Assembly (NCBI GenBank): GCA_030247885.1
Contig: JAPDRO010000014.1
Coordinates: 558,001-622,000 of the forward strand
Source: Taxawa tesnikishii (nom. ined.)
Lineage: Eukaryota > Ascomycota > Dothideomycetes > Dothideales
Reading direction: 5' to 3'
Length of the DNA: 64,000 bases
A program made the translations under genes and the position numbers. Position 1 is the first letter of the stretch. The number at the start of each line of letters is the position of its first letter. Shown here piece after piece: positions 1-64,000 of this stretch. The notes under the pieces are model-generated. The model ran no database searches and was not told the DNA's origin. It worked only from the letters and a program-made list of their open reading frames with translations.

Positions 1-925
1 GCACTGCGGTACGGAATCCTGCCGTCATCATTTCAGCATCTTTGTACGATGGAGCAATCCCAGACAGTTCGCGAAATGTACAGCCGATTATAGGGAACCC
101 ACATGCGGTTTATTTAGATAGCTGAGAAAGATTTGCTTCTGTATACATAAGGTGCGTTCGTGACATTAAATCGAGTGGCGATGTCCTTTATCAGCTCTTG
201 AGTGTGAATAACCGTGGCAATCAGTGTTCCAGCGATGAATAGCATGAAGGTTGAAGAGACCGCAGGAGTGAGCGTTGTGCTTGTCGCGGTTGAGCTGAGG
301 CGCCGGCTCGCTTGCAGTATGGCAAAGACTACAAGCGAGTCTTCCTCTCCTCTCTCCTGTGTAGTGTCGTTCTGAACAGACAAAACGAGGATCTCCTCTC
401 ATTTTCTCAATGTTGCTCCGCCTTGCGAATGCAAATGCAATTACGACCACAACTCTTGATATCACAAGACGCGCCTCCTTCTCCAAACGGCGTTAGGAAT
501 ATTGTTGATCGTATCAAACTCGGCGGCGTATTAAAAAGATGTCAAGGATGTCATATCGGCCGCCGCGGACTCCATCTAATTATCAAAAGTTTCCGCTGGT
601 CTCGTTCCGCCATTCGGGGCCGAGAGTGGTGCGGGAGAACGACAGCAATGAACTTCTCCACACATTGGCGTTACAGCGCTGCAGTTCCGCGCGGCTCAGG
701 AGTTGAGCCCTTGCCCGATGTGGATGTTGCATGCGGGCGCATTCAAACCCATGCGAAGCACCCCGGCTGTACTTTGCAGATCGGGACAGGCGCCTTTTCG
801 TCCATATCACTCCATGCTGCCATAGTTTTCTGGCTATTTAGGTAGTTCTCTGTCCTTTTCTTCTCCTTCTTTGTCTTCCTTCTACGTCTCCCAACCCAAA
901 ATTACTGTCTTACTGTCTTCCAACT
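1..925. other. Left edge, no firmly supported gene
   Basis: No recognisable gene. A minus-strand reading at 114-383 has a Thr/Ser/Ala-rich segment, then one hydrophobic stretch (FMLFIAGTLIATVI) and a short polar tail ending at 114. It could be the last exon of a small membrane protein, but I find no family match and no clear upstream exon. The 80 bp before 926 are CT-rich (runs such as ttcttctccttctttg), a common look for a fungal core promoter or leader of the amine oxidase gene. Confidence 0.4.
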
Positions 926-3001
926 ATGGCGCCTGTCCATCCTCTCCGGATCTTGTCCTTCCAAGAGACCGAACAAGCCAAGCAGATTGTTCTTGAAAAC
1001 CATCCCAATGAAGTAATCGACTTCCGGGAGATCTACCTGCAAGAACCCGAGAAGGCAGAGTTGATCAAATTCCTCGACCTCGAGCACTCCGGCCGTCTTA
1101 CTCCCACAACCCCCGTCCCGCACGTCTTGCCAAATGCCAATACGATGTTATTGGCTCAGACAAGATTCCGTGTTTCCATGAAGCTATCGTCGATGTCAAC
1201 AGCAAGAAGAGGGTCAAGCACGAGGTCATTGGCAAAGAGCATCATGCCTCGCTGACACTGTGAGCCCTCCTTACCCAGTCTAGAACGTTCATGACTGACA
1301 CATCCTAGCGCGGAATTTGACGTTCTTGTGGAAGTGTGCAAAGCATCTCCCGAGTTCCAGAAAGCTATTTCGGAATTCACTCTCCCGGAAGGCTTTGAGG
1401 TTGTCATCGAGCCTTGGCCATACGGAGGTCTTGACCTCGAAGATGAGAACCGCCGCTACTTCCAGGGTCTTATCTTCGCTCAAGACACTAGGAACGGCAA
1501 CCCGGATTCCAACTTCTACGCTTTCCCATTGCCGCTCATTCCAGTCATGGATGCCCACAAGCGTGAAATCATCCGCATCGACCGCCTTGCAACTGGCGGC
1601 AAAGGAGACAATCTGACCGGCCAAACGCACAATACCAAGGTTTTGGAGCATTGCACGAACGCTGAGTACGTGCCGGAGTTGCTTCCCAACGGGACTAGGA
1701 AAGACCTTAAAACCCTGAATGTAGTTCAGCCTGATGGGCCTTCCTTCAAGGTCACAGATGAGTCTCTCGTTGAATGGCAGAAGTGGCGCTTCCGTGTCTC
1801 TTTCAACCCTCGCGAGGGTGCCGTCATCCACGACGTGCACTACGCCGGACGCAGCGTCTTCTACAGACTCGCAATAAGCGAGATGACCGTTCCATACGCC
1901 GACGCGAGGCCACCATTCCAGCGAAAGCAGGCTTTCGATTTCGGAGACGGAGGTGCAGGCAACTGTGCAAACAACCTCGCGCTTGGCTGCGATTGCCTTG
2001 GTGTGATCAAGTACTTCGACAGCGTCATCGTCGGCTCGAACAACGAGGTCAAGGAACACCCTAACGTCATTTGTCTGCACGAGCAGGACAACGGCATTGG
2101 TTGGAAGCACACCAACTGGCGGACCGGACGCGCCGTGGTCACACGGAGCAGAGAGCTAGTCGTCCAATTCATCATCACTCTTGCCAACTACGAGTATATC
2201 TTCGCCTACAAGTTCGACCAATCCGGCGGTATTGACATCGAGACGCGCGCGACCGGCATCGTCAGTTGCGTGAACATCGACCCCGGCAAAACCAGCGACT
2301 ACGGCAACGTCGTCAACCCGGGCGTCCTCGCGCAAAACCACCAACACATCTTCGCCGTCCGTATCGACCCCGCCATCGATGGTCATGCCAACACCGTGAT
2401 CCAGGAAGAATCACACCGCGTACCTATGAACCCAAAGACCAACCCCAAGGGTAACTTCTACGAGGTCCGTCAAACGCCCATCACGACATCGCAGTGGGCG
2501 GATGCCGCGCCTCAACACAATCGCATCTTCAAGATCGTCAACAGGTCGAAGAAGAACCGCATCAGCGGCAAGCCCGTGGGTTACAAACTCACGCCCCCGG
2601 CCACACAGCTACTCCTCGCAGACCCGGAATCCGTGCAAGCGCAGCGTGCCGCGTTCGCCCAGCACCATCTTTGGGTGACAAAGTACAAAGACGACGAACT
2701 GTACGCCGGCGGACGCTTCACTCTACAATCCACCAAAGAGGTCGACGGTGTTGCGGACGCCGTTGCCAGGAAAGACAACGTTGAGGATGATGATGTCGTC
2801 GTCTGGTCTGTCTTCGGGCTTACGCATAACCCAAGGGTGGAGGACTGGCCGGTCATGCCGGTAGAAATACATCAGATCCATCTGAGGCCGACGGATTTCT
2901 TTGAGCAGAACCCGAGCATTGATGTCCCGAGTAGTAAAAACATGGCTAGTCAGGAGGTGCCAAAGGGGTCGTGCTGCAATGGGGGCGACAGCAAGCTGTG
3001 A
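926..3001 (+). CDS. Copper amine oxidase, peroxisomal (primary-amine oxidase)
   Basis: Oxidative deamination of primary amines to aldehyde, ammonia and H2O2, using copper and a topaquinone made from a tyrosine. Exon 1 is 926-1259, the intron 1260-1308 (GTGAGC...TAG), exon 2 1309-3001; about 675 residues, normal for fungal members. The topaquinone motif is in LANYEYIFAYKF (Tyr of NYE), copper ligands are in the HQH of NHQHIFAV and the His of GLTHNPRVEDWP. The protein ends in SKL, a canonical PTS1 peroxisomal signal, as in methylamine/benzylamine oxidases of fungi. Exon 1 changes frame at the C5 run 1110-1114: LTPTTP must be followed by RPARLAKCQYDVIG, which lies one base out of register, so one C appears to be missing. 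Otherwise the gene looks whole. Identification is firm; substrate preference cannot be read. Confidence 0.93.
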
Positions 3002-3716
3002 GGTTGGGTTGATTTGCAGAAAAACTATTTCCTGTGAGATGAGAGGAGTTGGATATGACTGATGTCGAGTTTGATATACCCTAAATTGTATATGACATTT
3101 CCATGCCTCTTGATGCGTGCCTGTGCGCGATTGCGGTTGGGATACTATGTGTTTTGTCCGCCCTCTGCTTCCATTGTACACTGCACGACACTCACACAAC
3201 TTGGTTAAGAAACACATATGGTTGCATACGTTGTCACAATGGTGGACTGGAAAGTTTCTGCCATATTGCTGACGCCTCGGGTCTGTCAGCAACAGGGACG
3301 GGGATCTCGCTGCGCGCCGTGGGCGGTCTTGACGAACAGACGTAAACATCAACGGTTGCGATATACAAGATGCGGCTATCTGCGGCCCACAATGACCATC
3401 TTCCTTGAGAATCGACCAATCGAGTTATGTTGTACCAGTCACTGTGCGGGATAAGGGAGACTGGAGTGGTGGTGGCAACGGAACGCTGTGCAAGTCAAAA
3501 GCGGACTGTTTCCGTGGCTGGCCAGGCTAGACCAGGCCCTTCATCACTACCGACCTTGATGCGACCATACACTTGAACCATCGTATCCCCTACTAGATGG
3601 GTCGTCTCATCATCTCTTGAGCTAAATTCATCAATCCTACTGTCTTTGGTACAATAGCATCATACGGATACGCCCTGTATTTCCAACAATTGGTCGTTTC
3701 GTATATTCAATTCGCC
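3002..3716. other. Intergenic: amine oxidase 3' end and permease promoter
   Basis: About 700 bp between two genes on the same strand. Short readings on both strands overlap without family resemblance. I see no repeat or RNA gene. Confidence 0.5.
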
Positions 3717-5479
3717 ATGGCCGAGTCCTCAGCCCAGGGAGCAGGTCTCCAACAAATTTCCACGAACAAGTCTACAAGCAAAGGAGGCAGCAATGCGGCC
3801 GATGTCGAGATCCCTCTGCAGAAGATGGTGTCAGAGAGAATTGGTCAGACCGAAGAGCTGAGGCGAGAGTTTTCCGTCTGGTCCTTGGGATCTCTGCTCG
3901 TGTGTCTTATGGCGACATGGGAGGCTCTTTCGACAGTCGTCGCACAGGCGTTGATCAATGGAGGACCGCCGTGTCTGTTTTACAACTAGTGAGTAAGGGG
4001 GATGGAGAATGGCGAGGTCCGGGGCTGACACCGTGGGTAACAGCATCATCTCTTTCCTTGGAACACTCGCGATTGCTGCTTCAATGGCGGAGATTGCATC
4101 CGTGTGGCCAACTGCTGGAGGTAAACGACAACCTACACTAGGCCGAGATCTGCGCTGGCGCTAACACATATGTTCAGGACAATACCACTGGGTCGCCTGT
4201 CTCGCTCCATCCCACACCAGAGCCGTCGCCTCCTGGTTCACCGGCTGGATCTCCATCGGCGGACAGCTCGTACTGACCGCATCAGCAGCCTTCTCCGCCG
4301 GTCTCCAGCTCCAGGCACTCATTACTCTCAACGATCCTAGCTACACGCCGCAGAGATGGCAGGGTCTACTGTTCTATTGGCTGGTCCTGGCATATGCGCT
4401 GGCTGTCAATATCTGGGGTTCGCGCATCCTCCCTACAACCAATTTGGTCTCGGGCGTGCTGCATATTGTCGGCTTTGTGGTTATTGTGATCACGCTCGGT
4501 GTCATGGCTGAACCGAAACATACTGGACACTACGTCTTCGTTGAGTTCAGTAACACAAGTGGTTGGAGCTCCAATGGCATTTCGTGGCTTGTCGGGCTGC
4601 TGTCGACTGTGTATCCTTTCCTGGGCTACGACGCTGCTGCACATGTAAGTGATCTCCCACTTGTCCACGTGGTTGCTCCTAACACTGACCTCTCCAGTTA
4701 GCAGAAGAACTCCCACATCCCGCTCGCTACGTCCCGCTCGCCATGGTCGGCTCCATCGTCGTCAACGGGGTCATTGGACTGATTTATTGTATCATCCTCC
4801 TCTTCTGCCTCGGCGACCTCGACACCCTCCTCACAACACCGACCGGCTTCCCCTTCATGCAACTCTTTCTGAATGTCACCAACAGCCCTGCCGCAGCCAC
4901 AATCTTCACTCTCATCATCTCGCTCATCGCCACCGCCGCAAATGCCGCGGGCCTCACCTCCACCAGCCGAACCGCGTGGTCCTTCGCGCGCGACAGGGCA
5001 CTGCCCTGGAGCGGATACTTTGCGCACATAAGTCCTACCCTGCAGGTTCCAGTACGAATGTGCCTTCTGTTGACAGTCCTGCAAGCGCTGCTGGGATTGA
5101 TCTATGTCGGCAACACGACAGCTTTCAACGCCATCCTATCCATGGCCATTCTGGGTATGTACGCTTCATACGTCTTGCCCGTGGCGTACATGGTACTGTT
5201 CGGACGGAGTACTTCCTCTGCACAACGTATTCAGTCCTTTGGTCCGTTCCGTCTCGGTCGCTGGGGGCGACGATTAACTGCGTGGCCATTGTGTGGTGTT
5301 TGATTGCGATGTTGTTCAGTATGTTCCCGAACTATCAGCCGGTGAATGCTCAGAACATGAACTACAGCTCGGTGGTTCTCGGCGGCTGGATCGTGGGCGG
5401 AGCGCTATATTACTTTCTCCATCAGAGGAACGTGTATGAGGGACCGCTGATTATGGGTACGGACGAAACATCGGATTAG
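3717..5479 (+). CDS. Amino-acid/GABA permease, APC superfamily
   Basis: Plasma-membrane or vacuolar transporter of the fungal GABA/choline/amino-acid permease group (APC superfamily). Exons 3717-3988, 4044-4120, 4178-4644 and 4698-5479; introns 55, 57 and 53 bp with GT-AG ends; about 532 residues. The polar N-terminus is followed by RREFSVWSLGSLLVCLMATW (first membrane segment), the family segment ASMAEIASVWPTAGGQYHW, and the loop LGYDAAAHLAEELPHPARYVP, which is spread over the third intron exactly as expected. About twelve hydrophobic segments can be seen. The frame breaks at the G5 run 5263-5267: FRLGRWG should continue ATINCVAIVW, one base out of register, so a G is probably missing. The substrate is uncertain: GABA, choline and polyamine carriers share these motifs. 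Confidence 0.92.
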
Positions 5480-6802
5480 ACGACCAGGTACAAGATAGTC
5501 CAGCTCAGATAACACAGGCATCTTGAAAACAGTTCGACTGATCGCCCAATAATCGGGCCTGTGGCACGGCCGCTTGAATTAGTGGGGAGAAGGAGATCCA
5601 GAGAGTCTATATGTTTCGCCGTTACGATTGGAAACGAGAGAATGACCCCTTCTTTCCGGTCCCGTCCAAGGTTCTTAGTCCGTTCTCCAGAAGAATGCCA
5701 AGCGTCCTGACTGACTGCTTATGAGCAGGAATGTTGCGCGGATTGTCGGATTATCGGCCATCGCCATGCCCATCCCAGTAATCTGAGGCCCGATGGGAAC
5801 TTTTATCTCACACTTCGTCCATGTTGGCTTGGACATCAGGGAACAATCCTCGCATACTTGCTAGTTCGTCTACCCGTGCTCTCAGAGTTTCGTGATCACC
5901 TGCAAGTTCATCGATCGCGACAATGTCCGGCTGAAGGAATATATCGCACATGGCCAACGATGAACGATGGTCTTCCCAGAGACGTTCGCCATGGGAGAAG
6001 TGACTGAGCAGATACATGCTCATGATGTCTTTCTCGATGGGCGCACTTGTAGCACGGTGTGCAGTCCCACGACAACGGAGGAGACTGCAGGAGAGTGGTA
6101 GTGGTACTGAGCTGCGACAACGGAATTGTATCAGATAGTGGTTCGGATCTAACCGGCTCACTACATAGATTACTAAGCCTAGAGGGGAAATGAACCGCCT
6201 TCTTCGACAAGACTTGTGGCATGCTTCCACCCACCTCTGCACCTCGACTCAACGTGTGCGAGAGGGGGCGGAGTGCTGTCGGGCATGTGCGTCTCTAGGT
6301 TCTATGAGTCTTCAGGCACGTGCCAAGGACAGCTTCTGTTTAACCGGCGGATCTGTACACTTCAAGCCACATACAGATTTATGCAGCCAATCAAAAGTCA
6401 GATCCACACACCAGTAGCGCGGCGGCGACCATGGTCTGGAAGATCCTCAGCTACAAGAGAAATACCTTAACAACCCACCTTCCGGAACTAGACACTGGTA
6501 TCCAGTCCCGTGCACCTTCGAACTCATGTCCAGACGACGCCCAAACGGCACGGCCGAGCAGTATACCTCTTCGAAGCTTGGACTTGGCGAATGAGGTTGC
6601 TGCAAGAAGCCATGTCCACACTGGTAGCATTTTTTGTGGCTGACGGATACGGCACGACTTCTGTAGGACGCGCGGTGCGTATAGCTGGATGTAAGTCGAG
6701 AGTTCAACCCTTTCGGTACAGAAGCAGCATGGCTCCTTCAAAAGCATCTTCATTGTTCCCTCGACCTTTTCGTTTGTTCAGCACCCGCTCTCGTTCTTGA
6801 CA
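5480..6802. other. Long intergenic stretch with a possible minus-strand exon
   Basis: About 1.3 kb. The minus-strand reading 5808-6060 (about 80 residues from APIEKDIMSMYLLSHFSHGE to MDEV) looks protein-like: regular alternation of charged and hydrophobic residues and a natural stop at 5808. No family was recognised and no clear upstream exon was found. It could be the 3' exon of a small hypothetical gene or a relic. The rest, including the glucanase promoter, shows nothing I can name. Confidence 0.3.
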
Positions 6803-8563
6803 ATGTTTTTCCATACCCGAATTTTGAGCATCAGCTCTGCCGTTCTTTCGATCCTGTCATCTTGTGTCTACGCCACCACCTACAATTACGTTCTCCAAGA
6901 CGTCTATGCAGGCAACAGCTTCTACAACAACTTCAACTTCTACACCGGCTCTGACCCTACTCATGGATTTGTCCAGTACCTAGACGAAACCACAGCAACT
7001 AGCAGCGGTCTCATCGGCTTCGGCCAAGGTACTGCCAAGTGGGAGTCGACAACACGACCGTATACGCCACCAGCTCAAGCGGTCGTCCTTCAGTACGCCT
7101 TGAGGGAAAAACAAACTACAACGACGGTCTCTTCCTGGTCGATATCAAACACATGCCGGGCTCCATCTGCGGCGTTTGGCCCGCCTTTTGGACTGTCGGA
7201 GATGGTACCTGGCCCGCTCACGGCGAGATCGATATCATCGAAGGCGTGAATCTGCAAACCAGTAATTCTATTTCCGCTCACACTGCTCTCAACTGCACTA
7301 TGTCTTTTCCCGATCAGACTGGCACGGTACTCACGACCGACTGTGCTTATGGTAGTGGGAATTCGGCTGGCTGTGGAGTCAAGCCATCTATTGCGGGCGA
7401 CTACGGTACCAGCTTCAACTCGAACGGCGGCGGTGTTTATGCTATGCAGTGGACCTCGGATTTCATCAAAATATGGTTCTTTCCACGTGGATCCGTCCCT
7501 TCGTCAATCACCTCCGGTGCGCCTGATGTCAGCACCTTTGGTACTCCAGCGGTCAACTTTGACGATAGCGGCTGTGACATCCCTACCCACTTCGTCAACC
7601 ATCGGATCGTATTCGATACGACCTTTTGCGGAGACTGGGCTGGATCCGTTTACTCGTCATCGGGTTGCCCTTCAGCCTCAAGCGGTGCGAGTGGGTACGT
7701 GTTTCCATCATCCTGCGATCTGGAAGTCTTTTACTGACTTTACTCAGATGTATTAGCTACGTGGCAAACAATCCGACAGCTTTCTCGGAAGCTTACTGGG
7801 AGGTGAACTACATCAAAGTCTACGAAGACTCAAGTTCAGCATCGGCGACGTCTGCTTCGTCTCCCGCTCCTTACACCACTTCGTCCGCTGCCTCACCTGC
7901 TACTCCGTCTGCAACCCTTTCACAAGCATCAACACCATCTGCGACCTCAACATCGCCGGCTGCTTCTTCTTCTTCTTCTTCTTCTTCTCCTACGACGACC
8001 TCGAGCACTGTTCGCTCAAGCTTGGTATCGCCAAGCTCAACAAGCGTCTCGTCCAGGACTTCAAGCACGGCCAGTATTCGCTCAACGTCATCCTCCGTTA
8101 TTCCCAGCACGAAGGCGACCACGACCTCAACAACCCCCAGTAGTAATTTGGTTCGTCCACAAGCAAAACCTCGTCGTCAGCCAAAAGCAGCAGCACCTCC
8201 AGTACGTTTACAACCGTCACCCGCACAAGCAGCAGCAGCAGCACGGTAAAATCCTCGACGAAAACTTCCGCCTCCGCCGCCAGCACGCCCACGACTACCA
8301 CGGCCAGCTGCCCCTCGGATAATGGCAAGATCTATGTCTCGAACTCGAAACGTTTCCTCCTCGAATGTTCTACAGACCACGCGGCTGGTAACCTGAAAAT
8401 GGTCTACGTTAGCGGCGGTCTAGCCTCATGTATCTCCCAATGCGCCAGCACGAGCGGGTGTGTGGATGTTTCTCTATCCGGGACGGCGTGTTACATGAAG
8501 TCGTCGCTCGGGACGTCGACGACTTCGAGTTCGGTAAATGGGGCGAGGTTGTTGACGTCTTGA
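6803..8563 (+). CDS. Secreted GH16 endo-beta-1,3(4)-glucanase with Ser/Thr linker and C-terminal Cys module
   Basis: Extracellular beta-glucan hydrolase. The signal peptide is about residues 1-24, ending VYA. The GH16 domain (about 25-325) carries the catalytic motif GEIDIIEGVN (nucleophile E, helper D, acid/base E) and the flanking PAFWTVG. Intron 7695-7756 splits GASGYVANNP. A long Ser/Thr tract follows (about 330-480), then a C-terminal module of about 60 residues with spaced cysteines (ASCPSDNG, FLLECSTDH, ASCISQC, GCVDV, TACYM) that resembles a PAN/Apple fold. Such tails may bind carbohydrate or the wall. Two one-base frame breaks: near 7037-7040 (GTAK then VGVDNTT) and near 8148-8151 (PSSNL then GSSTSK). 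Each is mended by one extra G. About 566 residues. No GPI signal is visible at the end (NGARLLTS). Confidence 0.9.
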
Positions 8564-9840
8564 AGTATACGTTATAGGTTATGCGCAACAGAACAGCTTC
8601 CGAACGAACGCCATCTAGAGATTTGAGTGTTGATTCTGTGAGATGCTGGGGGTTTAAATGCTCCCTTGACAATGCATGCCAACCGCGGAAAGCGGCCGGG
8701 TAGCGGCACCGAAGGGGCATCCTTCATCGGAGGATGGGCCTTCCAAGCCAGACGGCTACACTCTTTCCACCAAACAACAACCTTGAAGCTCTTCAATGGT
8801 GCAGTATAGCCCAGCTCAGCTCAGGCTTGAAAGAATGTTGATGAACGGGAACATGACAGCCTCTTAGCATTGCCTAGGCTTCCGCCACCTGCTTCTTGGC
8901 CGCTCCCTATCACACCAAGTGAAGACCGAGTCTCTGACTCTCCCTCATGGTATATAGTGGGAATCCGATCCCGCTGATACAGGGCATACGGTGAGTTTTG
9001 ATTCTTGTCTTTGTCAACCACACAAAAATCATCAGCATCTATTGCGCCGCAACATCCGTTTGATAGGCTTTTGCTCCAGAGGAAAGCAACTCGTGATGGT
9101 GGTAATGAGGAGAAATCCGGAGCAGGAGTGAGGAGAGTGGATGGATGAACTGGAAAACCGCACCCACAAGGGCGGCGAAAGACCACGCATTCTACGATGC
9201 TCATAGCTAGGCATGAAAAAGGACGCGTGAATCTGATACATCCCTAAGAGTCCAGAGCTCTAGTCCACGTCCTTCCTGACCCACTTCCAAAGTGAGAATT
9301 CCTCGCCGGCTGGCATGCTTCTAAATTTAGGATAATCTGACAGAGATGGTAATTTCGCAGCGCAGGCGATAAGGGAGGCGACCTGTTCTACGCGCACAAG
9401 TGGCTCGAGCCTGATCCTCAGTGTTGTCAGTCGTTCACGGCGAAATCCACCCACGGTGAGTGGTGGATTGACGCTTGTCGTGCCCTGAAGAAACAGTGTC
9501 ACCTGTCTAGCAGCTGAGTGCGGTCGCGGCGACCGTAGAAAGAGAGAGTGCTGACCCCTTAGCTGAGCTGAAGCTCCCATGGTCTTTTTGTAGTTCTTGT
9601 AGAAAAGCAAAAGTTCAGGAAGAGCGTTTGTTCCCACATCAGTGAATGTCCTTCTCGTTAAGCTGTTAGTCGCTATCTTGCAACCTGGAGAGTCCGATTG
9701 AGCGTGTTTTGGTCAAAGCTCTGAAAAACAGTAGCCCTGATTGATGAATGTCTGGTATAACACAACAGTACTACAGCTCCATATTCTACAACCCACCATG
9801 AGCATCACCACATGGCTCCGCTATCCGCATTGCTCATCCT
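8564..9840. other. Convergent intergenic region with weak minus-strand readings
   Basis: Between the ends of the glucanase and MAPEG genes. A minus-strand reading at 9260-9637 ends in about 70 residues with natural-looking composition (RLEPLVRVEQVASLIACAAK, then a charged tail), and another lies at 8821-9204. Neither has a recognisable family or clear splice partners. They may be exons of one poorly conserved gene or chance readings. Confidence 0.25.
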
Positions 9841-10521
9841 TCAGAACGCCAATTTGTATCCTGTAACCCCTGTCATAATAAACAGCCCGAATTGGAACAA
9901 CCACATCGGACTTCCCGCCAATCTTCCCTTTCCATTCTCCTTGTCCTTTGCCGTGTATCCAAGCGCATACACTACTCTTGAGACGCTCCAACCCAGCCCC
10001 ATCAACGTAGTAACGACCGGGTATCTGATTCCGCCAATGAGCATGGCGGCGATAACGGACGAGTGGTTCTCGAGGTAGTTTGCGTGCGCGCGCTGGGCGC
10101 AGTTGAACAGGTACATGTTCTTCTTGAGCTCCGGATCGGCGGAGGACATGTTGTACGAATCGGCGTAGGGGCTGGGTAAGTGACTTGAGGCCCGGCGGCC
10201 TTGCGGAATGCAGAGACGCGCACGCCGTGCCAGGTACTAAGGAAGAAGGTACCGGCTACGGTGAGGATGACATAGCTGGTGAGGATGGTTAGTGGAGGGG
10301 TCTAAGGTGGGCTTGCTGTTCTTCGTTCTTCGTATTCTGGCCCGGAGTGCAGCTGGAGCGCCGTTTTGCGCAAAGCAGCTATCGTGTTCGTCGAGACAAA
10401 ACAAAGTCTTTCGCTTGATGGCGGTACTGGGAGCTGGCAGGATTGGGGTCGATGAAATATAGGAATGTAGACTCGAATAGACGTACCCGTACTCGGGAGG
10501 AACAGTGAGAGTGAGCGACAT
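9841..10521 (-). CDS. MAPEG-family microsomal glutathione S-transferase-like protein
   Basis: Small four-helix membrane protein of the MAPEG superfamily (MGST3-like), expected in the ER or mitochondrial outer membrane and acting in glutathione-dependent peroxide or lipid detoxification. Exon 1 is 10487-10521 (MSLTLTVPPEY), the intron 10276-10486 (GTACGT...CAG, long for this window), exon 2 9841-10275. Family marks are FRKAAG, LFNCAQRAHANYLEN (the central MAPEG signature with N-C-AQRAH-N-E) and GIRYP. About 156 residues, the usual size. The frame breaks at the G4 run 10168-10171 (C4 on the coding strand): YPAP should be followed by YADSYNMSS, so one base appears missing. Family assignment is strong; the reaction is inferred from the family only. 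Confidence 0.88.
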
Positions 10522-11129
10522 TGTGTTCAGTTTGTTGTGTCCTGTGTTCTGTCTGAAAAGAACAGTCCTTGGAAAACGCAATTGTTCGTGATACCGGTAT
10601 ATCAAGGCAGCAGAGATAGGTGAGAAGGTAGCCCATTACTGAGTACGTGCGTACTCAGTAGCTCGGAATTCCGCAGACCAGCGGTGCTTTGTCATCGCCA
10701 ACGGCGAGATCATGCCATGAAGTGCAAGGCTGCAAATAGGGAGGCATCAATACATGTGAAGGGTTATGCCGAGTGACAGTCATGCCATCAAGGTCTTGGA
10801 AAGATGATTGCCAAGTTACTGGTCGAATAGGTGGATGTTCGCACGCGGAATCGGTGTGCAGTCTGTATTTATTAAACATGCCGCCACACGTCACAAACGA
10901 TGAATAGGCACGAAACAAAGGCGTTACAACATTCTACTAGCATTCAAGACGAACACGAGGTCATTTGAAGGCCACGGTAATATATATGCACATCCTTTGT
11001 CAGCAAGCAACCACCTCAGGGATGCGGGAATCCTTCGGATCGCTTTATTGGGGCTAGGAATGACCGCACTGTCCGTACTCATACACATGACATCTAGTCA
11101 CCGAGAGCCTAACTAACAAGCGTAGCTAA
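10522..11129. other. Intergenic: MAPEG promoter and acyltransferase 3' region
   Basis: About 600 bp between two minus-strand genes. No coding, repeat or RNA signal was recognised. Confidence 0.5.
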
Positions 11130-12845
11130 CTAAGCCACAACGGGCCACTGAGGCTTGCTGACACTCCCGTACTTTGCTTGCCACGCGAAGAAGTACAGTA
11201 GTGCTGCAAGAGGCTGGCCGACAAGACAAAATGATATCCAGAATATCAAGTTGCCAACAAGCTTGCCATTGATGGTCTTCATCTTGGACAGTGGATCGGT
11301 GATGGAGATGAGTGGAAGCTGAAAGACCATTCCGGCAAAAGCGACGCCTGCGGTGTTCCTGTCAGCAGAGGCTCCTAAGGATAACCAAGTCTGCTTGGAC
11401 TAGCGAAGAGAGGGTGCCGAATGAGATCACGTACCCAAGATGTTGTGCGTGGGCACGCCCACCAGCAACTCATGAAGCACACCTGAGAAGAGAAAGGTCA
11501 CGATTTGTGCCGCCGTGGGCGACAGACCCCTTGCTACTAGTGGGGAATAGATGTGCCTCTTCATGAATTGGAAGACAGGCTTGTTCCAGCTCGTCCAGTA
11601 GCCTCGAACAGTGCTGCTGTTCCACCAATCGCTGTAGAACTCACGATCCCCAAACCTCATAACCTCGGCCAGTGCGTTCAGGAACGATTGGAAAAGGGCG
11701 AAGAATCCTGCAAGCCAGCAGAACAGGGATATCGTAGAAAGTTTCATGAGGCGTTCCAAGATCGACGTAAAGTCCAGTGAAGATATGCCACCCAAGGAAT
11801 TCTGGAGAAGCGGAGCGGCGTACTGTGCGCTCGCTATCCAGATGGCAATGCTGAGGCCAATGACTTCACCAACTCGCTTCATGACGAACCACCACCTGAT
11901 GTGGGAGGTTCGGGGATACACAGGCTGGTAAACTAGAGTAGGAGCCCACCAGAAGTAGGTAAGATTGCGCAGCGTGATGTTCTGCGGATATGGACAGGCC
12001 TTGTAGAGCTCCGGCACTGGTTCGGAAGGAGAGGGATGAAGCAAGGCATGCCTAAGGTCTCGATTCGTGAAGGCGTACGAACAAGTCTTTAGCCAGACAA
12101 TGACCGCGTGAAGCTCGCAAAGCGTGCCAATTCCCGGGTGATGGATGTAGTAGTACACAACGACTGTCGCGATGACGAGGTTCAAGGTGGCATTGACTCC
12201 GTGGGCGAAGGCTACAACGTACCATGCCGCTCTGAATGCACGCTCTTCGTGCTCCTTTTGGCCCGGTTTAGCATCTGCTGACTCCGCTTTCCGCATCCGC
12301 GCAACAGCACTCTTCGCTTGCTGTGCGGCTGCTAGTTCAATAACATACGCCACGAAGAGATGGCAAGGCACGAGAAAATAGAGAAGGCTCCCGTAGATGA
12401 CATCTTGACGCCGATAGTCATGACAACGGATGCATATAAGGACGCCGTACTATCGTTGATCAGCAAAGTTCTTGCAGCAACAGCACATCTTGGTTTACTT
12501 TTTTGAAGTTCTCAATCATCAGGCGCAAATTCGAAACAACTTGTAGCACAGTCAGTCAGAGAGCATACTATGTTAAATGCCACATGCCGTACGCAAGACT
12601 AAAGCCATTAGATTGCGGAAACCCAGAAAGCTAGGGGACACCGTTGCATCGTGGCTAAGACATGATGCTCTGCCTTTCGAGTGCACGGCAAACGTGTGCC
12701 TGTATCTCGGCGTCGGCGTCCTCGGCGGTTCTGTAACACCATGGGTAAACTTGGTGGTTGAGTCTCCGAATTTCCTGGGTTTCGTAGAGTCCCCATCGGG
12801 CAACTCATGGCTTGTTGCAACAGCGGCATCGATCAGAGATGCCAT
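11130..12845 (-). CDS. Diacylglycerol O-acyltransferase, DGAT1 type (MBOAT)
   Basis: ER enzyme joining acyl-CoA to diacylglycerol to make storage triacylglycerol. Four exons: 12593-12845, 12499-12539 (a 41-nt micro-exon), 11435-12449 and 11130-11347; introns 53, 49 and 87 bp. The joined 508-residue protein is uninterrupted. Order of marks: N-terminal FAVHSKGRASCLSHD (acyl-CoA and regulatory region), SNLRLMIENFKKYGVLICIR across the micro-exon, then RCHDYRRQDVIYGSLLY. The MBOAT core has FYSDWWN (FYxDWWN signature) and the catalytic His in GVLHELLVGVPTH. The motifs favour DGAT1 over sterol acyltransferase (ARE). The micro-exon is easily missed, because a shadow frame across 12410-12450 gives a false start. 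No frame break, unlike most neighbours. Confidence 0.93.
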
Positions 12846-13927
12846 ATCTGCACTCGAGAGACGATCGCTCTAGTGACCTAGCATCCAGTGATCTGGCAAA
12901 GAAAGTGCAATCCTTCCCAGGAGGGCAATGCCAGCAAGAACAACGAATGGACGAAACGATATGGTACAACGGTTCCACCTCAGCGAAAAGTGTACTGGTG
13001 TTTGGACAAGGAAACCAGAAGGTTTCGCCCAGAGAGAAGGATAAACGTCTGTTCTGACAGCATGCCTGATGCTTTTTCACATGTCGAGGAGGAGTTGGGG
13101 ATTCCTGCTGCGGTTGAGGTCGTCACGGCTCGAAGACAAGCTCGGTTACCGGCAACAATTCGCCAGTTCGCTTGGCATCGAGGGTCCAAGCTCTCTCTCA
13201 CTCTAACTCGACGCGTGAACTGGACTGGAAGATCTCATCTATCACATTCGCCTCAGAAACGATTCTGTGACTTGAGCAACTTCTCTTTCATCGGGATCCA
13301 TTTACGCGTCACGGAAGAACAAGCTCCCAGGCAGTCTGTTCTATAGCATCGTGCCCCGTTCCTCGACCAGGAACTTCCCTCCAGCCATTCTTTCTTTAAC
13401 TCCGAAAACGAAAACCCACGGCAACAAGTCTCTCTTGCGCAAGAACCTCGATTCGGGTTTCTAGTCGAAATTCGTTGTGGCAATACGGCCTCCGCAATGG
13501 ATGGCGGCTTCCAGGCGGAGCATGGCGGTGGCCATGAAGGAGGGTTTCGCATCAGGAGGAATCTGAAAAGTAAGCTCAAACATCTATTTGTCTACTCTTG
13601 TCAATTTCGTTTTGGCGAATTACGGAAAGGTTCAATTTGTTTCCTCGATTCGGATCCGCAAGATTCCAACTCAGCGTTGTTACTTGATTAGAGCGAGATG
13701 AACGGAGCAAGGGAGCAAAAACGGAACATGGCTTAATACCACGCCCCTGGCTTTGGGCTAGACGCAGCGCGGCAATGTAGATGTCTGTGCAAAACTATGT
13801 GCTTGCTCTCTATCACGTCATAGCATCCGGGTCTTGTTTGACCTTCCGTGTATCTGTTTGACGGCGTCTGCGTTTCCCTCCCCAAACATCGCGTTATCCT
13901 TCCCACCCTTTTCTCCTGCAACTCGCC
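12846..13927. promoter_or_regulatory. Divergent promoter region, acyltransferase and Pfs2
   Basis: About 1.1 kb between two genes pointing away from each other, so it must hold both promoters. No conserved coding reading, RNA gene or repeat was recognised. The 60 bp before Pfs2 are pyrimidine-rich (cccacccttttctcc), as is usual for fungal leaders. The promoter role is inferred from gene orientation only. Confidence 0.5.
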
Positions 13928-15956
13928 ATGTCCGACGCAGACTCTGACGGGTCTTACGAGCCGTTTCTGCTCGTGGGTGCAACTTCGCTCAGGAGAGATG
14001 CTCGAGCCAATGCTAATCACTCCGTTCCTGCAGGACCTGCCACTGACTACAGTTCCACCGTTGCACATTGGATACGCGATCGAAAACCTCCACACAAAGC
14101 AACTCGCGGCTTCGAAGCGGAGCGACCAAGCCCAAGCTATGTGGTCGACGTGAGTATTTTGATATGGACACTTTGAGACACGCGATCCGTCGTTGACCAG
14201 CCTCAGATGTTACCTCCTGCTGCGCGCAAAGGACATGCTGTTGATAGCATACCTGCGAAATACTTGCATTCCTCAACAAACAAGATCAGGCACCCTGTGA
14301 ATGTAGTAAGATGGACGCCGGAGGGAAGACGTCTGCTCACTGGCTCGACGAGCGGAGAATTCACACTATGGAACGGAACCGGTTTCAACTTCGAGACGAT
14401 TATGCAGGTGCGTAACGTAACTCGTTCTCCTCCTATTTCTTACTCTGGATCCACGTTAACAACAGGTAGGCTCACGACAGTGCCGTACGAGCCGCAGCAT
14501 GGTCACACAGCGACGACTGGCTCATCTCTGCAGAGCAAGCCGGCATCATCAAGTACTGGCAGCCCAATTTCAACAACGTAAAATCTATTCAAGCGCATAC
14601 CGATCCCGTTAGAGACGTTGCCTTTGCTCCTACAGACGTGAAGTTTGTCACGGCTGCCGATGACGCGACCCTCAAGATCTTCGACTTCGCTGGCGGAGTA
14701 GAAGAGTCTGTACTCACTGGCCATCAGTGGGACGCAAAATGTGTGGATTGGCATCCGACCAAGGGACTGCTAGTGTCTGGGTCAAAGGATCACCAGATCA
14801 AGCTCTGGGACCCGCGAACCGGACGCTGTCTCACCACTTTACACGGACACAAGAACACAGTCAGCAAGACGCTTTTCGAACCGAAGAATGGAAACTTGCT
14901 AGCCTCATGCGCGCGAGACCAAACCGCCAGAATCTTTGATATCCGTATGATGCGCGACGTCTTCCTACTACGCGGACACGAGAAGGACATCAGCACGATT
15001 GTCTGGCACCCTTTCCATGGATCATTGCTGACGACTGGTGGCTCTGATGGCTCAATGCATCACTATCTTTTGGACGAGCAGAACCTACCCGCCGGTACAG
15101 CACCCACGCTTTCACCATACGACGTACCTGAAAATTCAGATATGCCTGCACAGACCATCTACCCGGCTCACCGCGTCCCATTTGCGCACGACTTCGCTAT
15201 ATGGAGCCTTGACTGGCACCCACTAGGCCACATTCTGGTCTCCGGTTCGAATGACCGTGCGACACGCTTTTGGACCCGACCAAGGCCAGGCGAGACTGCT
15301 TACAAAACCGACAAATGGCACGTCGGCCAAGACAAGGCGGGTAATAAGGAATGGGGCAGGGACCGAGCTAGAGAAGAGGAACAGCAAGAGGAGGAGGACG
15401 AGGCAGAAGGACTTGTGGATCAGCAAATGCCGTCAAAGCAGTCAATCCTTCCAGGACTACCAGGCCTTGCCGCATCCATGCCCGCGTTTCCAGACGGTAC
15501 CAGTACCGGTGGCGCGCAAACGATGCCCGGCATGCCCGGCTTTGGCGGTGTCAACATTCCCGTGCCTCCACCGCAGGCTGGACCGCCGATTCCGCCAGCT
15601 CTTCCTCCAGGTGTGGATCTGAGTAAATTAAAGGACATGTTCGGAGGCCAGCTTCCCATCCCACCCCCAATACCCGGCTTTCCTGGTGCTCCCCGCCGCC
15701 AATTCCTGGTATGCTGCCGCAGGGTCTCCCACAAGGATTACCACAAGGCCTTCCTCAGGGCCTGCCGCAAGGATTTCCACCGATGCCGGGCTTCCCTCCT
15801 ATGCCTGGCTTTCCTGGGATGCTTGGTGCGAATGATGCGGCGCAACAGCAGGACCAATCGAACGGTGCGGGTGGAAGAAGGAGGGTGCCGCTGCCGAGTC
15901 AGCACGAGAGTTTGCAGGAGGAGATGAGGAGGGGCAAGTATCAGCGACCGCGGTAG
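13928..15956 (+). CDS. pfs2: Polyadenylation factor subunit Pfs2 (WD40)
   Basis: WD40 scaffold of the cleavage and polyadenylation complex (WDR33 homologue), acting in the nucleus in mRNA 3'-end formation. Exons 13928-14149, 14207-14407 and 14470-15956; introns 57 and 62 bp. About 636 residues. N-terminal [20 protein letters not shown] begins a run of about seven WD repeats, e.g. [35 protein letters not shown] and [14 protein letters not shown]. The tail is Pro/Gly/Met-rich with a GLPQ tandem repeat and ends [20 protein letters not shown], the conserved Pfs2 C-terminus. That tail lies one base out of register after the C4 run 15691-15694 (PGFPGAP then [11 protein letters not shown]), so a C is probably missing. 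The 3' end was duplicated just downstream. Confidence 0.94.
15711..15790 (+). repeat. 12-bp tandem repeat coding for GLPQ units in Pfs2
   Basis: Five near-identical units encode LPQG repeats, then two PPMPGF units. It is a coding minisatellite in the proline-rich tail and likely varies in length between strains. Confidence 0.8.
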
Positions 15957-16015
15957 TGTCGTTCGTCGTCAAGGACTCGAAAGAGCATCATCCGAACAGC
16001 AGGTTCGGTCGCAGA

Positions 16016-16147
16016 GTGCGAGTGGGAGGAGGGAGGCGCTGCTGCCTAGTCAGCAGGAGAGCTTGCAGTAAGAGTTGAAGAAGTGTAAGTACTAGCGACA
16101 ATGGTAGGATCGCTCGTCGTCTAGGACTTGAGAGAGAGTACTATCGG
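16016..16147 (+). pseudogene. Decayed tandem copy of the Pfs2 3' end
   Basis: This stretch aligns base for base with about 15869-15999, which holds the last 30 Pfs2 codons, the stop and some 3' UTR. Read in the matching frame it gives LLPSQQESLQ, then a stop, then ELKKCKY and a stop, against [18 protein letters not shown] in the gene. Similarity continues past the stop (cgctcgtcgtctaggacttg against cgttcgtcgtcaaggactcg). I estimate roughly three quarters identity, with many differences being G/A or C/T. It is a non-functional fragment, and I see no matching copy of the rest of the gene. Confidence 0.8.
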
Positions 16148-16661
16148 AGTCAGGAGAGATCTGAGGATTTGGAAGATTGAGCTTCCGGTTGGTTCCTCGG
16201 GTGTCACTATCGGTTCTTCAAGTGCCCTTGAGGGCGCCCAACGGCATGATGAGAAGGGGCGGATAGCGATGTATTATAGCATCAATCAGGTTCTAAATCG
16301 ACTAGCGTGGAGATCATCTTCCATCTATCACAAAGTCCTGTTCTTGGGAAGTACAAGTAATGCACACTACATGAGCAAACGGGTAGTCTGTTGGTGCAGC
16401 CATTAGATTATGTTCCTCAGAGCTTTCGTTCCCCTCCAGTGACCAACATGCAGTTGATACGTTGACAGTACCGTGTCCAGGTCTTTTTGGTGTTCCTTCT
16501 CCCCACTTGACATGCTAGCTTGCTGTTCGAGAAAGAAGAGTTTACGGTGACGGTTGGCGAAGCTGTACATACATACTCAGCCAGACAACGCTAATGAGGG
16601 CGGTGAGCGATAGTTTCTTGCTCGTGCCAATCGCATGTGATTCTCTTGGCACACGAAGTGA
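16148..16661. other. Intergenic, NUDIX gene upstream region
   Basis: No gene recognised. A short gtcaggagagatctgagg near 16149 faintly echoes the Pfs2 end again, but is too short to call a third copy. Confidence 0.4.
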
Positions 16662-17770
16662 ATGAACGTCATCGCATTCCGAACCATCGAACCATCCTTC
16701 CCATTGCAACAACCATACAAGCCGAACCGCTCCATGTTAAATCGACTGCAACTCACAGCCAACCATCTCAGCCACCTCACTCGACAAGCCTTCGTTTCCA
16801 GCGTCCCGAAAGCCGTAATGTCGACCTTCACACTTCCCAATTGGAGCCCAGAAATTCCCGTCCACCTACCTTCTGACCTTACACGCGAGCAGTTGCTATC
16901 CTTCCCCGCCTTCAAGAACTGGATCGGCACATTACAGAATACGCTCAAGACCCAATCGCAAACCGAGCACACGTTCCACGCGTCGCCGTACAAGCTGCGC
17001 AAGATCGACGTGCAAGCGGTCGACCACTTCGGCGGTGGAAGAATTGGATTCATTAAGCTAAAGGCTGAGATCACCAATGATAACGGGGAGTACCTGCCCG
17101 GAGCTGTGTTCTTGAGGGGCGGGAGCGTGGCTATGCTGGTATGTGTTCTCCCTCTTCCCAACACTACCATATCACCGTCACGCGAGGACCTCGTGTGTGC
17201 GTCGGGAGAGCGAACGTACGATCGGGCCCAACTAACTCATGGCGCTTGGGGTGACAGTTGATCCTCCAACCCGATGACGTGGACGCCTCCTCCGAAACCG
17301 ATAAACACGTCCTTTTAGCCATCCAACCCCGCGTCGCAGCCGGCACGCTCGCTTTCGCCGAGATCCCCGCCGGCATGCTCGACGACAGCGGGACCTTCTC
17401 CGGCGGCGCTGCGAAAGAGATCGAAGAAGAGACGGGTCTCAAGGTGCAGGCCGAAGAACTGATCGACATGACCGCACTTACCCTATCCGACGATCCGCAC
17501 CAAGGCACCGGTGAGAAGTTGCACAAAGCGGTGTATCCCAGTCCGGGCGGCTGCGATGAGTTTATTCCACTGTTTCTGTACCAAAAGAGGATCCCGAGGG
17601 AAGAGCTGAAGGATTGGCAGGGCAAGTTGACGGGGTTGAGGGATCATGGCGAGAAGATCACGTTGAAGGTTGTTAGGTTGGAGGAGCTGTGGAGGGAGGG
17701 GGCGAGGGATGGGAAGACGTTGGCTGCATGGGCCTTGTATGAGGGATTGAGGAAGGAGGGAAGGATATGA
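16662..17770 (+). CDS. NUDIX hydrolase, ADP-sugar pyrophosphatase-like
   Basis: Hydrolyses nucleoside diphosphate derivatives, most likely ADP-ribose or ADP-sugars (Ysa1/NUDT14-like). Exon 1 16662-17138, intron 17139-17257 (119 bp, GTATGT...CAG), exon 2 17258-17770. The Nudix box is AEIPAGMLDDSGTFSGGAAK followed by EIEEETGL: it keeps EEETG but has Lys where Arg is usual in RExxEE. Upstream are KIDVQAVDHFGGGRIGFIKL and GAVFLRGGSVAML, strands of the fold. Three in-frame starts are possible. From 16662 or the next Met the leader is rich in Arg, Ser and Leu and could target mitochondria, while MSTFTLPNW would give a cytosolic form. The gene is uninterrupted. The substrate is an inference from the family. 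Confidence 0.88.
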
Positions 17771-17916
17771 AAAGGTCGGCTAAAAGTTATGAGGACTGGT
17801 GGTTGGGAGACGCGAAGCGTCAGAAATTCATTCTGCATGAATGGCACGGATGGGAGGGCACGAGTATACGAATGACGATTGATGACCTTTATAAGGTACG
17901 ATGGTTTACATGGAGA

Positions 17917-19053
17917 CTACTGCGTGTAATACTCTACAACACCATCGCCGTACCACTTCCGACCGACGTCCGGATGGGACCTGATCCATTTGCGCAGCTG
18001 AGATTCGCCAAGGCTATCCCATCTAGGATCCAAGAAGCTTGAAGTCTGGCTTTCGGCACTACCATCGGTATCTATCCGAAGGTTACGGACGTGTTCTGGG
18101 ATATACGCCCGAATCTCCGACACCGTCATATCGAGCGGCAGGCCCTGGAAGAATGGAATCGAATACCGCGGAGCGGATGAAGAGATTGGCGCCTATTGCC
18201 ATCAGCACATCATCCGCTAACTGTCCTCACTCTTGCTCTATAAATCGCAGTGGAGATCGGATCGAAGGGAGCGTATACCTTCACCCTATGCACGGTAGCT
18301 TTCACAGCACCCTCGGTAGCCGCCTCAAACGCATTTCCGAAGTTGACTACGAAAGTATCTCTAACGGGGGCGCGGCGATCCAGTCACCCGTCGTGTTCAA
18401 CACTTCCAGCCCTTCCTCCTCGCCAACTTGGTACAAAAAGGTTAGCCATCCGCTTGAGTCCTTGTGCGCGCCTACACCCTGTCCGCGGTCTGAGGCGTTG
18501 TTGACGGAGGTGTTTGGAGGATATTTGACCAGTTTGATGCGATGTTGAGGCGGCATCCAAGATGCAGACGCATGCTGGTCGCTGCCACCCCTGGCGCTCC
18601 CGCTGGTGCGGAAGAAGTCATCGAATGTTCCAGTCGGAATATCGAAGGCTTCTTCGATCAGATGGACGAAGCGGTAGGAGAGCGCTTGTACAGCGTCATG
18701 GTAGCTGGAAAAGGTTCATTCTCTCGCAGATCCTGTTTTCCGAGGGTGGTCTCTTCTGCGAACCCGCTGTAGCCTAGGAAGTGCGGGGAGTTCAGCTTGC
18801 TCAGCGCATTCTTCTGTTTATCGGGTAGATCGAACAAGGAGGGCAGAAGAGAGGCAAGATCAGAGATGTAGGAGGAGGGTACCCCGTGGTTCTTGATGTA
18901 GAGGAAGCCGACGTTGAACAAGGCATCGTGTAGTTGTTTGAGTAGTAGAGGCTTTTTAGAGGTAGATGAGGCCCATGAGAGATCTATGATGGGAAGGGCA
19001 GAGAAGGATACTTCTTCATTGTCCATGGCTTGCCATTTGATGGTGGTCGTCAT
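17917..19053 (-). CDS. 2-oxoglutarate/Fe(II) oxygenase, isopenicillin-N-synthase-like, with internal gap
   Basis: Oxidoreductase with a non-haem iron. N-terminal DIOX_N part FNVGFLYIKNHGVPSSYISD; core with iron ligands His and Asp in GAHKDSSGWLTFLYQ, distal His in GAVKATVHRVK and the 2-oxoglutarate Arg in RYSIPFFQG. Intron 18193-18278. Two defects. At the G5 run 18366-18370 the frame slips by one base (DWIAAPP then VRDTFVVNFGN), like many genes here. More seriously, near 18713-18722 the text jumps from GKQDLREN to FSSYHDAVQALSYRF: about 35 codons that join these parts in relatives are absent and the frame changes. That is a real deletion or an assembly collapse. If real, the gene is probably dead. 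Relatives act in secondary metabolism or leucoanthocyanidin-like reactions; the substrate is unknown. Confidence 0.82.
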
Positions 19054-19715
19054 TTAGTTGTTTAGTCGATGACCCTCGAGCATGTGATGGAGAACCCCGC
19101 CCGCTGCGAATGGAGATTTAGTCACGGCAGAAACCTCGCATCACGCTTTCCTCTCACCGCTTCCGTCGGTATAGTCCTGGTGGAGATAACTACCATACAC
19201 TCATTCCCAACCTCCACACTGCAATCAAACCGAGTCGAGGATCTTCTGCAGACCCCTTTCAAACAGGCATACAATGTAATAAGGACCAGGCGGCTTCATT
19301 GACCGTATCAGCCGCGAGCTGATCTTCAAAGAGGATTGTTCCGTGGTCAGTTAGTCGAGTTGAATGAATGGCTACTGGAGATCATGATATCGGTGTAATA
19401 TTGTGTTAGGAGAACGAATTTGGTATGCATTTACCCAGACACTGATAGTGGTGGTTATGTTGTTCGGTTGACTCTGGTTGTTAGCATGTGACAGACAAAG
19501 AACCCCACCTGCCTGCCCCGGATGTGTCATTCACCTCCAAGCAGCTGCCTGCCTGCCTTATCACTCGAACATCAACTAAAACACCAGCGCTCGTCTATAC
19601 CAAGCCCCCTACCTACTAGACAAGCCCCACAGCAAAAACAAAGCTCTCCCTTACATCGACACCTCCAAACCCCAACAAATACCCCGCCACATCACCCTCA
19701 CACATCTACCACACA
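19054..19715. promoter_or_regulatory. Divergent promoter region, oxygenase and Atg3
   Basis: About 660 bp between divergent genes. The last 150 bp before Atg3 are unusually C/A-rich with few G (e.g. cacctccaaaccccaacaaa), typical of a strong fungal 5' leader. No coding signal. The promoter role is inferred from gene orientation. Confidence 0.5.
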
Positions 19716-20848
19716 ATGAACTTCATCCACAGCGCCCTCGACAAAGTCCGCGACAAATACGCGCCCCTCGCCACCACCTCCACCTTCCGGCAAACTGGCC
19801 AGATAACCCCCGAAGAGTTCTTGCTAGCGGGCGACTTCCTGGTCTACAAGTTTCCTTCCTGGTCTTGGGCCGACGCTTCCACGCCCGCACAGCGCGTGCC
19901 TTACTTCCCGCCCGGCAAGCAGTACCTGGTCACACGCGGGGTGCCGTGCCGTAGGAGACTGGATGATAACTTTGCGGGTGACGGGGGTGAGGAGATGGTG
20001 GTGGGCGAGAAGGGAGATGAGGAGGGGTGGTTGAGCACGGGCGGTGGGAACGACAGGAGCAAGAGTGCGGAGGAGCGGATAAAGGATGTGAGGACGGTGG
20101 ATGAATCGGGGAATATGGGCGAGCAAGAGGACGACGAAGAGGATATCCCGGATATGGAGGACGATGATGATGACGAGGAGGCGATTATCCGGGATCCCAA
20201 AGCCGCCTCCGGCTCAGCGTAAGTACCGCATGCCCTTTTCTACGCAAAGCCACAGATACTAGGGAGAGACTATGATTTGCTGACAAGCGCGTCGTAACAG
20301 GCCCCTCCGCACCTACACCCTTTACATAACCTACACGCCCTACTACCGCACCCCGCGCCTCTACCTGTCCGGCTACCAATCTCAGACCCCCGGCGCGCCG
20401 CCTACCCCCTCCCACCAACCGCAATGATGGAGGACATCGTCGGCGACTACAAAGATAAAACTGTCACTCTCGAGGACTTTCCATTCGTCTCCCCACCATC
20501 AAAACCGCCTCTGTGCACCCTTGCAAGCACGCCAGCGTCATGAAAGTCCTGCTCGACCGCGCCGACGCTGCCCTCAAGCTGCGCATGCAGAAGATGAAGA
20601 AGGGTATTGAGGTTGGGGATAAGGGGATGGAGGGCCTGGTGGATGCGACCAAGGGGCTACAGGTTGGCAAGAGTGGCAAGGACGGGAGGGAGGAGGGTGG
20701 CGATGAGTGGGAGGTCTTGAGTGAAGGGGATGAAGGGGGTGAAGAGGAGGGCGTGGCCATCAGGGTTGATCAGTACCTGGTTGTGTTTTTGAAATTTATC
20801 GCTAGTGTAACGCCCGGGATTGAGCATGACTTTACCATGGGCGTGTGA
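19716..20848 (+). CDS. atg3: Atg3, E2-like enzyme for Atg8 lipidation
   Basis: E2-like conjugating enzyme that passes Atg8 from Atg7 to phosphatidylethanolamine on autophagosomal membranes. Exon 1 19716-20218, intron 20219-20300 (82 bp), exon 2 20301-20848; about 350 residues. The amphipathic N-terminus [18 protein letters not shown] is followed by [20 protein letters not shown], an acidic flexible region (about 120-165), the strands [20 protein letters not shown], and the catalytic cysteine in [13 protein letters not shown]. It ends [17 protein letters not shown]. Two one-base frame breaks lie in exon 2: at 20423-20424 (before [14 protein letters not shown]) and at 20491-20499 (FPFVSPP then [11 protein letters not shown]). 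Both are missing bases, the second just before the catalytic Cys. An essential conserved gene broken twice in the same way points to sequence error. Confidence 0.93.
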
Positions 20849-22085
20849 AGATGCCGTTGGGAAGGAGGCTGAGACTGCTTCAGGGCGTTTTCGGACAGGG
20901 GCAGGCCAGGGTTTTCCCTGAGCGTGAGTAAGGTTTCGAACTCTCTTTGGGAACAACGATCATGCACGAGGCGTTCGGGTTCCAGTTGGTTTGAGACCAG
21001 ACTCGAATGGAGGGGTACTCTGGCGGGGGATCATGACTTATCGCGGTATACCAGAAATGCTTCTCACTCGTAACATCAGGTCGAATTTTTATGAACCCCC
21101 TAGTCGTACTTCCTACCCCGACTGTGTTACTAGCTCGTGAGAAGCACACTATACCGTGTATCCTGATGAGTGGTTCTGACCACTCTATTTCTCACCGCTT
21201 CTATTAACCCGGTTCGTTCGGGCATGCACACAGTTCCCTTGTCTCCCATTTCCTCTTGCTGCAATAGACCCTGGAGAATGCGGAGGCGCCACGGCTGGGA
21301 GTGGCAGCCTTGAACGCTGCTTCCCCTGTGGAAACGCATGGGCTGCAGTCTCAACGGAAAGGATCAGCATTATGCTAGCCCGCAAAGGGAAAGGCTTGGA
21401 GATCGTATTAAAACAGAATTTTGAAGGGGTTCGTGACATACCGAACGGATCAACTCGCGGAGGTATCTCTATACCAGCACATACCAACTGGTGAGCAGCA
21501 AGAACACTGCTGAGCGCAGTATGAGTCAGTGAGATCAGCAATCCAGAGGTATCGGAGCCGGTCATCTAAGACAGCCATCACACGCCCGTGGCAGGCTGCA
21601 CCGTCATGTTAGGAATCAGCACGGCGCCGTTTCAAGCCGCATACTCGACGGCATCGGTCAAAGCGCAGACACAGAGAGAGCAAGGGAGCCGTATAACTGA
21701 TCAATACAGCCCCAGAGCGGCGGCGTTGCCGCGTTTCTGACAGTTGCAGAAGCAAAGTTCCAAAACTTGAGCATAAAAACGTCGGTACGAGATTCGTGTT
21801 GATGGAAGCAAGGACTCCCTCGGCTCCGTGATGAAGGTAGAAAACTTCTCTGCTGCGGTTAATGAGATCCTAGGCTGGGGCAGAAGACGCTTCTGATGTC
21901 TAAAGCCATCAGCTCACTGCTGGTCTTGTATGGAGCCCGCGGTTCCCAGAGGTTCGACAGATGAAGTTAAGACCTTCGAAAAAGCGCATCGTCTGCCTCC
22001 ACTAAAGGTAGATGGGTATCTAGTATGCAAGGAATGAACAAACCGCAACCATGTAACGTGGAAAATAGACCAGGCTGGTTTGGTA
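20849..22085. other. Convergent intergenic region, possible minus-strand small gene
   Basis: About 1.2 kb. On the minus strand, 21565 down to about 21442 encodes a plausible N-terminus (MTGSDTSGLLISLTHTALSS) followed by a good donor (GTATGT), and 20880-21149 holds another protein-like stretch (FWYTAISHDPPPEYPSIRVW). They could be exons of one unrecognised gene of 150-200 residues, but I cannot connect them confidently. The 21600-21900 part shows nothing. Confidence 0.3.
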
Positions 22086-22758
22086 TTACTTCGACCATAC
22101 GCCGATCTCGACGACGCTGGTATACCGAATCCGTGATTCAGGCAGCTCCGTCGTAGTCTCATCCTTTCCCTCTTCTGCATCCATATTGTGGTCCCCTTCT
22201 TTGTCTACCTCCCCTTCTCCTCTTCGCCATCTGAGGCGGGCACAATATCATCAATGGCGCCCACACTCCCCGTTCTGATCTCGATCCCGTACTCTTCCCT
22301 CTGCTGGAACCACAACGCCAGCCCAAGGGCCTTCTCAATCGCCTTTCCAGTTGCTTTGATCATCACCTTCTCTTCCTCCCCGGCTTCTTCTGAAGCGACT
22401 TCTCGGCCAATGCGGCGGCTATTTGATTGATGTCGCCTCTGTCTCCAACTCCAGCACGCACCGATTGTGTCGACCGGGCTGAAGCGAGTGCGAGTAACTT
22501 TTGGACTCGCTTGACGACTGACATGAACGAGCTGCGCGACGAGACGTACACGATTTTCTGTACGGAGGAGCCCGTGTACGGGGATGCTATGGCGGGACGC
22601 AGAAGTGGGCGTTTGGATACTTTGGCGCCTGTGCCTATTGTCAGCCATAGCACAAACAGATAGTGCTGATCGGAATGCTTGCCTTTGGGAAGACGAGCCA
22701 GTTTCGGACCTCTGCTGTTGTGCCCGCTGGGCTTTTCCGATGCTGTTGTTGGAGCCAT
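22086..22758 (-). CDS. pop7: RNase P/MRP protein subunit Pop7 (Rpp20 family)
   Basis: Alba-like subunit shared by nuclear RNase P and RNase MRP (tRNA 5' processing and pre-rRNA cleavage). Exon 1 22683-22758, exon 2 22086-22634. The 48-bp intron 22635-22682 has a GC donor (AAAG|GCAAGC, branch-like ctgac, end ATAG). Removing it gives KLARLPKGTGAKVSKRPLLR, matching the family, whereas reading through adds 16 odd residues. The core is RPAIASPYTG, then KIVYVSSRSSFMSVVKRVQK. The C-terminal part GKAIEKALGLALWFQ, IEIRTGSVGAIDDI and ELPESRIRYTSVVEIGVW needs two one-base frame changes, at the C4 runs 22378-22381 and 22211-22214, both missing bases. About 208 residues. It is divergent with LipB, 283 bp apart. 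Confidence 0.85.
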
Positions 22759-23041
22759 GACGGGCGAGCACTGTACCGCTCCTCCTTTGGAATTCTTTAC
22801 CCGGGCTTGGTCATTCTTTCAGACCAACTCTGAGGAATCCGCTTAAGAGAGCATAGCTCGACAACGAAAAGTGAGTAAGCAAATGCATACACTTTGATGC
22901 AGTCTTGCCAAGCAGATCGACAACGGGGCGGAGCGGGGCGGCAGTGCTTCCGCAGCCAACAGCGATCTGCAAATAGATCTATCTCATCATCGCTCCCTTC
23001 ATGTTTCCTTGAAAATCTGCTATCACAACAGCTAGACAAGA
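22759..23041. promoter_or_regulatory. Compact bidirectional promoter, Pop7 and LipB
   Basis: Only 283 bp separate the two divergent start codons, so both promoters must share or abut here. No motif was assigned. The role is inferred from layout. Confidence 0.5.
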
Positions 23042-23719
23042 ATGCGTCTACGACACCTCCATCTGCCAGGTGTTATACCATATAGCAAGGCATCGGCCAT
23101 CCAGAGCCGCCTGGTGGCCGCCTTCCTCGCCCACAAAGCAACTCCTGACAAGGTACAACGACCGCCTCCAACCATTATCACTGCCCAGTTCTGGCCTGTC
23201 TATACGTGTGGCAGGCGCGAAGTCGGCAATGTCTCTTCTTCTCAGCAAGAGTATCTGCGCGCTGACGGCCATGCGGAATTCCACGAAGCCATGCGGGGCG
23301 GCCAAACCACATTTCACGGTCCGGGCCAACTCGTCGCGTATCCTGTCCTCGACCTGAAGCAGCACAATCTGACCCCCAGGAACTACGTCTGTCTGCTGGA
23401 GAAATCCGTTATCAAGACATGCGCACGGTACGGAATTCAAGCCATGACGACGGAGCATCCGGGAGTGTGGACCTCACTGGAGTCTAAGATTTGCGCGCTT
23501 GGCGTCCACTTGCGCAGGAATATTACCAGCCATGGGATTGGTTTGAACGTCAACACTGACTTAGCTTGGTTCCGTCGTATCGTTGCGTGCGGGCTGGAGG
23601 GGAAGAAGACGACGAGCTTCGAGGATCAGGGCGTCAAGGGGAGGAATGTGGAGGAAGTTGGGGAGGTCTTCGTGCAAATAATGGCCAGTGCTATAGAGGG
23701 GTTGAGGCCACCTTTCTGA
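23042..23719 (+). CDS. Octanoyl (lipoyl) transferase LipB/Lip2
   Basis: Mitochondrial enzyme that moves octanoyl from acyl carrier protein to the lipoyl domains of GCV-H and 2-oxoacid dehydrogenases, the first step of lipoate assembly. Intronless, 225 residues. Marks: GRREVGNVSSSQQEYL, the substrate-binding RGGQTTFHGPGQLVAYPVLD, the catalytic Lys in SKICALGVHLRR, SHGIGLNVNTDL, and the catalytic Cys in RIVACGLEGKKTTS. Uninterrupted. The start at 23042 gives MRLRHLHLPGVIPYSKA, which lines up with the family N-terminus; no long presequence is seen, so targeting may rely on the first basic residues. Confidence 0.94.
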   Translation: MRLRHLHLPGVIPYSKASAIQSRLVAAFLAHKATPDKVQRPPPTIITAQFWPVYTCGRREVGNVSSSQQEYLRADGHAEFHEAMRGGQTTFHGPGQLVAYPVLDLKQHNLTPRNYVCLLEKSVIKTCARYGIQAMTTEHPGVWTSLESKICALGVHLRRNITSHGIGLNVNTDLAWFRRIVACGLEGKKTTSFEDQGVKGRNVEEVGEVFVQIMASAIEGLRPPF

Positions 23720-24220
23720 TGAACGAGGAAGAATTCCACCGGGAATTCGACGTGGATTGATACGTTTTCCGACCAACCTAAGGATCTTGATGAGGAAAAT
23801 GCCCGCTGCTAAGCTTTACCCACTCCAACGTAGATACTGTGGATTGTGGATGCTCTGGAGCCAGTTCGAAGCTAATCCACAGAGCTGCGGTTGCCCATAC
23901 CACATCTGGTGGCCGCTGGACCCCGCCGAGCTTCATCACACCATTCATGGGACTGGGTATAAGCAAATCATCGCCAGGAAAAGCACAGCCGAAAGCTACG
24001 ACGCGGAGTTTGAGATTACGACCACACTTCTGGAAACCAGACGTTATGACTCAATCGCTGCCCCGGTCATGCGAGTTCTTTCGCCCATATCCTGCAAGAC
24101 AACTTCCAGACTGGAGCCTTCCTTCCAGTTGCAGTTGTAGCACAATTCTCAAGGTCATGGTTTCCTGTTTATCCAAGAGCACATAGTTCTTCGCTTGCTC
24201 TGGCCACCCCATCTTTAGTC
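23720..24220. other. Intergenic, no supported gene
   Basis: About 500 bp with short overlapping readings on both strands. None resembles a family. It probably holds the LipB 3' UTR and the next promoter. Confidence 0.5.
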
Positions 24221-25736
24221 ATGGGACGGAAACTTCGAAAGCGTTCTCTCTACCACGGAGACATTGACCCAGTCAATCCGCCTCAAGAGCTTGACGAACA
24301 ATTCTCTCGGTCTGTACATGTACTCGCAGCCGTAGGACCGTTGGACAGGGACCAGGAGAGGCCAGATCACATGGATTCGGCCTCGAGCTCCCATGACCTT
24401 GTGCGCTCAAGAAACCGCTGTCGTTCAATGCCCGTCTGCGATGACTGGATCCAACCGTCGTTATCACGACCGCAAGATCACAGTCCCATGCCCATGCTGC
24501 GCAGGAAAAATACGATCAAGCACGAAAAACAACCTGCATACCTGGTACAGCAAGACGACGTGCTAGCGGACAGAAACCGTTGGTGGAGGGTCTTGAGCCG
24601 CAAGAGAAGCAGGATCAATCCCTGCTCAGCGCCTCCAGATGTGCCGCCCAAATGCGAAGAAAGGCCCTCACAGCGGGAGTTTCCCTACCTTACTAGCGAA
24701 CAATCGTTGCATTTGATGACCGCATGCGCTCGTGTGAGAACGGAATCTGCGGTCCGTCAGTATCTGCATGAAAGAATGCCAGAGATAGGCGAGTCTGGTC
24801 CTTCTAATTGGCATGATCCCAATATTCCAAGGCTTGTCAGGGTATCTCCGGGACTGAGGCCAGTCATTCCTGAGAAGTCTCCAGAGCAAAGCGATCGACT
24901 CTCAGATGATGCTGGGCATGGAGAAGTTCTGGAGGTGAGTCCGTTGTCCTATCGCTGGAACGCCTGTCGTAAACTCTCGTTGACGTCTACGACAGACCAT
25001 CTCACCAGTCTCTCTGGCAGCATTCTCACCGGTCCTGTCACGTCTCCCGGCCTTCCTGGCCCATGGTCTGCAGCGCAGATCCACAAGCTCCTCGCATCGA
25101 CCTCCTCAAAGGCCGTGGGAGTCCTCCTCCTCTTCCAAATCTTCATCATCAAGATCTTCTATGAACGAAGCTCTTCCCAGCCCTTCCAGAACTCCTCCTA
25201 TTCCTCCCCGCTCGCTGCTTAGGAACTCGGCCGTCCGCCGTAACTCGGAAGTCAGATTCAGCGCATATACAGAGGAAGGTTGGCTCCCGCTCACATCTAA
25301 GGCGAACACACCGGATGCGCCCACACCGAACACAATCTCGCCAAACGTTCCTTGCTCAAACGCATCCACGCTAAACGTCTTCGTACCTACCGAAGGAGAG
25401 TGCCGTCGCAAGCGGTCATCACACGTCGATCCTTTATCTCCCACACTGCTCCAAGATGCTGACGGTGGAGATGCGGATGCCACTGATGATGACGGTTTCA
25501 GCCCTCCTTTATTGCCTCATGAAGACCTGGGAGTCGAGAACAGTAGCTATACCATCAAAGCAGCTACAGGAGACCCGCCACTGCCCGAAGATTGGCGGGA
25601 GGGTTCTAAGATTGAGATGCCAAAGACTAAGTCGCGCATCGACAGTCTGTGGTCGGCTACTGTGGGCAGGATCCGGCGGCAGAGTTTGTTCGGCCCGAAG
25701 GACACGCGTGCTTTGCTTAAAGAATCGGAAGGTTGA
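24221..25736 (+). CDS. Hypothetical fungal protein, largely disordered, Ser/Pro-rich
   Basis: I do not recognise the family. Exon 1 24221-24934, intron 24935-24995 (GTGAGT...ACAG), exon 2 24996-25736; 484 residues without a break. The start MGRKLRKRSLYHGDIDP is strongly basic. A possibly folded block is LTSEQSLHLMTACARVRTES with LHERMP after it, which could be helical. Exon 2 opens into a long Ser-rich tract (PWESSSSSKSSSSRSSMNEA), Pro-rich SPSRTPPIPPRSLLRNSAVR, an acidic patch (DADGGDADATDDDG) and a basic tail (TVGRIRRQSLF). Consensus-like phosphosites (RRNS, RRQS, SRTPP) suggest a kinase-regulated cytosolic or nuclear protein, but this is only inference. If the intron is ignored exon 2 falls into a wrong frame. 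Confidence 0.7.
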
Positions 25737-26702
25737 GACTTGCACCTTCGCAGATTCCTTGCGTCACGCGAGCGGTGCACAACTCCTTCAATAGCGCTGT
25801 CGCAAAGGACACAAGCCTTGCAACATGTTTTCGCAACGGGGCATGACGAAGGATGTCATCGTCTACGGCATGGTGGCAAAGCGCCTCTGATCTGTCACTC
25901 TTTTGCAAGACTCGTGGGAGTTGCCTGACTGGCTTGATTGTCTTCTTCCTCCGGTATCTCTCGTATGTTGATGCAGAGATCCCCTGATCAGGCCCTCCGT
26001 CATTTTCCGTTATCTTGAAGGACAGTTTTGCAGTATCTAACTTAGTCGCTATCACAGACCATTGTGGACTTGACTATCAGTATCGCAGGCTCCGAGGAGT
26101 ATGCGATGGTACTCTGATAGCAGACCGTATACCCAATAAATCAATACTGAAAACCCCGGCGGAATCTCTGCAGGGATACGGCTCTCCAGCGTCTTGGGCT
26201 TATCTGCCACAAAGACACACCTTCTCACCTTGTCGTAGCGCGCATTTCACGTGGTTTTGCCACCCTACTCGACCCCGACCCCGCAACACAAGACCTACAA
26301 TGCTTGTCTGGACGTTCATTGCTTTATCAGGACTATAATCTATACCCTTGTTATTCGTGCAGCAGTTCTTCCAATAGCGAGCTTGCCGCGACTCAGCCTC
26401 CTATCTCATGCTGCAAAAGCTTATCCTTCCCCTCCCAACCCCTCCGTTCATGCTGCTCTCCATTTGCGCAGAGTATGGCGAGTGATTGCCGCCGGCCAAC
26501 AAGTTGTACGAATGAGGAAGCTTGCTAGATACCTCTGTACGTCCTGTTACTGCTGCCGTATTTCCCACGGAAATAAACAAACGCTAGTCATGGCAGTTCT
26601 GGTACATATATGCCCGCGCTTTGCCATACGCAAGGATGCCAGGTCGTCAAAAGACCCTTTTTGAAGTAATTGGACCATCATTCTCCCCATCCTGCCTCTA
26701 AG
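25737..26702. other. Intergenic, OPT transporter promoter
   Basis: About 950 bp. No conserved reading on either strand. The part before 26703 may be a long 5' leader. Confidence 0.5.
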
Positions 26703-28993
26703 ATGAGCAATACGGGTGGTGCTATTGGCATCAAGTCAGAGTCAGATGATGTCGCCGACCTGACTGTTCACGGAATTGCGAAAGACATCAGCAAGCCGAG
26801 CTCCCTCGAGCCCAGCGTTACCATGGAGAAGGGCGAGCTTCGTGAGGTCCAAGAAGACGAGGAAGACGAGATCGAAGCGTTGTCCCACGAGCACCCGTTT
26901 CCAGCCTTGCCTGGAGAGGAGCTGGAGACGCAGCAGTTCACAGTCCGCGCGGTCCTTGTTGGCTGCATCCTTGGTGCGGTCATTTCGGCGTCTAACATCT
27001 ATTTGGGCCTGAAGACGGGCTGGTGAGTAACGCAGGATGCCACACAAACTGCAGCGCTGACGTGTATGCTCAGGACATTCGGAGCTTCTCTCTTTGGTTC
27101 CATTTTTGGCTATGCTATCCTGAAACCTTTGTCCCGTGCTCTTCCGAAGCATCTCGGCGGAGGCTACTTTGGCCCTAAAGAGAACGTGTGCTGCCAGTCG
27201 GCCGCCACTGCTGCGGGCTCCCTCGGCCTTCTCTTCACCTCTGGCTTCCCTGCCGCTTACCAGCTGGGCCTGCTCGGCTCTTCTCCTAAGGAGGATTTTG
27301 GCAAACTTATCACCTTCACTGCCTGTTGCGCCTACTACGGCATGTTCTTCGCTATACCGCTGCGGAAGTTTTACATTCTGAAGCAGAAACTTACCTTCCC
27401 AAGCGCTGTAAGTGAGCCTTGAATCGATCGTGTTTCATGGGTGCTAAGAGTGTCCCAGGTGGCAGCCGCCCATACCATACGCTCTCTTCACACGGGCAAG
27501 AATGCCGAGGCCAATGCTAGGAAGAAGACAAAGGCGTTGATCATCGCTTTTGCCTGTGCCATCACACTGCGCGTCGTCTCTGAGTATGCACCAGGCATTC
27601 TCTGGGACTGGCACTGGGGCTGGACACTCTACAGGCTCGGATGGTCCGATGCCATCTACGTCGAGAATTGGAACTGGGTGTTCGAGTTTACACCAGCCTT
27701 TATCGGAGCGGGCATGCTCACTGGCATCAACGCGTCGTACTCTTTCTTCGGTGGTGCTTTCCTGGCTTGGGGATCATCGCTCCTGCGCTCATCACCACCG
27801 GCAAAGCGTTCGGTGAGGCGGTCTCGCCGGAATACCCGGGCTACATGAACTACATGGGCATGGTCCTTGACGACCCGGTGAATGCACCCAGCCCTCGTTA
27901 CTGGCTTGTCTGGCCCGGCACCATGCTCCTCCTCTGTGGCTCTTTCGCAGAGGTCGCCGCCAATTATAAGACGCTGTGGGCGTATCTTGTTCAGGCCATC
28001 TCGCCCGTTGCCAAGCGGTTCCGTCGGATCAAAGTACACGAGGAAGACTTGATTGAAGATCCTGCTCCAGCTCATGAGCAAGTGCCGTGGTGGATGTGGT
28101 CTGGCGGCATCCTCCTCGCCATCTTCTTCTCTTGCCTGGTGCTCGGCCTGCAATACCATCAGAACGTTGGCCTGACACTTTTGTCCATTGTCCTCGCATT
28201 CATCTTCTCCTTTATTGGCGCAGAATCAGCAGGCCGTACAAACATCATCCCCGTCACCACCATTGGTAACGCCTCCCAGCTAATTGTCGGCGGCGCAACA
28301 AAAGGACACTATGCCATCAAAGACTCCCAGCTGCTCAACACCACCGGCGGCATGCTAGCCCTTGGCGCCTCGGAGCAATCCGCCGACATGCTCGGAGATC
28401 TCAAAACGACACATCTGCTGCGAGCCAGCCCACGCGTTCAGTTCTACGCCCAATGCATCGGCGCTCTCGTCTCCATCTTCATGTCTGCAGGCCTCTACGT
28501 CGTCTTCTCCATCGCCTACCCGTGCATCAACGACCTCTCCCTGCAAGCGCACTGTTCATTCCCAGCGCCAGACGTCGGAGCCTGGCGCGCCATCGCCGTC
28601 GCCGTATCTTCTCCCTCCCTGCCCATCCCACCCAGCTCCGGCTACACCAGCATCGCGTTGGGCATCTTCGCCATCCTACTGACGGCGGTCAAGTACCGGT
28701 TTCTGAAGCCGGAATGGTGGGGTTACGTGCCCAACCCCAATGCGATCGGCATCGCGATGATCTTGAACACGACGACATATCCTATGGCCATGGCGACGGG
28801 CGCTACGATTGTGTTCTTCTGGCGGAGAAATTACCCTGCGGCTTGCGCCATGTATTGCTATGCGGTGGCTGCTGGGTTCATTGCTGGTGAGGGGCTGGGT
28901 GGGATCGTGGGTGCTATTCTGCAGATTGCGGGTGTGAGTGGGAATTATAAGGGCACCGCGGTTGGGTGTCCTGCTGGTGTGTACTGTGGTTGA
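26703..28993 (+). CDS. Oligopeptide transporter, OPT family
   Basis: Proton-coupled membrane transporter of the OPT superfamily, importing small peptides, glutathione or metal chelates. Exons 26703-27022, 27074-27407 and 27459-28993; introns of 51 bp each; about 729 residues. The acidic N-terminus (about 1-75) is followed by many membrane segments. Marks: FTVRAVLVGCILGAVISASN then IYLGLKTGWTFGAS, GKLITFTACCAYYGMFFAIP, WGWTLYRLGW, AESAGRTNIIPVTTIGNASQ and GYVPNPNAIGIAMI. These place it with the YSL-like branch of fungal OPTs rather than the Opt1-type tetrapeptide carriers. The frame breaks at the G4 run 27769-27772: GGAFLAWG should continue IIAPALITTG, one base out, so one G is probably missing. 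The substrate cannot be told. Confidence 0.92.
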
Positions 28994-29746
28994 GCTCGAG
29001 GAGCAGAGCCCGGATGTAGCGGGTTCCTCCCGCGAATTGTTTTGCGCGTTCGCTTGTCTTTCAATGCGATCTAAACCGTGCTTTATCCTGTTCCAGTGAT
29101 ACCCACGAGAGTGAACGCTTAGCCCTGTCTCACCTGAACAAGACGTGACAGCAAGACGTAGCACATGCAGGCTGCATATACCGTTTTCTGCAAACTTCCT
29201 AGATGACGGTCGGCCAAACGTGCCAAACCGCCACGACTTCGTTTTCTGGAACTCTAAAATCCGGAGTTTTGCGGATCGCACTACTAGATGTGGCAGGCAG
29301 GCCAGGAGGTCGCTCCGCAGCTACAAGGTATTTGTGAGAACTGGCCAATGAAGCATTGCCATTGCTTGTTTCAGTGAGATTTTGCCGATTGGAGTTCTTG
29401 GCAGTACCAAAGCCGCACCCGATGCTCCTCAGCTCGCAAGGATGTTGCAGCTGGAGGAGCTCCCAGTGCACAAGAAGCTCCGCAGACACACGCGTAACAA
29501 CTCCCTGCCAGCAACCTTTACTGGATGACAGTCGCCTAACGTGTGCATCTTGAACACGGCACCCTCGCTATCTGTCTTCCGTTACGATCAGCGTCCCATC
29601 TCGCTTCGACCGCGGTCATCGTTTCGGCAATGCGCTTCTTCTGAAAGACATGCCACCAAGGCGCGAAACTCGCCGGGCCTCTCACACAACAGATTGCTTT
29701 ACGATGGAACGGAGTTACTGCTAACACCTGCCGGAGCTGTTGAATC
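28994..29746. other. Intergenic between OPT transporter and regulator
   Basis: About 750 bp. No recognisable coding, RNA or repeat features. Confidence 0.5.
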
Positions 29747-32144
29747 ATGGAAGAGACAAACAAGGAGCCAACGACGGCGCCTCCACCCAAGAGGAGGCGC
29801 ATTCTCCGCGCCTGCGCTGCATGCAGACGGAGGAAGATCAAATGCAACGGGAGGCGCCATGCGCCTCTTGCGTAACCCACAACCTCAGTATGTGTGGGCT
29901 GCGAGTAGGGAAGCTGACTGCGTAAACTGACAATGAGACAGCATGCTCGTACGAGGAAGACGACCGGCGGCGCAGCACGCCCGGCTACATTCAGACGCTC
30001 GAGAGAAGAGTGCGCGAGCTGGAGACACTACTGGGAAATGCGGACGACTTAAGCGAAGAGAGGGAAGAAGAGGAACAAAATCCGAGCAAGAGCGCGACGC
30101 GCTCCAGTAGATCAGGCGACGACCCTACTCCAACTTCCCAAGCAGAGCAGACAGAGCCGACAGACGGCGACGATGTGCTGGAGACGATGGTTGGCACATC
30201 TGAAGACGACACTCATTCCTCCAGTAATCCGGAAAAGTTCTGGGGAAACTTCTCAGGATTGAGTCTTCTACAAAGAATGCGCAGATTGTGCAGTGACGTT
30301 GCAGGCCTACAGCGCGATTCGGAGGGCGATGCGGTGGAAGACGACTTCATACATGCCTTTGATAGCGCCTCTCCGCCCGAGAAGAAGACTATTTCATGGG
30401 AGTCGTTTGCACTGCTTCCGTCCAAGGAGAGGCTTCTTGATTGCGTCACTGTCGCTGTGGACGAAGCAACCTGTAACCTACAGTTCATAGACCGCAAGGC
30501 TGTGGAAGAAGTTGTCGACCATATGTATGACACAGAGCGTGATGAGTACGACGAGAAGGATCGCAAATCTCTGGCCTACCTTTATGCGCTGTTGGCCCTT
30601 GGAAGGCGTTTTGAGCCAACCCGGACTGATAAAGAGACCGCTGGGTCGCCTACTAATGCGGCTTTCAAAGGGTATGATGGCTTCCACCAGGGGTGGGTCG
30701 CCCGATATGTCACGCGATAGGTCACTGACGCGCTCGCAGCATGCGCTACTTTCGTGCCAGTCGAAACATCCTAGATATCGCCGACTGTCACGACATTATC
30801 TCACTGCAGACCGTTCTGTGCTTAATCATATATCTGCAAGCATCCTACATGATGAGCACCTGCTACTCTTACATCTGCGCGGCTGTTGCGGCCTCCCTCC
30901 GAATGGGCCTTCACGCAACTTCAACCTGTCAGGACCTTCCTCAGAGTGAGAGAGAAACGCGGCGGCGCGTCTTCGCCGTGCTCAATATCCTGGACACCTA
31001 CGTGACCGTTGCACTCGGGCTTCCAAAAACGCTGAGGGAAGTGAACAGTGATTACCTCCACCCGCCTCCAGAGACAGGCTTGCTTCCGCCAAATGCATCT
31101 TGCAACTTTGGAGACCACGATGCCCGGACCGGAGCGACGTTTGCGCATGCGAAACTGATCAACATACTCGCGAAAGCCGTTGAGATGAACCATCCGGTAA
31201 CGAAACCCATCCGTCACAAGAACGGGTTCTACGGCGTCGAGTATGGAAACATTATCACCATTGAGAACGAGCTCGGCGCCTGGTTCAGCGAGCTGCCACA
31301 GACATTGGATCACGAAGCTGAGCGAGACAAGCGATACATGAGGTGAGCGAGGTAGATCATTGATATAAATGGCAGCCGAATTCTGACGATCATGCTAGAT
31401 CGCAGTTGCTGCTCCGTCTGTCGTATGCGCATGTGCAGATGGTGTTGTACAGGCCCTTCCTCCATCACGCCAGTAAATCCCTCCGGCCGTACCGGGAGAT
31501 CCGTTACAGGGCATACGCGTGCGGGTCCGCTTGCGTCAAAGCGGCGATGCAAGTGGTCTGGCTTGCCGAAGCTCTCGAACAACGAGGTCTCTTCAATGAA
31601 GCCATCTGGTTCACCACTCTGATCGTGTCTTTTGCTGCAACGTCCTTGATGCTGTTCGTCCTGAGCAACGAGGGCGACCCTACAATCCAGGAAACGGCCG
31701 ACGCCGCTGAACGGGTGAAGAACCTCCTCGCAAAGCACGCCGATCGCAGCGTTTCGGCACGACGCTGCTCGCAATTCCTACAGGTACGTCGAACGGTCGC
31801 AGTGCCATGCACGTAACCAATGTCGCTAATCCCCTGTGTAGGAGCTCAGTGAAGCAAGGAAAACCGGCACATTTGCCGGGCAAAATCTCGGGCTTCTTGA
31901 CAATCCCGGTCTCGGCAACCCTCAGGGAGGGCCCGAGAAAGGTATTCATGATTTTATTCAGCAGAGTCAGGATGAGTCGGGCGATGGAGGGTCCGTGAAC
32001 TCTGACCAGGACTATACCCTTGAGGCAATGACTTATCCGAGGCTTCATCCTTACCTGGATGAGACCTTTGAGTATACTGGTTCTGCTGCCTTCGCGTTGA
32101 AATCAGGGAAAAGCCAACACAAGCCTCGGCATCGGACACGCTAA
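29747..32144 (+). CDS. Zn2Cys6 transcription factor with Fungal_trans domain
   Basis: Sequence-specific nuclear regulator. Five exons: 29747-29887, 29942-30671, 30740-31342, 31399-31783 and 31842-32144; introns 54, 68, 56 and 58 bp; about 720 residues. The N-terminal binuclear cluster starts RACAACRRRKIKCNG and continues APCASCVTHNLTC, fitting CX2CX6CX5CX2CX6C. A linker and a short coiled coil follow (LERRVRELETLLG). The middle-homology domain includes RNILDIADCHDIISLQTVLC, AAVAASLRMGLHA and RRRVFAVLNILDTYVTVALG. The zinc cluster is interrupted between its third and fourth Cys at the G3 run 29849-29851, where one G is missing, so a literal reading stops after NGRRHAPLA. Neighbouring OPT transporter or Cdc4 genes give no clue to its target. 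Confidence 0.92.
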
Positions 32145-34023
32145 CTGTGTGTGGGAATCCGTTCAAGCGCAAGGGTGCAGCGATTCAGCACAGCGTCGAG
32201 AACAAGCAGGTAGTTCGTGAAACGCTCAAATGGCATGATGACCACCATCGACAGCCTCAAAAGACAAGAGTGACGCACATTGAAACCTTCTATTAGGCAC
32301 GGAAGGTCTTTCAAACGCTCATGCCTCCTCATCGTCGTCTTGATGTTCAACCCTATCGTGCCCCTTCCGAGACCACCCACCAGCATCTTTACAGACAAAG
32401 AAGTAGAGCGTGGCTGGTTCTCAGACAGCAAGTGCCGTATCGTCTGTAACACTTTCGTCTCCAGATCTGTAGTATAAGAACATCAATTCGCAGACTGTAC
32501 GCACGGATATACGAACCGGCCAACGTCGCCGCTATGACCACTATCTCAGACTGATCTGCTACCATTGCTGCCGTCGCGCGTGCCTTGGTGATTGGTGGGC
32601 AGCGGCGCATAGTACCTGCTCCGAAACTTCCACTATGGCCTTCCAGCACAAGAAGCGGAAGAGAGGGAATCCCGTGCCCTCCGAAGCGGAGGAGACCGCC
32701 ATAGGGAATCCTCAAGGTCAAGGGGAAGATCGAGGGACCCTCGATGGTCCACGACTATTATACTCCCCACAACAACTCGAGCGGTCCGTGAAGCTATAGA
32801 CCCCCGGTCCCGATCAACGCATCTGGTTACCCGCTTTCGGAAGATCTCGAAAACTGCTTTCACAACCACTGCAGCAGACGGTCTGTCTCGCTTTTCGAAC
32901 GGAAGGCTAGGGGCGTCGAACCAAACCTTGAAGAGCCGTTGACGACTGGAGAAACCACACGGTAAGGACGCCGTCGCCGACGCATCATCCGAACCTGTTC
33001 TGGACCTCCCAGGACAGCGCATATCATGCCAACCCCGTACGTCGATAGCAGCGAGGTGTCTGTTTTAACCTGTTTCTTGTACGTTCAGTTTCCCCCTCTC
33101 TCTGTCTCTCTCTCTCTCTCACTCAAAAGGTAACGCGGTCGCCGGCGAAACAGTGTTCGGGATGCCATTGTTCTCAAGAGGAAGCCCACACGGGGACGGG
33201 GGTGATGAAGAAGTTCACGAGGAAACAATCACTCCCCTCGCTCTCGACGCGGAGGTCCGATTCAATTGCCATCGCCAAGGTTGCGCCTGCGGGCGGGAGA
33301 GAGATGCTGTTCGGTATCGGCGTGGTAAGCGCTATCGGTGGCCGGCGCTGACGAAGGCAGTGTCCTGGTCTGGGACGTGGAGCGTGTCGGTGCTGGAGGA
33401 TTATCTTTCCACCGTGGACAAAACCGATGGAGACGGGATCGGGATGGAGTTTCATGTGTGAGGATCGTCGGTTGTGGTGAAGGGTCCAGCGGCTGTTTGT
33501 ACCAATCGTAAGAAGTTTGAGATGGAGGGACTGTGAGGAATTCCTACTTGGTCCAGGGGACGCCTCTCGTCCTGCTGATGGTGTCCGTACGGAGCGACAC
33601 ATGGAGAAAAGGAACTGCTCGGTGATTGGAAAAACTTTGTTATACTCTTTCTCATTCCTCCATGAAAGAACGCTGGAGTCACTACCTCTTCCATGTGCTT
33701 CTCATACTGTGAGAGAGATGGCAGCATGTGTGCCCCCATAAACAGGCCAAGCGCCACGAACCCCATCCATATGCCCATCTTTCCAACCCTTCCCATTCAT
33801 ACGCCCACCAATGTAGAACGCAGACAAGAGAAACGAATGCCGTTCCGTTCACCGCCAGATGCCGGCAGATCAGCCCAGCTCCAACTCCAACTCCCAATCG
33901 CAATGCCCTACCACTGTAAGGAAGAGATCCATGTTGACCCACGGAAACGCCCCCGTACCTCTTCCTCGCTCGATTCTCCCACAACTCCAGATCTAGTGCC
34001 CTGCTCCAGCGCACAGAAGGAAT
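32145..34023. other. Long convergent gap with a CT microsatellite
   Basis: About 1.9 kb between the ends of two convergent genes. Several minus-strand readings (32633-33022, 33452-33796, 33682-34014) are open but low-complexity or unlike any family. The one at 33452-33796 begins with a hydrophobic helix (MGIWMGFVALGLFMGAHML) and might be a small membrane protein. A plus reading at 33153-33475 is also open. None is supported enough to call. Confidence 0.35.
33094..33122. repeat. (TC)n microsatellite
   Basis: About 28 bp of nearly pure CT dinucleotide repeat, with one tg interruption. Confidence 0.85.
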
Positions 34024-36511
34024 TTAGCTCGCATCGCGGCCCGAGTGACCCTCGTTGGATCTCCGAGGATCGAAACTCGTGCCCGCATACGCGCTGTCCC
34101 CGCTTGAGAACGCGGCATCCCTCCTCAAACTCTCCTGCAGATGATCCCCATAATCCGCCATCTCGACATCCGCCCTCGACCCGGCCTCCATCTCCTCATC
34201 TTGCTCCTCGGACGAAGAAGAAGAAGAAGAAGAAGAAGAAGACCCCGGTACCGCTCCCTCTCTCTCCACCTCCCCGCACCCTCCATCAGCACATCCGGCG
34301 GCGAGCTAGCCGGACTATCACTCCTGCTCGCTCTCCGCGCCCCACCTTCCCCTCCGCCCGCTCTTCCACTCCTCTCCTCCTCGCCCGGCGGCGCAAACTC
34401 CACACCTCCATGACCGTTTTCCCCTGCCTCGACGCCAGCACGACCGCCTTCTCCTCCTCGAACACGACGCGCCAGACCGCCTCGGCGGGCATGCCCAGCT
34501 CGCGGACAAGGCCGCCGCGTGCGAGGTCCCAGACCTTGACGCGGCCGTCGGAGCCGCCGGAGACGATGCGGGATTCGTCGAATTGCAGCGAGGTCACGCT
34601 GTTATCGTGGGCCGCGAGGCGGTGGATGGGCGCGTAGGTTTGGAGCGACCAGACGCGCACGCTGCCGTCGGAGCCGCCGGTTACGAGGGTGTCGGCGCGC
34701 AGCTGCAGTTGTCCGACTAGGGAGGTGTGGCCTTGGAGGATGGCGAGGCATTTGCTAAAAACCGATGCGTTAGTTTGTGTTGAGGGGGAATAGGAAAGGA
34801 CGAAGAAGGAAGACACGGTTCGATTTGACTTACCCGTCGTTGACGTCCCATACCCGAACACTTGTGTCCAGACTGCCAGTCGCCACTCTCCTGCCGTCGA
34901 AAGCCACGGCATAAATCTGGCTAAAGTGTCCTTGAAGCGTCCGCAGACACCTGCCGTCCTTGATGCTCCAGATCCTGGCCGTGGTGTCGTAGCTTCCAGA
35001 GACTACAATGTCGCCATGGATCTCGAGACAGCGGACGCTGGCCTGGTGGCCGACGAGAACATGCTTACAGAGACCCTCTTTGATATCCCAGATCCGGAGT
35101 GTCGTGTCTCGAGAGCCAGAGATGGCGGTCCGCTCGTCTGACATCTTAAGGCAACGGACGGTGGAAGTGTGTCCGCGGAGGATGTGGGTGGATTTGCTGC
35201 AGGGACTATGTCAGCTGCAGTCCGTTGTCAATACCGTTGTATAAACTCACCCAGTCGACATATCCCATACCCTCACATCCCTGTCGCATCCGCCGGAGAC
35301 GAGCGTATCCTCGCAAGGAACCATAGCCCACACTCCCATCACGTGTCCCTGCAGGCAGCGCAGATGCCGCCCTTCGGTATCAAAAACATGAATCTTCGCA
35401 TTATCCAGCGCGACGACAATATACTTCTTTGTAAGATGCAGGCTCGTGACAACACCCTGGTCAGGCGTGATCTGCCTTTGCTCGACAACGCCGCCGTGCC
35501 GCCACGCGGTCTCAACCTGATATTGATGCTTGAAACGCGAACGGTACGAGACGGTCTTCGGTCGTTGCTGCTGCTTGGCTCGCGATGACATTGCAGGCAT
35601 AGAGCTTCCTCGGTCCAGACTCTTACTCCTACTCAAATCCGGCGCGGAATTGCTGTAGCCCGCTAAAGCAGGGTTGTGTACGCCTCGGAAACCCTGCGAT
35701 GATAGGGCGAATGACGAGCTGTGGTGGGTTTCCTGGGAGAACATTGGGCGTTGCACAGTAGTCGGGGGTGCCTCGTCAGACAGTCTCCGGTAAGCGTGCT
35801 TGTCCATGAGCGTCTTCCACGCCATATCATCGCTAACCAGTTCGTGCCATCGCCGGGAAACCTGCGATGACCGCGCAAGGGTTTTGGCGTCGTCGATGAA
35901 GGTAAGAACGCGTAAACAGAGCTCGTTGGGCAACACCGTGAAGGGGTCTTTCTTCAAACGCGGCCCCACAAATCCCGCAACAAAGCCCAAGAGCTTGCCG
36001 TCGCACATGTTGAGCAGTTCGGCTAGCATCCGTTTGCGCTCCTCATTGTCCATGTCTGCGAACCGACTCCGGATGTGGCTATACCCGATGCCTGTTCCTC
36101 TCCTCGAATGCCTGTATGTGCCACTACTGCCTGGATCGCTCAAATCTAGGTCGCTGTCGACCACTCCAACCTCTTCATGCGGCGTAGCCGTGCTCCAATC
36201 GGGTGCGCGCTGGCCAGGTGTCGGTGAGGGCGCTGGAGTCGGCGGTGAAGCCGGGGCAGAGGGAAGCAAGTTGCCCGGTATTACATTGGGGTTCACCGGT
36301 ATGGATATAGGCATGGAGGGTGACGGCGTCGTCTGTATGGGTCGAGGTATGGATCGGGGCATGCTGCCGCTCGATCGCTGATGCCTTTGCGCATAAGATC
36401 TTGATGATGACGGTTTAGTAGGAACATCGAGGTCGTTATCGAAATCTACGAGGAGAGAAATAGGGCGCTGCTGTTGGCGATAGGAAGGGGCCAATCTGAG
36501 CCTTCTTCCAT
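34024..36511 (-). CDS. F-box/WD40 protein, Cdc4/Fbw7-like SCF adaptor
   Basis: Substrate receptor of an SCF ubiquitin ligase: the F-box binds Skp1, the WD40 propeller binds phosphodegrons. Exons 35251-36511, 34834-35196 and 34024-34754; introns 54 and 79 bp; about 785 residues. Disordered Pro/Ser N-terminus; a helical block SRFADMDNEERKRMLAELLN; the F-box DPFTVLPNELCLRVLTFIDD; then WD repeats from about residue 340 (CLQGHVMGVWAMVPCEDTLV, GSYDTTARIWSIKDG, GGSDGSVRVWSLQ). The tail is acidic with a poly-Ser run from a GAA repeat. Two one-base breaks near the end: 34395-34397 (MEVWS then FAPPGEEE) and 34256-34258 (before GAVPGSSSS). The only suitable ATG (36511) is itself one base out of frame with the body, a likely third case. 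The name Cdc4 is by architecture; Met30-like is possible. Confidence 0.85.
34213..34243. repeat. (GAA)n microsatellite coding poly-Ser
   Basis: About ten GAA units (TCT on the minus strand) inside the F-box/WD40 gene tail, coding a serine run. Confidence 0.85.
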
Positions 36512-37425
36512 GCTGGGCGGAGAGTGTACGGGTGGTGGTGGGTGGCTATCTTGTTGCGCAAACAGAGGGTATTAGTCTCGGTGATGGTAAACGAGTGTGC
36601 ACGACGATAGGTACGGCGGCGGCAGCGGCAGCGTAGCAGTAGGTCCCGTGGGCCGTAGTTGGAATTGCGGGTAGTTGGGTAGTTAAGGGGCCGGCCACGA
36701 GATTGCGTGCGCACAAGTGAGACAGCGACTTTGCGGCCAGACACTGCTCTATTAACGCAGGTCCAGTAGAGTATCGTCAGCGGCTGGCAGCGAATGCAAT
36801 ATATTGTATCGCTTCGGTAAAGGCGGTTTCGCGGTTGTATCGTTGGTTTCGTTCGAAACGGTTTATCTTCCAGACCGCCCAACCGCTCCACCTGCGGGCG
36901 AGCAGTTGCTGACTCCGCGGGCGTCAAAGTGCCCGGGTATCTGTGTGGGCGGGGAAGGAACGATGTGTGGGAATGACCTGTAGGTTTGGATTCGGACACG
37001 CAAGTCGGGAGACTTCCCACACTCGTTCACAGACGTCGGTCTGACCAGCAGCGTGACTGTCAGCAAGCAGCCAGATGCAGTGTGGTGTCGCCGTGGTGCC
37101 TCTGCGGTGCTGCCAAGTTGTGAGAGGAACAAGTCCCTTTCCTGCTTGGCGCTTCCGCAAGCGCCGCTTTCGTACGATTCGTTGACGCCATCGGCATCAA
37201 GAAATATTACTAAAAACCCTGCATATAATCTATAATCTGCAATCTATACCAGGGTTTTCCCCGCTCACCTTCACGCGACTCGAGCATGCTTTGCAAATAT
37301 ATAGAAATACGTGGTACATGGCTCGTGAAATCAAGTGTCGTCCATCGTTGTCGTTCCGCCAACATGTCCCAGTCTATGCCACCAGCCCAGACGCCTACGC
37401 TTACATGATCGGAAGAACTTCGAAA
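36512..37425. promoter_or_regulatory. F-box gene upstream region
   Basis: About 900 bp between two minus-strand genes, so it holds the F-box gene promoter and leader and the ZIP gene 3' UTR. No conserved coding reading. Confidence 0.45.
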
Positions 37426-38798
37426 TCAATGAGCATGGCCGAACTGCGTTAACAATGGCAGAAGCATGCCCGCTACGGTCGCCAGAGTGTCGCTCAGCGT
37501 AGCTCCGTCCTGTTTGTGCGCTGCTTGCTGCTGGTAAGAATCGTATGTCGGTGTCGCAGCATACCCGTCCTGACCTGATCCATCGCCCGCATGGCCGTGT
37601 CCGTTGTCCTGCATCGTGTGCATGGCGACATATCTGTTTCGATTCAGAACAAAGATCCAATAACGCACAAGTGCTGAACTTACAGGAAGGTGCCGCCGGA
37701 GAAGAGCAGTAAGACTCCGGTCGCGAACTTGGTTCCCTCTTCACCACCAAAGCTGCCTCCTCCGAATATGTTGGCAGCGGTCCAGGCAGCAAGCGCACCA
37801 GCAGGGGCAGCGAGGCTGAAGACGATAAGACGCGTTCGGGCTTGGCGTTTAGACAAGCCCTGTTTGAGCAGTACGGACGTCAACCCAAAAGCCGCAGGAG
37901 CTTTATGGATCATCAGTGCCAGAAATATAATGAACCCAAGCCTAGTTGAGGATGTCGTGGATGAGGCGCCCAGCGCAATTCCGTCAGCCGCAGCGTGTAT
38001 CACCAATCCCACCGTAGTAGAGGAAGACCGCGGCTTATGAGCACCGTCTGGCGGTGGGAAGTTGTCATCAGCATCCTCATCGGTCTGTGACGACCTTCGT
38101 AGCGTCAATCGGTCCAGCGATACATAGAACCGGCGTGGTTGAGCAGACGCAGAGGCAAGATGCGGGACTCGGTCAATGAGGTACATGAGTATGAATCCCA
38201 GGATCAGCGAGATGCCGACCCATACATGCGGTTCTCGGTCGTGCCCTACGCCCTCGCGTCCTAACACCTCGTCCGTCGATTTGGGCGGTGTGGCATCCTC
38301 GTCTGACGGTGTTACGGCATCCACTGGCCGTCCATCGTCTGGTCCTGTCATATTCCCCTCTTGTGCATCGTCGTCCTCATCTTGTGCCTCTCTGATCGCG
38401 ATCTTGACTGCTGGTGGTATTCCCAAGTCGCGGGGCGTGAGCTTGCCGGAGTACTCCAAACCAGGCAGATCCAGCGTGAGGCCGTTGAGTGAACGCGCTG
38501 TGAATGCGACAGCCCGAGCCTTATGCGCGTGATTGTTGCCATGCGCACTATATAGTGTTTCAACTCCTTCGGGAATGATAACTACAAGCGACGTGCCTAC
38601 GAGCACCCCGGTGCCAATCGCGGTTATGAAGCGTAGTTGTTTGGAGGATAAGGCGAAGGACAGTGGTAGAGACCCGGCAAGAAAGGAGCTGGGCGATGTC
38701 AGATACGGTTTGGCGGAGTACGAAGACACGATTCGGCCTACTCACGCTATAGCCATGACAATGCTCAAACTGAGCAGCATGAAGAGGCCGTCCCACAT
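37426..38798 (-). CDS. ZIP-family zinc/metal transporter, ZIP9/Atx2-like
   Basis: Moves zinc or manganese into the cytosol; ZIP9/Atx2 relatives sit in the Golgi. Exons 38746-38798, 37684-38688 and 37426-37633; introns 57 and 50 bp; 421 residues, uninterrupted. Exon 1 is a short first membrane helix (MWDGLFMLLSLSIVMAIA), easily missed because exon 2 opens in frame upstream. Next come LAGSLPLSFALSSKQLRFIT and GTGVLVGTSLVVIIPEGVE; a variable His-poor acidic loop (about 105-165); the metal-site helix VGLVIHAAADGIALGAS; and MIHKAPAAFGLTSVLL, the paired ZIP signature with the HxxxD and H residues. The C-terminus is GYAATPTYDSYQQQAAHKQD, then a hydrophobic segment. It is divergent from Hat1. Confidence 0.91.
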
Positions 38799-39349
38799 CT
38801 TGGGCAGAGCGAATAGTTGCAACGAACGACGCGTCCAATGGGCTATGAGTTTCTACGCTTAAACCCGCAAGACAAGATGTTCCATTGTAATGCAGTGGTA
38901 CAAAGTTGATGGGTAGACCTTGCTGAATTCTACGTACGCGCACGGTTTACGCTGACAGCGGATCGTACCTCATACCGATCGGAAAACTGCTTGGCATGAA
39001 TACAGGAGATCTCTTTGAGCCAACGGCCAAGATGTCGCTAAAACTCGTAAGAGGAAAGACGTCGTTCACTGTGATCTGAAAGGAAGTCCAACGTTTCTAC
39101 AAGATTTCGTCTGGTTCAATGGCAGTGTTGCTACAAGTTCGATACCTATCCATTTTTGGAAACAGGACTGTCGGCAGCTAACCGTTAGCGGCCGCCATTC
39201 TCAAAGCTTAGGCGCGTCACGCGAACCTCGACGCGTCTCCTCAATCCATCTTCTGGAGAGTGCAGCCGTTGCACGCAGTAACATCGACCTCAACTACACA
39301 TCTTCTTAGCGGCATCGAATTCAATATCACAACTACCGCAAACGATAAT
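38799..39349. promoter_or_regulatory. Divergent promoter region, ZIP transporter and Hat1
   Basis: About 550 bp between divergent genes. No coding or repeat signal. The promoter role is inferred from orientation. Confidence 0.5.
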
Positions 39350-41005
39350 ATGGCCGAATCAGAAACGCCCGAATCGTCGGCCCTCACTGCTGAGATAGCT
39401 GCGCAGGTAGAGGAATGTAAGGTTCTACCTCTGTATAGCTGAAGCGTTCTGCATTCATCTGACGTGTCGCCAGGGTCAACAAATAGTAACGAGGCCTTTA
39501 CGATATCCTTAGTACGAGATGGTCGCAAGGCAGAGGCTGCCTCGTTCAATCCTCAATTCACATACCCCATCTTCGGCGAACAGGAAGTCATCTTCGGATA
39601 TAGAGGCCTTAAGATCGATCTCGCCTTTGCGGCGCATAATCTCCAACCCCATTTACAGATAAAGTGGAACAAGCAGTTTCCTGGTATAGGCGACGTAAAG
39701 CCGACAGATGTTCACGCTGCGTTACAAGGCTTTCTGCCTTCCTCTGCTTTCACGGACGATCCCCGATCGGCAATTCTATCAAGATCAATCACAGCAGGAT
39801 GGACACCGCCTGGAGAACTAGTTGAGGAGTACAAGATCGGGGATGACGCTTACGAACTGTATGAGGCTCCGCTAGATAATCCCAGAGCCCGCGAGATTCT
39901 AGAAAACATGCAGATATTGGTTCCCTTGTTCATCGAAGGAGGCTCTGCCCTTGAGTTGGACCAAGAATGGACGACTGAGCGCTGGAAACTGTACTTGCTA
40001 TATCAAGTGCACACTGGTGTTGATGCCAGTCGCGAGACGCCATACTCTCTTATCGGCTACTCGACTGCATACCGCGTCTTCACTTTACCGAGCCGCGACA
40101 TGCCTCTAGAAGATTGGATAGACCTTCCTCAGCCTAGAAATTGGGACCTCGGATCCATTCTGTGGGCACAGCCCGAAAATCCTCCGCCCTCATTCAAGTC
40201 TCCGCTCAGTCTCCCCTGTCGCGAGCGCCTATCGCAGTTTTTAATCCTTCCACCTTACCAAGGCTCCGGTCATGGCGCACGCCTCTACAACGCCATGTTC
40301 TCGCGTCTGACCGCACCGTCCAACGTGCTCGAATTCACCGTCGAGGACCCCAACGAAGCCTTTGACGATATGCGTGACGTCTGCGACCTCACATACCTGC
40401 GCGCCACGAACCCCGATTTCGCCTCTTTGAGTATCAACACCAATATTCCCGCAGCTCAACTGCGACGCTCTGAGCCTATACCCAGCTCAGCCATCGTCAA
40501 CGAAGAGACCAAATCACGGGTTCGCCTTGCCTCCAAGATCATGCCACGCCAGCTCGCCCGCCTCGTCGAGATGCAGACGTTGAGCCGGATCCCGCGACTA
40601 CATCGGAGCACATCACGTATCACGCGGAAAGAGAAGAGCACGAATGAGCACGACCGTGCGTACTATTTTTGGCGACTGTACGTCAAGCAAAGACTCTATG
40701 ACACGAACCGCGATACGCTGAACCAGCTCGATCACGAGGAGAGAGTCGAGAAGCTCGAGGCGACGGCTGAGAACGTGAAATTGGACTACGAACGCTTGTT
40801 CGAGATGGCGGAGAGAAGGGAAAGGAGCAGTGCGGCACAGAAGGGCAAGGGAAAAGAGACGACGAAAGAGACGAGGAGGAGCAAGGCAAAGCGGGTGGTT
40901 GTGGAGGACGAGGACGAGGATGAGGAATGGGAGACGGAAGATGGCGCGCAGGATTCGGATGGTGAAGAAGCGAAGAGGGCAGGGAAAAGAAGAAAAATTG
41001 CCTAA
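39350..41005 (+). CDS. hat1: Histone acetyltransferase type B catalytic subunit Hat1
   Basis: Acetylates newly made histone H4 (K5/K12) before deposition, with the Hat2 partner. Exon 1 39350-39416, intron 39417-39473 (GTAAGG...CAG), exon 2 39474-41005; 532 residues, unbroken. N-terminal EEWSTNSNEAFTISLVRDG and FGEQEVIFGYRGLKIDLAFA; substrate-binding part RWKLYLLYQV and SLIGYSTAYRVF; acetyl-CoA-binding motif A in RERLSQFLILPPYQGSGHGA; FTVEDPNEAFDDMRDVCD. The tail from about residue 470 is Lys/Arg then Asp/Glu-rich (VVVEDEDEDEEWETEDG), ending GKRRKIA, a likely nuclear signal. Fungal Hat1 proteins share such tails in varying length. Confidence 0.95.
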
Positions 41006-41613
41006 TTTCGCAGCGTGGGGTCGGATGGGAAATCCGTGTGTATTATCAGAGGACATCGAGATGGCGAGGTTTCTTCTTCCGGATTCGAGGATGGAAATGG
41101 AATGGGGCGATGGCGTATTACCGATACGATGAATGGATGCGTATTGCAAGAGACAGGGGTGGAGCCAACCGCTACCAACCAAGTGCTCGCTCACGCCCTC
41201 CCATCCTTGCTTGTCCTGACTCTGTCGCTTCGGTGCCTCGAGGACGCCTTCCTATTACGGACTAGGTCTTCGTGTAACTCTTTGAGCAAACAAAGCGAGC
41301 CCAGAAGCTCGTGGCTTTGTCTCTAACGAAAGACGTTGTTACTCATTGATTTGGTGTCTTGGCGAGATTCATGAGGGCATTGTGCTACGAGAACAACAAA
41401 GACGCGTTCACAAACGCATTGTTCTGCACAAACGAAACAATAATTCAACCCTTTGACAAGCACAACAACATATAGCCGCGTCTTGTCCACCCCTTTACAC
41501 CTTCCTGTCTCATCACAAACATCCGGTACGTTCCAACACAGCTCAAAGTCTTCTCCACTTTTTCGTTTCTCATCAAGCCCAACCAAAACAGAAGAATTCA
41601 TCTCAACACGGCC
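41006..41613. other. Intergenic, upstream of a small membrane protein gene
   Basis: About 600 bp; nothing recognised. The last 150 bp are C/A/T-rich and G-poor, which suits a leader of the next gene. Confidence 0.45.
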
Positions 41614-41862
41614 ATGGCAACCGGAGAAGGCGGAACCAATATCACCAACATCATCATCTTCGGCATCCTCACGATCGCCTTCTTCGTCTTCGTCTTTTTC
41701 ATCGTGTACTTGGTGAAGAGGAGCAAGGCCCGCAAGGAGGCAAAGAAAAATAAGAACCGTCCGTGGCCCAGTGGACCAAGGAGCTCCGGTATGGACTTCG
41801 CTTGCAGAGGACCGGACCTTGAGATGGGGACCCCGAAGCCGAGCAGAGCGGCACGTCGGTAG
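41614..41862 (+). CDS. Small single-pass membrane protein, hypothetical
   Basis: 82 residues: a short polar N-terminus (MATGEGGTNITN), one strong membrane helix (IIIFGILTIAFFVFVFFIVY), then a basic juxtamembrane stretch (KRSKARKEAKKNK). That layout suggests N-out/C-in by the positive-inside rule. I do not recognise a family. The last 35 residues are less convincing: after KKNKN an alternative frame reads SVAQWTKELRYGLRLQ, more protein-like, and would need a one-base change like those seen elsewhere, so the true C-terminus is uncertain. It ends 6 bp from the convergent gene below. Confidence 0.5.
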   Translation: MATGEGGTNITNIIIFGILTIAFFVFVFFIVYLVKRSKARKEAKKNKNRPWPSGPRSSGMDFACRGPDLEMGTPKPSRAARR

Positions 41863-41867
41863 GTCCC

Positions 41868-42458
41868 TTAGCAGGTAAGTGCTGGGTTGGCGATAGCATC
41901 TGGTAGGTAAGTTGGGAGAATAGAGAACGCGGCATATAGCCCTCTGGAGGGGCTAGTCCGATGAGAGGTAAGTACTTCCAAACCAAAGCTCTTTTGAAGG
42001 ACTAGCAGTGTCCCTGTCTGCTTTACATCTATATCCATGTCTCCACCCACGAAATTCTTTTGTGACTCGTGAACAACCCCGTTTTCATCTCCTCGATGAT
42101 CGATTCCGGTTCCGTGACCTGGACAGCATGGGCTGCTTTTCCTAGCATGCCTCGTGCGTCCTCTGCTGGAAAGCTGCAACTGATTCCTCCGCGACACCTC
42201 CCCATTGGCATTCAAAGCTTCTAGGCGATCCAAGACGAACCTCCGCTGTTCCGGCGTCCCTGCATCGATCCTCTCCGCCTCATGACATAGCCTCCTAAGA
42301 TCGTCACTTAAATCCCCTCTAATCTCACTCACAGACGCGTCACCCAACGCCCTCCGCTCATACTCGAGGGCCACAGACGCGGAGGAAGAGCGAGTGCGTT
42401 CCGGTTGATATGCGCCCACTTCCCGGTGTGAAGTTTCCCGGGGACTGTAGATTGTCAT
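41868..42458 (-). CDS. Hypothetical protein
   Basis: About 196 residues as read; no family recognised. The N-terminal half is the convincing part: a basic/Ser-rich start (MTIYSPRETSHREVGAYQPE), then a likely helical block (DLSDDLRRLCHEAERIDAGT and FVLDRLEALNAN). Past about residue 95 another frame (42029-42170, KAAHAVQVTEPESIIEEMKT) looks more natural than the one continuing to 41868, so one or more indels may lie there and the C-terminus is unreliable. Confidence 0.45.
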   Translation of the reverse strand: MTIYSPRETSHREVGAYQPERTRSSSASVALEYERRALGDASVSEIRGDLSDDLRRLCHEAERIDAGTPEQRRFVLDRLEALNANGEVSRRNQLQLSSRGRTRHARKSSPCCPGHGTGIDHRGDENGVVHESQKNFVGGDMDIDVKQTGTLLVLQKSFGLEVLTSHRTSPSRGLYAAFSILPTYLPDAIANPALTC

Positions 42459-43063
42459 GGCTGGAGTGAGTTGCGCTGGCCGTTGGTCTATATGTTTTAA
42501 TACTGTTCTGGAGGCTTGGCTGGTCGGTCTGATATTCGAGCAGGATTGGAAGGTCTGCAGTGGATACGGGGGTCGTCATGCTTGCACATTCGATAAACAG
42601 ATATATATGCACGCTTACGTCGCGTATCTCCAACCGCCTGGCATGCGACATAGGGTGATCCAGCGAGTAATTTCTTCCCGGTCCGACCTCTGATCTACCA
42701 AAACTGTCTTTGTTGTGCTACCACGAATGGTTGTCCGAAGATACTACCAGAAAAAGTATTGTTGTCGGTAGGATAGCGTCTTATGTAGGGAATTGTAGAG
42801 AAAGCCAGAAGATGGAACTCAGAGCAAACTATTCCATCAGCGTGTTGGTGGCAATATATATATCGTACATCATGCTCCCTACGTTGGCTAGCTCCAATCA
42901 TCTCAACGACCATTGTGTATGTCCGATCACGAGTACCTCTATATATATATCAAAAGCTCAGACGGTGCAGTGAACAAGTGCTCTCTCGAAGGGCAGTGTG
43001 AGGAGGCTTGGCGTACGACATCGGTGCGCGGACCGTTCCTCGACCGATGCATCCATGTCCAGC

Positions 43064-43096
<33 letters not shown>

Positions 43097-43276
43097 CCAG
43101 TCCCTCCACTTGTGAGCGCATCGCGAGTGTGAGTCCAGATCTCACCGCCCTGCACTCATTACGTTACCACGAGTAGACGTTGACCCCGCTCATCAGCACA
43201 CCACGCCTGCCTTGTTCGCTGTCACAACGTGCAATCCATCTCCAGTCCTACGTCTGCCAGCTCGAACACCGCCAAA
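42459..43276. other. Divergent intergenic region with CAG repeat
   Basis: About 800 bp upstream of Snx41 and of the minus hypothetical gene. It contains AT-rich patches (gcaatatatatatcgtac near 42850; ctatatatatatc near 42940) and the CAG tract listed separately. No coding gene. Confidence 0.45.
43065..43094. repeat. (AGC)10 microsatellite upstream of Snx41
   Basis: About ten perfect AGC units, roughly 180 bp before the Snx41 start, probably in its 5' UTR or promoter. Confidence 0.9.
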
Positions 43277-45310
43277 ATGTGGGATGATGAGGATAACAAT
43301 CCATACGGCTCGTTCAATCGCCGTGACAGTGGGGGCTCCGATGCCCCAGGTACGCCTCAAGAAGCGCTGCAGTCCAAGAAACGAGGCGTCTGATCATTGT
43401 AGCTATAGGCTTCAGTCAAGGTCCATCAACCCCTCCTTCTGGCGGTGCCACGCCCAACGATGATCCTCCAGACTTCATCTCGCAACCTAGCCACGACATG
43501 GATGAGGAAGAGCTCGAGGAAGACCGACCGCAGCAGCGCACAGCAGAACCGAAGAAGGGTGGATACAGCAGTCGTGTTGAGCAGATACTATACGAGCACC
43601 CCGACTTGGACATTCAAATCGTCCATGCCGGCAAGAACACAGAAGGTGGAGGAGGCTACATCACCTATACCATTCGGACCGGGAAATCGAAGTGAGGCGC
43701 AGATACTCCGAGTTCGCTTCACTCAGACAGACACTCGAGAAGCTTCACCCTACTTTGATCATTCCGCCAATTCCCGAAAAGCACTCAGTCTCCGACTATG
43801 CTGCCAAGCCAATGAAAGCGAAGGAAGACACGGGCATCATTGAGCTCAGACAGCGAATGCTGACAACATTTCTCAACCGGTGTCGTAAAATGAAGGAGGT
43901 TCGGGAAGATGGAGTATGGTGGAGATTCCTCGATCCCAATGCCAGCTGGAATGAAGTGCTACACTCTCACCCTGTGGTCTCCATCCCAAAGAATAACCTG
44001 AAGGCCCCTCCCCTCGACCCCGCTAACCCCTCTCCTGGCCATCAGTACCTACCGGTACCATCCTCATCGGCCAAGCTGAGATCAGTCAGCCACACAGCCC
44101 CCTCTGGTACTCCGTCCTCGCCTCCGCCACAGTCAACACAACCCTCAACCGCGGCACATACGACACCGGGACCTCAGGTCTTTGGTCGCTTCCTCCAGAT
44201 GCCGAATCGCTCTCGGAAAGCGACCTCGACCCGTACTTTGTCCAGTTCGAGTCTTCATCACGAGAACTGGAAGCTTTGCTGCAGGGCTCGATGGAGAACG
44301 TGAACAAGCGATTACTCGGGCATCTGTACAAGCTTGGAGACGACCTTATGGATCTTGGTGGTCGGTTGAACGCTTTCTCGCTCTCGGAGCAGTCACAGAC
44401 AGTAGCAGCAGGTATTGAGCGGATAGGACAAGCCTGCGATTTCACCTACATGCAGACGCGTGACCTGTCGAGCGGACTGAGTGCGCAGTTCGCGGAGCCT
44501 ATGCGGGAGAGCGCACAATTCGCCGGGATTGTACGGAGCGTTCTGAAGTACAGGACCATGAAGCGGGTACAGGAGGAGATGACACGCGACGAGCTGGAAA
44601 AGAAGAGGACGTCTCTAGACTCGCTCGAGCGCAGTGAGGCCGAAGCCAAGCGGATAGAGCAGTACTTGAACGGCGCGGGTGGCAACACGTCAAGCCCACC
44701 AAGACGGAGCATGAGTACTGGCAGCAACGTGGGCAAGAGAAACCAGACGAGGGAGCAACTACCGAGGAGAGCTGAGGACGATACGGCGAGCATCGACTCA
44801 GACTTCCCTCCAACACAAGGAAGTGCGGCACCGTCTGCGAACCAAGGCGTTCCACAGCACGAGCCAACGAGTCCGACAAATAACCACAGGCGTGGAGCGA
44901 GCGGCAATTTCGTAACCAACAAGATCTTCGGCCGGCTTACCCATGCTATACACGGGGTGGTGGACTCGGATCCCGAGAGGGCACGTCGCGATCAAATGAG
45001 CAAGACCCGGGAGTCTCTCGAACAGGTAAGACTTCAGCATTTCATCCGCCGAGTGTACCTCTTCCAGCGCTTGTGGGGTGACGGCTAACCGATGGTACAG
45101 CTCGAGCAAGCGCTCGAAGTCTCGGAGAAGGACGTCAAAGACGCCAGCGCAGGGGTCTTGAGGGATCTCAAGCGCTTCCAAGGGGACAAGGAAGACGACT
45201 TGCGCAAGTACATGCTCAACTTCGCGCGCTGTCACGTTGAATGGGCCAAGCGGAGCCTTGACACGTGGGAGGAAGCTAAAGCGGAGGTGGACAGGATCAA
45301 CATCAGATAA
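43277..45310 (+). CDS. Sorting nexin Snx41/Atg20 (PX-BAR)
   Basis: Endosomal sorting nexin that binds PI3P and acts in recycling and selective autophagy. Exons 43277-43349, 43409-45025 and 45101-45310; introns 59 and 75 bp; about 633 residues. The start MWDDEDNNPYGSFNRRDSGG is the family N-terminus. The PX domain (about 80-215) has RRRYSEFASLRQTLEKLHPT and the PI3P pocket PPIPEKHSVSDY; a Pro/Ser linker follows; then a BAR-like helical region (MENVNKRLLGHLYKLGDDLM, MRESAQFAGIVRSVLKYRTM, LEQALEVSEKDVKDASAGVL). Two one-base breaks: at 43681-43683 (TIRTG then EIEVRRRYSEF) and at 44192-44193 (PQVFGRF then PPDAESLSESD). Both are missing bases. Snx41 and Atg20 are hard to separate without a tree. 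Confidence 0.93.
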
Positions 45311-46331
45311 GCGAGTTGGACAAACGTCTGGATGTGCCTGCCCTGTCCCGGCTCTGCTCTGGCTCCGCGCACCCGCCCACCGCTGGTTGTGTTATCCTTT
45401 GCCGCGGTGTCTGGCTTGGAAGGTTACGGAAGGCAAGCAAGGAGCTGAGGGTATGCTTGGTTCTTGGGGGTTGTGAATCGTGCGTTGACAACCGAGTTTC
45501 ATGCCGCGGATTGGTCAGATACGGATTGCGGTATACACCGTCGGCAAGAGAAATTCTGCCGACGAAGGAGGGTATGTGAAGGGAGCAGCGAGGAGAGAAG
45601 CAGGTGCTCCTGGTTTCTGTACAGATATCTAGTAACGCAAGGACTGATGCAACCACGTCTCGATGGGGGCGGGATGTATTCGGTCGATACGAACGGACGT
45701 CATGCCATGCCGGGAGGGCTAGCAAGCGAGAGGTAATTGCGAACCTTATTTTAAACTCCGGACCCACAGTGGCTTGCCTCGTCGGCGGATCTCCTTGGTT
45801 TTCCTAATTTTCCGCACTCGTGCCGCAGATCTAGCGTTCGCATGGCGGTCCGGACAAACTTGACATCTTGGCATATGTGCCATGGTACTCGTCTACATTG
45901 TCCATCCACGAAGTCGAAGTATGAATATCCAGGCTGCTTTTTGTTGTGTCTTGAGGGGGACATGCTACGAAGGAGCTGGTGACGGGGAGTAACAAACATG
46001 GTGGTCAGGGGCTAGATGCCTGCACAGTCGACGCTATACGGGGGTCCACGTATGGCCAAGCGACGGCTGGTAGTGCGCCTCACTGCCTTGTTTGTGACAG
46101 GAGGAGCAAAAACAACCATGACCACTCCGTCAGCATGCTAGCCATGTGCGACCAAGCTCACACGCAGGGGAAGGGTAAGGGGAACGGGTAAGGAACAACG
46201 GTTGCCTCTGACGCAAAGAGCCCGTTTTTACTTTGTCACAAACTCTCAGGTGTTCTCATAAACCTCCACCATGCCCATTCCTTATCAATAAACACGTGCT
46301 CGAGTGGCTGGAGTGACTGTCACGGAGCGCA
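45311..46331. other. Intergenic between Snx41 and GT90 genes
   Basis: About 1 kb. No supported gene, repeat or RNA. Confidence 0.5.
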
Positions 46332-47901
46332 ATGCGTACCACTTTCCTTTGTCTGACCTGCTTCTGCGGTCTCGCTGCCGTCTTGATTTACTTGACCTCA
46401 GCAAAATTCCCTACATTCCCATCCCATCACCGCTCCGTGCACAGTCTTTGGTCCGGCGACGATGCGAAAGCTACGCCCGAACCCGTTCACGTGCCTGTAC
46501 CCTCGGTGAAGGACGACGAAGCGAGGGGCTCCACGCATGCCGAATGGCAATTCGACTACGCTCGAGATGCGCGCAACTACGGTCTCAGCCATGAGCAGTG
46601 TTCCAGCGCGTTCCCTCTACTCTACAAAGAAATCGACCGCGCGGTCGAGCACAGGCGGGGAAACAAGATCGACGTCTCAGAAGTGGATACAGCATGGCGA
46701 GGCGACGGAATCGTACGCGCCATGATCTACAAAAACCAGGTCAGCCACATCTTCCCCCCCCCCCCCCCAATCTCCAATATCGCCGCAGGTAACTGAACCC
46801 CCTTTTCCCCTTTCAGCTGTATATCATTGAGAATCGCGGCGTGTGGGACGGCAACCACCGCCCTCGCTCCATCGCTACGCTACACGCGCTCCACCGCGCC
46901 ATCACCGCCTACTCCGGCCCCCTCCCGAACATCGAGTTCACCATCACGGACCACGACAGCGCCTACTTTGGCGAAAATACGCACCAGACCACCTGGGCCT
47001 ACGCTCGCCTCCCCTCCTCCTCGAACCTCTGGCTCATGCCGGACTTTGGATACTGGGGCTGGCCGGACGTCGGACTGCGCTCGTACGCCGAACTGGCAAG
47101 CCTCGTGCAGGAGGATGAGGAGGGGAGGCAGAATTCGCGGACAAGAAGCCGCAACTGGTGTGGCGGGGCAGCGTGGACGTCGCGGCGCGGGACGTACGCG
47201 CGAAGCTGCTGCAGCACAGCTCGGACAAGGGCTGGAGCGACGTGCGCGCGCTGGACTGGCGCAACGAGACCGACATCAAGGCGCACCTGCTGGGCATGGA
47301 GGAGCACTGCGCGTACATGTTCGTGGCGCAGACGGAGGGGAACACCTACTCCGGCCGCCTCAAGTTCCTGCTCAACTGCCGCAGCGTGCTGGTGAGCCAT
47401 CGGCTGGAGTGGGTCGAGCACTTCCATCACCTGCTCCGCCCCGATGGCCCCGAGAGGAACTACGCCCTGGTCAAGCGCGACTTTTCGGATCTCGATGCCA
47501 CCATCTCGAGCTTATTGAGCCCCAAGGGACTGAGGGAGGCGGAACGCATCGCGGAGAATGCGAGGAAGGTGTTCAGAGAGAGGTACCTGACGCCCGCTGC
47601 CGAGGCGTGCTACTGGCGTAAGTTGATCCAGGGGTGGAGCGAGGTGCAGGGATTCGAGACCGAGTTCTGGAAAGAGGTCGAGGTGGAAAGGCTTGGGCGG
47701 AAGAAGGCGGTGAGGAAGCCGAGAGGCGTGCCCTTTGAGGCTTATGTGTAAGTGTGGGAGAGATTTTGAAGCCTGTGGTTGAAAACCGGGGGTCAAGACG
47801 GGGAGAAGAAAGAAAAAACGCTAACGAGAGAACGCAGGATCATGGAGGCTGTGGGTTGGGAGATTCCCACCAAGCCGCGCAAGATTTGCGAGTACGAGTG
47901 A
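46332..47901 (+). CDS. GT90 (CAP10-like) glycosyltransferase, type II membrane protein
   Basis: Golgi glycosyltransferase of the CAP10/GT90 family (xylosyl- or glucosyl-transfer to fungal glycans). Exons 46332-46739, 46817-47747 and 47838-47901; introns 77 and 90 bp; about 467 residues. One N-terminal signal anchor (FLCLTCFCGLAAVLIYLTSA), a stem, then the catalytic domain: NKIDVSEVDTAWRGDGIVRA, FTITDHDSAYFGENTHQTTW, LMPDFGYWGWPDVG, LVWRGSVDV, and FVAQTEGNTYSGRLKFLLNC (the conserved GxSxSxRxK/LLxC region, here with GNTYSGRLKFLL). A small last exon adds IMEAVGWEIPTKPRKICEYE. The frame breaks at the G4 run 47122-47125 (QEDEEG then EAEFADKKPQ), one G short. Intron 1 carries a C15 tract. Confidence 0.9.
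46754..46768 (+). repeat. C15 homopolymer in GT90 intron 1
   Basis: Fifteen consecutive C between the donor and the polypyrimidine end of the intron. It may act as part of the pyrimidine tract. Confidence 0.9.
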
Positions 47902-49797
47902 TAGGGAGTGATGTTTTCGTCTGTTGATACCCCGCCCACCCTGCTGTAATATTTCCGTACTCGGCTTCGACTGTCTGTGAACGGCACGGTTGGTTCTGCA
48001 CTTGATCCGCTCTGCCGTCCGCACTGTCACCAGACTGGCGGGTTCACTTGCGCCAAGATACCACCAGCGGCGCACAACATGCCTCAGTACCCGGGTAAGG
48101 GCGTGTCGCCAGCCGGCAGTTATCCTGGGTGTAGAGGTGGGTTTGGCCCTGATTGAGAGTGAGCCCCAGGTATGTCCGCTCTGAGTGTCTTTTCTACCTT
48201 CTCGTCCTCCTTCCGCCCTCACTGTTTTCTGCCTCTGTGTCCCCTTGCCCTCTCTCTGGCACCTGTACCTTTCCGTGAGTCTTGGACGGAGGACAAACGA
48301 AATGGCTGACGAAGAGGATGATAGCGGCGGTGACCAAGATAAAAAGGGAACGACTCGCAGCCAGTACGGCTGCGTAGCAGTGAAGAGAGCGAGTGTTGAC
48401 TCGAACACGACAGAACGGCGAACAGACGGAGAACCAGAACGTTGTCAGAAGAGAGCTGCAGGACCAAGTACGGGACCAGGTTGGAACAGAGTTAACGGAA
48501 ACGAGATGCAAGACGATGTTCACCAGAAGAGCGCTAGAAGGGTGAGCAACATGGCGAAGCTGCATGGCAAGCTGCGAACAGAACCTACGAGAGGATGTTG
48601 AAAGACAATCTACAAGGAGGCAAAGAGCCAGGAACACATCAGATGCCGAGTACAGAGCCGCGGTTTGCGGCAAAGTCGTTTCTTGAAAGGGGCCGGAAAA
48701 CGGGAAAACGGAACAGAAACGGGTCTTTGGGGGATATCTGGTGAGCGGTGGTTCGGAGGCCCAAACTCGTGCAGCTTCACTCCGGGCCGCTCCGTCCCTT
48801 TCTGAAATCTGCGCGCAGCGGGCGTAGATCTGGATCTGGATCGCGATTGCTCAAGCGGTTTGTTTTCCAGCAAGATCAATGATCGCTCGCTTAGATGTCC
48901 TGAAAACCCCTAGACTGGACTAGCTTGGCGGTCTTGGGCTTGCGTATCCAAGTGTGATATCCAAGTCGGCAACAGGTAACAGACCAGCAACTGCACTTGT
49001 TTGTTCTCTGCATTACATCCCTCCCTGCGCTGTACTGCTTCAATCCTTGTGCGTGGCGCCCCAGCAAAACAGCATCATATGCGGCGTTCGGGAAACGGTG
49101 GACTGCTTACTACGACCGCACCTTACGGGCAACTGTAAAGGGTGGTGAGCAAATGCCCGTTGATTCGTCTATCGCTTTGACGGATCCGCGCCCGTCGAGG
49201 GCCTTCTATCTGTTAGACCGCCGATCTCAAACTCCCGCGCTTGATGGGTCTATAAGCTACGCCATAATTTCCGATACGATTTCGACACCTCCCGTGCAAA
49301 TCCGTCGCGCAGAGGGAAGTGACATGTACAAAGCCTGGCCAACAGCCGGCCGTGAGGATCTCAACCTCCACCCCATCGTAAGCATCACGCCATCGCGTGT
49401 ACAAGGAAAAGCAGTAATTACAATGCCGAATCTCAACTCAGTCGGTACATCTGCACCTCCTCAAATGTGTGCTTCACTGAGAACGACTACGGAAAGTGCA
49501 TATCGAGGGTTTTCTGCGCGAACCTAGACGTGGCATAGCCATGGCCTCAGCGAATGTGATCTTGTCAGCACCTGGAACGCTTCACTTCGTCTGTATTAGG
49601 GGTCGGGTTCGGCATCATGTCAAAGTCGTGCGACTGTTACACTACAACCTGTTACATGAAGTTTTTCCAGGACAGTAAGACAACCTCCGTGCATAACTCG
49701 GCGAGTATTTGACTGCTTTGCTCCGCTGAATCACAGAGCTCGGTTTCTCCGGTGGCCGACATGCGCTGCAAGAATCCGGGCGTGCCGTGACGTACGG
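47902..49797. other. Long convergent gap without a supported gene
   Basis: About 1.9 kb between ends of convergent genes. Long open readings exist on both strands at 48185-48673 but mirror each other and lack family features. A 176-codon plus reading at 48997-49527 has no recognisable domain. I call nothing here. Confidence 0.4.
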
Positions 49798-52312
49798 TCA
49801 AGGCGGTGGTAGCATGCGCAAGGGCACATTCTCAGGCCTGTTCGCCAAGACGTCCTCCCTTGTAGCATGCTCATCCCAATCTGCATCATTGCACACCTTG
49901 ATCCTCAACTCCAGAACCCACGCTTTTAGGACTGGCTCGCCCAGCCCTCGCAGGACTTCTGACATGTCAAACAGAGAACCGCGTCCATTGTCCGCGATGA
50001 GAAACCTCCATTGGTCCAAAGGTAGATATCCGAACAGGTCCGGTATGCGACCTGCCAACTTTCTCTTGTACCTGGGCGTCGTTTCGTCGCTCCCTCTGGG
50101 GTCGAGACTTGCGATTGCAAGAGCGACGAGGCAGAGAAGTAGGACGAGGCAGTTCAGGACGATGTATGCGATCAGGGTGGCACGTCCGACGTGGACCTCA
50201 TACCGAAGCCGTCCGAGCTCAACTCTGGCATCAGGCTCCTCTGCAGCTACGCTTTGGAGGGAAGCCGGATCCAGTCCCAGGAGACGCATTGCTTCGCGCA
50301 TTGCTGCTGATCCGATGTCTCCGTTCTCTCCGACACCGGAAGAGTTAGTGGGTATGTCCAAGCCGAGATTGGCTCCTGACAGTGCCCCTCTTGCAACCAT
50401 GGTCTTCTGGCAGTAAAATATCGGGATCGCGAGAAGATTCTGCAGGGCGTCGACACCATAAGCTTGCACTGAGTTTTCCCCTAACGCGGCAGCGGTGTGA
50501 AGCGTGCCGTAGAATACAAGAGGGAAGGTTGGTGGGCTGCTGCCCATCTGTCCAGAGCCGCTGAAAATGCTCTCGAGAAGAGAAGACGATGAAAGATCAG
50601 AATTTGAGGAGGTGTTGATCAAGGGTAGCAAAGAGTTGAACATGGGCAAAAGGAAGGAAAGATACGAAGTGTCGGTCTGTGAGCCTGAGGCGGGAACAGT
50701 GGAGGCACGCTTGGTTTCCAGATCTCCCGAGTCCATGAGGGAGTCAATGATGCCGGAGATAGCAGCCATATCGTCGCTTGATGCACCCGCAGTCTCAGAC
50801 GCACTGCTGCCCAATAGGCTATTCGCGGAGGTGTTGCCTATGAATGATTCCAGAGCTGGACTGAGCAGCTTGATGGTACTGCTTGTGCCTTCGAAGAGGG
50901 AATCATATGCGTTGAGAAGCTCCGTAGCCTTGATGGTAATTGGTTCCTCTACCGCAGTGGTGAACGTGTGTGAGATGATCGTCCAGTTTTGGCGGCTGTA
51001 CACAACATCTGCGGGACGAAATGTCGTGGCCAATGTAGTGTTCCATGCTATCCTTGGGTGCTCGTACCAACTGGTGTTGCTACGGCATTGCATTTTCGTA
51101 ATTAGTTCCTTGGGGCAAAGGGTGGTCCCTGTCGTGGGATGTCAGCTAGAGCCAGAGTTGCGCTCGGAAGTAGCTTACAAGCATTAAGTGTACCATTTTC
51201 ATCATTCGTGACACATAACCTGAAAGCCATAACCCCGAGGTCAGGACCGTATGTTCGACAGCTGCTGTTCCTAAACGTCCAGTGGCCTTGCCCTCGTGCA
51301 TAGCGCATATAATAGCCTCGTTGATTGCGAGAAATCATTACGTCAGCCTCAGGATGACCTGACCGTAGCACCATGCTACTTTCAGGAGGGCCAGCAAGGT
51401 AGACATCCCTTCCGCATAACTGTCCGTCTCGTACGTTCATTCCTCGAGAGCAAGGATCATTGCGTTCCTTTGGTGGGGTAACATCCACGGCTCGAAAAGG
51501 ATTATTGAGGAAGTTATCGAATTCCATACCACTGAACATGTGATCTGTGGAAGGAGCCCAAACGGGAGCCATTGTGGCATCGAAACGACTCATGCCGCTG
51601 CCGTAAGGAGCAGTCCACCTATCCACAGTAGAATAAGCAGGGTCCGCCTGAACGTCGCCTACAAAACGCGTCAGTGGGGTCTTCGGGTGCGATGGGGAAC
51701 TTATCGCGTACTCATGATCAATACACTCAGAATGACGCTCAGCAGCGTTGTGAGGAGTCTGAGTGTTGCCCACAGTCTTGCGGAAATGATTTTTGCCTTT
51801 GTGAAGGCCACAATTTTCAGCAATCCCAAAGGACCAGTTCCCGGATGAAGTGCGAGAAGATCAGCCAGGCGCAACCCCTTTTCCTAGAGGCAAGAAGCCA
51901 CTGTACACGTTCGAAAACTGCAACGCAGGTGGCGCGGAGGAGAAGCTCAGTGATGGCGGAAAGGATGCGGAGAACACGGATGGTGTGCGAGACAGAACCG
52001 CTAAAATAGTCGTAGTCGGAAGCGAAAGTATCTCGCGTAGCATAGATGACGGTCAAAGAAAAAGAAGCACCGTCAGAATGAATGTAAGCCATGTCAGGGA
52101 CAGCTGTTTGGCAGGCGCGAGAGCCCTAGAAATGTAGCGAGTGCAGCTGGCGATCCTGCCGACTCCCTTTCGAACGCGTCTCTGACGGTAGTAAGCATTG
52201 TCATAGCTGCATGAGTCGAAAGAAAAGGTACGAACACAGCCCAAACGTATGGGGAGTCAGGACTATATATGAATGTGCCAAAGTCTATATCGTAGAGTGA
52301 CGAGAGCTGCGC
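49798..52312 (-). CDS. Large fungal membrane protein of unknown function
   Basis: Unrecognised, but clearly one spliced gene. Exons about 51712-52312, 51179-51658 and 49798-51128; introns 53 and 50 bp. N-terminal part: GTFIYSPDSPYVWAVFVPFL, then a membrane helix (LTWLTFILTVLLFLLTVIYA). Next come LRILSAITELLLRATCVAVF and a second helical block with LLTTLLSVILSVLIMS. A large probably extracytoplasmic domain follows with paired Cys (SRGMNVRDGQLCGRDVYLAG, NSSCRTYG) and several N-glycosylation sites (NTT, NWT, NTS). The last helix is ATLIAYIVLNCLVLLLCLVA, then a cytosolic tail. About 805 residues. Three one-base breaks (51875-51878, 52055-52057, 52097-52099), all missing bases. The first exon or start codon is unresolved: upstream of 52312 the frame meets a stop with no ATG. 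Confidence 0.7.
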
Positions 52313-53554
52313 CTCGCGGCCATTATCTCACCAGACTAGGCTGTGTAAGCCCAGAAAACGGGCCTGTTTTCCAATGCGGGTCTCGGCCGAGCGCGGTGTC
52401 GTGGAAAGGCTGAGGTGCCTGGCGCTTTCTTGAAAGGCACCTGTCAGTATACATAGTGCGGGGTTGCTCTATAGTTACCTGACTGGTAGGCTTGGCGGCG
52501 AAGCAATTGGCCTTTCTAAACCTTACAGTAGTCCCATCATGGAACGACTAGGAAAGGAGTTTCCATACGTCGAAAATGCCTCAAACGCCTCCAGGAGGCC
52601 GCCAAGTGAGGGGCTCTCCCTCCGCATGGTCCGTTTGGCTGGAAAAGAGCGTATGCGTGTTTCATGTGTCCGAAGGGATTGCGCGTCTCAGGACCGTTTG
52701 GGATGATGGTAGCTCGTACTCTCAAGCACGGCGGATGTCTAGCCGAACAGTTGTTTGTTGCAAGGCAACGAAGACATTTCAAAGCTGCTGGAACCGACTA
52801 TGGATCTTAGAAACTTGGCCGTTCTGTTGCCCTCTGTATTAGAACTGCCCCTAACCTCGCAGGGGAGTCAACGATAGAGTAACCAGGAACTCTACGCAGG
52901 AATGATTTCGACTTGCAATAGTAATCTGCCATGATTGTGAACGCTACCTATGTCTCCCGGGAATCCGTAATGGTCACTGTTGCAGACATCTTTGGCACAC
53001 GTGCGTCGAGCGAAGTGGTTCAGAATGACGGTGACGCACACTTGCACTCCATTCGCTAGGGTTTCTGCCGTCTCTCCAGCCTCACTTTGGCAGTTCTTGG
53101 ATGCGTGACCTTCGTGAGTGATATGAAGTAGAGGTTGCCTGAAGATGCCTGGCTGCGCGTTCCGAGAGCCGTTTGCATGGGGTCTCACGTCTGGTCGCCG
53201 GCCATGATGTCCTCATGCGGGTTCGCTGGGTTCGTAGTGTGGGAGGATAGGACATGTTTTGAAGCCATGGCAGCTTTGCGACGGTCATCTGAAGATCCAT
53301 GGTGAATTTGGATGTACGGAAAACAAGTTGGGTGACTTAATTCGCCGAAATGATTGTTTGAACGTCCGTATAGATAGGAGTGAAGTTGGAAAGAGAGAGC
53401 CGCGAAAGCATCGATATAAACTCTAGTCTTGGCGGTCCCTCAAATGCGTTCTCCAAAGATTTCCAAAGCGAAGCGCGGACAGCCAAACGAAATTCCACCA
53501 CCACACCTTTCTCCGTTTCTCTCTCTCTCTGGTACCCATATAGAATCTTCCGTC
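52313..53554. promoter_or_regulatory. Divergent region upstream of CCT8 and the membrane protein
   Basis: About 1.2 kb. It must hold the CCT8 promoter and probably the missing first exon of the membrane-protein gene. CT-rich just before CCT8 (tttctctctctctctgg). No other gene recognised. Confidence 0.45.
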
Positions 53555-55453
53555 ATGTCCTTGTCAATACCGAATGCCCCCAACAGCGGGCTGTTTAAGC
53601 CTGGCTACCAAAAGTGAGCCTCTACCGCCCCCGCCGCCTACAACAGCAGCACCACCACTTCCTCCACATAGTAACTGACGAACCTCAGCTACGATGCCGA
53701 AGACGGCGCCGTCATCCGCAACATCGACGCCTGCCGCACCATTGCCAACACCGTGCAGACCTCCTTGGGCCCCTACGGACGGAACAAGATCGTGATCAAC
53801 CACCTGCAAAAGATGATCTTGACCTCTGACGCGGCAACGATATTACGAGAGCTCGATGTCGTGCACCCGGCGGCCAAGCTGCTGGTTATGGCGAGTCAAC
53901 AGCAGGAGGCAGAGATGGGGGACGCCACGAACTTGGTGATAGTGTTGGCAGGCGAGCTGCTGAAGAAGGCCGAGGAGCTGCTGAGGATGGGTCTGAAGAC
54001 GAGCGATATCGTGAAGGGGTATGAGAGGGCACAGGGGAGGCGTTGAGGGCGCTGGAAGGTACGGGATAACACTTTACACTACAAGTCGGGACGGCTGGGG
54101 TTAAGGTGATTGAAGGCATGCTGACACTGTACAGATCTGGAGGTCGACAAGGTGGAGGACATGCGCGACCCCAAAGCGCTTTCCAAGGCCCTCCGCACCG
54201 TCATCGCAGCCAAGCAGAACGGACAGGAAGACATTCTGGCCGACATGGTGGCCGAAGCCGTTCTGGCCGTGCTGCCCAAGAACGCATACAACTTCAACGT
54301 GGACAATATCCGCGTCGTCAAGATCATGGGCGGTAGCTTGGAACAATCCCGCGTGATCAAGGGTATGGTCTTCGGACGCGTACCATCGGGCAGCGTGACC
54401 AAGGCCACAAAGGCCAAAGTCGGTGTTTTCAGCTGCCCTATTGATATTTCTCAGACCGAAACCAAGGGCACCGTTCTCCTGCACAATGCCAAGGAGATGC
54501 TGGATTTCACCAAGGGTGAGGAAGCACAGATCGAGGCCGCGGTCAAGGAGCTCCACGACAGCGGCATGCGCGTCGTCGTCGCCGGATCCACCGTCGGCGA
54601 GCTCGCGCTCCACTACCTGAACCGCTTCGGCCTGCTCGTCATCAAAGTGCAATCGAAGTTCGAGCTGCGACGACTGTGCCGCGTGGTGGGCGCGACGCCG
54701 CTCGCGCGTCTCGGTGCCCCGATGCCCGACGAGATGGGCAGCGTTGACGTTGTCGAGACCACCGAGATTGGCGGTGACCGTGTGACCGTGTTCAGACAGG
54801 AGAACGAGGTGACTCGTACAGCAACGCTAGTACTGCGGGGCGCGACTCAGAACCACCTAGACGACGTCGAGCGCGCGGTCGACGACGGCGTCAACGTAGT
54901 GAAGGCGATCACGCGCGACGCGCGCCTAGTCGCCGGCGCAGGAGCGGCGGAGATGGCGCTCGTGGAGCGCATCAGCGCGTTCGCGGACAAGACGCCCGGA
55001 CTGGCGCAATACGCGATCAGGAAGTACGCGGAGGCATTCGAGGTGATACCGCGCACGTTGGCAGAGAGCGCGGGGTTGGATGCCACAGAAGTGCTCGCGC
55101 GTCTGTACACCGCCCACAGCAGCTCCTTGAACCCGCACTCCGTTTCCACCACCGCGAAGCCCTCCTCCTCCGCCAACGGCAAGGTCCAAGACGCGGAAGA
55201 GAGCTCAGAGGAGGAGGACGACGAGGACGACGTCTGCACCACGGGCGTGGACGTGGACAACAACGAAGACGACGGCGTGCTGGACGCCGCCGAGCACGGA
55301 ATCCTGGATCTCTTGGTGAGCAAGCAATGGGCCATCAAGCTCGCGACCGAGGCCGCGAGAACGGTCTTGAGCGTCGATCAAATCATCGTTGCCAGGCAGG
55401 CCGGCGGGCCGAAACCACCAGGGCCGAACCCGAACTGGGATGAGGATGACTGA
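53555..55453 (+). CDS. cct8: CCT8, theta subunit of the TRiC/CCT chaperonin
   Basis: Subunit of the cytosolic group II chaperonin folding actin, tubulin and WD40 proteins. Exons 53555-53613, 53689-54058 and 54135-55453; introns 75 and 76 bp; about 582 residues. Marks: LFKPGYQNYDAEDGAVIRNI, ATP site TSLGPYGRNKIVINHLQK and the GDATN loop (GDGTT position); KIMGGSLEQSRVIKGMVF; ATLVLRGATQNHLDDVERAV with DDGVNVVKAITRDARLVAGA; LLVSKQWAIKLATEAARTVL; theta-typical end GPKPPGPNPNWDEDD. A Ser then Glu/Asp-rich insert (about residues 475-525, SSEEEDDEDDVCTTG) sits where relatives have a short loop. The frame breaks at the G4 run 54034-54037 (GYERAQG then EALRALE), one base short. Essential in yeast, so an assembly error is likely. 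Confidence 0.95.
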
Positions 55454-56784
55454 AGGAGCTGAGGTAGGGAGTTCGAAACCCTGTTCCCTGCACCTGGTTG
55501 GGGAGGTTAAAGTCGAACCGGGGTACGGCCGTGTTGTGAGAGGATGGGATGGCGGTGGATGTGAACGGAGGATCGAGTAGACCCCGAAGAGGGAGCTGGG
55601 ACGGAAAGGCAAGGCAAGGCAAAGCAAGGCAAGGCATGTTGGGATCTTCTGATGAACGAAGTGTAGAAAGAAAAAATGCATGAAAGGGGAAAAAGGAGAG
55701 CAAGAGGTGCTCGTTGGCTGCCTTCGATACCCATGAAATGAGACGATAAAAGAATCCCACCGCGCGTACAATATAGCAGTCACAGTAGCACAGACTTTCT
55801 ACCTTCACAATAACCCAGCATTCAATATCCTGATCATCCCTCGCCCCTACACACATTCGAGCTTAACTTCCCCAATCCGGGGATCGCAAGCATAACTCTT
55901 CAAACTCGGAACCCGATCGATACACAAGCGTATCTACTCTCACTAAATTAACTCTCCAGCTTCACCCTTGATTCTCGAGGGGATGATGTTCGCCCACCTC
56001 CATCCTTCTTTCTCTCCCAACCATGCACTCTTACAACAGAACACACTCCTCCGGGAGGGTAAAACAAACAGTTACACGTCTGCTTCGACCAGACAAATGA
56101 AGCAAGGCAGCCCCACCCCTCGTGGTCCTTTGCCACGAGATAATCATCCAAGCAAGCGAGAAAAGAAAAAGCCAACAACCAAACAGAGTGGGGGTGAGGG
56201 TGTGGTATCGAGTGAAACGAGCAAAGAGAGCAGCAAGACAAAGGAAAACAAAACTTTGGTGAAGGATGCTTGAGCGGGCTGATGAAAATCACAGGTTTTG
56301 AGAGGGAACAAGAAAAAGGGGAACGGCCTCCGCATCGGGACGCTTCAGAATGGAGCAAGTATAAACAAAGGGGAAGAAGAGGGAACAGAGGGATTTCCGC
56401 CGCTGCAGTTGAGAATGAAGAAAGGTTCTTTTTGGCCTCTGAGCGCGTCTGATTCCGTCAATCCTTTTCTCTCTTTCTGCCGGAGGAAGAAGCAAAGGAT
56501 TGGAAAATGGCCCTCTTTGTACACGGTTGCGCGGGCTGTGTTTTGGACATGGAGAGAAGGAAGGGGAAAAAAAAGAAAAGGTGATTCGACTTCTTTCTTC
56601 TCTCCTCTTGCGAAGACAGGAATCTCCCTGACTCCCGTTCCCCATGCCCAAAGAGAATGCTGAAACGATGACCCGGTCTAAGGGGTATAGTAGCCGGCTG
56701 TAGAAGTGAACACTGGATGCATTTATACGCTGATGTCGATTCCCGGATTGAGCGGCGGAACAGTCAATGATTTGAGAAAGTCGC
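55454..56784. other. Convergent gap, CCT8 3' end to phosphatase 3' end
   Basis: About 1.3 kb, purine-rich on the plus strand with low-complexity readings and no recognised gene. It contains the GGCAA repeat listed separately. Confidence 0.45.
55605..55636. repeat. (GGCAA)n pentanucleotide repeat
   Basis: About six units, one imperfect (aaagc), about 150 bp after the CCT8 stop. Confidence 0.85.
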
Positions 56785-58646
56785 TTACAAGGCCACGTCG
56801 AGCACGAGACTGACGTCGCTCACTTGCGGACCAGCCAGATCCTCGAGGACGGGTATCAAATCAAGGAGTTCGTTGTCGTGTGCGTCGGAGAACCAGCTGC
56901 TGATGGGCACGGCGTGTTGTGGGTGGAAGATGTACGAAGTCGGAGAGTTGTCGATGATAATGGTTTCCCGGAGATCGCGGCCGACTTGCGACAGATCCTA
57001 CTAAATCAGTATACAGGCCAGAGGCGGAGCAGAAGAGCGCGCGCAAATGACAGGGACTTACCTTCACGTAGTTGCCTTGGTGGTTGTAGCAGCTTTCTCG
57101 GAATAGCCGGTGGTGGACGACGTTGTGAATGTCGAGTTGGTCAAGAAGCGGATCGCCGTACTGAGTCTATATCAGCAACTGGTTGACCGGGCCGGGTAGG
57201 GAGGGGACTCACCTTGGACACCGAAGCTGTAAACACAACAACTTCGTAGAGCTCGCCCACCCTTTTCATGAACTGATCAACGCCTGGCCGCTTTATCACA
57301 TACACATTATGATATTGTCCTTCTATCTCTACAGGGATCGTGAAATCGGCTTGATGCAAAATCTATTCCATTGTCAGTATTGTATGCGAAAGAGGCATGA
57401 GACGATGCCGAAGACCTACTTTGAAACTGCTGTGCACCAATGTCTCGTCCAAATCAAGCACAAGGCATTTCCTTCCCCGGTGTTCCGGTCGCGCAGGAGG
57501 GAGCAGCCACTTGTGCGCCTCGGCCGTACTCGAGATGAGGGACGTGTCTGGGCTTGTTGTGGCGGGCACCGCAGGCGCAATCTGTGCTTGCCGTTCCTCA
57601 AGCGGAGGAGGTGGTGGTAGGTTGACATGTGACGAAGCATCGCGGTGAGGGGCCGGTATTGTGTCGTCCTCGGATGTCCCAGTCACTTCATTGGAGGACA
57701 GTGGAACCGAGGGACCAACATCGGTCATTTCAATGTCCGTGTCTCGTGCTTGTTGCTCCGGCGTGCGGTCCGAGATGACTGACTCGGCAACATCTTCCTG
57801 CTGAGGAACGACCGGTGTGGGTGCCTGGACTGTGACCGTTGGGTTGCTGGATTGAGAAGACTCGTACAGCATGCCGGAAGAGGTATCTAATGTTGGAGGG
57901 CTGCGGTTCTGCATTTCTGCGGGAGCTTCTTCCCTTGCCTTCTCGTTGTAGGGCGAGGAGTGTGAAATGGTTGGAACGGCTTGAGACGTCTCTGTCGGAA
58001 GATCTAAAATCGGTTTGTCGCTCTGCGTATCGGCAAGTGGAGAGGCGAGTGGAGATCGTTCAATTTCACCACCTGTTGGAGCAGCACTCGACTCAGGTGC
58101 ATAGGTAGGTGTGGTGAAAGCTACTTTTTCGCTAGGCTGTGGGATGTTGGCTGCAGCCTTTTCAGATGGCCCTGCTGCTTGCCCCTTTTGCGACTGGGGT
58201 GGCGCTGCTGTCGTGGGTTGCACACGTGCGGACTGGCTGACCACCTTTGCGGATTCCTGCTGGCCGACTTCATTGCTTTCTTCTGGAGGACTGCAACAGT
58301 TCAAAAATGCCAAAAAGCCCTTCTTTTTCCGTGTCCGTGGCTGCTCTGCCTGTGCGGTTGCACCAGACGATACTGGGCGTGTTGTCTTCTCGTTCGTAGC
58401 GGCTGTCGCATTCTGCGAACGCTTACTGCTAGCTGTGCTCCCTGCTCTTCTTCGCTCTGCAAGGCTTCGTTTCGACCCGCGTCCAATACTCTCTGCTGGA
58501 TCACTTGCTGTCGCACCGCTGAGCCCTGTGGAAGACGATGCGTTCTGTTCCGACAAGGGGACGTTCAGTTTCGATGATTGGCCTTGCGCATCAGCGGGTA
58601 ATTGACTGGAGGGCGACGCGAAGTCAGGAGGTTGTGAAGACGCCAT
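56785..58646 (-). CDS. Psr1/Nem1-type HAD phosphatase (FCP1/SCP domain)
   Basis: Ser/Thr phosphatase of the FCP1/SCP family, closest by layout to yeast Psr1/Psr2 (plasma membrane, sodium and general stress response with Whi2). Exons 57420-58646, 57213-57362, 57062-57160 and 56785-56997; introns 57, 52 and 64 bp; 562 residues, unbroken. The long disordered N-terminal half (about 1-380) contains [17 protein letters not shown], where the CC pair is a likely palmitoylation site as in Psr1. The catalytic domain starts [17 protein letters not shown] (nucleophile DxDET), then [59 protein letters not shown], and motif with [20 protein letters not shown]. Ends in [10 protein letters not shown]. Confidence 0.92.
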
Positions 58647-60676
58647 GTCTTGAACCAACGTGTGTCAGTAAGTTGGAACGAACGAATGGAAGAGCAGTGT
58701 CGTGAGCAGGCGAGCGGTGCGGTACGGAAAAAGCAAGTCGCTGCGCCGCGGGGAGTCGACGACCGGACAGTGTACCGTACCTCGTAGAGATGTGTATTAT
58801 AGCAAATGCTAATCTAAGGCAGCGAAATGGGTGCGCGGTCGACGAGTATTAGCAGTTGTTCGGACCGATCATGGAGACGTCGGCTGATTGTGGGTAATGT
58901 CGCAAATGCTTTCCCGAGAGGAGTGGAGAAGCGGTGAACAGGCGGAGGTATAACCACAGTACGGCGGCGGTCGAGGAGCGTGGCAGGTGTAGAAGTCGGG
59001 GCCAAGAGCGATGCAGTATGGACAATCAGATGTAGGGTGGTGACGGGTCGCGGTGTATCCTGCAGGTCGCTGAAGCGGTCTCGGCTGTGTTCCGCGGGCG
59101 CGCAAAGCGAGGCTGGTCTCTGAGATGCGAGCGTGTGGATGTATTGACTCGGCCAGTTGCAGTTGCGGTTGCGGTTGCAGTTGCAGGCAGGCGGTCAATA
59201 GGCGATATGGTGCAGGGGCGAATGGCACGCGCGAAGTGGAAAGCGCGACTTGGAGTGGTGGAGTGCGGGAGGAGCTGTACGGGAAGGGAAGGAAGTCTTG
59301 GGGTCTGCGCTCGTGTGAGACGAGATGACAAGAGGAAGGAACCCGTCGCGGCAACCTGAACCTGTGGGTGGCTGGAGAGCCTGGAGCAATTGGCAGATTA
59401 GACGGCCCATGCGTCAGCCCGTGCCTGCCGGCCTGCCACTTGTGCCTAAGCGCCCGCCCACCTCGTTTGCTGAAGTCAATGGACGCCACTCTCTTCCTCC
59501 TCCTCCTCTTCTTCTCTCTTTCCGTTCTCCTCTTGTCCTCGCCTCTCCTTCTCTCTCGTGTCTTGTCTGGCGCTATTCCAGCATCTTCAGCGACTTGCAC
59601 GTTCAAGATCACGTTTTCATCACTCTCAATCGATACAGTGTTATGCCATTTCTACAGGGCTTTCAGACCGTCTCGTCACAACCGAAGAGATCATCTACAT
59701 GCAAGAACGTAGCTAAAGCCCACTTTCATAGCCCCGGCGCTTCTTCCCGCGTCCAAGCTCAGTCCCGTCTGCACCTCCGGCGAGGACACCGAGCGCCAAA
59801 CGAGAGTACGCTGCCGACAACTACACCCTCCCCCTTGGACACGCCGAGCACAAACATTGGATAAGAACTGGCTGCGGTACAAGACTGTCAAGCTGCTAGA
59901 CCGACTAGTGGGAGCACTGCATTAAACTCTGTCTTTGTCGCTCTCCACTGTGTGACACCCGACCTATTCGAGCATAGTTAACGTTTGTCCCGAACGTTGT
60001 TGGCGAGAAATCCATAGCTAGGGGCCGTTTTCAACCTCTTCGGAACGTCTTGTCTTCCATCCAATGACATGTGCGTGACAACTAGACGTTTTCGAGAAAT
60101 CCAGAATTGGGGACCATGAGAGTGTGTCAAAATGACACTCTTCGTCAGATCTAGACGTGTTGACCTATCACAGCTCGTCCTCGTTCTTTGGTCGCTCAGG
60201 CCGTTGAACTCATGTAGGCTTCATGTTCCTTCTAGTGATGAGCAAAAATGGCATGGTTCAGATTGTAGATCTGGAGCGTACCGGCAAAGAAGAACAGTGG
60301 TGGAAGAAATCCAAAGCAAAGGAATCTCCAACCCTGTAGATTGCAGCAAGCAGTTCATGAAGGGCACTGTACAATCGACACAGTCCAACCATTTCAAGCG
60401 CCACTAACCAACATTTTCGTACAGCGCTGCAGGGTACCTGACCACAATTGGGTAAATGAAAGTATAGAGTCACGGACTCCGATACCCGCGTCAGCTAATG
60501 TCCCCGAAAGGGATATGCACGTCGAGCATTCGTCTTGCACTCGCATACCTCTCTCCTGAACAACATGCGGAGTACGCAGGACCACGATCAATGTCGTGCA
60601 TATAATATGGGTATGCACCGTCGTCCGCTAGACCTCCGGTAGGTAACCTGTTTTCGTTCCATCGTAGTTCTGCAAC
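58647..60676. promoter_or_regulatory. Long divergent region, phosphatase and GH5 promoters
   Basis: About 2 kb. Open but low-complexity minus-strand readings across 58869-59612 (Pro/Ser/Arg-rich) look like chance. It contains a hexamer repeat (separate entry) and a CT-rich tract at 59480-59570. It is probably a long 5' leader of the phosphatase gene plus the GH5 promoter. Confidence 0.45.
59155..59187. repeat. (GTTGCR)n hexanucleotide repeat
   Basis: Five units of GTTGCA/GTTGCG in tandem, in the divergent promoter region. Confidence 0.85.
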
Positions 60677-62100
60677 ATGCTGCGTCTTCTACCCTTCTCT
60701 CTCTTTACTCTTCTGGCCTCCACCACCGCAGTGCCGTACTCTTCCTGGCCCAACAAACCCTTCGTTACGGACGGAAGGTACATCAAGGATGCGTCCAACA
60801 CCACAGTCACGTACGCAGGCGTCAACTGGCCCGGTGCCGCCGATGTCATGATTCCGGAGGGTCTGCAATACCAGTCCGTCTCTACCATTGTCTCCAAGAT
60901 CAAAAGCCTAGGCATGAACGTGATCCGCTTGACCTATGCCATCGAGATGATTGACGACATCTACAACGGAGCGGATTCATCGCTTCAGAATGCTTTGATG
61001 ATAGCACTTGGCCCGGCCAACGGTACCGAGGTCCTAAACCAGATCCTGGCAAAAACCCATCCTTCACCGCGAATACGACGAGACTCGAGGTACGTTGTGC
61101 GCGCATCCCGATGCAGTCACGAGGCATTAGCTCATGACGGCCGCTTTAGGTTTTCGATGCAGTCGCTGCCGAGTGCTACAAACAGCAAATCTACGTTCAT
61201 TTGGACAACCACGTGTCGAAGGCAATCTGGTGTTGCAGCAACACCGATGGAAATGCTTGGTTCGGCGGTAGGTCGACCCTCCCTCAACGACGCCCTGTCG
61301 CTTTGCTCATACTTCTTCCCCAGACACCTACTTCAATGTCACGAACTGGAGGCGCGGTCTAGCATACATGGCAGCTCATGGCAAGAACTGACCAGCCCTG
61401 ACATCCATGTCTCTCCGAAACGAGCTCCGAGAACCCAAGGATAACTCAACCGTTGACGCCACCTACAACTGGCCTACGTGGTACTCGAACATCGCCCTGC
61501 GGCGAATGGCATCAACGCCGCGAACCCGGATCCGTTGATCTTCCTCTCAGGTCTGAACTTCGACACCACCCTAGCTCCCATAACCGCCGGCACAGATCTC
61601 GGTAACGGGACTAGATTCAGGCTTTGCGACTTCCCGTACGCCGACAAGCTCGTTTTCGAGCTGCACGATTACCAGAACAGTGCGAGCTCGTGCTCGGCGA
61701 TCACGCCGGGCTTGTACAGCGGCGGATACAACGCCATGGACACGAGCAGCAACACGACCGCGGCGAACACTGCGCCCGTTGTCTTGACTGAGTTCGGGTT
61801 CGCGCAGGACAACTCAACCTACTTGCTGCCCTATTCGCAATGCATCAAGTCGTATCTGACGCAATTTCCCGGAGGGCCGGGTGGGTGGATGCAGTGGGTG
61901 ATTGCGGGCAGTTACTACATTCGCGAGGGAACCCAGGACTTTGAGGAGACTTGGGGTGAGCATTGTTCTTTCGCCCCTTGTGTGGTTTGACAAAAGCTCA
62001 CATTGCGCCAGGTTTGTTGTCTCACGACTGGTCGAGCTGGCGTTCGCCTGTTGCTGTGAGCAATTACACGAAGCCCTTTGTGGACGAGACTCTCCACTGA
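60677..62100 (+). CDS. Secreted GH5 glycoside hydrolase, with in-frame TGA
   Basis: Extracellular beta-glycanase of family GH5 (cellulase/endoglucanase fold). Exons 60677-61089, 61150-61267, 61324-61955 and 62012-62100; introns 60, 56 and 56 bp; about 417 residues. Signal peptide MLRLLPFSLFTLLASTTA. Marks: TYAGVNWPGAADVMIPEG, MNVIRLTYAIEM, IYVHLDNHVSKAIWCC, acid/base Glu in MSLRNELREP, nucleophile Glu in PVVLTEFGFAQD, WMQWVIAGSYYIREG. Two one-base breaks: the A5 run 61051-61055 (NQILAK then NPSFTANTT) and 61495-61497 (WYSNIA then AANGINAANPDP). A TGA at 61389-61391 lies where Trp is expected (AHGKN, stop, PALTSMSLRNE). That is a substitution-type lesion, unlike the others, so this gene could be a true pseudogene. 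Confidence 0.88.
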
Positions 62101-63271
62101 CCGGGACGACGCCTTCACAAACTTAGCATATGACTGCGAAGAACGGAGTCTCAATTCCTGCTCACCCTGCCGTAACGTGGCATAGTAATGAATGACACAT
62201 TTTTCGACGCGGGAAATGAAGGTCTTCTGAAGCGGATCAGCCAGACCTCAGACGAAGAAGCCATTGGGTCGTACGAGATACAGGAACCTTGTCTTACCTT
62301 GACTATCCTGTGTCTTATATAATGAAGATCACCACACGTCCCGGTGCTCAACGACAAGTGCCTTCAAACGGAGAACCTTTCTGCAGCCATATACCGAGCG
62401 CATCGGCGCAGCGATCAACATCAAGACATGCAGAGCTCATCACGCTAGCTTCACCGTACCAACTAGCGTCGCTTTGGTAGACATGCATACAACCTCATTT
62501 CCTCCCCATTCCCTCGGCTGCCATGAACCAGCAGCACCAAAGAGGCGCTTGTTGGACTCGAAGATCGATGGGCAAGCAACATGGCATCTCCAGCTCGCTC
62601 CGTTGACCGTTGTCAGCCATGCGTAGTTCTTTGGACACTTGTGATGTAAATATGTAGGTCGGTGCCGACGAAATCTGCGGATTCAAGCACCACTCGAATG
62701 ACCAGCATCATACTGGTACTCTCGATGGAGCGGCCGCCGGCCGGCAGCACCGTTGTCGCCTCGGATGCGTCCTCTCCGCGTAGTGGAGCGGTCTTGCGGA
62801 CCGCTTCTGGAAGTGATGGTTTACAGTACAAACGCCGGGAGAGGTGGACATACATATCCTTCTCCGAAAGATCGCTAACGAGGGCGTTGAAAGCCTGGTG
62901 CGGTGGACAAAGCCCCTTTCTCACCGGAACCGTCACGGTTGTTTGGGCATTTGTCACAATGTGACGAAGGTTGGGTCCATCCAAACGTAGGGAAGGTATT
63001 TCAGGCCAGCACGAGAAGAAGACAAGCGAAGGGGGAGACCAGCAACCGACTCGTCCAAAGAATCAAACATACAGCTCATAAATCACGAACAAGTCCAATT
63101 TCATTAAAGTCGTACGTACTGCCTGGCCTGCCGTTTCCATGCCATACGACAAAGTCCCCATCCCACCCAATCCCATCCCATCGCATCCTATCCCATCTCA
63201 TCCAATTTCCCAATCCCGCATCACCATCCCACTCCACCCACTACCCTCCCCCTCCAACTTCCCTCCCCTAC
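62101..63271. other. Convergent gap with weak minus reading and CATCC repeat
   Basis: About 1.2 kb. Open readings on both strands at 62613-62984 overlap; the minus one (124 codons, MDGPNLRHIVTNAQTTVTVP) looks somewhat more natural but has no family. The 63150-63245 part is a degenerate repeat. Confidence 0.35.
63150..63245. repeat. Degenerate (ATCCC)n repeat
   Basis: Repeated cccatc/atccc units with scattered changes (gcatcctatcccatctcatc), just after the small Gly-rich gene on its 3' side. Confidence 0.75.
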
Positions 63272-63664
63272 TTACGCCTTCTTCGCACCAGTAGCGCTCT
63301 CAACATTCTCCTGCGCACTCTTCGTCGTGCTCTGAACCCCCTGTCCAACATCCCCCAGTGTCTTCCCGACCCCTCCCGCCACATTCCCCACCACTCCGCC
63401 CAGCTGTGTCGCGTTCTCGTTAGCCAACAAATGCTCTTACTACTCACTCACTCACTCACTCGACGCAACTGGGCGTTTGGGAAAAGGGGAAAGAAGAAGA
63501 AGAAGAACCAGAAGAAGAAGAAGAAGAAGAAGAAGAAGAAGAAGAAGAAGAAAAATAACACATACCGTTCCGACCGTTCCTCCGACGAGGCTTCCGGCGG
63601 TTCCCGTGACGCCGCTGGCGACGTTGCCGGCGCCTGAGGCGAGGGAGCCGAAGAGGCCTTTTGT

Positions 63665-63695
<31 letters not shown>

Positions 63696-63714
63696 TGCTA
63701 TTGTTGTCGGACAT
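63272..63714 (-). CDS. Small Gln-then-Gly/Val-rich protein, hypothetical
   Basis: Exon 1 63566-63714, intron 63434-63565 (132 bp, GTATGT...GAG), exon 2 63272-63433; about 103 residues. A short poly-Gln N-terminus (MSDNNSNQEQ then Q run) leads into a repetitive Gly/Ala/Val/Thr stretch (GLFGSLASGAGNVASGVTGT, AGSLVGGTVGT), then QLGGVVGNVAGGVGKTLGDV and GVQSTTKSAQENVESATGAK. The amphipathic repeats resemble small LEA-like or hydrophilin stress proteins of fungi, an inference only. The frame slips by one at the T4 run 63659-63662 (A4 on the coding strand). The exact acceptor is uncertain. The intron contains the microsatellites below. Confidence 0.65.
63442..63461. repeat. (ACTC)n tetranucleotide repeat in intron
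   Basis: About five ACTC units near the acceptor end of the intron. Confidence 0.8.
63491..63555. repeat. (GAA)n microsatellite in intron
   Basis: About 20 GAA units with one cca interruption. On the coding strand it is a TTC pyrimidine tract inside the intron. Confidence 0.9.
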
Positions 63715-64000
63715 TGTAGAGGCGAGTCTTTTTTCTTTTCTTTCTTTTTGGTACAAGTGAGTTCTGTGAGATTGTTTTTCTCTCCGACTCTTTCTTTCTC
63801 GGTTTTTCTTTGGTTTGTAGGTTTGGGGTGTCTGGTCGGAAGAGAACGAAACTACGGATGTCCCTCTTCTTATGTACCGTACCCTGCAAGAGAAACGTGA
63901 GAATGATCGGTTCGATGCGACAGGGCCGGGATGGGACGCGGCATGCGCTCGCAAGGGTTGCAGAATGACGTTTTGTTTAGCGCTCGATTGTCTCATTGTG
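63715..64000. promoter_or_regulatory. Upstream region of the small Gly-rich gene
   Basis: T/C-rich (ttttttcttttctttctttttgg) next to the start codon, consistent with a leader of the minus-strand gene (A/G-rich on its coding strand). The window ends here. Confidence 0.45.

Follow-up and report, generated by a model that had tools for sequence, protein, structure and literature searches.

Described errors at runs of a single base in nanopore data provide the closest comparison for the frame breaks studied here. According to PMC5889714, nanopore base callers limit such runs to 5 bp, and PMC8486125 describes nanopore errors at runs as mostly deletions. The sequence analysed here resembles the early nanopore base calls in the former account in that runs longer than five are scarce and truncation of runs has produced an excess of deletions. 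Unlike in those calls, the limit here is leaky and is strongest for G and C, and breaks also lie at runs of three to five letters as assembled. In nanopore-only genomes of Drechmeria coniospora, polishing added more insertions than deletions (PMC7500977); by contrast, the supported errors here are nearly all missing bases.

The window, i.e., the whole 64-kb stretch of DNA that was analysed (C6:558001-622000), belongs to a genome of 29.4 Mb in 34 contigs, with an overall GC content of ~53%. The Zn2Cys6 factor, the shortness of the introns, and the genes present make a filamentous ascomycete the most likely source. An original prediction listed 25 one-base frame breaks in 17 genes of this window. 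Three-frame translations around the listed sites were read by eye for coherent protein, and Pfam scans covered most gene regions of the forward strand, in its three frames, and three regions of the reverse strand, likewise in three frames, with stop codons treated as residues. The prediction held for 22 sites in 16 genes, where one coherent protein switches frame; at each of these, reading placed a minus-one step on the coding strand at or near the listed place. The hypothetical gene that holds the other three sites (51875, 52055, and 52097; gene at 51102..52200, strand not assigned) showed no recognisable protein on reading of either strand, and its forward strand gave no Pfam match. For six of the 22 breaks, in five genes, a Pfam profile runs on across frames with an overlap, or with a gap that leaves no room for an intron. 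The remaining 16 are based on coherent protein text in two frames, and most of the genes concerned carry a Pfam domain.

The prediction had also held that every break was a missing base. A coding test compared one missing with one extra base within 105 nt either side of each of the 22 sites (all listed sites except 51875, 52055, and 52097), leaving the starting frame free. A missing base came out ahead at 19 sites, and for 14 of these the margin was 5 nats or more. At 267 random coding positions used as a control, the test split evenly (49.8 per cent), and a preference of at least 5 nats arose for a missing base at none and for an extra base at one. The margins were weaker at five of the 19 sites: 63660 (3.8 nats), 8149 (1.6), 43682 (0.9), 44193 (0.4), and 61053 (0.1), with the best interval for the last two lying 80-100 nt off the listed run. 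An extra base was preferred at 15692 (1.2 nats), 22379 (2.4), and 29850 (5.2); the stretch tested at these sites contains or adjoins low-complexity sequence or a likely intron. At these eight sites, the sign was taken from reading or from Pfam.

Profile continuity is found in the following five genes. In the Atg3-like gene (PF03987; 19716..20848, forward strand), profile positions 79-115 are matched up to 20400, and positions 144-193 are matched from 20498 onward, two frame steps later. On its own, the profile yields just the sum of these steps; the net shift is consistent with a pair of minus-one steps in the interval 20383-20525, reading agrees, and a missing base is preferred by 6.6 and 13.8 nats. 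The OPT transporter gene (26703..28993, forward) matches its profile over positions 1-247 and then, one frame on, over 315-622, leaving a 191-nt gap for 67 profile positions and placing one minus-one step within ~27756-27785 (13.6 nats for a missing base). Profile positions 56-176 and 153-332 of the GT90 gene (46332..47901, forward) occur in two frames that overlap at 47128-47194, with one minus-one step within ~47120-47137 (10.4 nats for a missing base). A run of 15 C at 46754-46768, the only C run of at least six in the window, lies in or near a likely intron of this gene. On the reverse strand, the Rpp20/Pop7 gene (22080..22758) has two minus-one steps, at ~22378-22433 and ~22205-22216; its profile positions 2-36 and 35-107 lie in two frames overlapping at 22417-22426, in agreement with reading. 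Here the coding test preferred a missing base by 12.2 nats at 22212 and an extra base by 2.4 nats at 22379, the site of profile continuity, where Pfam indicates minus one. The 2OG-Fe(II) oxygenase gene (18276..18996, reverse) matches positions 9-57 and 50-86 in two frames with an overlap at 18359-18383, and one minus-one step was placed within ~18347-18383, for which the coding test was also used.

Among the other genes, the copper amine oxidase gene (926..3001, forward) carries the Pfam N2, N3, and enzyme domains, and a different frame is coherent between them, giving one minus-one step within ~1088-1153 (11.1 nats for a missing base); a 47-residue piece of this protein used as a query found no solved relative. 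The profile of the amino acid permease (3909..5479, forward) extends to position 382 of 427 and ends at 5226, and the next frame supplies a coherent C-terminus after one minus-one step within ~5256-5303 (6.5 nats for a missing base). In the MAPEG family gene (9841..10300, reverse), Pfam positions 36-127 of 129 lie in one frame and the N-terminus in another, with one minus-one step within ~10155-10178 (21.1 nats for a missing base). Reading located one minus-one step near 7040 and another near 8140 in a secreted GH16-like gene (6640..8563, forward), with 5.2 and 1.6 nats for a missing base; the label was given by eye, as Pfam gave no match to GH16. Likewise, reading placed two minus-one steps, at ~34230-34277 and ~34388-34450, in a gene on the reverse strand labelled F-box/WD40-like by eye (34024..36362; 10.7 and 10.4 nats for a missing base). 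The WD40 gene at 14207..16000 (forward; Pfs2 in the original prediction) has one minus-one step near 15690, based on Pfam WD40 matches and reading of its low-complexity tail; here the coding test favours an extra base by 1.2 nats. One minus-one step falls inside the zinc cluster, near 29850, of the Zn2Cys6 transcription factor gene (29821..31852, forward), based on reading and the Pfam Zn_clus and Fungal_trans domains; the stretch tested for sign includes a likely intron, and the test favours an extra base by 5.2 nats.

The PX/Vps5 sorting nexin gene (43055..45310, forward) has PX in one frame and Vps5 one step on, and together with reading this places one minus-one step near 43682 and another in the interval 44091-44219, with 0.9 and 0.4 nats for a missing base. 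In the CCT theta (CCT8) gene (53444..55453, forward), one minus-one step within ~54023-54058 directly precedes a likely 76-nt intron (54059-54134), and the frame runs into a TGA unless the step is made. The part downstream of the step matches TCP-1 subunit theta (4v81_H) over most of its length, and the step itself is based on an ab initio model, the coding test, and detailed reading. The GH5 gene (60677..62100, forward), with a Pfam Cellulase domain, was read as having minus-one steps near 61051 and within ~61467-61511 (0.1 and 19.2 nats for a missing base). It also contains an unlisted in-frame TGA at 61389-61391 amid otherwise coherent protein, a substitution-like lesion and not a frame break. 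Finally, a hypothetical gene on the reverse strand (63300..63870) has one minus-one step within ~63631-63672 by reading, with 3.8 nats for a missing base.

The ab initio frame model allowed introns and free missing or extra bases at equal cost for either sign. At middle cost, it called 7 missing and no extra bases in 32.3 kb of coding sequence in the window, and 15 missing and 6 extra in 118.1 kb elsewhere. The corresponding counts were 3 and 0 against 7 and 0 at strict cost, and 8 and 1 against 31 and 8 at loose cost. Of the 48 calls made at the loosest cost, a required margin of 4 or more left 4 in the window, all for a missing base, and 10 elsewhere, 9 for a missing base and 1 for an extra one. 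The model called no nonsense codons in its coding sequence. The model undercounts the breaks, and by its counts the window is not clearly apart from the rest of the genome. It was rejected as the main evidence, since several breaks were bridged by introns that homology contradicts and only the 7 calls at middle cost fell in the window; homology and the local sign test were therefore used instead. Missing-base calls at 7830 and 18659 correspond to no listed site and may be further or misplaced breaks. The prediction that seven to eight genes of the window are clean agrees with the model, which put no break in eight gene stretches (11130-12519, 16662-17770, 24221-25222, 37426-38798, 38996-41005, 49798-51093, 56785-58646, and 58814-59729).

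Outside the window, seven frame steps were found in six genes on contigs C1, C3, C6, C14, and C20, and all seven were minus one. The chaperonin profile table gave one in a CCT gene (C1, 528261-528264), and the HSP70 profile table gave one in an HSP70 gene (C3, 494622-494625). The others came from Pfam profiles in six stretches picked around better-supported missing-base calls of the ab initio model, a sample thereby selected for missing bases. Four of these stretches gave steps: two in an aspartyl protease and one in an aquaporin (both L023, C14), one in a biotin carboxylase (L025, C20), and one in a PRP21-like splicing factor (L019, C6), while the remaining two, L011 and L014, gave no Pfam match. 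Six of the seven steps leave no space for an intron. At the first step of the aspartyl protease, a gap of 92 nt stands against 18 profile positions, and the case for this step is made by the coding model (16.5 nats). In the Aldedh table, most matches span only part of the profile, for which introns or the capped scoring could account.

Run lengths were counted in 244 kb, made up of the window plus 18 of the 19 10-kb stretches sampled (L017, which is AT-rich, was left out), and compared with second- and third-order Markov models trained on the sampled DNA itself. G/C runs of at least six numbered 4, compared with 39 (second-order) or 31 (third-order) expected, and A/T runs of this length numbered 25, compared with 49 or 45. 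In non-coding DNA, for which the coding mask was our own model and intergenic and intron sequences were pooled, there were 72 G/C runs of five and 2 longer, a depletion as strong as in coding DNA, whereas A/T depletion was mild (107 runs of five and 20 longer). The limit at five is leaky, with 7 longer runs in the window and 30 in the 190 kb elsewhere. In 50 kb of E. coli K-12, a bacterial and not a fungal yardstick, a length of six was reached by 5 of 37 G/C and 63 of 192 A/T runs of at least five. A run of at least four lies in 13 of the 14 best-supported break intervals, compared with 4.3 expected, the intervals being centred on runs chosen in the original prediction. Among 47 matches to 5S rRNA, 44 were exactly 120 nt and one was 119 nt; these lengths speak against a high uniform error rate. 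An 18S fragment used as a query gave no match.

Taken together, we consider it very nearly certain that the breaks are assembly errors, from long reads (most likely Oxford Nanopore) with under-called runs and too little correction, and not biology. A long-read platform, most likely Oxford Nanopore, would under-call runs of one base, and the consensus would have been left uncorrected, or poorly corrected, by accurate reads; an under-called run in an exon would then lose one base and move the reading frame by minus one. Since under-calling is blind to gene function, essential and dispensable genes alike would be hit, and non-coding DNA would also lose its long runs. These results bear out the predicted cause, deletion-biased, homopolymer-linked assembly error, and the statement that essential genes are hit too, CCT8 and Pop7 being among the broken genes. 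The essential genes, the single direction, the several contigs, and the loss of non-coding G/C runs leave little room for biology. The frame steps with their sign, their occurrence on further contigs, and the scarcity of long runs are observed; we infer the platform, base caller, and missing polishing, for which nanopore sequencing without sufficient polishing is the most likely combination. The leaky limit at five and the mostly full-length 5S matches weaken the choice of platform more than they weaken the case for error.

It is highly improbable that some listed breaks are unrecognised short introns. The ab initio model did bridge several sites with introns, and the spacing between matches within a single HSP70 or CCT gene is often what introns of ~50-60 nt would produce; however, the six breaks with profile continuity leave no such room, and the model's permease intron (5157-5320) would remove part of the profile match, which extends to 5226. 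True mutations, in genes or a lineage decaying into pseudogenes, are less probable still. Frames are indeed broken in the given sequence, and the GH5 gene has its in-frame TGA. Decay would be expected to mix insertions, deletions, and nonsense codons and to spare essential genes, yet CCT8 and Pop7 are among the broken genes, nonsense codons are absent from the model's calls, and the steps run in one direction, unlike neutral decay; in addition, the chaperonin table appears to fit a single locus for each CCT subunit.

Insertional RNA editing or programmed ribosomal frameshifting could in principle restore the frames of truly short genomic runs, since every supported step calls for the addition of one base or a backward slip by one, and the proteins stay coherent. 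Such processes would be confined to transcribed or translated sequence, but G/C runs are equally short in non-coding DNA; moreover, the sites differ in base and surroundings, and no common slippery motif was seen. We regard this explanation as hardly credible, and equally so its specific form, in which the runs are truly short and the fungus repairs thousands of nuclear frames by adding bases to transcripts at runs. We know of no nuclear insertional editing system from any fungus.

The breaks are thus ordinary assembly error and no real biological feature, and they serve as a warning: until accurate reads have been used to correct this assembly, the gene models, intron calls, and numbers of pseudogenes derived from it are untrustworthy. 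Such breaks can be masked by gene finders as false introns, as happened with the ab initio model here. Two further features of the genome were observed. The sampled stretch L017 (C5:500001-510000) has a GC content of 26% and may be likened to the AT-rich repeat blocks that occur in some ascomycetes. The 5S rRNA matches, at least 47 in number (e.g., in L028 and L029), are dispersed over many contigs with scores of ~38 to 87 bits, a spread that suggests several sequence types.
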